A stretch of 47,255 bases of DNA from Streptomonospora mangrovi (lineage in GTDB: Bacteria; Actinomycetota; Actinomycetes; Streptosporangiales; Streptosporangiaceae): NCBI RefSeq assembly GCF_027604915.1, contig NZ_JAJAQC010000055.1, forward strand, positions 1 through 47,255, written 5' to 3'. Below are positions 1-47,255 of this stretch, in pieces. How positions within the stretch are numbered: the first letter of the stretch is position 1; every line of letters begins with the position of its first letter. The position numbers and the translations under genes are program-made. Under the pieces are notes generated by a model. It did not search any database and had not been told where the DNA came from. It was given only the letters and a program-made list of their open reading frames with translations.

Positions 1-288
1 CGGCGCCGGCGGCCGGGCGGCGCACCCGGCGGCGCGTCGCCTCCCCGCCCGGCGGGGGCCCCGAACGGGCGCGGGGCCACCGCCGGGGGGTCCCCGCCCC
101 CCGCCCCCGCCCCTCCCCCTCGTCCTCCCTCGTGCCCTCCCTCGGGCGGCGACGCGAGCCGTGTCAGCACTGACCCGCGCCGCCGGTCTCTGTGCCTGCC
201 GCTCAGCACTCGCCGCTGTGTGCCCGCCGGTCAGTGCGCGCCGCTCTGCGCGCGCCGGTCACGGACGCGGGTGGGCCGGGTGGGCTGG
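1..288. other. Non-coding GC-rich left edge, no gene supported
   Basis: No convincing reading frame is seen here. The first 140 bases are C/G-rich low-complexity sequence. Between about 160 and 270 short degenerate repeats around the words gccggtc and gtcagc recur. Open frames exist only because stops are rare at this GC content. Confidence 0.5.
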
Positions 289-323
289 CCCGGTGCGGGG
301 GCGGCGGCTGCCCCCGCACCGGG
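289..323 (-). terminator. Hairpin downstream of queC
   Basis: A perfect 14-bp inverted repeat (CCCGGTGCGGGGGC, 289-302, with its complement at 310-323) and a 7-nt loop lie about 50 bp past the queC stop. There is no T-tract, which is usual for actinobacterial terminators. Confidence 0.55.
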
Positions 324-372
324 GTCGGTGGGTCCTGTCAGTCCATCCTCAGGTGATCGCGGGTGAGCGGCG

Positions 373-1062
373 TCAGGCCGCGCTCCGGTAGGCGACCGGG
401 TCGGGCACCCCGGCCTCGGCGAATCCCTTGAGCCGCAGTCGGCAGGTGTCGCAGCGCCCGCAGGCCCGGCCGTGAGGGTCGGGGTCGTGGCAACTGGAGG
501 TCAGGGAGTAGTCCACGCCCAGTTCCAGGCCGCGCTTGACGATCTCGCCCTTGGTCAGGCGCACCAGCGGTGAGCGCAGCCGCAGCCGTCGGCCCTCGAC
601 CCCGGCGCGGGTGGCGAGGTTGGCCATGGTCTCGAACGCCTCCAGGTACTCTGGGCGGCAGTCGGGGGAGCCGCTGTGGTCGACCGTGTTGACGCCGGTG
701 AAGACGTCGTATGCGCCGACGGTCTCGGCGTAGGCCAGCGCGAGGGACAGGAACACCGTGTTGCGCGCGGGGATGTGGGGCACCGGGGTCCCCGCCGTCG
801 CCTCGGAGGTGCCGTTTCTGGGCACGGGGGTGTCCTCGGTGAGCGCGGAGCCGCCGAACACCCGCAGGTCGATGTCGGCGATCACGTGGCGGGCGACGCC
901 CCGGTGCGCGGCCACCCGCTTGGCGGCCTCCAGTTCGGCGCTGTGGCCTCGGCCGTGGCGGAAGCTCAGCGCGTGGGTCTCGAAGCCCTCGTGCTGGGCG
1001 ATGGCCAGGGCCGTCGCGGAGTCCAGGCCGCCGCTGAGGAGGACGATCGCGCGTGGTTTCAT
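373..1062 (-). CDS. queC: 7-cyano-7-deazaguanine synthase QueC
   Basis: QueC converts 7-carboxy-7-deazaguanine to preQ0 with ATP and ammonia, a step in queuosine and other 7-deazapurine pathways. The 229-residue protein has the expected length. The PP-loop SGGLDS lies at residues 10-15, and the C-terminal zinc site uses Cys191, Cys201, Cys204 and Cys207 (CGRCDTC followed by RLR). The start is ATG with a weak purine-rich site upstream. It lies 78 bp downstream of the P450 gene on the same strand and may be co-transcribed. No queD, queE, folE or queF is visible beside it, so whether preQ0 feeds tRNA modification, DNA modification or a secondary metabolite cannot be decided here. The QueC assignment itself is firm. 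Confidence 0.93.
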
Positions 1063-1140
1063 CGTGCCTGCTTTCGGGTGGACGGGACGGGCGGCTCGGG
1101 CGGGGAGGGGCGGGACGGGCTGCTCGGTCGGCTCGCGCGG

Positions 1141-2337
1141 TCAGGCGGACCAGGTGACGGGTAACCGCAGCGGGGCGCGCAGCTCGGAGTCGTCCCAGGC
1201 CAGGGTGTGGGCGGGCACGGCCAGCCGAGCCCCGGGCAGGCGCTCGGCGAGCACGGCCAGGCCGATGCGCAGTTCCATGCGGGCCAGGTGGGCGCCGAGG
1301 CAGTGGTGGGGGCCGCGCCCGAAGGCGAGGTGGGGGTTGGGGCGGCGGCGGGGCAGGAGGTCGTCGGGGTCGGCGAACACGGCGCGGTCGCGGTTGGCCG
1401 AGGCGAGCACCGGTATCACGGCCTCGCCGCGCGCGATGCGCCGGTCGCCCAGCTCGATGTCCTCGGTGGCCACCAGCAGTACGGACGTGTTCATGAGCGG
1501 TACGTGGCGCAGCAGCTCCTCGACGGCGGTGTCGAGGGTGTGCGGGGAGGCGCAGACCTCGGCCAGGCCGTGGGGGCGCTGGAGCAGGGCGGCCAAGGCG
1601 CCGCCGAGGTGCTGGGCCACGGTGTGGTAGCCCGCCACCAGCAGGCTCTGGATCACCAGCGTGCGGTCGGCGCGGTCGAGGGTGCCCTCGGCGGCCAGCA
1701 CCGCCGGGAGGGGTGGGGTGAGGCCGGAGCCGGTGCCGCGCGGTGTCCGGTCGGCGAGAAGGGCGGCGTAGTCCTCCAGTTCCGCCACCGACGCCAGGTA
1801 CGCCTCGCGCGGGGCGGCGGCGGGGTCGAGCACGGTGCGCACGTGGGGGCCGAACCGCGCCTCCTCTGCGGGGTCCGCGCCCAGCAGGGCGCACAGCACG
1901 CGCAGAGGGAACGGGGCGGCGAACCCGGCGCGCAGGTCGGCGGGCGGCCCCTGGCGCACGAGGTCGTCAACGCACTCCTCGGCCAGGGCGCGGATGCGGT
2001 CGGACTGGGGCTCCAGGCGGCGCGCCGAGAAGAAGGGGGAGATCGCGCTGCGGATGCGGGTGTGTTCGGCCTCGGGGAGTTCGGCGAGGGTGGGCCGGGG
2101 CGGGCGCGCGGGCGGCGGGCCGGGCGGCCAGGTGCCCGCGCGGGGGCGCACCAGGCGGGGGTCGGTCAGCGCGGCGCGGACCTCGGCGTGGCGGGTGACC
2201 AGCCAGGCTCCCTCGCCCCGGGGGATCGCGGCCCGGCACACGGGGTCGTGTGCGCGCAGGTGGGCGTAGGCGCACGGGGCGCCGGGGGAGCCGGGCTCGG
2301 CCTGGGGGATCGGCCGCGCGGCGGCCTCGGGGGTCAC
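1141..2337 (-). CDS. Cytochrome P450
   Basis: Soluble bacterial-type P450 of 398 residues when started at GTG 2337. The heme motif FGRGPHHCLG gives the Cys thiolate ligand near the C-terminus, and the K-helix ExxR is EELLR. The I-helix reads AGYHT, where most P450s have an acidic residue two before the Thr-side position (AGxD/ET); His sits there instead, so proton delivery may differ. The frame stays open to GTG 2532, but that upstream part lacks P450 character. The GTG at 2337 overlaps the stop of a 21-codon ORF (GTGA), which suggests translational coupling. No ferredoxin or ferredoxin reductase is adjacent. The substrate is unknown; queC follows on the same strand. Confidence 0.9.
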   Translation of the reverse strand: MTPEAAARPIPQAEPGSPGAPCAYAHLRAHDPVCRAAIPRGEGAWLVTRHAEVRAALTDPRLVRPRAGTWPPGPPPARPPRPTLAELPEAEHTRIRSAISPFFSARRLEPQSDRIRALAEECVDDLVRQGPPADLRAGFAAPFPLRVLCALLGADPAEEARFGPHVRTVLDPAAAPREAYLASVAELEDYAALLADRTPRGTGSGLTPPLPAVLAAEGTLDRADRTLVIQSLLVAGYHTVAQHLGGALAALLQRPHGLAEVCASPHTLDTAVEELLRHVPLMNTSVLLVATEDIELGDRRIARGEAVIPVLASANRDRAVFADPDDLLPRRRPNPHLAFGRGPHHCLGAHLARMELRIGLAVLAERLPGARLAVPAHTLAWDDSELRAPLRLPVTWSA

Positions 2338-2399
2338 CGGAGGGACCCTTCGCGGGCCGGGGTCTGCTCGGGGGCGTGGGGTGGTGACATCGTCGTCAC
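2334..2399 (-). CDS. 21-residue ORF coupled to the P450
   Basis: GTG start at 2399 with a good ribosome-binding site (GAAAGGA, spacing 6). The frame ends with TGA overlapping the P450 GTG in a GTGA arrangement. The peptide begins MTTMSPPHAPEQ, is Pro-rich and contains no aromatic residue or Cys. It could be a leader that sets P450 translation, a very small expressed peptide, or chance. There is no homology evidence. Confidence 0.35.
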   Translation of the reverse strand: MTTMSPPHAPEQTPAREGSLR

Positions 2400-2443
2400 G
2401 GGGGGTCCTTTCTTGGGCGCGGGGGAGGCACTTCTTCTGTTCG

Positions 2444-2467
2444 TCAGGGGGGCATGGCCGGTTGCAT
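2444..2467 (-). other. Tiny ORF MQPAMPP upstream of the P450
   Basis: ATG at 2467 preceded by GGGAGA at a spacing of about 5, encoding MQPAMPP then TGA. It is one of three consecutive mini-ORFs before the P450. The size is within chance expectation; the start signal is the only support. Confidence 0.2.
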
Positions 2468-2524
2468 GGTGGTCTCCCTGGGGTGAGTTCTTCACATGAC
2501 GGCGTGTCGCTGATTGCGGTCGCC

Positions 2525-2542
2525 TTACGCACTCGGTCTCAT
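2525..2542 (-). other. Tiny ORF MRPSA with strong RBS
   Basis: ATG at 2542 preceded by GGAAGGGAACA, encoding MRPSA then TAA. It is the first good start signal in the P450 leader. Five-codon precursor genes exist next to P450s (biarylitides, MRYxH type), but this peptide lacks the Tyr and His needed for that chemistry. Confidence 0.2.
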
Positions 2543-2721
2543 TGTTCCCTTCCGTTCCGGGAGCGGAAACAGTGAAAACGAATCTCGCGGCAAACGTCAG
2601 CTAATTCGGGTTTGCTGGAGAGCGGTGAGTGGGGTGGGGTTTGGTGCGTCCGTTTCCCGGTTGCGCCGTAACGGGGGATTCCCTGGTGGGCGGGGGTTCG
2701 GGGTGCGGGGTTCGGAACGCA

Positions 2722-2755
2722 CAAAAAGAGCCCGACCGGTGTTTCCGGTCGGGCT
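2722..2755 (-). terminator. Rho-independent terminator of the XRE/DUF397 unit
   Basis: Read on the minus strand, an 11-bp stem (AGCCCGACCGG and its complement) with a 5-nt loop is followed by CTTTTTG. This is the clearest intrinsic terminator in the window and lies 36 bp past the DUF397 stop. Confidence 0.85.
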
Positions 2756-2790
2756 TGGGGAGAAGCGGTTTCGGGCCTTAACGCAGGTGG

Positions 2791-2964
2791 CTACAGTTCG
2801 TCGTCCTTGACCGCCTGGAGGAAGGCGTCCCACTCGGTGGCGGGGAAGGGGAGTGCACCGAGGTGGCGGTGCTGAGTGTCGCGGACGAGGGTGAGGGACC
2901 CTTCGGCGACTTCGACGCAGTTGGGCTCGTTGTTGCCGCTGTAGCTGCTCTTGTGCCAACTCAT
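2791..2964 (-). CDS. DUF397 small protein
   Basis: A 57-residue acidic protein beginning MSWHKSSYSGNNEPNCVEVA, with the DUF397 hallmarks W-x-K-SSYSG-x-N-x-CVEVA and, near the C-terminus, a FPATEWDAFL segment. Its ATG overlaps the stop of the upstream XRE regulator (ATGA), so the two are translationally coupled. In actinomycetes DUF397 proteins accompany WhiJ-like regulators and are thought to modulate them by direct binding; that role is established for a few members and inferred here. Confidence 0.93.
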   Translation of the reverse strand: MSWHKSSYSGNNEPNCVEVAEGSLTLVRDTQHRHLGALPFPATEWDAFLQAVKDDEL

Positions 2965-3761
2965 TGGAATTCGTCCCTCAACTTTCTGATGCAGGTAACC
3001 GACTCGGACGGTGGCAGGGCTTCCGCTTGGTAATCCCCGAATCGACTCGCGAATTCGTTGACTTCCGTCGGCAGGGCCTTGACCACGTATCCGCCCTCGT
3101 AAGAGGCGTGCACTATCTGCCTTCCATCGGTCAACGTCATGATTCGGAAGGACCCGGTGCTGACAGGGCGCCAGGGCGCATGCATGGGCAAGACCATGAG
3201 CAGGACCCTCCCGGTCTCGGCCAGGGCAAGCAAGTGGTCGAGTTGGGACGGCATCACCTCATGTGTGCCGCACACGCGACGGAGTACCACCTCGTCGACC
3301 ACAGCACGCACCATAGCGCCTGGCCTCAGTTGCGCCAACCGTCCGACGCGGTCGGCCACCGCCCGCTCGGGGTCGTCAACGACGGCGCCCAGTCGTGTGA
3401 AGATCCACCGAGCGTACGACTCGCACTGGAGGAGTCCTGGAATCAGCAGTGGCTGCCACTCCCTGATTTCCGTGGCCTCGCGCTCGACCGCTAGGAAGTC
3501 TCGCCACTCGGGCGGCCCTTCCACTGTTCCCCGAGTTTCGCGCCATAGTTGGTAGAGCACACCTCCGGTGGACAGAGCCTCATCGAGTATGGTTGCTGAG
3601 TTCCGGGTGGGCTTTCGTGTCGCTTTTTCGTACTTACTGATGGCTTGTCGGCTGATTTTGGTTTGCCTGGCGAGTTGCGCCTGGGTCATACCAGACATAT
3701 CGCGCAGTCGTCGTAGTTCACCGGCCCATCGAAGCCATTGCTTGTGTACCTGTTCTGCCAT
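2961..3761 (-). CDS. XRE-family regulator with DUF5753 (WhiJ-like)
   Basis: A 266-residue regulator. The N-terminal helix-turn-helix (about residues 15-70) contains MTQAQLARQTKISRQAISKYE; the rest matches the DUF5753 domain, with EREATEIREWQPLLIPGLLQ as landmark. The chosen ATG at 3761 gives the usual short lead into the HTH; the frame stays open to 3818. An AAGGAG lies 12 nt upstream, a little far, so the start is not certain. It overlaps the DUF397 gene and is divergent from a two-gene unit at 3890. By family it is probably a developmental or pathway-specific repressor that also binds its own promoter. Confidence 0.9.
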   Translation of the reverse strand: MAEQVHKQWLRWAGELRRLRDMSGMTQAQLARQTKISRQAISKYEKATRKPTRNSATILDEALSTGGVLYQLWRETRGTVEGPPEWRDFLAVEREATEIREWQPLLIPGLLQCESYARWIFTRLGAVVDDPERAVADRVGRLAQLRPGAMVRAVVDEVVLRRVCGTHEVMPSQLDHLLALAETGRVLLMVLPMHAPWRPVSTGSFRIMTLTDGRQIVHASYEGGYVVKALPTEVNEFASRFGDYQAEALPPSESVTCIRKLRDEFQ

Positions 3762-3889
3762 GACTCCATAGTGCTCCTTCCGAATACCAGGATCCCGACG
3801 TTCTCCAGAAGGTTCCAAGAATGTAGCCCTTATGGCAGGTCGCCGAGGGTGCGTGCATGCTGGGTTCCAGGCCAGCGAAGGAGCCCGGC

Positions 3890-4147
3890 ATGATCCTCTG
3901 CACGCTCTCCGTCCGTGGTACGCATGCGCACCTCGAACTCCTGAGAGCCCACACGATCGACTACGACCACACTCTGCCTGCGGAAACGCGGTACTCGGCC
4001 GCGCGCCTGCGCGATCCCGCTCACCGGATCCAGCGTGTAGACGCCGATGCGTTGTTCGCGTGGCTGGTATCCGAGGGCGTCACGGAGGAATGGGCGCGCC
4101 GGGCCGTGCTGTCCGTCCGCGAGAGTCGATTGGGTTATGTCCGATGA
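3890..4147 (+). CDS. Hypothetical 85-residue protein
   Basis: ATG at 3890 has an excellent ribosome-binding site (GAAGGAG, spacing 6), better than the ATG 33 nt upstream. The product begins MILCTLSVRGTHAHLELLRA. It is a small soluble alpha/beta-like protein without membrane segments or recognisable motif. Its stop overlaps the next start (ATGA), so the pair is coupled. The position divergent from an XRE/DUF397 pair is where many actinomycete loci of this type place a third partner gene. No function is assigned. Confidence 0.65.
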   Translation: MILCTLSVRGTHAHLELLRAHTIDYDHTLPAETRYSAARLRDPAHRIQRVDADALFAWLVSEGVTEEWARRAVLSVRESRLGYVR

Positions 4148-4551
4148 ACGATCCAAATCCACCGCAACAGTCCAAATGGGACTGTCGCCTCTGCGAGACC
4201 GTCAACGACCCCGGAAAGGAGATCTGCGGGTACTGCGGAAACCCGGTAAGCGCCAACGAGACGCTGCCGCCGCTCCCGCGTAAAAGAGTCCTCCGCCGAA
4301 CCACCCCGAGGGTCCGACCCTACGCGCGGCGGCTAGCTCCCAGCCCGCCGAACCTCCCGCGCGTTCTGGACACGCCCGAAAACTCCCCTCCTACGGTGCC
4401 AGCTAAAGGAGGGTTGAGGGAGGGGTCTGCCGGATTCTCCATCCGGCCCCCTCGCACGGGCGGCGACCACGCCTTCTCCCGCGTGGCCGCCGCCCTGGAC
4501 GGGGTCTGTGCGTACCCCGTCCGGTGGAGCATGCCAGCGCTCCACCTCTAA
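4144..4551 (+). CDS. Small protein with RanBP2-type zinc finger
   Basis: The 135-residue frame starts at ATG 4144, overlapping the preceding stop. Residues 12-31 give W-x-C-x2-C-x3-N-x6-C-x2-C (Trp12, Cys14, Cys17, Asn21, Cys28, Cys31), the exact RanBP2 zinc-finger pattern, usually a binder of single-stranded RNA or ubiquitin in eukaryotes and uncommon in bacteria. After about residue 45 the chain is Pro/Arg-rich and probably disordered. Several hairpins lie under the 3' part (for example GGACGGGGT 4497-4505 with 4514-4522), so the C-terminal half could be chance reading into the trailer. The zinc finger is what I trust. Confidence 0.6.
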   Translation: MNDPNPPQQSKWDCRLCETVNDPGKEICGYCGNPVSANETLPPLPRKRVLRRTTPRVRPYARRLAPSPPNLPRVLDTPENSPPTVPAKGGLREGSAGFSIRPPRTGGDHAFSRVAAALDGVCAYPVRWSMPALHL

Positions 4552-4552
4552 A

Positions 4553-4601
4553 GGAAAGGGGCGGCGGCCCCCCATCCACACAAAACCCGCCGCCCCTTTC
4601 C
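4553..4601 (+). terminator. Strong hairpin after the zinc-finger gene
   Basis: Perfect 15-bp stem (GGAAAGGGGCGGCGG, 4553-4567, paired with 4587-4601) with a 19-nt loop immediately after the stop at 4551. It separates this unit from the Nudix gene. Confidence 0.75.
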
Positions 4602-4672
4602 CATTATCCATATCAACCGCCGCTCGTGGGGGGATGATGATTCATTCGCCCTCCGCCTTCTAAGGAATTGGC

Positions 4673-5119
4673 ATGCCCGAGCGCTACCGCAGCATTGTCG
4701 ATGTCCATGTGATCCTGTTTCGCCATGGAAAGATCCTGCTGCTGGAGCGTCAGGGCACGGGCTACTGCGACGGGATGCCGCACCTGCCCTCAGGGCATCT
4801 CGAAGAGGGCGAACCGGCGGACCGCGCCGCCGTGCGCGAAGTGCGCGAGGAGACCGGGGTGGAGGTCCACCCCGGTCTGCTGCGTCTGGTCGCCACGGTG
4901 CACCACCGCCAGGGGGCCGACCTCGCCCGGCTGGGGCTGTTCTTCCTCGCCGAGGAGTGGTCGGGCGAACCGGTCAACGCCGAGCCGCACAAGTGCGGCA
5001 AGCTGCTGTGGGCCGACCCCGACCTGCTGCCCAGCACGACCATCCCCTACCCGGCCGCCGGAATCAGGGCCTGGCGCACCGGCCGAGCCTTCACCGCCCA
5101 CGCCTGGCCCGATTCCTGA
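4673..5119 (+). CDS. Nudix hydrolase
   Basis: A 148-residue protein with a complete Nudix box at residues 41-63 (G-x5-E-x7-REVREETGV), which binds Mg2+ and hydrolyses a nucleoside diphosphate linked to another moiety. The segment before it, including ILLLERQGTGYCDGMPHLPS, matches MutT/NUDIX proteins of the ADP-ribose or 8-oxo-dGTP type, but the exact substrate cannot be read. The start ATG 4673 follows AAGGA at a spacing of 6. The upstream 70 bp is comparatively AT-rich and probably holds its promoter. It converges on a membrane-protein gene 22 bp downstream. Confidence 0.92.
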   Translation: MPERYRSIVDVHVILFRHGKILLLERQGTGYCDGMPHLPSGHLEEGEPADRAAVREVREETGVEVHPGLLRLVATVHHRQGADLARLGLFFLAEEWSGEPVNAEPHKCGKLLWADPDLLPSTTIPYPAAGIRAWRTGRAFTAHAWPDS

Positions 5120-5141
5120 CCGCCCCGGCCCCGCCGCCGGT

Positions 5142-5564
5142 CTACGCTGACCGCGCGATCCCGTGCTTGCGTATGTGCAGGAGGCGGGTGCCGACCATCA
5201 GGGGGCAGAACACCCCGGGCAGAAAGCCCTGCGCGATCTCCAGGCCGACGTCCTCTGTGAAGACGAGCCAGGCGGCCAGCAGCGGAAAGAGCGCACTCGT
5301 CGCTACCAGGGCGTATCCGACTCCGGCTATGGCTCGTCTCTTGGTATGGCTCGCCTCGGCAGGGGGCGGACGCCGATGCAGGTGCAGGCTGATTCCGTAG
5401 TACACCGCCAGCGACAAGCCTCCGACCACGCACGCCGCGAACGATGCCACGACCCCGGGCGAATGGCCGACGCTGTTCCCGTAATAGGCGAGGGCTGCGG
5501 TTGCCAGAGCCGCCCCGAGTCCGAAAAGGGCGGCAAGGGCCCGTAGCGGCTGTAAAGAGTCCAC
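5142..5564 (-). CDS. Small four-helix membrane protein
   Basis: A 140-residue protein with four hydrophobic segments at about residues 10-28, 37-60, 78-102 and 108-126, and a short basic tail. GTG 5564 is preceded by AAGGA at a spacing of 5. Its codon usage is less extreme in GC than the neighbours. No family is recognised; it is probably an inner-membrane protein of unknown function. Confidence 0.65.
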   Translation of the reverse strand: MDSLQPLRALAALFGLGAALATAALAYYGNSVGHSPGVVASFAACVVGGLSLAVYYGISLHLHRRPPPAEASHTKRRAIAGVGYALVATSALFPLLAAWLVFTEDVGLEIAQGFLPGVFCPLMVGTRLLHIRKHGIARSA

Positions 5565-5628
5565 TTCATTCCTTATTCCGTTGGCGGCGGGCCGGTGGCG
5601 GACGCGCAGAGCGACAGGCCAGGCGTCG

Positions 5629-6732
5629 TCACTCGATCGGGAAGTACCAGGCGGTGACCACCGACCCCGCGAAGGCCAGGCTCGCGGCCGACGCCATCAG
5701 CAGGGCCCACAGCCAGCGCAGGCGGCGGCGGGCGAACGGCCCCGGGGCGACCAGGCCGACCGCCAGGAAAATCCAGGTGAGGAAGCTCAGGCCGAACAGG
5801 CGCAGGTCGTGGCCCATCGCGCAGAAGTCGTCCGCGCAGGCGTTCCACCAGGCGTTGGAGCGGGTCGCCCAGCCGTTGAACAGCCACCAGCCCACTCCGC
5901 CCGACGCGGCCACCAGCACGGCCGCCGCCATGTCGAGGACCGCCGCCCACGGGATGGGGCCGGGCGGGCGGCGCCGGGGGTGGCCCAGGGGGGTGCCGTC
6001 CTCGATCGGGTAGACCTCGGCGGTGCGCAGCGGGTCGGCGCCGGGCTCGGGGGCCTCGTCGGGGAGGACCAGCCGCCACCCCGGAAGAGGGCCGTCGTCG
6101 CGGGCGAGGAAACCCCCCGCCGCCTCCGGGCCGAAGATCCGATCCGTCGCGTGCACGCCGAGGGACCGCAGCCGCTCCCCGGCGGCCCGGTCCGCCGCCT
6201 CGTCCGCCTCCAGCCGCGCCACCCACGCGGCCACGGCCCCCCGGAGGCGGCCCGCCTGCTCCGCCCCCATCCGGACGTCGACGTAGAGGGCCACGTCGGC
6301 GTGGCCGTCCCCGGCGGGAACCCGGTAACCGGTGGGGAACGCGTCGCAGACGACCCCGTTGCGCAGCGCCTGCTCGTACACGTTGCGCCGCACCCGCCGG
6401 TGCGCCCGGCGGCCGACCAGCGCCAGCACCGGCGCCCCCGCGGCGCAGACCCCGGCCGCACCCCACGCGACCGCCCCCACCACCTCCGAAGGCAGCACCA
6501 GCGGGTCCGGCGAACTCAGCGCGACGGCCGCCATCACCACCGCTGCGACGGTCAGGAGCAGCGCGAAGACGAGGTGCACGCGGACGATGACGACATGCCG
6601 CAGGAAGCCCTCATACCGGGCGATGTCCGGAGGCGCGGGCCGGTCCTCGGGCGGACGCGGCGGCGTGCGCGACTCCGCCCACGCGGTCGCGGGCGCCGCC
6701 GGCCAGGTGTCGGTCCCCTCCATGCAGGCCAT
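5629..6732 (-). CDS. Membrane protein, unknown function
   Basis: About 367 residues from ATG 6732; an alternative ATG at 6723 is equally possible because neither has a clear ribosome-binding site. Two hydrophobic segments lie early (around residues 45-70 and 80-105), followed by a roughly 150-residue soluble region with a basic patch (GRRAHRRVRRN) and then four hydrophobic segments ending GSVVTAWYFPIE. Similar 'two plus soluble plus several' architectures are common in uncharacterised actinobacterial membrane proteins. It is divergent from the VOC-family gene. No function assigned. Confidence 0.65.
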   Translation of the reverse strand: MACMEGTDTWPAAPATAWAESRTPPRPPEDRPAPPDIARYEGFLRHVVIVRVHLVFALLLTVAAVVMAAVALSSPDPLVLPSEVVGAVAWGAAGVCAAGAPVLALVGRRAHRRVRRNVYEQALRNGVVCDAFPTGYRVPAGDGHADVALYVDVRMGAEQAGRLRGAVAAWVARLEADEAADRAAGERLRSLGVHATDRIFGPEAAGGFLARDDGPLPGWRLVLPDEAPEPGADPLRTAEVYPIEDGTPLGHPRRRPPGPIPWAAVLDMAAAVLVAASGGVGWWLFNGWATRSNAWWNACADDFCAMGHDLRLFGLSFLTWIFLAVGLVAPGPFARRRLRWLWALLMASAASLAFAGSVVTAWYFPIE

Positions 6733-6971
6733 TGTGCGGGGCGCGGGTCGCGTTGCGGTCGCGCGGCGGGGTGGTTCTGCTGCCCGCCCCGGCCGCGCCG
6801 CTCCCGCCCTCCCGGCCGGCACCGCCCGTGAGCGGCCGGTCCGCGCCGGGGCACGCAGGCCGAAAGATCTTGGAAATCCGTACCGGGGAGCGATGAGTTC
6901 CGGGCAGCGGACCGGTCTACCCGTCGACGGCTCCGCGAGCGCGGCGCCGCGTCCGAACGAGGGAGCGCGTG

Positions 6972-7445
6972 ATGCCGAAGATCAAGACCCACCTGTGGTA
7001 CGACCAGCAGGCCGAGGAGGCCGCGAACTTCTACACCTCGGTCTTCGATGACGCGCGGGTCACCGACGTCATCACCTACGACAACGCCGGACCCGACGGC
7101 CAGACCGTCAAGATCGTCACCTTCGAGATGCTGGGCCACGAGTACATCGCGCTGGACGGCGGCCCGGAGTTCAAGTTCAACGAGTCGTTCTCCCTCTACG
7201 TCGAGTGCGACTCGGCCGAGGAGGTCGACCACTACTGGAACAAGCTCATGGAGGGCGGCGGCGAGGAGTCCTACTGCGGGTGGCTCAAGGACCGCTTCGG
7301 AATGTCCTGGCAGGTCGTGCCGCGCGTTCTGGACGAACTCCTCCAGGACCCCGACCCCGCCAAGGCCGACCGGGTCATGCAGGCCATGCTCAAGATGCGC
7401 AAGATCGAGGTGCAGGACCTGCTCGACGCCGCCAACGCGGCCTGA
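6972..7445 (+). CDS. VOC superfamily (PhnB-like) protein
   Basis: A 157-residue protein starting MPKIKTHLWYDQQAEEAANFYTSVF, matching PhnB/3-demethylubiquinone methyltransferase-like members of the vicinal oxygen chelate superfamily. The hallmark is CGWLKDRFGMSWQVVP near residue 105. These are usually dimeric and often annotated as glyoxalase/bleomycin-resistance-like; the true substrates are mostly unknown. ATG 6972 is preferred over GTG 6969 because GGGAG lies 6 nt upstream of the ATG. It is a single gene, followed by a strong hairpin. Confidence 0.9.
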   Translation: MPKIKTHLWYDQQAEEAANFYTSVFDDARVTDVITYDNAGPDGQTVKIVTFEMLGHEYIALDGGPEFKFNESFSLYVECDSAEEVDHYWNKLMEGGGEESYCGWLKDRFGMSWQVVPRVLDELLQDPDPAKADRVMQAMLKMRKIEVQDLLDAANAA

Positions 7446-7497
7446 CCGCCCCGGCGCACCCGGCCCGGCGCACCCGGCCCGACGCACCAGCCCGTAC

Positions 7498-7558
7498 GCG
7501 CCCGCCCTTGTCCCCGGGCCGCGACCGCCCGCCCGGGGGCGGGGACAAGGGCGGGCGC
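7498..7558 (+). terminator. 18-bp hairpin after the VOC gene
   Basis: A perfect 18-bp inverted repeat (left arm 7498-7515, right arm 7541-7558, centred on CCTTGTCCCC / GGGGACAAGG) with a 25-nt GC-rich loop. It is preceded by a direct repeat of GCGCACCCGGCCCG at 7455-7482. Confidence 0.7.
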
Positions 7559-7616
7559 GGGCGGCGCCGCGATGGGATAATGCCGGTCCCACCGGCACCC
7601 TCCCGCTGCGAGCGCC

Positions 7617-10460
7617 ATGGCCCCCTCACTCCAGGACATCATCCGCCAACGCCAAAGCGCCGCCTTCTACGGGCGCGAGGCGCCCCGCGCGGACTTCCGC
7701 GCCAACCTCGCCCGCCCGCCCGAGGATCCGCAGCGCCGGTTCGTCTACGTCGTCCACGGCAGCGCGGGCGTGGGCAAGTCGCTGCTGCTGCGGGAGTTCG
7801 AGGGCATCGCCCGCGACCACGGCGCCCTCACCGCGCGGCTGGACGAGGACGCCACCACCGACGTCCCCGACGCCCTGAACGCCATCGCGGCGGAGCTGGC
7901 CGAGCAGGGCGTGCCCGTCCGGGAGTTCACCCGCCGCCACACCGACTACCAGCGCGCCCGCTCCGACCTCCTCGCGGCGGGCGACGCGCCTGCGGACATC
8001 GCCACCTCCCTCACCCACGGCCTGGTGCAGACGGGCGCCATCGGCGCCGGGCTGATCGCCCCCGACCTCGCCGGGGCGCTCCACGACCCCGCCGCCACGG
8101 CGCCGGTGGCCACGGCGGTCAACGACGTCCGCGCCTGGATCGCCCGCCGGATCAAGGAGCCGCGCACGCTGCGGCTGCTCACCGACCCCGTGGGCGAGCT
8201 GACCGGCGCGCTCACCGTCGAACTGGCGGCGGGCGCGCGCGGCCGGGCGTTCGCCCTGTTCGTGGACACCTTCGAGAACGCCGCCCCGCCGGTGCGCGCC
8301 TGGCTGCTCACCCTCCTGAGCGGCGACGACTACGGCGCCCTGCCCGCCGACACCGTGGTCGCCGTCGCCGGGCAGCACCGGCCCGACCCCAACACGTGGT
8401 CGCCGCTGTGGCCGGTGACCGCCGACATCGCCCTGGAGCCCTTCACCCGGCAGGAGGCGGCCGGGCTGCTGGCCCGCCACAGCGTCACCAACCCGGCGGT
8501 GGTGGAGTCGATCTGGGCGGCCACCCAAGGGCTGCCCGTGCTGGTGGACGCGCTGGCGCGGGCCGCGCCCGCAGGCCCCGAGGCGGTCGCCGACCTCAGC
8601 GGCGACGCCGTCGAGCGGTTTCTGCGGCAGGTCACCGACCCCCTCCTGCGCCGGGTCGCCGAGGCGGCGGCGCTGCCCCGCGAGCTGAACCGCGACGTGC
8701 TGGAGGCCGTGCTGCCCGAGGAGGAGCGCGCCCGCTCCGCTGAGCTGTACGCGTGGCTGCGCACCCTCCCCTTCGTCCGCGACCAGGCGGGCGGCGCCCA
8801 CTACCACCAGGTGGTGCGCACCCTGCTGGTGCGGCTGGCCCGCACCACCTCGCCCAGCGCGTTCGCCGCGCGCCAGACCGCGCTGGCCGACCACCGGGCC
8901 GCCGCCGGCGAGGGCGACCTGCCGCTGGAGGAGGTCTACCACCGGCTGTGCGCCGACCCCGCCGGGGAGCTGCCGCGCGCCCTGGCCCACGCGCTGTCGG
9001 CCGTGCACCAGGGCACGGCGGCGGCGCACCGCTGGGCGGTCATGCTGCACGACGCCGGGCGCGACGGCGCCGACGAGCGCGTCGGCGCGTGGGGCGCGCG
9101 GCTGTCGGCGGCGCTGGCGGGCGAGCGGCCGGTGCTGGCCTACCTCACCGAGTTGATCACGGGCGCCGACCTGCCGCCCGCCACGCTCGCCCGCGCGCTG
9201 GCCGGGCGGTGGCGCGAGCACTTCCTGGAGCAGGGCGAGACCGAGGCGGCGCTGGCCGACATCACCCGCGCCGTCGAACTGGACCCCGGGTTCGTGCGGG
9301 CGGTCGCCACCCGGGGGCTCACCCGCAAGGTGCGCGGCGACCTCGCCGGAGCCCTGGCCGACTACGACCGCGCGCTGGAATTGGACCCCGACTACGGGTG
9401 GGCGCTGGGGCAGCGCGGGCAGGTCCGCGCCCTGCTCGGCGACCGCGCGGGCGCGCTGGCCGACTTGGATCGGGCGCTGGCGCTGGACCCGGGGTGGGTG
9501 TGGGCGCTGGGCGAGCGCGGACTGGTGCGCGCCGGGGACGGCGACCACGCGGGGGCGCTGGCCGACCTGGGCCGCGCGATCGAGCTGAGCCCCGACCACG
9601 CGTGGGCGCTGCTGGAGCGCGGCCGGGTGCACTGCGCGCGGGGCGACTACGGCGCGGCGCTGGCCGACCTCACCCGGGCCGTGGAGCTGGACGGCGGCAG
9701 CGCGGCGGCGCTGGACGCGCGTGGGCAGGTCCACCGCAGGCGCGGCGACTACGCGGCGGCGCTGGCCGACTTCGACCGCGCCGCCGCCCTCGACCCCGCG
9801 TTCGCCCCCGCCCGCGCCCACCGGGGGCTGACGCGGTACTTCCAGGGCGACGCCGCCGGAGCCGTCGCCGACCTGGAGGCGGCCGTGGCCCTGGCGCCCG
9901 AGGACGCCGCCGCCCGCCGCGACCTGGGCGCGGCACTGGTCGCGGCGGGCGACGTCGACCGGGCGGTGCGGGTACTGCTGGACACCGGGGACGGTGACGG
10001 GACCCGGGGAAGCGCGGGCGGGGACGGGAGCGGGGGCGGATCCGGGAGCGGATCCGGGAGCGGAAACGCGGGCCGACCGGCGGAGCGCGACCCGTGGATC
10101 CTCCTGCTGAGGGGCCTGGCCGGCCTGCGGGCGGGCCGGGGCGAGACCGCCGTCCGCGACCTGCGCGCGGCGGTGGTCGCGGGCGCCCACACCCGGCGGC
10201 ACGCCCCGCACGAGGAGGACGGCTACCTCGCCCCGGCCGCCGCCCTGGCCGCCCTGGGCAAGCCGGACCGGGCACTGTCCCTGGTCCGCGAGATGCTGCG
10301 CACCCCGCCCCCGCCGTCAGCCGTCGCCGAGTGCCTGACCGACCTGTCCACCGCGAGCCGCCTCGCCCCCGAGCCCACCCCGCCCCTGCCCGAGATCACC
10401 CGCCTGCTGGCAAGCCACCTGAAGCGCGACGACGGTACCAAGGCTCCGTATCCGCCCTAG
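7617..10460 (+). CDS. STAND-type ATPase with C-terminal TPR array
   Basis: A 947-residue protein. Residues 17-60 carry the entry to a STAND/AAA_16 module (FYGRE, then Walker A GSAGVGKS at 48-55). A Walker B-like strand ending in Asp217 (ALFVDTFEN) follows. A winged-helix-like region lies at about 320-450. Residues 540-780 hold about seven TPRs of the form GxxxxALADxxRAxELDP. A Ser/Gly-rich linker at about 803-820 precedes a further helical segment. STAND proteins oligomerise on ligand binding; the TPRs are the likely sensor. There is no recognisable effector domain at the N-terminus (about 40 residues only), so it may act on a partner or as a regulator. It is probably monocistronic. Confidence 0.85.
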   Translation: MAPSLQDIIRQRQSAAFYGREAPRADFRANLARPPEDPQRRFVYVVHGSAGVGKSLLLREFEGIARDHGALTARLDEDATTDVPDALNAIAAELAEQGVPVREFTRRHTDYQRARSDLLAAGDAPADIATSLTHGLVQTGAIGAGLIAPDLAGALHDPAATAPVATAVNDVRAWIARRIKEPRTLRLLTDPVGELTGALTVELAAGARGRAFALFVDTFENAAPPVRAWLLTLLSGDDYGALPADTVVAVAGQHRPDPNTWSPLWPVTADIALEPFTRQEAAGLLARHSVTNPAVVESIWAATQGLPVLVDALARAAPAGPEAVADLSGDAVERFLRQVTDPLLRRVAEAAALPRELNRDVLEAVLPEEERARSAELYAWLRTLPFVRDQAGGAHYHQVVRTLLVRLARTTSPSAFAARQTALADHRAAAGEGDLPLEEVYHRLCADPAGELPRALAHALSAVHQGTAAAHRWAVMLHDAGRDGADERVGAWGARLSAALAGERPVLAYLTELITGADLPPATLARALAGRWREHFLEQGETEAALADITRAVELDPGFVRAVATRGLTRKVRGDLAGALADYDRALELDPDYGWALGQRGQVRALLGDRAGALADLDRALALDPGWVWALGERGLVRAGDGDHAGALADLGRAIELSPDHAWALLERGRVHCARGDYGAALADLTRAVELDGGSAAALDARGQVHRRRGDYAAALADFDRAAALDPAFAPARAHRGLTRYFQGDAAGAVADLEAAVALAPEDAAARRDLGAALVAAGDVDRAVRVLLDTGDGDGTRGSAGGDGSGGGSGSGSGSGNAGRPAERDPWILLLRGLAGLRAGRGETAVRDLRAAVVAGAHTRRHAPHEEDGYLAPAAALAALGKPDRALSLVREMLRTPPPPSAVAECLTDLSTASRLAPEPTPPLPEITRLLASHLKRDDGTKAPYPP

Positions 10461-10471
10461 GGCACGACAGG

Positions 10472-10500
10472 CCGCCCCCGTGGGGAAGTGGTGGGGGCGG
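10472..10500 (+). terminator. Short GC hairpin after the STAND gene
   Basis: 8-bp stem CCGCCCCC/GGGGGCGG with a 13-nt loop, starting 12 nt after the stop. It is modest and lacks a T-tract. Confidence 0.35.
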
Positions 10501-10559
10501 GGGAAACGGGAACGACCCTCGGGGCAGCGGAGGTACGGGAGACGGGAGAAGGGAGTCCC

Positions 10560-11525
10560 ATGAGTGAGGAGCGGGCGGAGAACGCGGGCAGGGGAGCGGC
10601 CGGGGGGCGGGAGCATCCGGTGGTGCCTGCCGAGGAGGCGCCGGAGGGGGTGGCGGCGCTGGCCGCCGACCAGCCCGACGGCGGCACCGGCGCACCGCCG
10701 CCCGCCGAGGGTGCTCCCGGCGGCCCGGCTTTCGCCGGTGCGGGCGGCAGCGGCACCGACCAGTTGCACACCGTGCAGGAGGGCCCGGTGCTGACCGTGA
10801 CGTTCAACCGGCCCGCGCAGCGCAACGCCATGACCTGGGCGATGTACGACGGCCTGGTCGCGGCGTGCGAGCGCGTCGACGGCGACGACTCGGTGCGCGC
10901 CATGGTCCTCACCGGCGCCGGGGACGCCGCGTTCGTCGCGGGCACCGACATCGCCCAGTTCGCCGACTTCGCTGACGGCGCCGACGGCGTGGCCTATGAG
11001 GAGCGGCTGAGCGGGATCATCGGCAGGCTGGCCGAGGTGCGGGTGCCCACGGTCGCCGCCGTGCGCGGCTACTGCGTGGGCGGCGGGCTGGCCATCGCCG
11101 CCGCCTGCGACCTGCGCGTGGCCACCCCCTCGGCGCGGTTCGGCGTGCCGATCGCCCGCACCCTGGGCAACTGCCTGTCGATGGGCACGCACGCGCTGCT
11201 GGTCAGCCACTTCGGCGCGGCCCGCACCCTGGACCTGCTGCTGACCGCCCGCCTCCTCGACGCCGAGGAGGCGCGCGCCGCCGGGTTCGTCACCCGCCTG
11301 GTCGCCGAGGACGCCCTGGAGGCCGAGGTCGCCGACCTCACCGGCCGCCTGGCCGCCCACGCCCCGCTGAGCATGTGGGCGGCCAAGGAGTCCGTGCGCC
11401 GCCTGCGGGCGGCCGACCTCCCCGACGACCGCGACATCGTGGAACGCGTCTACGGCAGCGCGGACTTCCGCAACGCCGTGCGCTCGTTCGCGGCCAAGAC
11501 CACCGCCACCTGGGAGGGGCGCTGA
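10560..11525 (+). CDS. Enoyl-CoA hydratase/isomerase family protein
   Basis: A 321-residue crotonase. ATG 10560 follows GAAGGGAG (spacing 4). The first 62 residues are an Ala/Gly/Pro/Glu-rich extension not found in standard members. The fold begins at VLTVTFNRPAQRNAM. The oxyanion-hole segments are present (FVAGTDIAQF and GYCVGGGLAIAAACD). The residues that usually provide the hydratase general acid/base (a Glu in the segment after FGVPIA) appear replaced (IARTLGNCLS), so a simple hydratase reaction is doubtful; isomerase, hydrolase or a different acyl-CoA reaction is possible. It is followed after 49 bp by an amidase gene. Confidence 0.87.
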   Translation: MSEERAENAGRGAAGGREHPVVPAEEAPEGVAALAADQPDGGTGAPPPAEGAPGGPAFAGAGGSGTDQLHTVQEGPVLTVTFNRPAQRNAMTWAMYDGLVAACERVDGDDSVRAMVLTGAGDAAFVAGTDIAQFADFADGADGVAYEERLSGIIGRLAEVRVPTVAAVRGYCVGGGLAIAAACDLRVATPSARFGVPIARTLGNCLSMGTHALLVSHFGAARTLDLLLTARLLDAEEARAAGFVTRLVAEDALEAEVADLTGRLAAHAPLSMWAAKESVRRLRAADLPDDRDIVERVYGSADFRNAVRSFAAKTTATWEGR

Positions 11526-11574
11526 ACCACCGGTACCAGGAGCCCGAGCGGTCCGAGGAGGCTGAGGGGAGATC

Positions 11575-12975
11575 GTGACGGAGGTGAACGCGGAGGCGAA
11601 GGCCGAACCGGAGCCGCATCCGGCGGCGGGGGCCGCCGAGATCGCCGCGCGGGTGCGGGGCGGGGCGAGCAGCGCCGTCGCCGAGGTCCGGGCGGCGCTG
11701 CGTGCCGTCGCGCGCGGCGACACCGGGCTCAACGCCTTCGCGGAGGTGTGGCCGCGCGCCGCGCAGGAGCGGGCGGCCCACGTGGACGCGGCGCTGGCGC
11801 GCGGCGCGGACCTGCCCCTGGCCGGGGTCCCGATCGGCGTGAAGGCGTGGGAGGGCACCGCGTCCCTCCAGGCGCGGCGGCTGGTGGCGGCGGGCGCGGT
11901 GCCGGTGGGCGCCACCTCGGTGCCCGGTCCGGGCACCCCGTGGCGCACCTGGGGGACCACCGACCGGGGGCGCACCGCCAACCCGTGGCGGGCCGACGCC
12001 ACCCCCGGCGGCTCCTCGGCCGGGTCGGGCGCGGCGGTGGGCGCGGGCCTGGTGCCGCTGGCCACCGCCGGTGACGGCGCGGGATCCACGCGGATCCCCG
12101 CCGCCTGGTGCGGGGCGGTGGGCTACAAGCCGACCACCGGCCTGCTGCCCGCCCGCGACCCGGCGGGCCTGGCCGTCGGCGGCCCCATCGCCCGCACGGT
12201 GGCCGACGTGCGGCTGTACGCGCGGGTGGTTCTGGGCGCGGCGACGGACGGCCCCGGAGCGGCCGGTGCCCGGACGGGGGCGGGCACCGTGCGGCCGGGG
12301 CGGCTGCGCGTGGTGTGGTCTTCCGACCTGGGGTTCGCCGAGGTCGATCCGGAGATCGAGCACGTCGCGCACACCGCCCTGCTGGCGTGGGCGCGCGGCT
12401 CGTCCGCCCGGCCCGTCCCCGTTAACCCCGCTGACGCGTCCGCCCGCCCGGGGACCTCCGCGCCGGACGGACGGGACCGCGAGGGTGCGCAGGCGGCTGC
12501 GGCGGGTGGCGGTGCCGGTGGGCGGGGCGGCCGATGGGGCGTGGTCGACGTGGTGGCGGCCGGGCTGGACTGCGTGGACCCCGCGGGGGAGTGGTTCGCC
12601 CGGCGGGAGGCCCCCGGCCGGGCCGGCGCCGCCGAGGGCGACCCGGATCGGGGCGCCGGATCGGTCGCGGGACACAACCGCGCCCGCCTCGACGCCCTGT
12701 TCTCCGGCGCCGACCTGCTCGCCACCCCCACCACGCCGAACCGGCCGCACGGCCACGACGGCCCCGGCGAGGTGATGTCGGTGGCCCTCACCTGGCTGTT
12801 CAACATCACCGGCCACCCGGCCATCAGCCTGCCCGCCGGTTTCACCGCCGACGGCCTGCCCGTGGGCCTGCACCTGGTGGCCCCCCACCACCGCGACGGC
12901 CTGCTGCTGCGCGCCGCCGCCGACTACCAGGCCGTCTGCCCCTGGCCGCCGACGCCGTGGCCGTCGACGTCCTGA
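11575..12975 (+). CDS. Amidase signature family protein
   Basis: A 466-residue amidohydrolase starting at GTG 11575 after GAGGGGA. The Ser-cisSer-Lys triad is visible: Lys90 in GVPIGVK, cis-Ser147 in GGSSAGS and nucleophile Ser171 in GDGAGSTRIP. The 24-residue spacing between the Ser residues is standard. Lys to cis-Ser is about 57 residues, shorter than the roughly 75 in GatA-type enzymes, so a surface segment is missing as in some actinobacterial subfamilies. It hydrolyses a C-N amide bond; the substrate is unknown. It is probably co-transcribed with the crotonase. The last 52 bp overlap the convergent membrane-protein gene. Confidence 0.9.
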   Translation: MTEVNAEAKAEPEPHPAAGAAEIAARVRGGASSAVAEVRAALRAVARGDTGLNAFAEVWPRAAQERAAHVDAALARGADLPLAGVPIGVKAWEGTASLQARRLVAAGAVPVGATSVPGPGTPWRTWGTTDRGRTANPWRADATPGGSSAGSGAAVGAGLVPLATAGDGAGSTRIPAAWCGAVGYKPTTGLLPARDPAGLAVGGPIARTVADVRLYARVVLGAATDGPGAAGARTGAGTVRPGRLRVVWSSDLGFAEVDPEIEHVAHTALLAWARGSSARPVPVNPADASARPGTSAPDGRDREGAQAAAAGGGAGGRGGRWGVVDVVAAGLDCVDPAGEWFARREAPGRAGAAEGDPDRGAGSVAGHNRARLDALFSGADLLATPTTPNRPHGHDGPGEVMSVALTWLFNITGHPAISLPAGFTADGLPVGLHLVAPHHRDGLLLRAAADYQAVCPWPPTPWPSTS

Positions 12976-13970
12976 CCGGCGTCGCCCCAGCCGATCCAGC
13001 CGTCCCAGACACCGGCGTAGCCGGGCACGTTCATCTCCCAGACGTCCTCGACGACCAGTTCGCGCAGTTCGGCGCGCTGGTGCCCGGTGGGCCGGGCCAG
13101 CGCGTCGGCGGCGGCGAGCAGCTCGGACTCCCGAGCCGGGGGATCGCTCACCGGCGCCTCGACCACCGCGTAGTCGCCGTCGAACCGGGTGATCAGTTCG
13201 ACGCCGGTGCCGACGCGGCGCAGGACGTGCCCGTCGCGCTCCACGCAGGCGCTCTCCAACCCCTCCAATCCGCACGGGTCGTCGTAGCCGCCGTAGTCCG
13301 GATCCCCGTAGCCGCTGACCTCCAAGCGGCGGGCGGGGTCGGTGCCGCTGCGGTACACCGTGGTCAGCGCGTCCGGCGACGCGTGCGCGGCGACCGGCGT
13401 CCACCCCTCCCGGTCCAGCACCACGGCATGCCCGATCACGGCGGCGACGTCGGCGCGGGCCTCGGCGCGCAGCCCGGCGGCGTACTGGGCCGCGCCCGTG
13501 CCGGCCAGCGCAATCAGCAGCGCCGCGCTCGCCGCCGCCACCCCGCGCGCCCAGGCCGTGCGCCGCGCCAGCCGCACCACCAGGACGGCCACCCCCGCGC
13601 ACATCGGCGGGAACCCGAGCCAGGCCAGCGGCCACGGCGCCGTCGCCCACGAGGCGAAGACCACGGCGGAGGTGCCCGCCAGCGGCAGCGCGGTGATGGC
13701 GGTCGCCCAGGGCCGGGGGACCGCCGCCCGCCGCAGCAGCGCGCCGAGCACCGCGACCGGCGGTACCGTCGCGACCAGGACGAGCACGGCGGCCAGCGCC
13801 ACCTCGTCCCGGCCGTAGGCGTAGGGCCGGTAGGAGAGGAAGGTCCACCCCGTCTGCGGCACGGCCAGCACGATCGGCCACAGGGCGCCCGCGACCCCGG
13901 CGGCGATCCGTCCGCTCGGGCGGCCCGGCCTGTTCGCCGCCGGATCCCCGCCGTGCTCCCGCTGCGGCAT
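12924..13970 (-). CDS. Membrane protein, unknown function
   Basis: A 348-residue protein from ATG 13970, which has GGGAG at a spacing of 5; the frame continues upstream but without coding character. Four to five hydrophobic segments fill about residues 25-175 (GRIAAGVAGALWPIVLAVP first). An extracytoplasmic soluble region of about 170 residues follows, with two Cys (in DDPCGLEGLESACVE) that could form a disulfide. It ends inside the amidase gene on the other strand. No family is recognised. Confidence 0.7.
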   Translation of the reverse strand: MPQREHGGDPAANRPGRPSGRIAAGVAGALWPIVLAVPQTGWTFLSYRPYAYGRDEVALAAVLVLVATVPPVAVLGALLRRAAVPRPWATAITALPLAGTSAVVFASWATAPWPLAWLGFPPMCAGVAVLVVRLARRTAWARGVAAASAALLIALAGTGAAQYAAGLRAEARADVAAVIGHAVVLDREGWTPVAAHASPDALTTVYRSGTDPARRLEVSGYGDPDYGGYDDPCGLEGLESACVERDGHVLRRVGTGVELITRFDGDYAVVEAPVSDPPARESELLAAADALARPTGHQRAELRELVVEDVWEMNVPGYAGVWDGWIGWGDAGQDVDGHGVGGQGQTAW

Positions 13971-14488
13971 GTGTGCTCCCGCCTGTCGTGCCCTGCCGTG
14001 TGCTGGCCCGCTGTCCCGCTGTCTTGCTGTCTCGTCCTGTTCGGCCGCTCCGGCGGCCTCACGTGCGGCGCCTCCGCGCTCCCCGTCGGCCGCGAAGGCG
14101 GGCCGGGGCGGGGGCTGCGAGGGGTCGAGGGTAGGACGCGCGCCCCCGCGATCCGGTTCTGTCCCCCTTCGTCCGCACCCGTCCCCGCCGCCCGGGTGGC
14201 CCCGGCCCGCCGTGCAGCCCCCGGGCGCGGCAGCCCCGGCGGCGCCGGGGATCCGGTGCGCCCCCCGCGATGTGCGCAGTTGCCGCACAGGCCCGATAAT
14301 GGGCCGAAGTTCAAGTCGCGCGGCGCAAGGGAAAGGTAGGCGTATGGTGCGGGGGCCCCAACGGCCTGGTCACGCACCCCGAGCCCACCGGCCCTTGTCG
14401 CGAGCGGGTGGACCGCCGACCGTCTGGCAGTGGGCGTCGGCGGCGCGGAGCAGGAAACCGGTAGGGCGGGAAGGAGTGTCCTCCACCG
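13971..14488. other. 518-bp intergenic region between divergent genes
   Basis: No gene is supported. It should hold promoters for the minus-strand membrane protein and the plus-strand GAF-ANTAR unit. A gataat hexamer at 14295-14300 is a possible -10 element for the latter, but no matching -35 is at the right distance. It contains runs of tgctggcc/gtcccgctgtc-like short repeats around 13990-14040. Confidence 0.4.
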
Positions 14489-15214
14489 GTGGAATCTGAA
14501 CGCCAGGATCGGATCTGGAACCTCCTTGCCGACGAGGCCCGTCACCTCGGCGGCGGGATATCCATCGACCTGGTTTGCAGCACCACCCGCCGAGTCCTCG
14601 CGGTCGACGGGGTCGCAGTGACCCTGATCGGCGCAGACACCGCGCGCGAAGTCGCCTGCGCTACGGATCAGCGGAGCCGGAGGCTGGAGGAATTGCAGTT
14701 CATGCTCGGTGAAGGACCATGTCTGGAGTCGTTCGCCCTGGGCGCTCCGGTCCTGGCCTCTGACCTCGCCGCGGAGTCCGCACGGTGGCCGGTCTTCGCG
14801 CCGGCCGCCGTCGATGCGGGCGCGCGGTCGGTGTTCTCCTTTCCCCTCCAGTTCGGAGCGGTCGCCATCGGCACCTTCGAGGTGCACCGGCGCGCGGCCG
14901 GTCCGCTCAGCGGCGAGGAACTGGGGAACGCGCTGGTGCTGGCCGACACCGTGGCCCTTCTGCTGCTGGACTCCCACGGACGGGACGAGGGCACCGGGCA
15001 CCTGGCGGACGCGCAGCCATGGCTGGCGCCGGACTACCACACCGAGGTCTACCAGGCGACCGGCATGTTGTCGGTCCAACTGGGGATCGGTCTGGACGAC
15101 GCCCTGGCGCGGCTCCGCGCCCACGCGTTCGCCAATGAACTGACCGTCTCCGCGGTGGCGCGCGAGATCCTGGCCGGGCGGCTGCGACTCGATGAGGGAG
15201 ACGCTGATGGATAA
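14489..15214 (+). CDS. GAF-ANTAR protein 1
   Basis: A 241-residue protein with an N-terminal GAF-like sensor (about residues 25-160, including LQFMLGEGPCLESF) and a C-terminal ANTAR domain (about 185-235, YQATGMLSVQLGIGLDDALARLRAHA). ANTAR domains bind paired RNA hairpins and act as antiterminators in known cases. GTG 14489 has AAGGAG 12 nt upstream, somewhat far. It is the first of three consecutive GAF-ANTAR genes on the same strand; the GPC motif in GAF is shared with the third protein. Confidence 0.88.
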   Translation: MESERQDRIWNLLADEARHLGGGISIDLVCSTTRRVLAVDGVAVTLIGADTAREVACATDQRSRRLEELQFMLGEGPCLESFALGAPVLASDLAAESARWPVFAPAAVDAGARSVFSFPLQFGAVAIGTFEVHRRAAGPLSGEELGNALVLADTVALLLLDSHGRDEGTGHLADAQPWLAPDYHTEVYQATGMLSVQLGIGLDDALARLRAHAFANELTVSAVAREILAGRLRLDEGDADG

Positions 15215-15283
15215 GGCGCGAAGCCGTGGCCGCGTCACGACGGCCGTGACCCGGATCACCCCGCCTCCCGCTGGGAGCGCCCG

Positions 15284-16045
15284 GTGAGGGCCCCCGCCGC
15301 GGATCGCGGTATCAGCCTTCTCGCCGAACTGCTGGAGGCCATCGTGGCGGGTGACGGCGCCGCCGACACCCTCGCGATGCTGATGTCCCGGACCGTGGAG
15401 CTGATCGACGTCTCCTCGGCCGGGATCATCGTCGCCGACCCCCGCTGGGGGCTGCGGATACTCGCCGCCTCCGACGAACGCGCCGACATGGCCGACCTCT
15501 TCCAGGCCCACCACGGCGAAGGCCCCGCGGCCGAGGCCGTGGCGCGGGGCGGCCCGCTGGCGGCCGACCTGCGCGGCGCCGACGACCGCTGGCCGCGCTT
15601 CGGCCCGGCCGCCCGCGCCCTGGGCTATACCCACGTGCTGGCCCTGCCGATCCGCCTCGACGGCGAGGCCGTGGGCGCCCTCAGCCTCTTCCGGGGCGCC
15701 GGCGGGCGCCCCTGGGGCGAGGCCGAGGAGGTCGCGGGCCAGGTGATGGCCGACCTCGCCGCCATCACCCTGGCCCAGGAGCGGCCCGGCCGCCGGGCCG
15801 AGCGGCTGGCCGAGCGCCTGGCCGGCATGCTCAACGACCGGGGCACGATCGAGCAGGCCAAAGGGGCGCTGGCCGCTCACCTGCACTGCTCACCGGAGGA
15901 CGCCTACATCCTCCTGGCCGAGGTCGCGCGCGAGACGCACTGCTCCGTGGCGGACGTCGCCGTGCGCGTCCTGGCCGGCGAGGACGGCGCCATAGCGGCG
16001 GCGCGGCGGTGGCTGGCCGACCGGCGCCGGGCCGCGGAGGGGTGA
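15284..16045 (+). CDS. GAF-ANTAR protein 2
   Basis: A 253-residue protein from GTG 15284 (GGGAG, spacing 6). The GAF domain covers about residues 10-165 (SAGIIVADPRWGLRILAASDE; HHGEGPAAEAV takes the place of the GPC loop). ANTAR covers about 185-235 (LAGMLNDRGTIEQAKGALAAHLHCSPEDAYILL). The ANTAR segment keeps the expected A-x-G and three-helix pattern, consistent with RNA binding. The GAF loop lacks the Cys present in its two neighbours, so the signals sensed are likely different. Confidence 0.9.
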   Translation: MRAPAADRGISLLAELLEAIVAGDGAADTLAMLMSRTVELIDVSSAGIIVADPRWGLRILAASDERADMADLFQAHHGEGPAAEAVARGGPLAADLRGADDRWPRFGPAARALGYTHVLALPIRLDGEAVGALSLFRGAGGRPWGEAEEVAGQVMADLAAITLAQERPGRRAERLAERLAGMLNDRGTIEQAKGALAAHLHCSPEDAYILLAEVARETHCSVADVAVRVLAGEDGAIAAARRWLADRRRAAEG

Positions 16046-16113
16046 TGGGGCTCCGAAGGACGCACGAGGGGCAGCCCGGCCCCGGTGGGCGCGGATCAGG
16101 ACAAGGAGAAGCG

Positions 16114-16809
16114 GTGCGAGGAGAGACCGAGCGCGCCCGTGCGCTGGCGGAGGCCGGCCGGCGGCTGGCGGCCCCGGGGGACACCTCGGCCAAGCTGTGG
16201 GAGACCGCCCGCCTGGCGGCGCGGACGGTGCCCGGGTGCGACCACGCCGGTATCACCCTGGTGCGGCGCGGCGCCGGGCTGGCCACGCCCGTCTACACCG
16301 GGCCGACGGCGCTGGCGGCCGACCAGCTCCAGTACGACCTGGACGAGGGGCCGTGCGTGGAGGTGGCGCGGGAGGGGGTGCGGTGGCGGCGGCTGGTCGA
16401 CACCGCCACCGACGACACCTGGCCGCGGTTCGCCCGCGGCGCGCGCGACCTGGGGGTGGGCAGCGTCATCTCCTGCGCGCTGCACGCGCCCAAGGGGGTC
16501 ATCGGCGCCCTCAACCTCTACGCCGAGGCGCCGGGCTGCTACGGCCCGGGGGCGCGCGAGGTGGCGCTGCTGTTCGCCGCGCAGGCGGGGTCGCTGCTGG
16601 CGGCCGCGCGGGCCGCCGACTCCCTGCGCCGGGCCATCGAGACGCGCGAGCGCGTCGGGGTGGCCACGGGGATCCTCATGGAGCGGCACAAGATGCCGGC
16701 CGACCGGGCGCTGGAGCGGCTGGCGGAGGTGGCGCGAAACGAGGGCGTGCCGGTGCGCGAGGTCGCCGACCGCGTCATCGAGACGGGCCGCGACCCCGGG
16801 AGGGGGTAG
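16114..16809 (+). CDS. GAF-ANTAR protein 3
   Basis: A 231-residue protein. The frame is open from 16009, and an ATG at 16045 overlaps the previous stop, but GTG 16114 has the best ribosome-binding site (AAGGAG, spacing 6) and gives the normal family length. GAF spans about residues 15-165 (LQYDLDEGPCVEVAREG). ANTAR spans about 172-225 (RERVGVATGILMERHKMPADRALERLAEVA). The three adjacent paralogues are diverged, so this is an old duplication set with separate inputs. Confidence 0.9.
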   Translation: MRGETERARALAEAGRRLAAPGDTSAKLWETARLAARTVPGCDHAGITLVRRGAGLATPVYTGPTALAADQLQYDLDEGPCVEVAREGVRWRRLVDTATDDTWPRFARGARDLGVGSVISCALHAPKGVIGALNLYAEAPGCYGPGAREVALLFAAQAGSLLAAARAADSLRRAIETRERVGVATGILMERHKMPADRALERLAEVARNEGVPVREVADRVIETGRDPGRG

Positions 16810-16832
16810 CGGGGCGCAGGTGCCTCACGCAG

Positions 16833-16874
16833 GCGCGGGGCGCGGCGGGCGGTTCGCCCGACCGCGCCCCGCGC
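16833..16874 (+). terminator. Hairpin ending the GAF-ANTAR unit
   Basis: 13-bp stem GCGCGGGGCGCGG (16833-16845) with CCGCGCCCCGCGC (16862-16874); the loop itself contains cgggcg/cgcccg. It lies 23 nt after the last GAF-ANTAR stop. Confidence 0.65.
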
Positions 16875-16940
16875 GCGTTCGGGCCGGGGTGGCGGGGTGT
16901 GGCGGGGTGCGGCGCCCCGCGTCGGTTCCGCGTCAAGGTA

Positions 16941-17007
16941 GGGGGCGCCCCGGGCCGATTGGCGGTGAGGTGCAGGGGGCGCCCCGGGCCGGTTCGCGCT
17001 GAGGTGC
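16941..17007 (+). repeat. Two tandem 33-nt repeats
   Basis: Units 16941-16973 and 16975-17007 both run gggggcgccccgggccg ... tgaggtgc and differ at only a few positions. Each unit contains the palindrome GGGGCGCCCC. They sit between the GAF-ANTAR hairpin and the next gene. Confidence 0.7.
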
Positions 17008-17089
17008 GGCGATGGGGAACCGGGCGGGCCTCGGGCGGCGTCCTACCCTGTGCTCCCGCACGCCGGACCGCAGAAGGGCGGACACCGCC

Positions 17090-17605
17090 ATGATCCCTCC
17101 CCACCACCCCGGCCGCGCGCCGCGCCGCCGACTCGCGTTCCTCGTGGGCGCACTGGTCTGCGGCGGCTTCGCGCTGATCCTGCTGGTCATCGGCATCATC
17201 TTCTTCTTCGTCTCCCGCGCCGACTACTCCGACCACACCGGCCGCGCCGAGGCGGTGGTCAGCGACGTCGTGGTCACCGACGACACCGACACCGGGCCCC
17301 GCCGTCCCGGCGAGAGCGGCAGCGGCGGCAGCGACGACATCGACGTCTACGTCGACTACACCGCCGAGGGGCAGCAGTTCACCCGCGCCGAACTGTCCGG
17401 CCTCAACCCCTCCGACTACTCCGAGGGCGAGACCCTGACCGTGGCCTACGACCCCGCCGACCCCGGTGACCCGGTCACGGCGGCCAGCACCGAGCCGGGC
17501 GCGTTCCGGGTGTTCGGCTACATCGGCATGGGTTTGCTGGCGGGCGGCGCCGTGGCGGCGATCGGCGCCATCGCCTTCATGGTGTCCTTCGTCCGCCGCC
17601 GCTAG
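17090..17605 (+). CDS. DUF3592-like membrane protein
   Basis: A 171-residue protein from ATG 17090 (AGAAGGG upstream). One membrane helix lies at about residues 17-41 (LAFLVGALVCGGFALILLVIG). A roughly 80-residue extracytoplasmic beta-rich region follows (VYVDYTAEGQQFTRAELSG, LTVAYDPADPGDPVTA), then a second helix at about 140-165 and a short basic tail. The YDPADP element and topology match DUF3592 proteins, whose role is unknown. It appears monocistronic. Confidence 0.8.
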   Translation: MIPPHHPGRAPRRRLAFLVGALVCGGFALILLVIGIIFFFVSRADYSDHTGRAEAVVSDVVVTDDTDTGPRRPGESGSGGSDDIDVYVDYTAEGQQFTRAELSGLNPSDYSEGETLTVAYDPADPGDPVTAASTEPGAFRVFGYIGMGLLAGGAVAAIGAIAFMVSFVRRR

Positions 17606-18027
17606 AGAAGCGCGAGAGCGCCGGGGCGAAAGGTCCCGTGCCACCGCCGGCCGCGCCCCCCTGCGCCTGCCCTCGCTGCCGCCGCCCGACCATGCGCGTG
17701 GGGACCCGGCGCGTCGTGCGACACGCGCTGTGACCTCGCGGCTCTTGCGGTGGAGCCGGGGACGCGCCGACTCGCTGACTGATTCCGGGGTGGGCGCGAC
17801 GGGCTGCTGCGCGCTGAATCCCTTGTGCCACAGGCGTTTCCGGGCGCCGAAGGGGCTGAAGCTCCGCGGTCCGCCCGCTGACCTGGGGATTGATGTGGGA
17901 GTACACCTATTGCGTTGCGGTGTGGCGCTCTCTAAGGTGATCACCCCCGCAGCCGCCGTGCCCCCGTGACCTGCGGTAACACAAGGAGGTCCGATCCTCC
18001 TATGTTTCCCTGATCCGAGGAGCAGGC
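17606..18027. other. 422-bp intergenic region
   Basis: No supported gene. The second half is less GC-rich and ends with two good Shine-Dalgarno-like sequences (aaggagg at 17982-17988, gaggag at 18016-18021); the latter serves the MetE-like gene. I looked for tRNA cloverleafs and found none. A riboswitch upstream of the MetE-like gene would fit the family, but no cobalamin or SAM riboswitch core was recognisable by eye. Confidence 0.35.
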
Positions 18028-19101
18028 ATGGTTCCCCCGCCGTTTCCGGCTGTCCACCTTGTGGGCAGCGTTCCGCTCGCCGACGCCGAAGCCGTCTTCC
18101 GTGCCGTCAGCTCTGAGCTGGGCGACCTGGTCGCCCGCATCCCCGACGGCGAGACCGGGCCGCGCGACAACTGGGTGGTGTGGCAGCTTCCGCTGCTCCA
18201 GGAGCATCCCGACCTGGAGACCGTTTCCTCACTGCCCGAGTACGGCCCGGGCGTGCGGGTCAAGGTCCGCGACGGGGTGGACCCCTCGGGCGTCGAGTTC
18301 GGTCCGCTCGGCTACGCCCGGGCCGCGCTGGAGTCGTGGCCGGTCTTCGCCCGCCTCCAGGCCGAGGGCGTGATCCCCGCCCACACGCGCTTCCAGGTCA
18401 GCCTGCCCACGCCGATCGCCGTCGTCGCCGCGTTCACCGCCGTGCACCAGACCGAACTGGAGCGCGCCTACGAGGCGCGCCTTCTGGCCGAGCTGGCCGA
18501 GATCACCGCCGCCGTCCCCGCCGACCGACTGGCGGTGCAATGGGACTGCGCGGTGGAGTTCGCCCTTCAGGAAGGCGTGTTCCCGGCCTGGTTCGGCGAC
18601 GGTGCTCCCGACCGCCTGCTGGCCGGAATCGTCGAGCGCATGGTCCGCCTGGGCGAGGCCGTGCCCACCGGCGTGCCGCTGGGCTACCACCTGTGCTACG
18701 GCGACTTCGGGCACGCGCACTTCGTGCAGCCCGCCGACACCACCCGCCTGGCGGCCGTCGCCAACGGCGTCGCCGCCGGCCTGAGTCGACCGCTGGACTG
18801 GCTGCACCTGCCGGTGCCGCGCGACCGGGACGACACCGCCTACTTCCTGCCGCTCAAGGACCTGTCGCTGCCGGAGGGCACCGCACTCTACCTCGGACTC
18901 GTCCACGCCACCGACGGGATCGAGGGCGGCCGGCGGCGCCTGGCCGCCGCCAAGGAGGTGGTCGACGCCTTCGGCGTGGCCACCGAGTGCGGACTGGGCC
19001 GCCGTCCCGCCGGGCAGCTCCCGGGCCTGTTCGCGACCCACGCCGCGCTGGCCCGCGAGGCCGCGGCGGGCTCACCGGCCCGCTCCTCCCCGGCGCCGTA
19101 G
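18028..19101 (+). CDS. Stand-alone MetE/UROD-like zinc protein
   Basis: A 357-residue TIM-barrel-like protein resembling the C-terminal half of cobalamin-independent methionine synthase. The opening HLVGSVPLADAEAVF mirrors the family's VGS start. A zinc site like MetE's is visible: His221 and Cys223 (GYHLCYGD) and Cys321 (ECGLGRRP). It lacks the N-terminal barrel and is too short to be MetE itself, so it is a core-type methyltransferase or hydrolase-like relative of unknown substrate. ATG 18028 follows GAGGAG at a spacing of 6. No partner gene is obvious. Confidence 0.75.
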   Translation: MVPPPFPAVHLVGSVPLADAEAVFRAVSSELGDLVARIPDGETGPRDNWVVWQLPLLQEHPDLETVSSLPEYGPGVRVKVRDGVDPSGVEFGPLGYARAALESWPVFARLQAEGVIPAHTRFQVSLPTPIAVVAAFTAVHQTELERAYEARLLAELAEITAAVPADRLAVQWDCAVEFALQEGVFPAWFGDGAPDRLLAGIVERMVRLGEAVPTGVPLGYHLCYGDFGHAHFVQPADTTRLAAVANGVAAGLSRPLDWLHLPVPRDRDDTAYFLPLKDLSLPEGTALYLGLVHATDGIEGGRRRLAAAKEVVDAFGVATECGLGRRPAGQLPGLFATHAALAREAAAGSPARSSPAP

Positions 19102-19188
19102 AGACCGGCCAGCTCCCGCGCATGGCGCCGATTCCGCCGAGGTCCGCTGGCAGCGGATGGCAGGGGACCGCCCCTGGGGTCGGCGGCC

Positions 19189-19290
19189 ATGAACGACGCA
19201 CACACCGACACCGCCACCGACGCCGACATCAACAGCGCGACCCGCGCCGCCGTGGAGGAGTACCTGCGCCGTGGCGGCCGCAGGCGGCGG
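19189..19290 (+). pseudogene. Possible 5' gene remnant
   Basis: ATG 19189 opens a segment MNDAHTDTATDADINSATRA then VEEYLRRGG with a soluble, helical look like the start of a SnoaL/NTF2-type protein. It runs into an inverted repeat (GGCGGCCGGCCG around 19290) and then antisense into the FAH gene. It may be a truncated gene or a chance frame. Confidence 0.2.
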
Positions 19291-19353
19291 CCGGCCGTTT
19301 CCGGCCGACCGCCGCCCCCGAGGCCACGGCGGGACAGGGCACGTCAGGCCGGG

Positions 19354-20205
19354 TCAGGGCCCCTGAACCACCGGGTTGGTCAGTTCGCCCACGCCCGGGA
19401 TGCGGCAGCCGGCGACGTCGCCCGGGCGGATGTGGGCGGCGCCCGGGGTGCCCGTGGAGATGATGTCGCCGGGGAACAGCGGCATCACCTGGCTGTGGAA
19501 GGCCACCAGGAACTCCGGCGAGTAGCGCATGTGGGCCACCGTGTTCACCCGGTGGTCGGCGCCGTTGAGCACGGTGGCGACCTCCAGGTCGGCCAGGGCG
19601 CCGACCTGGCCCAGGACCTCCGACAGCGGCACGATCGCCGGGCCGAAGGAGAAGAAGCCGGGGAAGTTCTTGCTGCGGGTGAGGAAGCGCGGGTTGCGGG
19701 CCAGGATGTCCTCGGCGGTCTGGTCGAGGATCGTGCACACGCCCCACACGTGGTCCAGTGCGGCGTCCTCGCCGACGTCGCGGCACTCGCGGCCGATCAC
19801 CACGCCCAGTTCGCCCTCGGCGGTGACCCGGTCGCTCTGGCGCGGCAGCGGGATGGGGTCGCCCGGCCCGATGATCGTGTGGTCGCCCTTCATGAAGGAG
19901 GCGGGCTCCTCGGGCACCGACTCGGTGAGGTCGGAGGCGTGCTCCACGTAGTTGAGGCCGATGCCCCAGATCTTGCGCGGGCGGGTGTAGGGGGCGGTGA
20001 AGGCGGCGTCGCCCACGGGCGCGAACGCCGCGTCGGGCGCCGAGCGCACCGCCGCGACGAAGTCGCGTTCGGGGACGGCGGCGATGACGTCGAGCGCGGT
20101 GGCCGGGGCGCCGGGGACCACGTCGGCGACGGCGGCCAGGCCCCGGTCGCCGTCGACGACCACGGCGGTCTCGCCGCTTTCGCTGCGGACGGTCGCAAGG
20201 TACAT
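19354..20205 (-). CDS. Fumarylacetoacetate hydrolase family protein
   Basis: A 283-residue protein from ATG 20205 (GAAGGAG, spacing 4). The C-terminal FAH fold starts at KIWGIGLNYVEHA. Metal ligands of the family are visible: the paired acidic residues in AEGELGVVIG and the Asp in CTILDQTAED. Members hydrolyse or decarboxylate beta-diketo or acylpyruvate acids with Mg2+. With the adjacent SDR and enolase-superfamily genes it resembles the set used to open 2,4-diketo-3-deoxy sugar acids (as in non-phosphorylative L-rhamnose and L-fucose routes). That parallel is inference. Confidence 0.9.
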   Translation of the reverse strand: MYLATVRSESGETAVVVDGDRGLAAVADVVPGAPATALDVIAAVPERDFVAAVRSAPDAAFAPVGDAAFTAPYTRPRKIWGIGLNYVEHASDLTESVPEEPASFMKGDHTIIGPGDPIPLPRQSDRVTAEGELGVVIGRECRDVGEDAALDHVWGVCTILDQTAEDILARNPRFLTRSKNFPGFFSFGPAIVPLSEVLGQVGALADLEVATVLNGADHRVNTVAHMRYSPEFLVAFHSQVMPLFPGDIISTGTPGAAHIRPGDVAGCRIPGVGELTNPVVQGP

Positions 20206-20216
20206 GTGTCTCCTTC

Positions 20217-20354
20217 GGTGGGGTGGGGCGGGCGGGGGCACGGGGGACGGGCGGGGGGGGGGGCGGCCCCCCCGGGGGGGGGGCGGGGGGCGGGGGGCGC
20301 GCCGGGGGGGGGGTGGGGGGGGCCGCCCCGGCCGCCGGGGGGGGCGGCGGCGGA
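20217..20354. repeat. G-homopolymer tract, possible assembly problem
   Basis: About 140 bases in which nearly every run is 7-11 G or C residues, including gggcggccccccc next to ggggggggggg. The composition is unlike ordinary intergenic DNA of this genome, even given its GC content. It separates the FAH gene from the SDR gene and could be a genuine G-quadruplex-prone spacer or miscalled homopolymers. Confidence 0.6.
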
Positions 20355-20384
20355 CCGGGACGCCGAAGGGGGGCGGATGCGGGG

Positions 20385-21173
20385 CTAGGGCAGGACCGGG
20401 ACCAGGCCGCCGTCGACCAGGACGCTCTGCCCGGTGACGTAGGCGGCCTCCTCCCGGGCGAGGAACCCGACCAGCGCCGCCAGCTCCTCGGGGCTGCCGT
20501 AGCGGCCGGCGGGGATCTGGGACTCGGCGGCGGCGCGGACCTCCTCGGGGGCGGTGCCCTGCCGCTCGGCGCGGCGGGCGTCCAGGGTGCGCACCCGCTC
20601 GGTGTCGATGCGGCCGGGCGAGACCATGTTGACGGTGATGTTGTCGGGGGCCAGGTCCACCGCCAGCGACTTCACGAGCCCGGCCAGCGCCGGCCGGAAG
20701 ACGTTGGACAGCACCAGCCCCTCCAGCGGGCGGCGCACGCTGGAGGACCCGATGACCACGATGCGCCCGAACCCGCCCGCGCGCATGGCCGGCAGCGCCG
20801 CGCGGATCGCGGTGACGGCGCTGCGCAGGGTCAACTGGTAGGCGGTGTCCCAGGCGGCGAGGTCCACGTCGGCGAAGTCACCCGGGGGCGGCCCGCCCGC
20901 GTTGACGACCAGCACGTCCAGCCGGCCGTGGCGCGCCACGGCGCCCTCGACCAGCCGCTCGACCTCCTCGCCCACCGCGACGTCGGCGCGCTCGCCGGCG
21001 GCCTCGCCCAGCTCGCGCAGGCCGGCCACCGCCTCCTCCAGCCGGTCGGCGTCGCGCCCGCACACGGTCACCGCCGCGCCGTCGCGCAGCAGTTGCGCCG
21101 CGCAGGCGCGGCCCAGGCCGGCGGTGCCCGCCATGACCACCGCCGCGCGGCGCGGGGTGCTCGCTTCCACCAT
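20385..21173 (-). CDS. Atypical short-chain dehydrogenase/reductase
   Basis: A 262-residue SDR from ATG 21173 (GGAGGAG). The nucleotide-binding turn reads MAGTAGLGRA rather than TGxxxGxG. NAGG and the C-terminal YVTGQSVLVDGG are normal. At the active site SNVFRPALAGLVKSLA stands where YxxxK is expected: aligning PALAG with the usual AALAG puts Ser at the Tyr position and Arg at the Lys position. It belongs to a BKR-like SDR group known to lack canonical catalytic residues, so its reaction is uncertain. It shares orientation with the FAH and enolase-superfamily genes. Confidence 0.85.
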   Translation of the reverse strand: MVEASTPRRAAVVMAGTAGLGRACAAQLLRDGAAVTVCGRDADRLEEAVAGLRELGEAAGERADVAVGEEVERLVEGAVARHGRLDVLVVNAGGPPPGDFADVDLAAWDTAYQLTLRSAVTAIRAALPAMRAGGFGRIVVIGSSSVRRPLEGLVLSNVFRPALAGLVKSLAVDLAPDNITVNMVSPGRIDTERVRTLDARRAERQGTAPEEVRAAAESQIPAGRYGSPEELAALVGFLAREEAAYVTGQSVLVDGGLVPVLP

Positions 21174-21218
21174 CGTGCTCCTCCTCAAGTGTTGTGCTGT
21201 GCGGCGCGGGGGCCGCAC

Positions 21219-22367
21219 TCAGTTCGCGCCGACCGTGGCGGCCGTGCCCCGTACGGTGTAGCGCTCCACGGCCTCGGTGTCGAAGGCGAAGCCGAGCCCC
21301 GGCGTGTCGGGCAGCACCAGGCGGCCGTCGCGCACGGCGAGCTGGGTGTCGACCAGGCGGCGGAAGTTGAGCACCGCGTCGTCGGGGAAGAACTCCACGA
21401 ACGTGCAGTCGGGGATGGCCGCCACCAGGTGGACGTGCAGGTCGTGGAACCAGTGCGGGGCCACCGGCACCCCGTGGGAGGCGGCGGTGGCGGCGATCCG
21501 GCGGAACTCGGTGATCCCGCCGCACACCGCCGCGTCGGTCTGGAGGACCGCCGCCGCGCCGCGCTCCAGCAGCTCCCGGTGGCGCCAGCGGCCCGCCTCG
21601 ATCTCGCCGGTGGCCACCGGCACCCGCGTGGCCTGCGCCAGGCGGGCGTGGTTGGCGATGTCGTCGGGGCTGAACGGCTCCTCGATCCAGTAGGGGTCGT
21701 AGGGCGCCAGGCGCTCGACGGCGCGCAGGGCGGTGGGCAGGTCGCTCCAGGCGTTGTTGGCGTCGAGCATGAGCAGCACGTCGGGGCCGATCGCGGCGCG
21801 GGCGGCGGCGACCCGGGCCTCTTCCTCGGCGGGGGACAGCCGGCCGACCTTCATCTTCACGGCGCCGAAGCCCTGCGCCACGTAGCCGGCCAGCTCCTCG
21901 CCCAGCATCTGGGGGGTCTTGCCGTCGAGGTAGTAGCCGCCGCTGGCGTAGGCGGGCACGGACTCGGCGTGGTAGCCGCCCAGCAGGCGGTGCAGCGGCA
22001 GCCCCAGCGCGCGGGCGTTGCGGTCCCACAGCGCGATGTCCAGGGCGCTGAGGGCGCGCATCACCGAGCCGGTGCGCCCGTGCAGCAGCGCCTCCTGGTA
22101 CATGTCCGCCCAGATCCGCTCGACCAGCAGGGGGTCGCGGCCCGCCACCACCGCGCCCAGCAGTTCGGTGACGGCCGCGCGGACCACCTCGCCCCCGCTG
22201 CTCCCGGCGTAGCAGAAGCCGTGCCCCCGCACCCCGTCGTCGCCGGTGACGGTGACGAGGACGTAGTCCCGGGCGGTGACCTGGCGGGTGGCGAACGAGG
22301 TCGGCCGCTCCAGCGGGACCCGCGCCACGCGCGCCTCGACGGTGGCGACGGTTACCTGGTCCGGCAT
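21219..22367 (-). CDS. Mandelate racemase/muconate lactonizing (enolase superfamily) protein
   Basis: A 382-residue protein from ATG 22367 (GGGAG, spacing 7). The capping domain at residues 1-130 is followed by a TIM barrel with KxK (VKMKVG), metal ligands Asp (LMLDANNAW), Glu (WIEEPF) and Glu (ATGEIEAGRW), and a His in the APHWF strand, matching the mandelate racemase subgroup that abstracts the alpha proton of a carboxylate. Many members of this subgroup are sugar-acid dehydratases, which would suit the cluster. It is divergent from the GntR regulator with a candidate operator between. Confidence 0.9.
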   Translation of the reverse strand: MPDQVTVATVEARVARVPLERPTSFATRQVTARDYVLVTVTGDDGVRGHGFCYAGSSGGEVVRAAVTELLGAVVAGRDPLLVERIWADMYQEALLHGRTGSVMRALSALDIALWDRNARALGLPLHRLLGGYHAESVPAYASGGYYLDGKTPQMLGEELAGYVAQGFGAVKMKVGRLSPAEEEARVAAARAAIGPDVLLMLDANNAWSDLPTALRAVERLAPYDPYWIEEPFSPDDIANHARLAQATRVPVATGEIEAGRWRHRELLERGAAAVLQTDAAVCGGITEFRRIAATAASHGVPVAPHWFHDLHVHLVAAIPDCTFVEFFPDDAVLNFRRLVDTQLAVRDGRLVLPDTPGLGFAFDTEAVERYTVRGTAATVGAN

Positions 22368-22450
22368 CTGCACTCTCCCTGTTTCCGCAGGTGGATGGGG
22401 TTGCGGCGGGCGGATTCGGCGAGCCGCCCCGGCTGGTGGAGCACTGTATT

Positions 22451-22467
22451 TGGAATTTGGTATTCCA
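22451..22467. promoter_or_regulatory. Candidate GntR operator in the divergent promoter
   Basis: A 6-5-6 inverted repeat, TGGAAT-ttggt-ATTCCA, in an unusually AT-rich stretch between the enolase-superfamily gene and the GntR gene. FadR-subfamily regulators bind short palindromes of this type. It lies 44 bp before the regulator start, so it could control both strands. Confidence 0.55.
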
Positions 22468-22510
22468 TATGCCCTTGTTGTGATCCAGAACGCAATGTAC
22501 CTTGCGTCAC

Positions 22511-23209
22511 ATGGACGCGCTAGCCCCGATGCGTGCACACGGGCCCCTCAAAAGCTCGCGGATGAGCGAGACCGCCTACGAGGCGATCGAAGGCGCCATC
22601 GTGCGCTGCGAACTGCCACCGGGAACCCCGCTGGTGGACCGCCAGCTCTCCGAGGCGCTGGGGGTCAGCCGCACGCCCATCCGCGACGCCATGCAGAGCC
22701 TGGAGGCGGCGGGGCTGGCGGTGCGCGTACGCGGCCGCTACTCGGTGGCCGGGTTCGACGTCGAGGACGTCCGCGAGCTGTACCAGGTGCGCCGGCTGGT
22801 GGAGCCGGCCGGGCTGGAGCACCTGGCGCGGGACTGGGACGAGGAGGTCGTGGACGAACTCGCCGACTTCTTCGCCTCGGCCGCCCAGCCCGGACCGCCG
22901 GGTCCCTACGAGGAGTACCTGGCGCGCGACCACGCCTTCCACAAGCGGATCGTGGACCTGACCGGAAACTCCCGGCTGATCCGCTTCTACGCCATCAACG
23001 AGAAGCAGATCAACCGCATCCGCCACTACCTGGCACCCGGCTACGAGGGCCGGATGCGCGAAGTCGTCAACGAGCACAAGGACGTCTGCGAGGCCATCGG
23101 CAGGAAGGACCTGGACGCGGCCCGCGACGCACTCATTGGCCACCTGCACGCCGGTGAGGCGACCATGATCAAGTTCCTCGCGCAGCAGCGGGAGCGGTCC
23201 CAGGGCTGA
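22511..23209 (+). CDS. GntR/FCD transcriptional regulator
   Basis: A 232-residue FadR-subfamily regulator. The winged helix covers about residues 18-80 (LSEALGVSRTPIRDAMQSLE). The FCD effector domain covers about 85-225 and keeps the metal-binding pattern Asp/His in RDHAFHKRI, His in NEHKDV and His in HLHAGEA. FCD members usually sense carboxylates. ATG 22511 has no clear ribosome-binding site; the mRNA may be leaderless, or an internal start may be used. It stands at the head of the transporter/Lar operon and opposite the catabolic genes. Confidence 0.9.
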   Translation: MDALAPMRAHGPLKSSRMSETAYEAIEGAIVRCELPPGTPLVDRQLSEALGVSRTPIRDAMQSLEAAGLAVRVRGRYSVAGFDVEDVRELYQVRRLVEPAGLEHLARDWDEEVVDELADFFASAAQPGPPGPYEEYLARDHAFHKRIVDLTGNSRLIRFYAINEKQINRIRHYLAPGYEGRMREVVNEHKDVCEAIGRKDLDAARDALIGHLHAGEATMIKFLAQQRERSQG

Positions 23210-23321
23210 CCCCCGGGACCGGGACCGGCACCCCGTGCCCGGCCCGCCCCGCCGAACGCGCCGCCTTACGCACACCCGCCTGCCACCGGTGTGTCGTTCC
23301 CTTAAGGAGGCGAAATTTGGC

Positions 23322-24380
23322 ATGCCCGAAAACTCGGTAAAGCCGGTGCCGCCGGCGATCGACCGCCGCCGGTTCCTGCGCGTCGGCGGGCTCGGCCTGG
23401 GCCTGGTCGGCGCCGCCGGCGCGGGCGGTCTGCTCACCGGCTGCGCCGCCGACGGCGCCGCGAGCGCCGGCTACCCCGACCGCCCCATCCAGGTCATCAT
23501 CGCCTACGCCCCCGGCGGCGGCACCGACGTGGGCGCCCGCATCCTCCAGCCGTTCCTGGAGGAGGAACTGGGCGCCCAGATCCAGATCGTCAACCGGCCC
23601 GGCGGCGGCGGGTGGGCCGGCTGGAACGAGATCGTGCGGGCCGAACCCGACGGCTACACGATCGGGTTCATCAACTCGCCCAACTTCATGACCGGCTACC
23701 TGGACCCCCGGCTGGGCCGCTCCGACGTGTCGGTGGAGTCCTTCACCCCCATCGCCAACCAGGTCACCGACTACGGCGCGATCGCCGTGCACCCCGACGA
23801 CGACCGGTTCTCCGACATCGGGGAGCTGATGGCCTACGCCGAGAAGCACCCGCTGATCGTGACCTCCACCGGTGTGGGCAGCGACGACCACTACGCCTCG
23901 CTGGCGCTGAGCGACCGCTACAAGACGCGCTTCAGCGTGCTGCACAACGAGGGCTCCTCCGACGGCATCTCCGACCTGCTCGGCCGCAACGCCGACGTGG
24001 TGTTCGCCAACGTCGGCGAGGTGATGTCCCAGCACGAGGACGGCAAGGTCAAGGTGGTCGCGGTGATGCGGGGCGGCACGGAGCGCTCGCCCTACCTGCC
24101 CGACGTGCCCACCATGGCCGAGGCCGGGTTCGAGGGCGTGGAGTCGTGGTCCTCGCGCGGGATCGCCGGCCCCGCCGGGCTCGACCCCAAGGTCGTGGAG
24201 ATCCTCAGCGCCGCCTGCCGCCGGGCCGTCAACAACCCCGACCACATCGAGCAGCTCGGCAGCCAGGGCCTGGAGGTCGACTACAAGGCGCCCGACGCCT
24301 ACGCCCGCATGCTCAAGCGCGACGACAAGTCCACCCGCCGCCTCGGCGAGAAGTACATCTGGGGCCCCGAAGCGGTCTGA
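23322..24380 (+). CDS. tctC: TctC-type solute-binding lipoprotein
   Basis: A 352-residue substrate-binding protein of a tripartite tricarboxylate transporter. The N-terminus has a twin-arginine-like start (DRRRFLRVGG), a hydrophobic stretch and a lipobox ending LLTGC, so it is exported, probably via Tat, and lipid-anchored. YPDRPIQVIIAYAPGGGTDVGAR and the conserved PDGYTIGF segment are TctC hallmarks. The start ATG 23322 follows AAGGAGG. TctC proteins bind di-/tricarboxylates, hydroxy acids and other organic anions; the ligand here is unknown. Confidence 0.94.
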   Translation: MPENSVKPVPPAIDRRRFLRVGGLGLGLVGAAGAGGLLTGCAADGAASAGYPDRPIQVIIAYAPGGGTDVGARILQPFLEEELGAQIQIVNRPGGGGWAGWNEIVRAEPDGYTIGFINSPNFMTGYLDPRLGRSDVSVESFTPIANQVTDYGAIAVHPDDDRFSDIGELMAYAEKHPLIVTSTGVGSDDHYASLALSDRYKTRFSVLHNEGSSDGISDLLGRNADVVFANVGEVMSQHEDGKVKVVAVMRGGTERSPYLPDVPTMAEAGFEGVESWSSRGIAGPAGLDPKVVEILSAACRRAVNNPDHIEQLGSQGLEVDYKAPDAYARMLKRDDKSTRRLGEKYIWGPEAV

Positions 24381-24515
24381 CCCCCGCCGCGCCGCGCCGC
24401 CCTGCTCCGCGGCCGCCGCGCCCCCGCACCCCAGCGGACGGCCCGCCCCGCGCGGCCCGCCGCCCGCCCGCCTGCGGCCCGCCACCACCGGGGCCGCGTG
24501 AGGAGCTGATACCCC

Positions 24516-25109
24516 GTGCAGACGCCAACCCCGACACGGCCGCCCCGCCGGCGGCCGCTGACACCCGACACGGTCCTGGGCCTGGTCCTGGTCGTGCTCT
24601 CCGCCGTCTTCCTCGCCGCGACCTTCGGGCTGTCGGCCGAGGCCGCCGCCTGGCCGCGCGGCGTGCTCCTGGCGCTGGCCGCGCTGGGCGCCGCGATCGC
24701 CGTGCGCGGCCGGCGCGCGCCCGCCCGACCCGCGCCCCCGGCCGGCGACGCCGATCCCTCCCGGGCGCCCGGCGCCGCCCCCTCCGCCGAACCCGGCACC
24801 GACGCCGACGCGGTGGCCGCCGCGGCCGAGGCGCGCGACCCCGAGGGCGCCGGCGACGGCGACTGGCGCCCGGCGGTGCTGCGCCGCCCCGCCGCCGCCC
24901 TGGGGATCATCGTGGCCTACGTGGCCCTGCTGGAGGTGATCGGCTTCCTGGCCGCCACCGGCCTCTACCTGCTGGCGCACCTGTGGTTCAACGGGGTCCG
25001 CGACTGGCGGGTGTTCGCCGGGGTGGCCGTGGGCGTGGTCGCCTTCATCCACTTCCTGTTCGCCTACGAGCTGAGCGTGCCGCTGCCCGCCGGCATGCTC
25101 TTCGAGTAG
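24516..25109 (+). CDS. tctB: TctB-type small membrane subunit
   Basis: A 197-residue protein from GTG 24516 (GAGGAG upstream). It has the four-helix TctB layout: two N-terminal helices (VLGLVLVVLSAVFLAATFGL and WPRGVLLALAALGAAIAV), a long Ala/Pro/Asp-rich cytoplasmic insert of about 65 residues, then two C-terminal helices. The low-complexity insert is longer than in most homologues. It sits between tctC and tctA. Confidence 0.88.
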   Translation: MQTPTPTRPPRRRPLTPDTVLGLVLVVLSAVFLAATFGLSAEAAAWPRGVLLALAALGAAIAVRGRRAPARPAPPAGDADPSRAPGAAPSAEPGTDADAVAAAAEARDPEGAGDGDWRPAVLRRPAAALGIIVAYVALLEVIGFLAATGLYLLAHLWFNGVRDWRVFAGVAVGVVAFIHFLFAYELSVPLPAGMLFE

Positions 25110-25118
25110 GGGGCGGCC

Positions 25119-26639
25119 ATGGACTCCGCACTGTTCCTCGACGCCCTGGCCAACCTGTTCACCGTCGAGGTGCTGCTGGCCATCACCGCCGGCGTCGTCG
25201 GCGGCATCGTCATCGGCGCCCTGCCCGGACTCAGCGGCACCATGGGCATCGCCCTGCTGGTGCCCATCACCTTCGGCATGGACCCGGTCGCCGGGATCTC
25301 CATGCTCGCCGCCATCTACACCTCGGCCACCTACGGCGGGTCGATATCGGCCATCCTCATCAACACGCCGGGCACCCCGGCGGGCGCGGCCACCGCGCTG
25401 GACGGCTACCAGCTCACCCGCCAGGGCAAGGGCGCCAAGGCGCTGGCGGTGTCGGCCATCGCCTCCATGATCGGCGGCGTGGTCAGCGCGTTCGCGCTGC
25501 TGTTGCTGGCCCCGCCGCTGGCGCAGGTCTCGCTGGCGTTCTCCGCGCCCGAGTACTTCCTGCTGGCGGTGTTCGGCCTGCTCATCATCGGCAGCCTGTC
25601 GGCCGGGTCACTGCTCAAGGGGTTCGCCGCCGGCGTGCTGGGGCTGCTGCTGGCCACCGTGGGCATCGACATCCTCACCGGCTACCCCCGCTTCACCTTC
25701 GGCACCACCGCGCTCCAGTCGGGCATCGAGCTGGTGCCCGCGCTGATCGGCCTGTTCTCGCTGTCGCAGGTGCTGATCCTGGCCGAAGGGCGCGACGGTG
25801 CCACCGAGGCCATGACGTCGGGCCTGCGGGGCCGGGCCATGCCGACCCTGGCCGAGCTGAAGCGCATCCTGGGCACCATCGTCCGCTCCTCGGGGATCGG
25901 CGTGTTCGTCGGCATCCTGCCCGGCGCCGGCGGCGACATCGGCTCCTGGGTCGGCTACAACGAGGCCAAGCGGTTCTCCAAGGGGCCGGAGAAGGAGGAG
26001 TTCGGCCGCGGCTCGCTCAAGGGCGTGGCGGCGGCGGAGTCGGCCAACAACGCGGTGACCGGCGGCGCCATGATCCCGCTGCTCACCCTGGGGATCCCCG
26101 GCAGCTCGGCCACGGCGGTGATCCTGGGCGGCCTGCTCATCCACGGCATGCAGCCCGGTGGCGCGCTGTTCACCGAGCAGGCCGACACCACCTACGCAAT
26201 CATGCTCGGGTTCCTGCTGGCCAACATCCTCATGGGGATCATCGCCGTCGCCGGCGCCCGCTACCTGGTCATCGCCACCAAGGTGCCGGTGCGGGTGCTG
26301 GTGCCGATCATCGTGGCGCTGTGCGTGGTGGGCACCTACGCGGTCAACAACAGCGTCGCCGACGTGTGGGTCATGCTGGTGGCCGGGCTGGTGGGCTACC
26401 TCATGCGCAAGGTGGGGGTGCCGCCCGCGCCGATCGTGCTCGGCCTGATCCTGGGCGCCATCGCCGAGAAGGGCGTGCGCCAGTCCCTGGTCATGGCCCA
26501 GGGCGACGTGCTCGGCTACTACCTGTCCCGGCCGCTGTCGCTGGTGCTGCTGGGCCTGATCCTCATGTCCCTGCTGGCGCCGGTGCTGGCCAAGCGGATG
26601 CGGCGCGCCGTCCCCCAGAAGGCGGAGGTCGAGACGTGA
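25119..26639 (+). CDS. tctA: TctA-type large membrane subunit
   Basis: A 506-residue permease with about 12 helices. The family signature GxLPGLSGTMGIALLVPITFG is near residue 31, and the repeat-like second signature FVGILPGAGGDIGSWVGYNEAKRFSK near residue 260. It forms the transport channel with TctB and uses the ion gradient. It starts 9 bp after tctB, and its stop overlaps the LarA-homologue GTG start, tying uptake to the nickel-pincer enzyme. Confidence 0.95.
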   Translation: MDSALFLDALANLFTVEVLLAITAGVVGGIVIGALPGLSGTMGIALLVPITFGMDPVAGISMLAAIYTSATYGGSISAILINTPGTPAGAATALDGYQLTRQGKGAKALAVSAIASMIGGVVSAFALLLLAPPLAQVSLAFSAPEYFLLAVFGLLIIGSLSAGSLLKGFAAGVLGLLLATVGIDILTGYPRFTFGTTALQSGIELVPALIGLFSLSQVLILAEGRDGATEAMTSGLRGRAMPTLAELKRILGTIVRSSGIGVFVGILPGAGGDIGSWVGYNEAKRFSKGPEKEEFGRGSLKGVAAAESANNAVTGGAMIPLLTLGIPGSSATAVILGGLLIHGMQPGGALFTEQADTTYAIMLGFLLANILMGIIAVAGARYLVIATKVPVRVLVPIIVALCVVGTYAVNNSVADVWVMLVAGLVGYLMRKVGVPPAPIVLGLILGAIAEKGVRQSLVMAQGDVLGYYLSRPLSLVLLGLILMSLLAPVLAKRMRRAVPQKAEVET

Positions 26640-27892
26640 GGAACGTCCCGCTGGCACGCATCCGCCGCCGCCTGCCCTCGGCCGCGCTCGCCGACCCGGC
26701 CGGGCGCGCCTACGACCAGACCGCCGCGCTGCTGGGCGCGGCGGGCGTGGGCGCCGGGGCGACGGTGGCGATCACCGCCGGCAGCCGGGGGATCCACGGC
26801 ATCGCCGAGGTGCTGGGCGCGGTCGCCCGGGCCGCCGCCGACGCCGGCGCGCGACCGGTGCTGTTCTCGGCCATGGGCAGCCACGGCGGCGGCACCCCCG
26901 AGGGCCAGCGGGACGTCCTGGCGGCCCTGGGGGTCACCGAGGAGACGGTCGGCGCGCCGGTGAGCTGCTCGGACCGGGTGGTGCTGCTCGGTGAGACCGG
27001 GCCGCCGCTGCCCGGGCTGCCGGTGTACTTCGCCGAGGAGGCCGCCGCCGCCGACGCGATCGTCGCCGTCAACCGGATCAAGCCGCACACCTCCTTCCAC
27101 GGCCCGCACGAGAGCGGCCTGCTGAAGATGCTGACCGTGGGCGCGGGCCGGGCGCGCGGCGCCGCGATGGTGCACCGGCTGGGCTGGGCGCACATGGTCG
27201 GCGCCATCGCGGCCATCAGCGCCGTGGTGCTGGAGCGCCTGCCCGTGGTCGGCGGCATCGGTCTGGTGCAGGACCCCTACGAGCGGCTGTCGGTGGTCGA
27301 GGGGGTGGCGGCCGAGGCCATCGCCGAGCGCGAGGCCGCGCTGCTGGAGCGCGCCCGCGCGCTGCTGCCCCGGCTGCCCGTGGACGAGTTGGACGCCCTC
27401 ATCGTGCGCGAGATGGGCAAGACCTACAGCGGCTGCGGCATGGACACCAACGTCATCGGGCGGCTGCGGCTGGAGGGCATGGCCGAGCCCGACCGGCCGC
27501 GCATCCGCTGCCTGGGGGTGCTGGACCTGTCGCCCGACTCCCACGGCAACGCCACCGGGGTGGGGCTGGCCGACTTCACCACCGAGCGGCTGGCCGCCGC
27601 GATCGACCGCGAGGCCACCTACCTCAACTGCCTGACCAGTGGCGGGCCCCAGCGCGCGGCGGTGCCGATGACCTTCCCCGACGACGCCGCGCTGCTGGAC
27701 GCGATGGGGCGGATGCTGCGGCCCGCCGACGAGGCGCGGGTGCGCATGGCCGTCATCGACAACACCCTCGCCCTGGACGAGATGTGGGTGTCGGCGGCGG
27801 TGCTGGCCGAGGTGGCGGCGGCCGAGGAGGTCGAGGTGCTGGACCGCCGCCCCGGGCCGGGGTTCGACGACCGGGGGCGGCTGGCCCTGTGA
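26636..27892 (+). CDS. LarA homologue (nickel-pincer racemase/epimerase family)
   Basis: A 418-residue protein, close to the 424 of Lactiplantibacillus plantarum lactate racemase. LarA uses a nickel-pincer nucleotide tethered to a Lys to move hydride at C2 of 2-hydroxy acids. Equivalents seen here are His83 (MGSHGGG), His151 (NRIKPH), Lys164 (SGLLKML, probable cofactor attachment) and His180 (AMVH, probable nickel ligand). The segment around ITAGSRGI (Arg51) corresponds to the carboxylate-binding Arg region. LarA homologues are known to act on lactate, malate, phenyllactate and gluconate among others, so the substrate is open. GTG 26636 overlaps the tctA stop; larE, larB and larC lie downstream in the same operon. 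Confidence 0.85.
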   Translation: MRNVPLARIRRRLPSAALADPAGRAYDQTAALLGAAGVGAGATVAITAGSRGIHGIAEVLGAVARAAADAGARPVLFSAMGSHGGGTPEGQRDVLAALGVTEETVGAPVSCSDRVVLLGETGPPLPGLPVYFAEEAAAADAIVAVNRIKPHTSFHGPHESGLLKMLTVGAGRARGAAMVHRLGWAHMVGAIAAISAVVLERLPVVGGIGLVQDPYERLSVVEGVAAEAIAEREAALLERARALLPRLPVDELDALIVREMGKTYSGCGMDTNVIGRLRLEGMAEPDRPRIRCLGVLDLSPDSHGNATGVGLADFTTERLAAAIDREATYLNCLTSGGPQRAAVPMTFPDDAALLDAMGRMLRPADEARVRMAVIDNTLALDEMWVSAAVLAEVAAAEEVEVLDRRPGPGFDDRGRLAL

Positions 27893-27953
27893 CGAGGCGC
27901 CGGCCGCGACGGGCCGGCGCGGCGGAAACGACGACGAAAGCGGGGATGTGAGC

Positions 27954-29078
27954 ATGCCGGACACCAGCGGCACCACCGACACACCGGGCGTGGACCCGGC
28001 CGGACTGCGAGACCTGGTCGCGCGGATCTTCACCGCCGCCGGGCTCACCGACGACGACGCGGCCACGGTCGCCGACCACCTGGTGCAGGCCGACCTGCGG
28101 GGCGTGGACTCCCACGGGGTCAGCCGTACCGCGATCTACGTCGAGCGGCTGGGGCAGGGGCTGATCGCCGCCCGCCCGCAGCCGCGCACCCTCACCCAGA
28201 CGCCGGTGTCGGCGCTGGTGGACGCGGCCAACGGGCACGGGATCGTCGCCGCCGAGCAGGCGATGCGCACCGCCGTGGCCAAGGCCGAGGAGGCGGGGGT
28301 GGGCATGGTCGCCGTGCGCAACTCCAACCACTGCGGCATGCTCGCCCACTACACCGCCGCCGCCGCGCGCTCCGGGCTCATCGGGTTCGCCACCACCAGC
28401 GCGCCGCCCGCCATGGCGCCCTGGGGCGCCAAGGACCCGTTCTTCGGCACCAACCCGATCTCGTACGCGGTGCCCACGCCCGCCGGGCGCCCCGACATCG
28501 TGTTCGACATGGCCACCAGCCACGTCGCCAAGGGCAAGATCATCCTGGCGCACAAGAACGGCCAGGACATCCCGCTGGGCTGGGCGCTGGACGCCGAGGG
28601 CCGGCCCACCACCGACTCCGGCGCGGCGCTGGCGGGCACCGTGCTGCCGCTGGGCGGACCCAAGGGGTCGGGTCTGGCGCTGCTGGTCGACGTGCTGTCG
28701 GGGCTGCTGTCGGGCGCGCACTACGGCCCGCACATCCCCCAGCTCTACAACAACCCCGACCGGCCGCAGGGGCTGGGGCACTTCTTCCTGGCGCTGGCGC
28801 CGGGCGTGTTCGCGCCGCCGGAGGAGTTCACCGCGCGCGTGGCCGCCCTCGCCGACGAACTGGCGGCGCTGCCCGCCGCCGAGGGGCACCGCCGGGTCTA
28901 CCTGCCGGGCGAGCCCGAGGCCGAACGCGCCGAGCACCGCCGCGCCAACGGGATCCCGCTCTCGCCCGAGGTCCGCGCCGAACTGCGCGCCACCGCCGGC
29001 GCGCTGGGCCTGCCCGCCGAGGCGTGGGCGGTGCTGGAGGGGCGCACCGCGCCGGCCGCCGACGGGGCCGCCCGATGA
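27954..29078 (+). CDS. Ldh2-family malate/L-lactate/ureidoglycolate dehydrogenase
   Basis: A 374-residue NAD(P)-dependent oxidoreductase of the family unrelated to classical LDH/MDH. The catalytic His is in LRGVDSHGVSR and a second conserved His is in RNSNHCGMLAHY. Other landmarks are PFFGTNPISYAVPT and LPLGGPKGSGLALLVD. It interconverts 2-hydroxy and 2-keto acids, which fits a LarA homologue upstream that could supply the right enantiomer. ATG 27954 is preferred over GTG 27948. Its stop overlaps the larE start. Confidence 0.92.
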   Translation: MPDTSGTTDTPGVDPAGLRDLVARIFTAAGLTDDDAATVADHLVQADLRGVDSHGVSRTAIYVERLGQGLIAARPQPRTLTQTPVSALVDAANGHGIVAAEQAMRTAVAKAEEAGVGMVAVRNSNHCGMLAHYTAAAARSGLIGFATTSAPPAMAPWGAKDPFFGTNPISYAVPTPAGRPDIVFDMATSHVAKGKIILAHKNGQDIPLGWALDAEGRPTTDSGAALAGTVLPLGGPKGSGLALLVDVLSGLLSGAHYGPHIPQLYNNPDRPQGLGHFFLALAPGVFAPPEEFTARVAALADELAALPAAEGHRRVYLPGEPEAERAEHRRANGIPLSPEVRAELRATAGALGLPAEAWAVLEGRTAPAADGAAR

Positions 29079-30001
29079 GCGGCACGACCGGAACGGCCCC
29101 CGGCGCACCGGCCGAGACCCCCGCACACGCCGGCTCCACGGCCCCCGCCGAGACCCCCGCCCCCATCGAGGCCGACGTCACCGCGGCCACGGAGCGGCTG
29201 CGGGCGGCGCTGGCCGCCCGCGAGCGCGTCGTCGTGGCCTACTCCGGTGGCGTGGACTCCGCACTGCTCGCCTACACCGCCCACGCCGTCCTGGGCGAGG
29301 GAGCCCTGGCCGTCACGGCGGTCTCGCCCAGCCTGGCCGCCGCCGAGCGCCGGGCCGCCCGCGCGTTCGCCGCCGAGCACCAGATCGCCCACCTGGAGGT
29401 CTGCACCGACGAGGGCGAGCGCCCCGACTACGTCGCCAACGGCGGCGACCGCTGCTTCCACTGCAAGTCGGCGCTGCTGGACGCGCTGGCCCCGCTGGCG
29501 GCCCGGCTCGGCGCGGTCGTGGCCACCGGCACCAATCTCGACGACCTCGGCGACCACCGCCCGGGGCTGCGGGCGGCGGCCCTGCGCGGCGCCGTCACCC
29601 CGCTGGCCGACGCCGGGTTCACCAAGGCGCTGGTGCGCGCCGCCGCCGCGCGCGCCGGCCTGGCCGTCGCCGCCAAGCCCGCCGCGCCCTGTCTGGCCTC
29701 GCGGGTGGCCTACGGCGACCCCGTCACGCCGGAGGTGCTGGCCCGCGTCGAGGCGGCCGAGGCGGCGCTGCGCGGCCACGGGTTCACCCAGGTGCGGGTG
29801 CGCGCCCACTCCGGCGGCACCCTGGCCCGGGTGGAGGTGCCGGCCGCCGAGGTCGAGCGGGCCGCCCGGCTGCGCGCGGTGATCGAGCCGGCGGTGCGCG
29901 CCTGCGGGTTCACCTTCTGCGCGCTGGACCTCGGCGGGTTCGCCAGCGGCCGGCTCAACGCGCTGCTGCCGCTGGTGGCGGCCACGGGAGGGCGGCGGTG
30001 A
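29075..30001 (+). CDS. larE: LarE, sulfur transferase for the nickel-pincer cofactor
   Basis: A 308-residue PP-loop ATPase. LarE activates the pyridinium carboxylates as AMP esters and donates sulfur to form thioacids. SGGVDS is at residues 57-62. Three Cys are conserved: Cys127 and Cys130 (RCFHCK) and Cys206 (PCLASR). Cys206 matches the sacrificial Cys176 of the L. plantarum enzyme; three Cys are also compatible with the iron-sulfur type of LarE, which I cannot decide. About 30 residues of Ala/Pro/Thr-rich extension precede the domain. ATG 29075 overlaps the dehydrogenase stop (ATGA). Confidence 0.92.
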   Translation: MSGTTGTAPGAPAETPAHAGSTAPAETPAPIEADVTAATERLRAALAARERVVVAYSGGVDSALLAYTAHAVLGEGALAVTAVSPSLAAAERRAARAFAAEHQIAHLEVCTDEGERPDYVANGGDRCFHCKSALLDALAPLAARLGAVVATGTNLDDLGDHRPGLRAAALRGAVTPLADAGFTKALVRAAAARAGLAVAAKPAAPCLASRVAYGDPVTPEVLARVEAAEAALRGHGFTQVRVRAHSGGTLARVEVPAAEVERAARLRAVIEPAVRACGFTFCALDLGGFASGRLNALLPLVAATGGRR

Positions 30002-30780
30002 GCGGCGGCGCCGGCGGCGGGCGCGCCGACGGCCACCCGCGCGACGGATCCCGCGACCCCGGCTACCGGGACCTCGGGTTCGCCCGCGTGGACACCGGCC
30101 GGGAGGCCCGCCAGGGGGTCGCCGAGTGCGTCTACACCCCCGGCAAGCGGCCCGAGGAGGTCGCCGACATCGTCGCCGAACTGCTCGCCCACGCCACCGG
30201 ACCCGTGCTGGCCACCCGCGCCGATGCCGCCACGGCGCAGGCGGTGCTGGCCGCCCACCCCCACGGCCGCTACGACCCCCAGGCGCGGCTGCTGACCTGG
30301 CGGCCCGCCGCCCCGCGCGGGTTCCGGCTGGCCGTGCTGACCGCCGGGACCTCCGACTGGCCGGTGGCCGCCGAGGCCGCCGCCGTGGCCCGCGCGGTCG
30401 GCCTGGAGGTGGACGTCCACCGCGACGTGGGCGTGGCCGGGCTGCACCGGCTGCTGGACTGCGTGGACGCCGTCACCGACCACGACGCCGTGGTCGTGGT
30501 GGCGGGCATGGAGGGCGCGCTGGCCAGCGTGGTCGGCGGGCTGGTGGCCCACCCGGTGATCGCCGTGCCGACCTCCACCGGCTACGGCGCCGGCCTGGAG
30601 GGCGTCACCGCGCTGCTGGCCATGCTCAGCTCGTGCGCGGCCGGGCTCACCGTGGTCAACATCGACTCCGGGTTCGGCGCGGCCATGGCCGCCCACCGGC
30701 TGGCGACCGCCATGGCCGCCGCCGGGCGGTCCGGCGGCCCGGGACCGGCCGCCGCCGGCGGGACGGGAGGCGGCGCGTGA
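29998..30780 (+). CDS. larB: LarB, nickel-pincer cofactor carboxylase/hydrolase
   Basis: A 260-residue protein with the PurE-like C-terminal domain from about residue 115 (RLAVLTAGTSDWPVAAEAA; VVVVAGMEGALASVVGGLV; PVIAVPTSTGYGAG). LarB carboxylates nicotinic acid adenine dinucleotide at C5 and cleaves the pyrophosphate to give the biscarboxylic precursor. The N-terminal domain has LGFARVDTGREARQGVAE. A short Gly/Ala tail ends the protein. GTG 29998 overlaps the larE stop and its own stop overlaps larC. Confidence 0.94.
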   Translation: MSGGAGGGRADGHPRDGSRDPGYRDLGFARVDTGREARQGVAECVYTPGKRPEEVADIVAELLAHATGPVLATRADAATAQAVLAAHPHGRYDPQARLLTWRPAAPRGFRLAVLTAGTSDWPVAAEAAAVARAVGLEVDVHRDVGVAGLHRLLDCVDAVTDHDAVVVVAGMEGALASVVGGLVAHPVIAVPTSTGYGAGLEGVTALLAMLSSCAAGLTVVNIDSGFGAAMAAHRLATAMAAAGRSGGPGPAAAGGTGGGA

Positions 30781-31958
30781 TCCTGTGGCTGCACCCCTTC
30801 GCCGGGATCTCCGGCGACATGCTGCTGGGCGCGCTGCTGGACCTGGGCGCGCCCCTGGATGAGGTGCGCGCGGCCGTGGCCGCCACCGGCCTGCCCGGCT
30901 GGCGGCTGGAGGCGCGCACCGTGCTCAAGCGCGGTATCACCGCCACCAAGGCCGACGTGACGGTGACCGACACCGCCACCGCCCGCCCGGCCCGCGTCCT
31001 GCTCGACCACATCACCCGCGCCCGGCCCGAGCGGGCCGCGCGCATCGCCGCCGCCGCCGTCACCGCCATCGCCGAGGCCGAGGCCCGGCTGCACGGCGCC
31101 GACCCCGCCGAGGTCCACCTGCACGAGATCGGCGGGCTGGACACCGTGGTCGACACCGTGGGCGCCGCCGCCGCCCTGGACCTGCTCAATGTGACCGAGG
31201 TGGTGTCGGCCCCGCCCACCCTGGGCACCACCACGGTCGCCACCGCGCACGGGCGGCTGCCCGCGCCCGCCCCGGCCACCCTCGCGCTGCTGGCGGGGGT
31301 GCCGGTGACCGGCGCCGACATCGCGGCCGAGACCGTCACCCCCACCGGCGCCGCGCTGCTGGCGGCGGTGGCCGACGGTTTCGGCCCGCCCCCGGCGATG
31401 GTGCCGGTGCGCACCGGCTACGGCGCGGGCACCCGCGACCTGCCCGACCGGCCCAACGTGCTCCAGGCGGTGCTGGGCGAGCGCGCCGGGGCGCCGGGCG
31501 GCCACGGCGAGCACGGCGAGCACAGCGAGGAGGAGCCGCTGGTGGTGCTGGAGACCAACGTCGACGACGCCACCGGCGAGGAGCTGGCGCACGCGCTGGC
31601 GGCGGCGCTGGAGGCCGGCGCCGCCGACGCCTGGGCCAGCCCCATCGTCATGAAGAAGGGCCGGCCCGCCCACACCCTGCACGCGCTGTGCCCGCCCGGG
31701 CGGGTGCCCGAGGTGGAGGCGGAGCTGCTGCGCCACACCGGCAGCCTGGGGGTGCGGCGGGCGCCCGTGGGGCGGGTGGCGCTGGCGCGCCGCACCTCCA
31801 CGGTCACCGTCGCCGGGCACCCCGTGCGGGTCAAGCACGGCCCCTGGCACGCCAAGCCCGAGTACGACGACGCGGCGGCGGCCGCCCGCGCGCTGGGGCT
31901 GCCGCTGCGCACCGTGGTGCGCCGCGCCCTGGCGCAGGTGTCAACCGAGGGCGGTGGG
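30777..31958 (+). CDS. larC: LarC, nickel insertion cyclometallase (homology region)
   Basis: About 394 residues of LarC homology from GTG 30777, which overlaps the larB stop (GTGA). LarC uses CTP to insert nickel into the pincer. Landmarks: HPFAGISGDMLLGALLDLG at the start, LHEIGGLDTVVDTVGAA, and NVDDATGEELAHAL plus IVMKKGRPAHTLHALC in the C-terminal half. Both halves are in one frame, unlike the frameshifted larC1/larC2 of L. plantarum. The end given is where similarity stops: the frame runs on without a stop through a G/C tract into the aldolase gene, to 33167. A TGA at 32087-32089 would end larC if the tract length were off by one or two bases. Confidence 0.88.
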
Positions 31959-32222
31959 GGGCCGGCCCCGGGCGGCGCCCCCCCCCCCCGGCCGGGGGGG
32001 GGGCTGGCTCGGGGGTTGGGCGGGGGGGGGGGGGCGGCCGGCCCCCCCCCCCCCCCCCCCCCCCCGGCCCGGAGGAGGACCGGCCCTGACCCGCACGGCC
32101 GCGCCTCCCATCCGCCCGCCCCCGCACCTTTTGAACGCCGCACCTGTGAACCCCCCGCCCCCCGCATACCCCGCCCCCCGCACCCCCCGTGCCCGAGCCC
32201 ACCGCCCCTTGAGGAGGCCACG
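31959..32222. repeat. G/C homopolymer tract between larC and the aldolase
   Basis: From about 31960 to 32070 the sequence is runs of 10-25 G or C (one C run of about 25). The rest to 32210 is C-rich and translates to Pro/Gly/Arg. It reads as a roughly 88-residue linker joining LarC and the aldolase, which is unlikely to be a natural protein segment. Runs of this length are prone to miscounting. Confidence 0.65.
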
Positions 32223-33167
32223 TTGACCAGTCCCGCCATCACGAGTTCCGCGCGCGGCGTGTTCGCCATCGCGCCCACCCCCTTCACGCCCGACGGCGCC
32301 GTGGACACCGCGTCGCTGGACCGGCTCGCCGACTTCTACACCGCCTCCGGGGTCACCGGGATCACCGTGCTGGGCCAACTGGGCGAGGCGCCCAAGCTCG
32401 CCCACGACGAGGCGGTGGCCATCGCCTCGCGCGTGATCCGGCGGGTGGAGGTGCCGGTGGTGGCGGGGGTGTCGGCCCCCGGGTTCGCCGCGATGCGCTC
32501 GCTCACCGCCGCCGTCATGGACGCCGGCGCGGCCGGGGTGATGATCGCGCCGCCCAACACGCTGCGCACCGACGACCAGATCATCGCCTATTACCGCAAC
32601 GCCGCCCAGGCCATCGGGCCCGACGTCCCCTTCGTCATCCAGGACTACCCGCTGACGTTCTCGGTGGTGATGACGCCCAAGGTCATCCGCGCGATCGTGG
32701 AGGAGAACCCCGGCTGCGTCATGCTCAAGCACGAGGACTGGCCGGGGCTGGAGAAGATCTCGGCCCTGCGAGCGTTCGAGCGCGACGGCTCCATGCGGCG
32801 GCTGTCGATCCTGTGCGGCAACGGCGGCCTGTTCCTGGACTTCGAGACCGAGCGCGGTGCCGACGGCGCCATGACGGGCTACTGCTTCCCCGACATGCTG
32901 GTGGAGCTGGTGGACCTGGCCGCGCGCGGCGAGCGGGAGGCCGCCCACGACCTGTTCGACGCCCACCTGCCCCTGCTGCGCTACGAGCAGCAGCCGGGGG
33001 TGGGGCTGGCGGTCCGCAAGTACGTGTTCATGCGCCGGGGGATCCTCGACCACGAGGCGCAGCGGGCCCCGGCCGCCGCGCTGTCGGCGACCGCCCGCGC
33101 CGAGGTGGACCTGCTGCTGGAGCGGCTGGCGCGCAGGGACGAGCGCGCGCGGGTGCGCCCGCTCTAG
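32223..33167 (+). CDS. DapA/NanA-family aldolase or dehydratase
   Basis: A 314-residue class I aldolase-type TIM barrel. TTG 32223 has a strong ribosome-binding site (GAGGAGG, spacing 5), arguing for separate translation although the larC frame is continuous with it. The Schiff-base Lys169 is in CVMLKHED and the catalytic Tyr142 in IQDYPL. The substrate carboxylate loop reads GQLGEAPKL instead of GTTGE, so it is not a standard dihydrodipicolinate synthase. Members cleave or form 2-keto-3-deoxy acids or dehydrate keto acids. In this operon cleavage of a 2-keto-3-deoxy acid is the likely role. Confidence 0.9.
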   Translation: MTSPAITSSARGVFAIAPTPFTPDGAVDTASLDRLADFYTASGVTGITVLGQLGEAPKLAHDEAVAIASRVIRRVEVPVVAGVSAPGFAAMRSLTAAVMDAGAAGVMIAPPNTLRTDDQIIAYYRNAAQAIGPDVPFVIQDYPLTFSVVMTPKVIRAIVEENPGCVMLKHEDWPGLEKISALRAFERDGSMRRLSILCGNGGLFLDFETERGADGAMTGYCFPDMLVELVDLAARGEREAAHDLFDAHLPLLRYEQQPGVGLAVRKYVFMRRGILDHEAQRAPAAALSATARAEVDLLLERLARRDERARVRPL

Positions 33168-33266
33168 TCCGCTTCGGTCCGCTCTGGTCCGCGCCGGCCG
33201 GTTCGCGGCCGCACGCCGTGTCGCTGGTCGGCGGGCGGCGTCGGCGCGCGGCGGGCGGTGACCGGC

Positions 33267-33293
33267 GGGCGGGGCGGTCCGGCCGCCCCGCCC
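33267..33293. terminator. Bidirectional hairpin between convergent genes
   Basis: Perfect 11-bp stem GGGCGGGGCGG/CCGCCCCGCCC with a 5-nt loop, placed between the aldolase gene and the convergent SDR gene. Confidence 0.6.
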
Positions 33294-33318
33294 GGGCGCG
33301 GTGCGCGCGGGCGCGCCC

Positions 33319-34167
33319 TCAGCCGGCCCGCCACTCGGGGTTGTCCAGGGCGCCGCTGGCCTGCGGGCCCATCATCGTCATGCCGCCGTCCACGAACAGC
33401 GTGGCGCCGGTGATGTAGGAGGCGGCGGGGTCGGCCAGGAAGGCGATGGCCGCCGCCACCTCGCGGGCGTCGCCGGGCCGGGCCAGCGGGTAGCCCGCGC
33501 GGGTGTCGGGCTCGGGGGTCTGCTCGTGCTGGCCGGTCATGGGCGTGGCGATCTCGCCGGGCGCCACGGCGTTGGCGGTGATGCCGTACAGGCTCAGCTC
33601 CAGCGCCAGCGTGCGGGTGAGCATGCGCAGGCCGCCCTTTGCCGCGCAGTAGGGGCCGGCGCCGATGCGCGGGTATTCCTCGTGCACGCTGGTGACGTTG
33701 ATGATCCGCCCGCCGCGCCCGGCGTCGCGCATGTGCCGCGCCGCCGCCTGGGAGCACAGGAACGGGGCGTCGAGGTCGACCGCCAGCGTGGCCCGCCACA
33801 GGTCGTAGTCCATGTCGAGCAGGCCCTGGCTGGTGCCCCGGCCGGCGTTGTTGACCAGCACGCCGATGCCGCCCAGCACCTCGGTGAGGTCGTCGACCAC
33901 GCGCGAGCCCGCCACCGGGTCGGTGAGGTCGTGGCGGCGCACCTCGGCGCGCCGGCCGGCCTTGCGGACCTCCTCGGCGGCGATGCCCGCGCCCTCCTCG
34001 TCGGAGTGGTAGGTCAGGCCGACGTCGAACCCGGCCTGGGCCAGCCGCACGGCCGTGGCGCGGCCGATCCCGCTGTCGCCGCCGGTGACCACCGCCGTGC
34101 GGGGGTAGTCGCCGAACTGGTCGGGCGGTTGGACGGACGGCGCGGCACCGGTCTGCGTCTCGGACAT
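33319..34167 (-). CDS. Short-chain dehydrogenase/reductase
   Basis: A 282-residue classical SDR. It has TGGDSGIGRA for the nucleotide, NNAG, active-site Ser in NVTSVHEEYP and YCAAK as the catalytic Tyr/Lys, and ends in FVDGGMTMMG. It resembles glucose 1-dehydrogenase-like or ketoacyl-reductase-like members; the substrate is not predictable. ATG 34167 has GAAGGGAAGCAG upstream. It may be controlled by the HxlR gene just upstream on the same strand, a common pairing for oxidoreductases. Confidence 0.93.
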   Translation of the reverse strand: MSETQTGAAPSVQPPDQFGDYPRTAVVTGGDSGIGRATAVRLAQAGFDVGLTYHSDEEGAGIAAEEVRKAGRRAEVRRHDLTDPVAGSRVVDDLTEVLGGIGVLVNNAGRGTSQGLLDMDYDLWRATLAVDLDAPFLCSQAAARHMRDAGRGGRIINVTSVHEEYPRIGAGPYCAAKGGLRMLTRTLALELSLYGITANAVAPGEIATPMTGQHEQTPEPDTRAGYPLARPGDAREVAAAIAFLADPAASYITGATLFVDGGMTMMGPQASGALDNPEWRAG

Positions 34168-34324
34168 CTGCTTCCCTTCCCTCGGATCCTCGGCCGCGCC
34201 CGTGGGGCGCGGACGGCGTCGGAAAGGCGGCTGCCCGAAACCGCGCGTGTCAAAGCCGCCCCGGGCGCGCGGGCGGCGGGGGAGCGGGGCGGGCGAGAGC
34301 GTTTGGAATGAAGGCTGATGGGGG

Positions 34325-34726
34325 TCAGGCGGAGGCGCGGTCCTCGCCGACGGCGTGGGCGCGGCCCCACGCGATGAGCGGGAGCAGGGCGTCGAGCAGC
34401 TCCAGCCCGCGCGGGGTGGGCCGGTAGGTCACCTGGACCGGGGTGGTGGGCACCACGCGGCGTTCGACCAGCCCGAGGGCGGCGAGTTCGCGCAGCCGCT
34501 GGGACAGCACGCGGTCGGAGATGCCGTGCACGCCGCGCCGGTACTCGCCGAAGCGGCGGGCGCCCTCGGCCCCGGCCAGCAGGATCAGCGGCAGCCAGCG
34601 GCGGCCGACGAGGTCGAGGACCCGCGCGAACACCTCGCAGTCGCCGGGGTCGGCGGGGTCGGCGGGGTGCGCGGATCCGGCGGCGGGCGCGTGGGACGCG
34701 GGGTGGGCGGCGGCGGAGGAGGTCAC
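34325..34726 (-). CDS. HxlR-family transcriptional regulator
   Basis: A 133-residue winged-helix protein with HxlR signatures: a conserved N-terminal Cys (GDCEVFARVLDLVGRRW), FGEYRRGVHGISDRVLSQRL as recognition region, and VTYRPTPRGLELLDAL. HxlR/YodB-type proteins often sense electrophiles or oxidants through that Cys. GTG 34726 has no Shine-Dalgarno sequence and overlaps a 17-bp palindrome, consistent with a leaderless, autoregulated gene. The first 28 residues are Ala/Pro/His-rich. Confidence 0.9.
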   Translation of the reverse strand: MTSSAAAHPASHAPAAGSAHPADPADPGDCEVFARVLDLVGRRWLPLILLAGAEGARRFGEYRRGVHGISDRVLSQRLRELAALGLVERRVVPTTPVQVTYRPTPRGLELLDALLPLIAWGRAHAVGEDRASA

Positions 34727-34741
34727 TTACCCAAAGTAAGT
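34725..34741. promoter_or_regulatory. HxlR-type operator over the regulator start
   Basis: Inverted repeat ACTTAC-ccaaa-GTAAGT, overlapping the GTG start of the HxlR gene and about 130 bp before the divergent hemerythrin gene. The spacing and AT-rich arms fit HxlR/YodB-type boxes. Confidence 0.65.
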
Positions 34742-34871
34742 ACCTAACCCGCCGGTTGGCAACCGCGCCTCCGGCCGGTGAGACTTCAGGAGGCCGCCCC
34801 GCGCGGTGCGCGGCCGCCCGCCCCCCTCGCCGTGAGCGCGCGCCCTTTCGTGAAAGGACCCCCGGATCGCC

Positions 34872-35363
34872 ATGTCCGAAACGCCGACCGCCCCCAACCC
34901 GCTGCTGGACGAACTCAAGTGGGTGCACGGCATGCTCCGCCGCGACCTGGCCGCCTGCCGGCGGCTCGCCGCCGACGCGGTGCGGGGCGCCCCCGCCGAG
35001 GAGGTCCGCGAAGGGCTGGAGCGGTTGCAGAGCCGGGGGCCGCTGTTCCAGTTGCGCACCAACTGCCTGGCCTACTGCCGGTTCGTGCACCACCACCACG
35101 GCCTGGAGGACGCCGCGATCTTCCCGCGCGTCCGCCGGAGTGCCCCGCACCTGGCCGAGGCGGTGGACCGCCTGGAGGCCGACCACCGCGTGGTCTCCGA
35201 CCTGCTGGACGAGGTGGAGGCGGCGGCCGGCGACCTCACGGGCACCGCCGCCGCCCAGGCCCGCACCCGCCTGGCCGCCGCCCTGGACACCCTGGCCGAC
35301 CACCTCCTGGAGCACCTGGACTACGAGGAGGGCGTCCTGGGCCCGGTGTTCCTCACCTGGTAG
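34872..35363 (+). CDS. Hemerythrin HHE domain protein
   Basis: A 163-residue four-helix bundle protein. Di-iron ligand candidates are His19 in LKWVHGMLRRD, the His cluster with Glu in RFVHHHHGLEDAAIFP, His in LEADHRVV, and His/Glu in HLLEHLDYEE. Such proteins bind O2 or NO, or serve redox sensing. ATG 34872 is preceded by GAAAGGA, rather far upstream. It is divergent from the HxlR regulator and may share its control. Confidence 0.92.
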   Translation: MSETPTAPNPLLDELKWVHGMLRRDLAACRRLAADAVRGAPAEEVREGLERLQSRGPLFQLRTNCLAYCRFVHHHHGLEDAAIFPRVRRSAPHLAEAVDRLEADHRVVSDLLDEVEAAAGDLTGTAAAQARTRLAAALDTLADHLLEHLDYEEGVLGPVFLTW

Positions 35364-35409
35364 TCCGGCCGGTTGGCCACCCGGCGGTCCGGCGGGCGGC
35401 CCGGGCGGC

Positions 35410-36660
35410 TCAGCCGGCCGACGCGGCGGGCGCCCCGCCGAGCGCGGCGTCGTACTCGCCGACCAGGGCGCGGGTGGCCGCCTCGTCGGGGAACCACGCG
35501 GCGAGGTCGGCGGGGTTGTCGAAGCCGTTGACGAACCGGTCGGCCAGCCCCTGGTGCCGCCCGGCGGCCACGCAGAACTCGGTGACGTAGGACGGGTGGT
35601 AGTGCAGCCGGGCCGCGAGGTCGCCGGTGAAGTGGCGGGCGTGGTCCATGTAGCGGTCGAACGTGGCGGTCATGAAGTCGGTGTCGAAGGGCCGGTCGCC
35701 GTGGGCCAGGATCGCCTCCAGGTACACCTTGGCGGCGACGCAGGCGTTGTTGGCGTCCTGCTGGAGCGCCGGAGTGGTCACCACCACGGTGTCGCCCATG
35801 CCCAGGACGGCGCCGCCCGAGGGCAGGTGGGCCACGGGGCTGCGGACCATGGGGTTGGCCAGGTCGAGCACTGCGGCGCGGCTGTCGGCGAGGGGGGCGT
35901 CGCGGTACTGCTCGTAGCGCTCGGGCAGGAACTCCCGCAGCAGCCCGAGGATGACGTCGAGGTGGGCCTGGGGTTCGATCCGGCGAGGGAACCGCGACAT
36001 GGGGCCGTCGGCGGGGCCGGTCACGCACAGTTGGCGGCAGCGGCCGCTGACCGAGAACCCCGGCCAGGTGAGCAGGTGGCCCAGGCCGGGGATGATGTCG
36101 ACCTCGATGAGGTCGCCGCTGTCGCCGGGGTCCGCCACGAACGCGATGGCGGTGGAGACCGGGGGCATGCGCGCCACCGGCCGCCCGGGGTCGACGTCGA
36201 AGACCTCGGCCAGCCCCTGGTGGCCGGTGGCCACCACGGTGAGGTCGAACATGCCGACGAGGTGGTCCAGGTCGGTGACGGTGGCGCCGTGCAGGACGAC
36301 GGTGCCGCCGGCCTCCTCGAACACCTCCTGCCAGACCGCGATCTTGACCCGCTCGTCGACGGCGTGGGCCGGGGCGCGCAGCCGCCCGGTCCAGTCGAAG
36401 GCGGCCGCCCCGTCGGGGCCGAAGCCCCGGATGCGCATGCCGCGCAGGGGAGGGGCCTCCTCGGCCCAGAAGTCCAGGCCGTACTCGCGCTCGGCGGCGT
36501 GGGCGGTGTCGAAGAGGGTCTGCATCGACACCGCCCGGCCTTCGTACAGTTCGGCCGAACTGCGCACGGTCATGAGCGTGACGTGGTAGCCGTGCTCCTG
36601 GAGACAGAGGGCCAGTTGCAGCCCGGACTGCCCGCCGCCGACGATCAGGATCTTGCGCAC
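35410..36660 (-). CDS. StyA-like FAD-dependent styrene/indole monooxygenase
   Basis: A 416-residue flavoprotein from GTG 36660; the frame also opens at TTG 36675. The FAD-binding turn is ILIVGGGQSG (GGGQSG at residues 8-13). The second motif GMGDTVVVTTPALQQDANNA and the overall length match StyA/IndA epoxidases, which use FADH2 from a separate reductase (StyB). No reductase gene is in the window. The substrate is probably a hydrophobic aromatic or alkene. The upstream region is AT-richer and holds several palindromes. Confidence 0.88.
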   Translation of the reverse strand: MRKILIVGGGQSGLQLALCLQEHGYHVTLMTVRSSAELYEGRAVSMQTLFDTAHAAEREYGLDFWAEEAPPLRGMRIRGFGPDGAAAFDWTGRLRAPAHAVDERVKIAVWQEVFEEAGGTVVLHGATVTDLDHLVGMFDLTVVATGHQGLAEVFDVDPGRPVARMPPVSTAIAFVADPGDSGDLIEVDIIPGLGHLLTWPGFSVSGRCRQLCVTGPADGPMSRFPRRIEPQAHLDVILGLLREFLPERYEQYRDAPLADSRAAVLDLANPMVRSPVAHLPSGGAVLGMGDTVVVTTPALQQDANNACVAAKVYLEAILAHGDRPFDTDFMTATFDRYMDHARHFTGDLAARLHYHPSYVTEFCVAAGRHQGLADRFVNGFDNPADLAAWFPDEAATRALVGEYDAALGGAPAASAG

Positions 36661-36697
36661 GTTTTCGCCCCCCAAGTGGAAAAAGCACAGAGCCGCA

Positions 36698-36718
36698 ATT
36701 CGGGCGGTCCGCCCGAAT
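36698..36718. promoter_or_regulatory. 21-bp perfect palindrome upstream of the StyA-like gene
   Basis: Arms ATTCGGGCGG and CCGCCCGAAT around a single T, 38 bp before the GTG start. It could be a repressor site or a 5'-leader hairpin. Confidence 0.6.
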
Positions 36719-36776
36719 GTGGAAAAGGGTGGTCGCTATGTTCCTTGGGTGTAACATCCCATGTCAAATGGGTCAC

Positions 36777-36792
36777 CCTGTGTGATCACAGG
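36777..36792. promoter_or_regulatory. 16-bp palindrome CCTGTG-TGAT-CACAGG
   Basis: An inverted repeat with 6-bp arms (10 bases of TGTGATCACA are self-complementary). It resembles CRP/FNR-family half sites (TGTGA/TCACA), so a Crp-type regulator is a candidate binder. Confidence 0.5.
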
Positions 36793-36844
36793 CTCCCTGG
36801 AATGGGTAGCGGAAAGTGGGGAAATCGGCGGAAAAAGGATGCCC

Positions 36845-36898
36845 GTGGAATTCATGGGATCATCCGCAGGGGGCGAATTTGAGAATACTGGTGGGTAA
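36845..36898 (+). other. 17-codon ORF with good RBS
   Basis: GTG 36845 preceded by AAAAAGGA at a spacing of 5-6, encoding MEFMGSSAGGEFENTGG then TAA. It is divergent from the StyA-like gene. It could be a small peptide gene or chance; there is no homology evidence. Confidence 0.2.
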
Positions 36899-37305
36899 TT
36901 CACATGGGTGGGGGTGGCTGCGGGAGTGGGGGCTGGGGCGGGCGGTCATCGGGTTGCGCCCCAGCGGCCGGGCTTCGCAACGGGGCGCCGACGGCGGCGC
37001 GTGGTCCGGGTCGGCGGTCATCGGGGTGCGGGGTGAGTGGCCTGGGGTGGTGCACACGGCATGCCGATTCTGGCCACCCCGCCCCCTCGGAGGGCTGCCC
37101 CGAGGCGGGGGCGTGCCGTGGACCTCGTCGTGCCGGGCGGGAGCGCCGCCCCGGCCCGGCCCGGCACCGGCCGCCCGCCGCGCCCGCCGCCATCCGCCCC
37201 GGGTGCCGATGGCCGCGAGCCCGGAGCCGCGCCTCACCCCGGTGCCCCGTTGCGGCCCCCGCCATCCGCCCGCTGGCCGATGACCGCCCGCCCGGCCTTG
37301 TGCCC

Positions 37306-39009
37306 TTAGTGGGCGTCGCGGCGGACCACCGGGCGGCGGCCCTTGATGGTGCTGTTGCGCAGGGCGCTGATCACCTCGTCGGCGGCGGAGTCGGGGACCT
37401 CCACCAGGGAGAAGCGGTCGGCGATCTCGATGGAGCCGATGTCGCGTCCGCTCAGGTTGGACTCCCCGGTGATCGCGCCGACCAGGTCCTGGGGGCGCAT
37501 CCGCGCGCCGCGACCGGCGCCGATGAACAGCCGGGTCATGCCCTGGGCGGGCGCGCGCCCCTGGCGGCGGTCGCGGCGGCCGCCCTCGCGTCCGCCGCCC
37601 TCGCGGCCGCCCCGGCCGCGCGCGCCGCCTCGCTCGGGCCGCTCGGAGACCCGGACCTCGGGGATCTCCTCCTCGTCGTCCACGGGGCCCGACGCCTCGT
37701 GGGCGAGCTTGACCGCCGCCAGGGCGACCTCCATGACGTCGAACTCGTCGGTGAGCGTCTCGACCACCACGCGGAACCGGTCGAGGTCGTCCTCCTCCAG
37801 GAGGTTCTCCCGCAGCGAGGCCGCCGTCAGTTCCAGGCGGCGCGCCCGCATGTCGGCGACGGTGGGGATCTTCTCGACGTCGACCGTGTACCCCGTGGCG
37901 CGCTGGATGCTCTTGAGCATCCGGTGCTCGCGCGGCTCCACCAGGGTGATGGCCACGCCCTCGCGTCCGGCCCGGCCCACGCGCCCCACCCGGTGCACGT
38001 AGGACTCCGGGGCCGAGGGCACCGTGTAGTTGACCACGTGGGTCAACTGCTCGATGTCCAGGCCGCGCGCCGCCACGTCGGTGGCGATGAGGAGGTCGGC
38101 GGTGCCCGCGCGCAGCCGCCCCATCGCGCGGTCGCGCTGCTCCTGGCTCATGCCGCCGTGCAGCGCCTCGGCGCGGTGGCCCCGGGCGTTGAGCACCTCG
38201 GTGAGCTGGTCGACCTCGTCGCGGGTGCGGCAGAAGACGATGGTGGCGGTGGGCGCCTCGGCGTCCAGCAGGCGGCCCAGTGCGGCGGGCTTGTGCGCGC
38301 GCGGCACCACGTAGGCGCTCTGGCGCACCAGCGGCGCCTGGTCCATCTCGCGGGCGGGCCGGGCGATCTGGATGCGCACCGGGTCGCTGAGGGTGCGCCG
38401 CGCCATGGTCTCGATGCGCGGCGGCATGGTCGCCGAGAACAGCACCCGCTGGCAGCCCTGGGGGACCTCCTCCATGATGGCGTCGATGTCCTCGGCGAAG
38501 CCCATGTCGAACATCTCGTCGGCCTCGTCCAGCACCACCATGGCCAGGCCCTCCAGCGACAGCGTGGAGCGGCCCAGGTGGTCCAGCGCCCGCCCGGGGG
38601 TGGCCACGACCACGTCGACGCCGCGCTCCAGGCTGTGGATCTGGCGGCCGATGGGCTGCCCGCCGTAGACGGGCAGGACGCGCACGCCCAGGTCGCGCCC
38701 GTAGCGGTGCACCGCCTCGCAGACCTGCATGGCCAGCTCGCGGGTGGGCACCAGCACCAGCGCGGCGGGCGCGCGGCCGTCGCGCTCCTGGGGCAGCCGC
38801 TGGAGTATGGGCAGCGCGAACGCGGCGGTCTTGCCGGTGCCGGTGGCGGCCTGGCCCAGCAGGTCGCGGCCCTCCACCAGTGGCGGTATCGCCTCGCGCT
38901 GGATGGGCGTGGGCTCCTCGTACCCCAGCCGGGTGAGCGCCGCCAGCAGCTCCGGCCGCAGCGGCAGCTCGGCGAAGCCGCCCGTGGTCTCGGGCGCGGT
39001 GTCGGTCAT
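37306..39009 (-). CDS. DEAD-box RNA helicase (DeaD/CsdA type)
   Basis: A 567-residue ATP-dependent RNA helicase from ATG 39009 (GAGGAG, spacing 8). Helicase motifs in order: Q motif YEEPTPIQREAI, motif I AATGTGKT, PTRELA, DEAD, SAT, and HRVGRVGRAGR. An acidic segment and an Arg/Gly-rich stretch (about residues 455-485) lead into a DbpA/CsdA RNA-binding domain (RLFIGAGRGARMRPQDLVG, GSIEIADRFSLVEVP). It unwinds structured RNA in ribosome assembly and cold adaptation. It is monocistronic by position, and its long upstream region could carry cold-shock-type control. Confidence 0.95.
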   Translation of the reverse strand: MTDTAPETTGGFAELPLRPELLAALTRLGYEEPTPIQREAIPPLVEGRDLLGQAATGTGKTAAFALPILQRLPQERDGRAPAALVLVPTRELAMQVCEAVHRYGRDLGVRVLPVYGGQPIGRQIHSLERGVDVVVATPGRALDHLGRSTLSLEGLAMVVLDEADEMFDMGFAEDIDAIMEEVPQGCQRVLFSATMPPRIETMARRTLSDPVRIQIARPAREMDQAPLVRQSAYVVPRAHKPAALGRLLDAEAPTATIVFCRTRDEVDQLTEVLNARGHRAEALHGGMSQEQRDRAMGRLRAGTADLLIATDVAARGLDIEQLTHVVNYTVPSAPESYVHRVGRVGRAGREGVAITLVEPREHRMLKSIQRATGYTVDVEKIPTVADMRARRLELTAASLRENLLEEDDLDRFRVVVETLTDEFDVMEVALAAVKLAHEASGPVDDEEEIPEVRVSERPERGGARGRGGREGGGREGGRRDRRQGRAPAQGMTRLFIGAGRGARMRPQDLVGAITGESNLSGRDIGSIEIADRFSLVEVPDSAADEVISALRNSTIKGRRPVVRRDAH

Positions 39010-39734
39010 GGCGGAACTCCTCGGAAGAACTCGGGAAAGTACAGGTTGGCGCGGGCGGACGCGCCGGGACGACTCCTCGCATCGTCCCACTCCCGGCGGC
39101 TACCCGCCGACCGCGCGATGGGCACACGGGCGCGTTGGCGGCGCCCGCGCGCGCCGGGAGCCCGGGATCCGGGCCCCGGCCCGGGCGGCCTGGGCATGAC
39201 CTTGATCACGCGCGGGGTCCTTGTCGGCCTCGGGCGGGGTCCGATAGGGGCGCAGGGGGCCGCGGCGCGCCGCCCGGGGCGCCTGCGGCGGCCCGCGCAT
39301 GCCCGCCGACCTGGGCGGAGTGGGTGCGACCGGCGGAAACACCCCCGCGCCCGCGCCGCCCTCTCGGGGCCGTCCGCCGGGGGGAAACGGTGCCGGTCCG
39401 GAAGGGGCGCGGCGTCGTGCGTGAAATGTCGGATTCGGGACTCAAGGTGCTTTCCCGGAGGTATTGCCCGCGATCAGAAAAGTGCGTGATCAGACCGTTC
39501 TGCACGGTGAGTCCTGTGCTAGCGTAACCGCCGATTCGTCGTAATCCTGGCGGTTGCTCCGGCGGTATCGTCCGCGGGAGCGCGGTTCCCTATGCGATCG
39601 GCACGAAGGTCACGCCTGGCTTCGCCCGCGGCGCGGTATCGGCGCCCGTCTCCGGCGCCTCCGCTGCCGACCCGCCGTCGAAGCTCGGTGAACCGGCCGC
39701 CGCTCACCCGTTCCCGCATACGAGGAGGTGTGCC
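39010..39734. other. 725-bp intergenic region
   Basis: It holds the helicase promoter on the minus side and the conservon promoter on the plus side. From about 39415 to 39560 the GC content drops; ttctgc (39499-39504) and tagcgt (39521-39526), 16 bp apart, are a possible -35/-10 pair for the conservon. No RNA gene was recognised. Confidence 0.4.
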
Positions 39735-41222
39735 GTGGCGCAGGCGTCGTCATCGGCCGGCCAGGGCTATCCGCCCCAGGCGCAGCCGCCGGTCACGCAC
39801 GATGGCCGACCCCAACCGCCCATGTGGCCCGCGCCCGAGCCCGAAGGGCGCTGGCAGCGACTGCTCCGGCGCCTGGGCCTGGGCGGGCAGCCCCAGCAGC
39901 GGCCCGGCATGACCGCCAACGACCTGCTCAACGCCCAGCAGCAGGCGTTCGCACAGCAACTGCCCCCGCAGCAGCACCCGGGCACCGGCCCCTGGCCCCA
40001 GCAGTACCAGCAGCAGCAGCACCCCTACCAGCAGGCGCCCGCCCCCACCGGTGCCGCCTGGCCCCAGCAGCCCCCCTCGCCCGCGATGTCCCCGCCCCAG
40101 GCGGCGCCCCAGGCCGCCCCGGCGCACCCCGAGCAGCCGCAGGACACCCCCGCGTCCCACGAACTCCCCGCACAGCCCCAGGCCCAGGACGCGGAGGCGG
40201 CCGAGGACCCGGCCACCCCGCCGCTGGAGCTGGTCACCGGCACCCTGGCCGGCCTGGCCATGCGCGACCTCGCCCTGGTGGACTCCCTCATCGAGGTGGT
40301 CGAGGACCTGGAGGACAGCAGCGAGGACCCCGAGTTGCTGGAGCGCCTGTTCAAGATCGACAACCTCGCCACCCGGATGCGACGCAACAGCGAGAACCTG
40401 CTGGTGCTGGCCGGCCAGGACACCGGCGACCCCTCGGCCGAACCCGTGCCGATGCTCGACGTCGCCCGCGCCGCGATCTCCGAGATCAAGGACTACCAGC
40501 GCGTGCAGATCGGGCGCATGCCCGCGGTCTTCGTGTCCGGCTCGGCCGCTGACGACCTCAGCCACCTGCTGGCCGAGCTGATGGACAACGCCACCGGCAA
40601 GTCCCCCGAGCACGCCCAGGTCGTCGTCACCGCCCAGTACATGGCCGACGGCGAGCGGCTGCTCATCACCGTCCAGGACGAGGGCATCGGCATCCCCGAC
40701 TCCCAGTTGGCCCTGCTCAACGAGCGCCTGCACGGCGACCCCGTGCTCGACGAGCAGACGATCCGGCACATGGGCCTCTACGTCGTCAGCAACATCGCCC
40801 ATCGCCACGGCATCGAGGTGCAGCTGGAGGCGCGCGCCTTCCGCGGCATCAGCGCCCACGTGGTGGTCCCGGGCGGCGTGTTCAACACCACCGGGCCGGT
40901 CCCCGCGGCCGAACCCGCGCCGCGGCCGGTGGCGCCGACACCGCTGCCCCGGCGTCCCGCGGCGGACCCGGCCGCGTCGGCTCCCGTTCCGTACCCGAAG
41001 GAGGACCGCAGCGCCATGGATTCCTCGTCGGTCACCGCCGCCGGGCTGCCGCGCCGCAGTGCCCACCGGAGCGCCGCGCCGCTGCCCATGCCGGAGCCCG
41101 AGGTTCCGGCCGTCGAGCCCGCGGAGACCGTGGACCGGGCCGAGCGCATCCGCGACGACCTCGCCGGCTTCCTGGAGGGCGAGCAGGAGGCCGCCCGCGA
41201 GGGCGACGACCAGTCGCGCTGA
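39735..41222 (+). CDS. cvnA: Conservon sensor kinase-like ATPase (CvnA)
   Basis: A 495-residue protein from GTG 39735 (GAGGAGG, spacing 7). The first 170 residues are Gln/Pro-rich and probably disordered. Residues 170-260 form a dimerisation-like helical region (LFKIDNLATRMRRNSENLLVLAG, typical of the family). A GHKL ATPase follows, with ELMDNAT (N box), DEGIGIP (G1) and MGLYVVSNIAHRHG (G2). There is no transmembrane or nitrate-sensing domain, which classical CvnA proteins have, so it is a soluble short form. The tail is Pro/Ala/Glu-rich. It leads the cvnABCD operon. Confidence 0.88.
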   Translation: MAQASSSAGQGYPPQAQPPVTHDGRPQPPMWPAPEPEGRWQRLLRRLGLGGQPQQRPGMTANDLLNAQQQAFAQQLPPQQHPGTGPWPQQYQQQQHPYQQAPAPTGAAWPQQPPSPAMSPPQAAPQAAPAHPEQPQDTPASHELPAQPQAQDAEAAEDPATPPLELVTGTLAGLAMRDLALVDSLIEVVEDLEDSSEDPELLERLFKIDNLATRMRRNSENLLVLAGQDTGDPSAEPVPMLDVARAAISEIKDYQRVQIGRMPAVFVSGSAADDLSHLLAELMDNATGKSPEHAQVVVTAQYMADGERLLITVQDEGIGIPDSQLALLNERLHGDPVLDEQTIRHMGLYVVSNIAHRHGIEVQLEARAFRGISAHVVVPGGVFNTTGPVPAAEPAPRPVAPTPLPRRPAADPAASAPVPYPKEDRSAMDSSSVTAAGLPRRSAHRSAAPLPMPEPEVPAVEPAETVDRAERIRDDLAGFLEGEQEAAREGDDQSR

Positions 41223-41285
41223 TGCGCCGCCCGGCGCGCCCGGCCCCCATTCCCGACCCCTACTTAACGAAGAAGCTGGACTGAC

Positions 41286-41717
41286 ATGGACAACCGCTTG
41301 AGTGAGAGCCCCGAAGCGGAGAACTTCACCTGGCTGATCTCCAACTTCGTCGATGATGTCCCCGGTGTCGAGCACGCCATCGTGGTCTCCTCCGACGGCC
41401 TGCTGCTCACCGCATCGCGCGACTTCCCCGAGGAGCACGCCGAGCAGCTCGCCGCCATCGCCAGCGGCATGCACAGCCTGGCCGTCGGCGGGGCCAAGCT
41501 GTTCCAGAAGGGCGACTGCGAGCAGCTCATCGTCCGCATGCAGCGCGGGCACCTGTTCGTGATGTCGATCAGCGACGGCTCGTGCCTGGCGGTGCTCAGC
41601 GCCCCCACGGCCGACATGAAGATCGTCGCCTACCAGATGACCAAGCTCGTGGAGAGCGCCGGGCACGCGCTCACCCCGCAGCTCCGCTCCCAGCTCCGCG
41701 GGGTCATGGCGCCGTGA
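41286..41717 (+). CDS. cvnB: Roadblock/LC7 protein (CvnB)
   Basis: A 143-residue Roadblock/LC7-domain protein (NFVDDVPGVEHAIVVSSDGL; LAAIASGMHSLAVGGAKLF; LFVMSISDGSCLAVLSAPTADM). In conservons this subunit acts with the CvnD GTPase, as a GTPase-activating or scaffold partner of an MglB-like kind. It lies 63 bp after cvnA and 67 bp before cvnC. Confidence 0.94.
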   Translation: MDNRLSESPEAENFTWLISNFVDDVPGVEHAIVVSSDGLLLTASRDFPEEHAEQLAAIASGMHSLAVGGAKLFQKGDCEQLIVRMQRGHLFVMSISDGSCLAVLSAPTADMKIVAYQMTKLVESAGHALTPQLRSQLRGVMAP

Positions 41718-41784
41718 GCCGCACCGCACCGCGACCCACCGGAGCGGGCCGGAGCGCAACCGCCGGCACGGAGAGGGCAACCAC

Positions 41785-42144
41785 ATGAGGAATCGCAGGC
41801 GAAGGGGCGCCCGCATCCGTCCCTACACCTTCACCGGCGGCCGGACGCGCTCCCGCCACCCGTTGATGGTCCAGACCCTGGTGTCGGCGGCCGACGCCAA
41901 CGCCGAGGTCCCGTCGAGCCTGCTGCCGGAGTCCCGGCGCATCCACCAGATGTGCCGCGAGACGCGTTCGGTGGCGGAGATCGCGGCGGAGTTGAAGATC
42001 CCGCTGGGCGTGACCCAGGTGCTGCTGAGCGACCTGGCCGACCAGGGGCTGGTCTACATCCACCCGACCATCACCGGCCACAGCCCATCGGAAAACCAAG
42101 TTCTTGAGAGGGCGCTTCGTGGACTCGAACGTCTCTTCCAATAG
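41785..42144 (+). CDS. cvnC: DUF742 protein (CvnC)
   Basis: A 119-residue protein with the DUF742 signature: RIRPYTFTGGRTR at the N-terminus, then a winged-helix-like segment (SVAEIAAELKIPLGVTQVLLSDLADQGLVYIH). The start ATG 41785 follows GAGAGGG. It overlaps the next gene by 26 bp. It is a component of the conservon complex with presumed adaptor or DNA-binding role. Confidence 0.94.
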   Translation: MRNRRRRGARIRPYTFTGGRTRSRHPLMVQTLVSAADANAEVPSSLLPESRRIHQMCRETRSVAEIAAELKIPLGVTQVLLSDLADQGLVYIHPTITGHSPSENQVLERALRGLERLFQ

Positions 42145-42718
42145 CAGCGCGCCGGGCAGGTCGCTGGTCTCCGCCAAGGTGGTGATCGCCGGCGGGTTCG
42201 GGGCGGGCAAGACCACGCTCGTCAAGTCCGTCTCGGAGATCCCACCGGTGTCGACCGAGGCCGTCATGACCGAGGCCAGCCGCGAGCACGACGACCTGTC
42301 GTCCACCCCGGACAAGGTCACCACCACGGTGGCCATGGACTTCGGCCGGCTCACCCTGGAACACGAGCTGATCATGTACATGTTCGGCACGCCGGGGCAG
42401 GCGCGGTTCTGGTTCATGTGGGACGACATCGTCCGGGGGGCCGTGGGAGCGGTCATCGTGGTCGACTGCCGCCGCCTGGCGGAGTGCTTCGACGCGATCG
42501 ACTACTTCGAGACCAACCAGACGGTCCCCTACATCGTGGCGCTCAACCGCTTCGACGGGGAGCTGCCCTACACCGTCGACCAGATCCGCGAGGCGCTGGA
42601 GATCGCGCCGGGCGTGCCGATCGTGGACTTCGACGCGCGCGACCGCAACTCCGCGGGCGGGGTGCTCAAGGAGCTGCTCCGCTACACGCTGTCGCGCAAG
42701 GCCGAACCGGTCGGCTGA
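42119..42718 (+). CDS. cvnD: Conservon small GTPase (CvnD)
   Basis: A 199-residue Ras-like/MglA-type GTPase. P-loop GGFGAGKTT lies at residues 25-33, a GTPGQ switch II in place of DxxG near residue 89, and NRFD as the NKxD motif near residue 143. GTG 42119 is chosen because AGAGGG lies 7 nt upstream; TTG 42104 is the alternative. It overlaps cvnC, so the two are coupled. The downstream fifth member (P450) of some conservons is absent. Confidence 0.93.
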   Translation: MDSNVSSNSSAPGRSLVSAKVVIAGGFGAGKTTLVKSVSEIPPVSTEAVMTEASREHDDLSSTPDKVTTTVAMDFGRLTLEHELIMYMFGTPGQARFWFMWDDIVRGAVGAVIVVDCRRLAECFDAIDYFETNQTVPYIVALNRFDGELPYTVDQIREALEIAPGVPIVDFDARDRNSAGGVLKELLRYTLSRKAEPVG

Positions 42719-42735
42719 GTCGTCCGGGAGCCGTG

Positions 42736-42765
42736 GGCCCCTTCCCGCCGATGCGGGAGGGGGCC
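42736..42765 (+). terminator. Terminator of the conservon
   Basis: 13-bp stem GGCCCCTTCCCGC with GCGGGAGGGGGCC (one T-G wobble) and a 4-nt loop, followed by TTC; 17 nt after the cvnD stop. Confidence 0.8.
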
Positions 42766-42913
42766 TTCGCGCAACCCGGCCACCGGCGCCCGCGCCGCAC
42801 CGCGCGGCCGCGCGCCGGGCTTCACCCCCCACCCCACCGGGAGTCACAGGCGCCGCCCGGCCCTTGCCGCGCCCCCGGCTTCCCGTGGCAGGAACGGAAA
42901 AACGAGGTGCGCA

Positions 42914-43834
42914 GTGCCGGACAACGTCGTCACCATCGGCATCACCACGAACAACGTGGTGGAACCCTACGGTCCCGGCGGGGCCATGACGTTCGAGCAG
43001 CTCAAAGTGCGCAGGGACTACGTCAATGCCCTGGAGGCCTATGACAACGTACGGGTCGTGCTGATCCCCTGCACCTACCGGACCGCCAGGGAGGCGGAGA
43101 AGGCGGTGGCGGGGCTGGATGCCGTGCTCATCACCGGAGGCACCGACATCTCCGCGGAGCACTACGGCGCCGAGCCGCACGCCAAGACCAATCCCGAGGA
43201 CCCCGAGCGCGACAGCGCCGAGTTCGCGCTCGCCAAGGCGGCCACCGCCTCCGGCACCCCCGTCCTGGGCATCTGCCGCGGCATGCAGATGCTCAACATC
43301 GCGCTGGGCGGCACCCTGACCCAGCACCTCCCCGACAAGGTCGGCAGCGACATCCACCAGCCGTCCAACACGTCGATCGAACGCCACCCAGTGCGGGCGG
43401 TGCGGGGCACGCGGCTGGCGCAGACCCTGGGTACCGAGCCGCTGGAGGTCCCCACTTACCACCACCAGGGGATCGACAAGGTGGCACCCGCGCTAGAGGC
43501 CGCGGCGCACGCGGCCGACGGCGTGGTCGAGGCGGTCGAAGGGCGGCGCACCGGTCCCCACGCGCTGCCGGGCCCGGTTCGCGGTGTGCAGTTCCACCCC
43601 GAGGTTTACGACCCGCGCCGGGACGGCCCGGTGAACCATTGGAAGGCCATCTTCAGCGACCTTGTCGCCGACGCCCGCGCCTTCCGCGCGCGGCGCACGC
43701 GGCCCAAGACCAACGACGTGGCCCGCCGCCTCACCATCCGCGCCGCACGCGCCCGCAGCACCACCCGCACCCGGTCGGTGACGGCGGCGCGCACCTCCCT
43801 GGACCAGCGCCGCGGCCGCCAGGCCCGCTCCTGA
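42914..43834 (+). CDS. Class I glutamine amidotransferase-like (peptidase C26) protein
   Basis: A 306-residue protein resembling gamma-glutamyl-gamma-aminobutyrate hydrolases (PuuD-like). Nucleophile Cys121 is in GICRGMQ, and His228 and the following acidic residue are in VQFHPEVY. LITGGTDISAEHY is the oxyanion-side motif. The last 55 residues are a strongly basic extension (RRTRPKTNDVARRLTIRAAR and on) absent from standard members, perhaps for nucleic-acid or membrane-surface binding. GTG 42914 follows GAGGT-type purines. No polyamine genes flank it. Confidence 0.88.
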   Translation: MPDNVVTIGITTNNVVEPYGPGGAMTFEQLKVRRDYVNALEAYDNVRVVLIPCTYRTAREAEKAVAGLDAVLITGGTDISAEHYGAEPHAKTNPEDPERDSAEFALAKAATASGTPVLGICRGMQMLNIALGGTLTQHLPDKVGSDIHQPSNTSIERHPVRAVRGTRLAQTLGTEPLEVPTYHHQGIDKVAPALEAAAHAADGVVEAVEGRRTGPHALPGPVRGVQFHPEVYDPRRDGPVNHWKAIFSDLVADARAFRARRTRPKTNDVARRLTIRAARARSTTRTRSVTAARTSLDQRRGRQARS

Positions 43835-43846
43835 CGCGCGGCCGCA

Positions 43847-43880
43847 TCCGCCGGGGCGCCCACCGCGCCGCCCCGGCGGA
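43847..43880 (+). terminator. Hairpin after the C26 peptidase gene
   Basis: 12-bp stem TCCGCCGGGGCG with CGCCCCGGCGGA, 10-nt loop, starting 12 nt past the stop. Confidence 0.65.
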
Positions 43881-44051
43881 CCCGGCCCCCGGCCCGGGCG
43901 CGATGGAACCCTCCCGGGGCATGGGCTAGATTCGTAGTGCCCGCACCGTGGCGGGCACCGCGGTGATCCGGTCCTCGGCCGCCCCGTCCGCGCGCCCTCG
44001 GCGTCCGGCCGTCCGTCTCCGGCGAATCGCACGCGGAGGGGAAGGGCCATC

Positions 44052-45815
44052 GTGGACGACCAGGGTGAGACCGCCGGCGGAGTGGTCCCGGCGCGCGCGG
44101 ACCCCGCCGCGCCCCGCCTGGGCGCCCGCGCGCTGCTGCCCGAGCGATTCCACTACCCCATGCCCGGCCTCGGCCCCGACGGCCGCCCGCTGGGCCGCGA
44201 CGACCTCCCCGAGGCCGCCCGCCGCGCCGCCGCCGCGCGCCGGGCCATCAGCACCAGAACCCTTGAGGAGATCCGCTGGCGCGGCGCCCGCATGCCCGCC
44301 GGCTCCCACCCGCGCTTCCCCCTCGCCGTCGGCGCGGGCGCCTCGGTGGCCGCCCGCGACCCCGACGTGCTGGTGGTCGACGCCCGCCAGTGGCAGATCG
44401 GCAACTCCGGTGTGCCGCTCCCGGCCGCCGACCGCATCCAGCGCCTCGCCGAGATCGGCATGGGCGACCCCCGCCAGTTCGCCGAACCCCGCCGGCCGGT
44501 GCCGCTGGGCGCCCTGCACTTCTGGGAGGACACCCTGGCGGCGCAGGGACCGCTGATCGACGGCATGGCGCGGTTCGCCGCCGACAGCCGGGGCCGGCTG
44601 CTCGCCCGGATCCAGCCCAACGACGGCTCGCCGCAGGTCGTCGTGGAGGTCGAGGGCACCCCGATCGTCGCCACCGGAGTGGGGCAGCGGGTGCCCGGCG
44701 CCGACCGCGCCGTGGCGTCGGTGCCCGACGCGCTCGGCGCCATCGCCGACCACCTCGCGGCCCACGGCGCCGACCCCCAGGTGATCGAGGCGCTGGCCTG
44801 GCTGCCCGACCGCGAGGGCACCGCGCAGAGCGCCCTGGAGACGCTGCGCAGCATCGGCTGGGAGGCGCGCCTGGCCGCCGCGGAGCAGCGCGCGGAGCCC
44901 CCGCGCCCCGGCGAGGCCCCGGTGGGTGCGGCGCTGCGGACGCTGCGCGCCGCCCGGAAGTGGGACCACGCCCGCGCGGCGGCGCCCGGGCGGGCGCTGT
45001 GGAGCGACGAGGTGGTCGAGGGCCGGTTCGACGCCGCCGTCAGCGACACCTGGCTGGTGGCGGGCAGCGGCCACGGCGCGGGCGCCGCCGCCGAGACGAT
45101 CCTGGCGGCCAACCGCCGGGCGCGCGTGGTCCACCTCGCCGGCGCGGCGCGCGGCGTGGACGGCGCCGACGAGCGGTACCGGCGGCTGCTGCGCGCCCAC
45201 GACCGCGCCTGGGACGGCGACGGCCGGCTGGAGGTGGTCCACGAGGCGGCGCCCGAGGACGTCGCGGTCGCGCGCGGCCCCGGCGGGCGGGTGCGGTTCG
45301 GCGCCCACGGCCGCGAGGCCGGCGCTTATGTGGCCGCCATGGGGCGGGTGCCGCGCCTGCCCGGCGTCCTGCTGGAGTTCGCCCGCGCCGCGCGCGTGCC
45401 CGAGCGCGAGATCACCGGGGAACTGCTGTTCGACCGCGCCGACCAGTACCTCGGCTATCGGGTGTCCGTGCCGGTGAGGGGGAGCCGCCACACCTTCGAG
45501 GTCGCGGGTTCGGCCTCGCGCGCGCTGCCGCCCCGCATCTTCGGCGCCCGCGACCGGCGCGCGGTCGAGCGCGGCAGCCGGCACGCGGCGGGCGCCGACG
45601 GCGGCGTGGTCGCCGGCTTCGTGGCCACCGCCGTGCAGGCGGTCGACCGGGCGCTGCACCGCCACGACCGGGCGCCCCTGGACGCGGGCGCGCCCGAGCC
45701 CCGGCAGGCGGCGCGCGCACCGCGTGCGGCGGCCCCGGGCGCCCCCCAGCGCGGCGCCGCCCCGGCGCGCCGCCACCCCGGCCCCGCCGCCCCCGGGCGG
45801 CCCAGGACCGGATAG
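44052..45815 (+). CDS. Unrecognised protein with Rossmann-like glycine motif
   Basis: A 587-residue soluble protein from GTG 44052 (GAGGGGAAGGG upstream). I do not recognise the family. A nucleotide-binding-type turn GSGHGAGAAAETILAANRRA follows a hydrophobic strand near residue 337, as in NAD/FAD-binding folds. Ahead of it are a conserved-looking block DVLVVDARQWQIGNSGVPLP near residue 105 and a region rich in acidic and Ala residues. The end, from about residue 540, is a low-complexity Pro/Ala/Arg tail. The gene stands between the C26 peptidase gene and a convergent MFS gene. No function is assigned. Confidence 0.6.
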   Translation: MDDQGETAGGVVPARADPAAPRLGARALLPERFHYPMPGLGPDGRPLGRDDLPEAARRAAAARRAISTRTLEEIRWRGARMPAGSHPRFPLAVGAGASVAARDPDVLVVDARQWQIGNSGVPLPAADRIQRLAEIGMGDPRQFAEPRRPVPLGALHFWEDTLAAQGPLIDGMARFAADSRGRLLARIQPNDGSPQVVVEVEGTPIVATGVGQRVPGADRAVASVPDALGAIADHLAAHGADPQVIEALAWLPDREGTAQSALETLRSIGWEARLAAAEQRAEPPRPGEAPVGAALRTLRAARKWDHARAAAPGRALWSDEVVEGRFDAAVSDTWLVAGSGHGAGAAAETILAANRRARVVHLAGAARGVDGADERYRRLLRAHDRAWDGDGRLEVVHEAAPEDVAVARGPGGRVRFGAHGREAGAYVAAMGRVPRLPGVLLEFARAARVPEREITGELLFDRADQYLGYRVSVPVRGSRHTFEVAGSASRALPPRIFGARDRRAVERGSRHAAGADGGVVAGFVATAVQAVDRALHRHDRAPLDAGAPEPRQAARAPRAAAPGAPQRGAAPARRHPGPAAPGRPRTG

Positions 45816-45819
45816 CCGG

Positions 45820-47025
45820 CTAACGCCAGGACGTGGCGGCGGCGGCGACCAGGACCGCGCTGGTGAGCCACAGGCCGCCGGAGGTCCCCGCCAGGCTGGA
45901 GATCCCGGCGGCGGCGGCCGGGATGGCGACCTGGCCGATGCGGTTGCCCCACAGGCGCAGCGCCAGCGCCGTGGCGCGCGCCGTCTGCGGCGCGGCGGTG
46001 GCCACGATGGTCATGGTCAGCGGCTGGCCCAGGCCCAGCAGGAACCCGCCCACGGCCAGCACCGCGCCCAGGGCGGCCGGGGAGTCGATGGGCAGGGCCA
46101 CCACCGCCAGCGCCGCGCCCGCCCCGGCGGTGCTGGCCGTCAGCAGGGTGCGCCGCCGCCAGCGGACGATCAGCCAGGGCAGGCTCAGCCGCGACAGCAA
46201 CGACGTCAGCGCGCGCACCGCCAGCAGCACGCCCACGGTGGCGGGGGAGATGCCGCGCGCCTCGGCGATCAGCGGGAGGTAGGCGGTGAGGATGTCGATG
46301 GAGGCCAGCAGCGCCAGGCTGGAGAACAGGCCCGACGGCAGGCCGGGGCGGCGCAGCAGGGCCAGCGACGACACCCGCTCGGCTTGGGTCTGCCCGCCCG
46401 CGCCCGCGCCCGCGCGGGGCCGGGGGCGCAGCCGGGCCAGCACCACCAGCGGCAGCAGGCCCAGCGCGGCCATCGCGCCCGCGATGAGCAGCGCCGTGGT
46501 GGTGGCGCCCACCAGCGCGGCGCCGCTCGCGTCGCCCAGCACCGCGCCCGAGATCAGCGGCCCCACCAGTTGGCCCAGCGACGCGGCGGCGGTGAACCAG
46601 CCGAAGGCGCGGTCCAGGCCGGAGTCGGGGGACAGCCGGGCGATCAGCCCCTGCCCGGCGATCATGCACACGAGGTGGCCCACGCCCAGCACGGCGCTGG
46701 CGGCGCCGATCAGCGCCAGGCCCTGGGTGGCGGCCAGCAGGAGCGAGGCGGCGGCCAGCAGGCCGGTGCCCGCCGCGATGAGCACCACGCCGTGGCGGGT
46801 GCGGTCGATGAACCGGCCCAGTGGCACCGCCATCACCACCGGCAGCAGCGCGTAGGCGGCGGTGATCAGGCCCACGGCGGTGGCGTCGCCGCCCAGCGCG
46901 ATGGCGCGGTAGGAGATCAGCGGCCGGGCCAGGTTGAGGGTGGTGTGCGTCAGCACGACGCTCACCAGCAGCGGCCACAGCCACACCTGCCCCGTGCCGC
47001 CGGGTCTGCCCGTCCGCCCGCCCAT
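45820..47025 (-). CDS. MFS transporter
   Basis: A 401-residue membrane protein with about 12 helices, from ATG 47025 (a GTG lies just before it). The loop between helices 2 and 3 is PLGRFIDRTRHG, matching the MFS G-x3-D-R pattern. A short cytoplasmic loop of Arg/Ala/Gly (residues about 200-220) separates the two six-helix halves. It resembles drug:H+ antiporter-type exporters, but the substrate is unknown. It converges on the preceding gene, with stops 4 bp apart. Confidence 0.9.
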   Translation of the reverse strand: MGGRTGRPGGTGQVWLWPLLVSVVLTHTTLNLARPLISYRAIALGGDATAVGLITAAYALLPVVMAVPLGRFIDRTRHGVVLIAAGTGLLAAASLLLAATQGLALIGAASAVLGVGHLVCMIAGQGLIARLSPDSGLDRAFGWFTAAASLGQLVGPLISGAVLGDASGAALVGATTTALLIAGAMAALGLLPLVVLARLRPRPRAGAGAGGQTQAERVSSLALLRRPGLPSGLFSSLALLASIDILTAYLPLIAEARGISPATVGVLLAVRALTSLLSRLSLPWLIVRWRRRTLLTASTAGAGAALAVVALPIDSPAALGAVLAVGGFLLGLGQPLTMTIVATAAPQTARATALALRLWGNRIGQVAIPAAAAGISSLAGTSGGLWLTSAVLVAAAATSWR

Positions 47026-47255
47026 CACCGCCGCCCCCCTCGCCGCACCCGTGTGGTGGTCCGCGCGCGTACCGCCGCCGCGCGGAGCCGTCCCGTGCCC
47101 CGGGGATCCTATGATCCGCCGTGTCGGGCCCGGTCGGCGGCCCGGCCTTCGCGCCGGTGCGGCGCCCCGCCCGCGCGGGCGGAGCGCCGCACCCCGCTCC
47201 CGGCGCCCGCCCGTGCGGGGCGGGGCGCCGGCGCTCACGCCCGGGGGGCCGCCTC

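Follow-up and report, generated by a model that had tools for sequence, protein, structure and literature searches.

Organization and conservation of the cluster

The window analysed here is a 47,255-nt stretch of Streptomonospora mangrovi DNA. Between positions 19354 and 33167 it contains every gene that an earlier note had named there, and Pfam and NCBIfam profile scores bear out that gene list; its strands and coordinates also agree. Three genes are read from the minus strand: an FAH-family hydrolase (19354–20205; PF01557, 173.4 bits), an SDR with S-x-x-x-R instead of Y-x-x-x-K (20385–21173; PF13561, 179.7 bits) and an MR_MLE (enolase-superfamily) protein that is a candidate acid-sugar dehydratase (21219–22367; PF13378, 227.7 bits). 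The plus strand begins with a GntR/FCD transcriptional regulator (22511–23209; FCD 85.5 bits, GntR 51.3 bits), followed by a tripartite tricarboxylate transporter composed of the solute-binding protein TctC (23322–24380; PF03401, 118.8 bits), the small membrane subunit TctB (24516–25109; PF07331, 66.7 bits, cut-off 29.1) and the large permease TctA (25119–26639; PF01970, 520.7 bits, cut-off 28.9). Downstream are a LarA homologue of nickel-pincer nucleotide (NPN) isomerase group 22 (26636–27892), an Ldh2-family (malate/L-lactate-type) dehydrogenase (27948–29078; PF02615, 427.1 bits), the CxxC-C-type sulfur insertase LarE (29075–30001; TIGR00268, 288.8 bits, cut-off 150), LarB (29998–30780; NF033503, 255.2 bits, cut-off 175), the nickel insertase LarC (30777–31946, end approximate; PF01969, 398 bits; TIGR00299, 166.6 bits, cut-off 90) and a DapA-family Schiff-base aldolase/dehydratase (32223–33167; PF00701, 77.4 bits). 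Sequence and conservation together point to likely starts at 22511 (GntR, ATG), 22367 (MR_MLE), 21173 (SDR), 23322 (tctC), 32223 (dapA, TTG) and 20205 (FAH), the last being M13 of the open reading frame 19354–20241.

Four 4-nt overlaps had been claimed for the plus-strand operon, and all are exact in S. mangrovi: tctA ends at 26639 and larA starts at 26636, the dehydrogenase gene ends at 29078 and larE starts at 29075, larE ends at 30001 and larB starts at 29998, and larB ends at 30780 and larC starts at 30777. Across S. mangrovi and six relatives, the tctA/larA and larB/larC overlaps are seen in 7/7 loci and the dehydrogenase/larE and larE/larB overlaps in 6/7 each, counts that are biased toward 4 nt because the in-frame start closest to such an overlap was taken. 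One correction concerns larC, which has no stop ahead of dapA, so that 30777–33167 is a single frame. This frame traverses poly-C and poly-G tracts at 31978–32065 (runs of 10–24 C or G), a region of probable assembly damage that masks the larC stop. Runs of at least 8 G or C are absent from the locus stretches examined of five relatives (L088–L092), and larC of L088 stops 49 nt ahead of dapA. We take the apparent larC–dapA fusion to be, in all probability, an assembly artefact.

A comparison of neighbourhoods, which the earlier note had proposed as a check, found the group-22 LarA (LarA22) and its surrounding cluster conserved in 7 of 250 genomes of the same family, with TctA of the six relatives 80–96% identical to that of S. 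mangrovi. An MR_MLE orthologue (E up to 1e-120) occurs in 6/250 genomes, all of them among the seven with LarA22. The FAH gene is present in 7/7 loci. The relative L087 retains the lar operon and FAH, and MR_MLE, SDR and DapA were not found at its locus; DapA is also missing from L092. An IlvD/Edd gene lies near the operon in 4/7 loci, directly after larC in three and on the opposite strand in L087; the S. mangrovi cluster has none.

The divergent promoter contains an imperfect palindrome at 22455–22470 that recurs in 7/7 family loci, with the exact pattern in six and one mismatch in L088; the L087 version is a perfect palindrome. The whole S. mangrovi genome holds one site at 0–1 mismatches and none for the reversed pattern, and 0.07 chance matches are expected in 47,255 nt at up to 3 mismatches. 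The element is a candidate GntR/FCD operator that may serve both transcription units.

A group-22 LarA with its own cofactor genes

Both its fold and its key residues mark the LarA homologue as a nickel-pincer-type protein, as had been claimed. It scores 455.5 bits against the NCBIfam model NF052515, ‘nickel pincer cofactor-dependent isomerase, group 22’ (curated cut-off 400). The S. mangrovi protein falls below the Pfam Lar_N gathering score (15.5 vs 23.3 bits), which other group-22 members pass (e.g. G098:C1 at 50.8 bits), and its identification therefore comes from the group-22 model. That model is named by group number, and we found no described activity, substrate, pathway or structure for it. 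A phmmer search with the S. mangrovi sequence found no LarA in the PDB; profile alignment to nine canonical LarAs with hhalign gave E 9.5e-8 at a probability of 94.4%. Foldseek comparison of an AlphaFold2 model (pLDDT 87.3) with the PDB returned LarA-family proteins as matches 1–17 (best 9eia, E 2.9e-9; TM 0.42–0.56 by query length), and the first non-LarA match had E 0.01. As modelled, the S. mangrovi homologue has the LarA fold.

Residues R51, H83, H151, K164 and H180 correspond to R75, H108, H174, K184 and H200 in L. plantarum numbering. The equivalents of the NPN-binding residues (R51, K164 and H180) are identical in 71/71 group-22 sequences, and the catalytic histidines are kept in 70/71 (H83) and 71/71 (H151). 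D72 is not conserved at the aligned position, where A48 and G49 are nearby, and near K298 there are only R276 and R278, in a C-terminal region that aligns poorly, the alignment stopping at residue 274. Group-22 sequences all share K262 and D270, and nearly all R276. These changes, and the suggestion that divergent LarA homologues may carry out other hydride chemistry (PMC7583248), would suit a group-22 enzyme that uses NPN for a different hydride-transfer isomerisation, such as a C2–C3 hydride shift on a sugar acid, in place of C2 inversion. We regard this as very improbable in view of the retention of both histidines, unlike the single-histidine NPN subfamily of LarA_Bw and LarA_Sp, in which Asn replaces the H174 equivalent (PMC12611868). 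That subfamily resembles the present case in its LarA fold and in having a carbohydrate substrate proposed from gene context (PMC12611868).

The second catalytic histidine, H151, is followed by T152, and T occupies this position in 67/71 group-22 sequences, where lactate racemases have F (PMC11770544). Gluconate epimerases (GntEs) usually have E, V, A and H at positions F175, F176, W358 and T359, and lactate racemases F, F, W and E/Q, as described in PMC11770544. The S. mangrovi protein carries neither signature: T152 stands at the first position and the second is S153, or F154 if the hhalign gap is followed, the third and fourth positions (W358, T359) lying outside the hhalign alignment.

The claim that this LarA stands with its own cofactor genes also holds, and no second LarA was found in the S. 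mangrovi genome. LarB of the cluster is the sole match over cut-off in the genome, the next scoring 38 bits. LarE contains YSGGVDS and RCFHCK, with a third Cys in PCLASR. The CxxC-C arrangement marks the [4Fe-4S] type (PMC9283937) and, judged by its SGGxDS and CxxC-C motifs, S. mangrovi LarE is of this type.

Gene neighbourhoods of group-22 LarA

Similar gene sets surround LarA22 in distant lineages. A plasmid of the alphaproteobacterium Loktanella salsilacus brings together TctCBA, IlvD/Edd, Ldh-family, DapA-family, UxaA-family, LarA22, LarB, LarC and LarE genes. Its LarA22 is 40% identical to the S. mangrovi protein; its DapA is only remotely similar (24% over 129 residues) and its Ldh2 is 30% identical, so these two are members of shared superfamilies and not shown orthologues. 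A Sporomusa plasmid has the order MR_MLE–TctCBA–LarA22–UxaA–UxaA with a GntR gene, haloarchaea place LarA22 beside MR_MLE, SDR and/or FAH, Rubrobacter has DUF1537 kinase–PdxA2–LarA22, and Planctomycetes pair LarA22 with KDPG aldolase, mostly together with PfkB.

Acid-sugar-type enzyme markers lie within 8 kb of 38/71 group-22 genes, compared with 0/20 random and 1/20 canonical-LarA stretches, and within 4 kb of 30/71, compared with none of the random and one of the canonical stretches. No such marker lies within 8 kb of the other 33/71, which include 10/10 genes of a verrucomicrobial clade and 19/23 of one Actinomycetota set. A Pfam tally of 80 neighbours at 12 of these Actinomycetota loci has, among the best 25 of 119 families, 16 with at least two members, none of them acid-sugar families, and one match each for ILVD_EDD_N and KdgT. 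A stricter test, from which the HMM-building genes and the family of S. mangrovi were removed, comprised 43 group-22 genes; at least one marker was found for 12/43 (p 0.006 against random and 0.033 against canonical stretches) and at least two for 5/43 (p 0.14 and 0.37, respectively), the genes not being independent. The earlier proposal of C2 inversion followed by dehydration stands in part: further phyla, archaea included, also have dehydratase and 2-keto-3-deoxy-acid families next to LarA22, which fits inversion ahead of dehydration, but the marker-free genes have no such neighbour.

Enzymes encoded beside LarA

Members of the mandelate racemase subgroup are recognized by a KxK motif, D/E/E metal ligands and a D...H dyad. 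The S. mangrovi MR_MLE protein has the corresponding motifs (VKMK, LDANNAW, EEPF, GEIEA, TDAAVCGG and APHWFHD), which are kept in 5/6 relatives, L087 being the exception. Its nearest PDB match is L-talarate/galactarate dehydratase 2pp0 (E 4e-60), and the NCBIfam model for that activity, NF047820, is its best model, although the score is below cut-off (260.7 vs 500 bits).

The cleavage steps proposed earlier fare less well. The Ser-Tyr-Lys triad of L-KDF 4-dehydrogenase is lacking in the SDR, whose closest solved structure is 2z1n; the motif LSNVFRP is found in S. mangrovi and the same 5/6 relatives, and two haloarchaeal SDRs adjoining group-22 LarA have a similar LSN..R motif. The nearest solved relatives of the FAH protein are HpcE (1gtt) and, more weakly, L-2,4-diketo-3-deoxyrhamnonate hydrolase 8gsr (E 1e-26), and the protein reaches 97.2 bits, a long way short of the 500 required by NF053535, the model for 2,4-didehydro-3-deoxy-L-rhamnonate hydrolase. 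The best PDB match of the DapA protein is 3dz1, followed by the L-2-keto-3-deoxyarabonate dehydratase entries 7c0c (E 2.5e-23) and 3fkk (E 2.8e-23). Five other genomes of the family, which lack LarA22, have a DapA orthologue too; the adjoining SDR has the same S-x-x-x-R in four of these and Tyr-Lys in L178. Genes near DapA in three such neighbourhoods that were scanned are more aromatic/xenobiotic-like than acid-sugar-like. The ‘oxidised and cleaved’ diketo-hydrolase arm of the earlier note is weakened because the SDR is without its Tyr-Lys pair, because the SDR/DapA pair is also found without LarA, and because of the low FAH score.

The pairing of DapA with an SxxxR-type SDR in those four genomes, and the L087 locus with its lar operon and FAH and no detected MR_MLE or SDR, are what one would expect if the tct–lar–ldh2–dapA and MR_MLE–SDR–FAH operons were unrelated units, divergent neighbours by chance. 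This is quite unlikely, however, given that all six MR_MLE orthologues are in genomes with LarA22, that a single near-palindrome, unique in the genome, is conserved between the units in 7/7 loci, and that MR_MLE, SDR or FAH adjoin LarA22 in haloarchaea also.

Ldh2 is the next recognised gene downstream of larA in 7/7 family loci, and its SHG motif is kept in all seven; its best PDB matches are 1vbi and L-sulfolactate dehydrogenase 2x06. An alternative built on this enzyme is that TctCBA delivers a simple 2-hydroxy acid, similar to malate, lactate or sulfolactate, for racemisation by LarA22, that Ldh2 oxidises the accepted enantiomer to a 2-keto acid that DapA cleaves, and that MR_MLE–SDR–FAH handles something related. 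The constant position of Ldh2, the Ldh-family gene in the Loktanella cluster and the substrates of solved Ldh2 relatives (malate, lactate, sulfolactate and ureidoglycolate) are all in its favour. We nevertheless judge it unlikely, since IlvD/Edd, UxaA or MR_MLE dehydratases lie beside LarA22 in several phyla and T152 replaces the F of lactate racemases (PMC11770544).

Proposed function and related systems

The reading we prefer, and think probable, is that of a regulated acid-sugar catabolic cluster in which LarA, as an NPN-dependent C2-epimerase, supplies a stereospecific dehydratase with acid sugar taken up by the cell. Computation shows which genes are present, the fold and residues of LarA, the conservation and co-occurrence of the genes and the conserved near-palindrome; in the sequence of steps that we infer from these, TctCBA would import an aldonate- or aldarate-like polyhydroxy acid, and LarB, LarE and LarC would make NPN and load it into LarA. 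Inversion of the C2 hydroxyl by LarA would follow, a hydride being transiently taken from C2 and His83 and His151 serving as the acid/base pair. The MR_MLE dehydratase (and, in 4/7 family loci other than S. mangrovi, IlvD/Edd) would dehydrate one C2-epimer to a 2-keto-3-deoxy acid; C2 is achiral in this product, and LarA would therefore funnel both C2-epimers into one route. The keto acid could be processed by the DapA-family enzyme and/or the SDR and FAH pair, Ldh2 may oxidise or reduce at C2, and the GntR/FCD protein would control both transcription units from 22455–22470.

More tentatively, group 22 as a whole may consist of cross-domain NPN-dependent acid-sugar C2-epimerases whose catalytic set is modified (D72 and K298 would be lost; K262 and D270 are invariant, R276 near-invariant), coupled by lineage to MR_MLE, IlvD/Edd, UxaA, DUF1537–PdxA2 or KDPG aldolase, such that tetronates, pentonates, hexonates or aldarates of either C2 configuration could be consumed by one stereospecific route; the S. 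mangrovi module would be self-sufficient in cofactor genes. Nickel-pincer enzymes form a large superfamily with many groups that have no demonstrated substrate, and this cluster and its relatives make a gene-context case for group 22, the similar gene sets of unrelated bacteria and archaea providing a testable guess at its role. We know of no earlier case of this kind: none was among the open-licence papers listed, although group-22 neighbours may be tabulated in the supplement to PMC7583248. If true, the proposal would add further sugar acids to the range of NPN chemistry, would suggest that cells pay for the cofactor to pass both C2-epimers through one dehydratase, and would offer a self-contained operon with matched LarB, LarC and LarE for making a holoenzyme whose loading is often difficult.

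Within the LarA superfamily, GntE1 (C. glutamicum), GntE2 (T. maritima) and LarAH15 are D-gluconate/D-mannonate 2-epimerases (PMC7583248, PMC11770544). From these accounts, S. mangrovi LarA shares with them the LarA fold, the NPN ligands, the catalytic histidines and, on the reading proposed here, NPN dependence and a tie to sugar-acid metabolism, and differs in belonging to group 22, in having T152 where GntEs usually have E and in its gene company. Route 3 of non-phosphorylative L-fucose/L-rhamnose degradation (dehydratase FucC, SDR FucF and hydrolase FucG; PMC11199699) likewise sets an SDR and an FAH protein beside an acid-sugar dehydratase, here a candidate. The S. mangrovi cluster departs from it in the SDR without Ser-Tyr-Lys, the FAH score under cut-off and the lack of a sugar dehydrogenase or lactonase, and has an NPN enzyme and TctCBA, unlike that route. 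The Weimberg-type L-arabinonate route employs L-arabinonate dehydratase, L-KDA dehydratase and KGSA dehydrogenase. The S. mangrovi cluster has neither IlvD/Edd nor an aldehyde dehydrogenase, and the IlvD/Edd of L090, the one family member scanned, is below the L-arabinonate dehydratase cut-off; the likeness lies in the IlvD/Edd gene near the operon in 4/7 loci and in DapA, which among characterised PDB enzymes is nearest to L-KDA dehydratase.

Gene content and identity of the LarA homologue

The cluster under study (window positions 19354–33167) carries gntR-tctC-tctB-tctA-larA-ldh2-larE-larB-larC-dapA on the plus strand and FAH-family, SDR and enolase-superfamily (MR_MLE) genes on the minus strand, with genes and strands as an earlier note on this DNA had named them. 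The four 4-nt gene overlaps that it claimed are exact in the window and are found again in relatives. Poly-G and poly-C tracts occupy two intergenic stretches (20253–20344 and 31978–32065); no run of at least 8 G or C occurs in the compared stretches of five relatives, and the tracts are probably assembly damage. A LarC–DapA fusion protein was considered and ruled out because the common frame runs through the tracts at 31978–32065, which the five relatives lack; the apparent frame fusion is best explained by the probable damage. Immediately outside the cluster, a 357-aa ORF at 18028–19101 has no Pfam match at E 1e-5.

The LarA homologue (26636–27892, plus strand) falls below the Pfam cut-offs for Lar_N (15.5 bits versus 23.3) and DUF362 (20.8 versus 24), and passes that of NCBIfam NF052515, 'nickel pincer cofactor-dependent isomerase, group 22' (455.5 versus 400). 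Group 22 is an existing family name; we refer to its members as LarA22. Sequence searches for solved relatives (phmmer and a 22-sequence profile) returned only chance or repeat-protein matches, so a fold search and hhalign were used instead. An AlphaFold2 model of the window LarA, made from 22 group-22 sequences, has a pLDDT of 87.3 and a pTM of 0.87; its 17 best PDB fold matches are without exception LarA-family structures, and the next match has E 0.01. Comparison of the group-22 profile with nine canonical LarAs by hhalign gave E 9.5e-8 and a probability of 94.4%.

Canonical residue numbers (Lactiplantibacillus plantarum LarA) were transferred via phmmer alignments to solved LarAs. In the profile alignment, R51, H83, H151, K164 and H180 of the window LarA correspond to R75, H108, H174, K184 and H200; H83 is conserved in 70 of 71 group-22 sequences and the other four in all 71. 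The alignment shows neither D72 nor K298 of canonical LarA at the corresponding positions, its C-terminal part being weak. K262 and D270 are invariant in the same 71 sequences, and R276 is present in 70. Together with the accompanying cofactor genes, the modelled fold and aligned residues lead us to predict with high confidence that the protein is a nickel-pincer nucleotide (NPN) enzyme, the type proposed in the earlier note.

A genome-wide search found one group-22 match, one LarB above cut-off and no Lar_N protein, so the cofactor genes seem to be there for this LarA. The window LarE carries the CxxC-C pattern, which PMC9283937 ties to [4Fe-4S]-dependent sulfur insertion.

Conservation in related genomes

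Group 22 is present in 7 of 250 family genomes and 4 of 394 class genomes (own genome included in both), and is above cut-off in 34 of 296 genomes of the phylum. This patchy spread suggests gain and loss. The neighbourhood comparison that had been proposed shows most cluster genes to be kept in all seven family loci (the window and six same-family relatives): gntR, tctA, larA, ldh2, larE, larB, larC, the FAH gene and, by tblastn, tctC. MR_MLE and the SDR are found in six, dapA in five and an IlvD/Edd dehydratase in four, the last lying immediately 3′ of larC in relatives L090, L091 and L092 and on the opposite strand in L087. A pair of genomes is sister to the window's LarA clade in a FastTree tree (support 1.0), and in one of the two an IlvD/Edd match ends 11 nt ahead of the larA match. 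Among the 250 family genomes, an MR_MLE orthologue (E up to 1e-120) occurs in six, every one with LarA22; a DapA orthologue (E up to 1e-90) occurs in 10, five of them lacking LarA22.

The divergent promoter of the window contains ATTTGGTATTCCATAT at 22455–22470. Six of the seven family loci carry the pattern ATTTGGTATNCCANAT exactly, and L088 departs from it at one position; the L087 site, which has FAH as its divergent gene, forms a perfect palindrome. At up to one mismatch the pattern has a single site in the whole 6.36 Mb own genome, versus none for a reversed control pattern. This site is the obvious candidate for an operator bound by the GntR/FCD regulator. We take the palindrome to resemble GntR/FCD operators of hexuronate genes (ExuR/UxuR-like); a text search of PMC9369180 yielded no motif, and we claim no such identity.

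A proposed route and the enzymes that bear on it

In the route that we propose, LarA22 would invert C2 of an imported acid sugar ahead of a stereospecific dehydratase, and one dehydratase plus one epimerase would cover two C2-epimers. Inverting first is sensible in that dehydration yields a 2-keto-3-deoxy product whose C2 is no longer a stereocentre. We lean towards this class of mechanism, and hold any single substrate, or a subsequent diketo-hydrolase arm of oxidation and cleavage by the SDR and FAH proteins, with much less confidence. NPN aldonate 2-epimerases are already known (PMC7583248 and PMC11770544); neither 'group 22' nor 'LarAH22' appears in the searched main text of PMC7583248. 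Among the open-licence papers listed we found none describing this module, nor anything relevant on a Haloferax group-22 protein.

The best PDB match of MR_MLE is L-talarate/galactarate dehydratase (E 4e-60), with a score under the equivalog cut-off. The IlvD/Edd protein of L090 passes the NF004784 subfamily cut-off and falls short of the one for L-arabinonate dehydratase (769 versus 882); in the PDB it matches 8ej0 and then L-arabinonate dehydratase. The window DapA matches 3dz1 and then L-2-keto-3-deoxyarabonate dehydratase, and the solved relatives of Ldh2 are malate/lactate, sulfolactate and ureidoglycolate dehydrogenases.

The case for the oxidation and cleavage steps of the earlier note is weak. 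The FAH protein matches HpcE and, more weakly, L-2,4-diketo-3-deoxyrhamnonate hydrolase. The SDR (best match 2z1n; weaker matches 3lf1 and the L-KDFDH structure 8y11) speaks against the oxidation step: FucF-type SDRs have Tyr-Lys (PMC11199699), whereas the window protein has S-x-x-x-R there, a catalytic motif that rules out a canonical FucF-type SDR.

DapA and the SDR also occur in other company. In each of the five family DapA loci lacking LarA22 (L177–L181) an SDR lies close by, with S-x-x-x-R in L177, L179, L180 and L181 and Tyr-Lys in L178. Three of these loci were scanned: L179 and L180 have Zn-ADH, DUF3500 and FAD monooxygenase genes nearby, and L177 has luciferase-like, thiolase-like and RraA-like genes as well as TctA. 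The roles of DapA and the SDR may thus lie outside acid-sugar metabolism, and these pairs count against an acid-sugar route.

Neighbours of group-22 genes compared with controls

HMMs were built for nine marker families (MR_MLE, IlvD/Edd, UxaA, DapA, FAH, KDPG aldolase, KDGal kinase, DUF1537 and PdxA2), which include acid-sugar enzymes and were chosen after some loci had been seen. With a limit of 8 kb, 71 group-22 genes in 69 stretches were set against 20 random and 20 canonical-LarA stretches. The group-22 stretches, settled on ahead of the count, comprised 20 hand-picked from the phylum matches, six from the family matches and three from the class matches, together with 20 of 23 loci of a further search and 19 of 113 plasmid records. 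Left out were L053 (partial LarA), short-flank copies (L001–L030, L054–L059 and L113–L115) and L031/L032, which share contigs with L090/L092. Stretches shorter than 16 kb hold 17 of the 71 group-22 genes and make up five of the 20 canonical-LarA stretches.

At least one marker lies within 8 kb of 38/71 group-22 genes, versus 0/20 random and 1/20 canonical-LarA stretches; for at least two markers the counts are 22/71, 0/20 and 1/20, and for at least one within 4 kb, 30/71, 0/20 and 1/20 (controls measured from the stretch middle). Without genes used as HMM references, 18/49 are marker-positive. When the window's family is also removed, 12/43 have at least one marker (p 0.006 versus random, 0.033 versus canonical) and 5/43 at least two (p 0.14 and 0.37), p values that are optimistic because group-22 genes are related.

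Marker-positive genes (8 kb) make up 7/7 in the window's family, 4/4 in alphaproteobacteria, 1/1 in Sporomusa, 7/7 in planctomycetes, 11/14 in haloarchaea, 4/4 in other named actinobacteria (three records), 4/23 in the remaining Actinomycetota, 0/10 in a verrucomicrobial clade (two placed by tree, not title) and 0/1 in Chloroflexi. When 80 neighbours at 12 of the remaining-Actinomycetota loci were tallied by Pfam family, no acid-sugar enzyme family was found in at least two members, among the 25 of 119 families listed. With many of its genes lacking marker neighbours, group 22 is either functionally mixed or often unlinked.

Group-22 LarA in other lineages

In the plasmid sample (19 of 113 records with a group-22 match examined), a Loktanella salsilacus plasmid carries TctCBA, IlvD/Edd, Ldh-family, DapA-family, UxaA-family, LarA22, LarB, LarC and LarE genes. 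Identity to the window proteins is 40% for LarA, 30% for Ldh2 and 24% over 129 residues for DapA. On the last value we rejected orthology of the two DapA proteins, the likeness being at superfamily level, and it lowered our confidence by a small step: the acid-sugar route stays modestly favoured, and an epimerase family spanning domains, already rated somewhat short of even, slips a little further. IS6 and IS3 transposases adjoin this tct-ilvD-ldh-dapA-uxaA-larA-larBCE cluster (L128, 13740–16749), which agrees with horizontal spread.

Sulfitobacter and Pseudosulfitobacter have an IlvD/Edd gene annotated as L-arabinonate dehydratase with DapA-family, UxaA-family, LarA22 and LarC genes; Marinovum has LarB, LarE, LarC, a TRAP transporter, LarA22, KDPG aldolase and KD-galactonokinase; and Sporomusa termitida has MR_MLE-TctCBA-LarA22-UxaA-UxaA, with GntR. 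Rubrobacter has the row DUF1537 kinase-PdxA2-LarA22, and a second LarA22 that adjoins MR_MLE. LarA22 lies in or near the DUF1537 kinase-PdxA2 pair in Rubrobacter indicoceani (L061, 17658–21251) and in L067, L069 and L073, where it is a candidate tetronate (threonate/erythronate) 2-epimerase.

Planctomycete LarA22 (L035, L037, L039, L040, L042, L044 and L050) is followed by KDPG aldolase in all seven loci and PfkB in six; a sulfatase follows the row in L035. Haloarchaeal LarA22 keeps company with varying sets of MR_MLE, SDR, cupin, FAH and TRAP genes, two records showing none of these enzymes. In L116, LarA22 lies near LarE/LarB/LarC and genes for an ABC transporter, Fe-ADH and AldDH, with no dehydratase found there, and the neighbours in L033, L036 and L118 are uninformative. 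In Salinigranum marinum an annotated nickel-responsive regulator, NikR, stands directly after a LarA22-SDR-cupin row (L120, 10684–11112). The LarA22 proteins of two MAG records titled Proteobacteria bacterium and Klebsiella pneumoniae (L034 and L045) fall inside the verrucomicrobial clade, and these titles probably belong to mislabelled bins.
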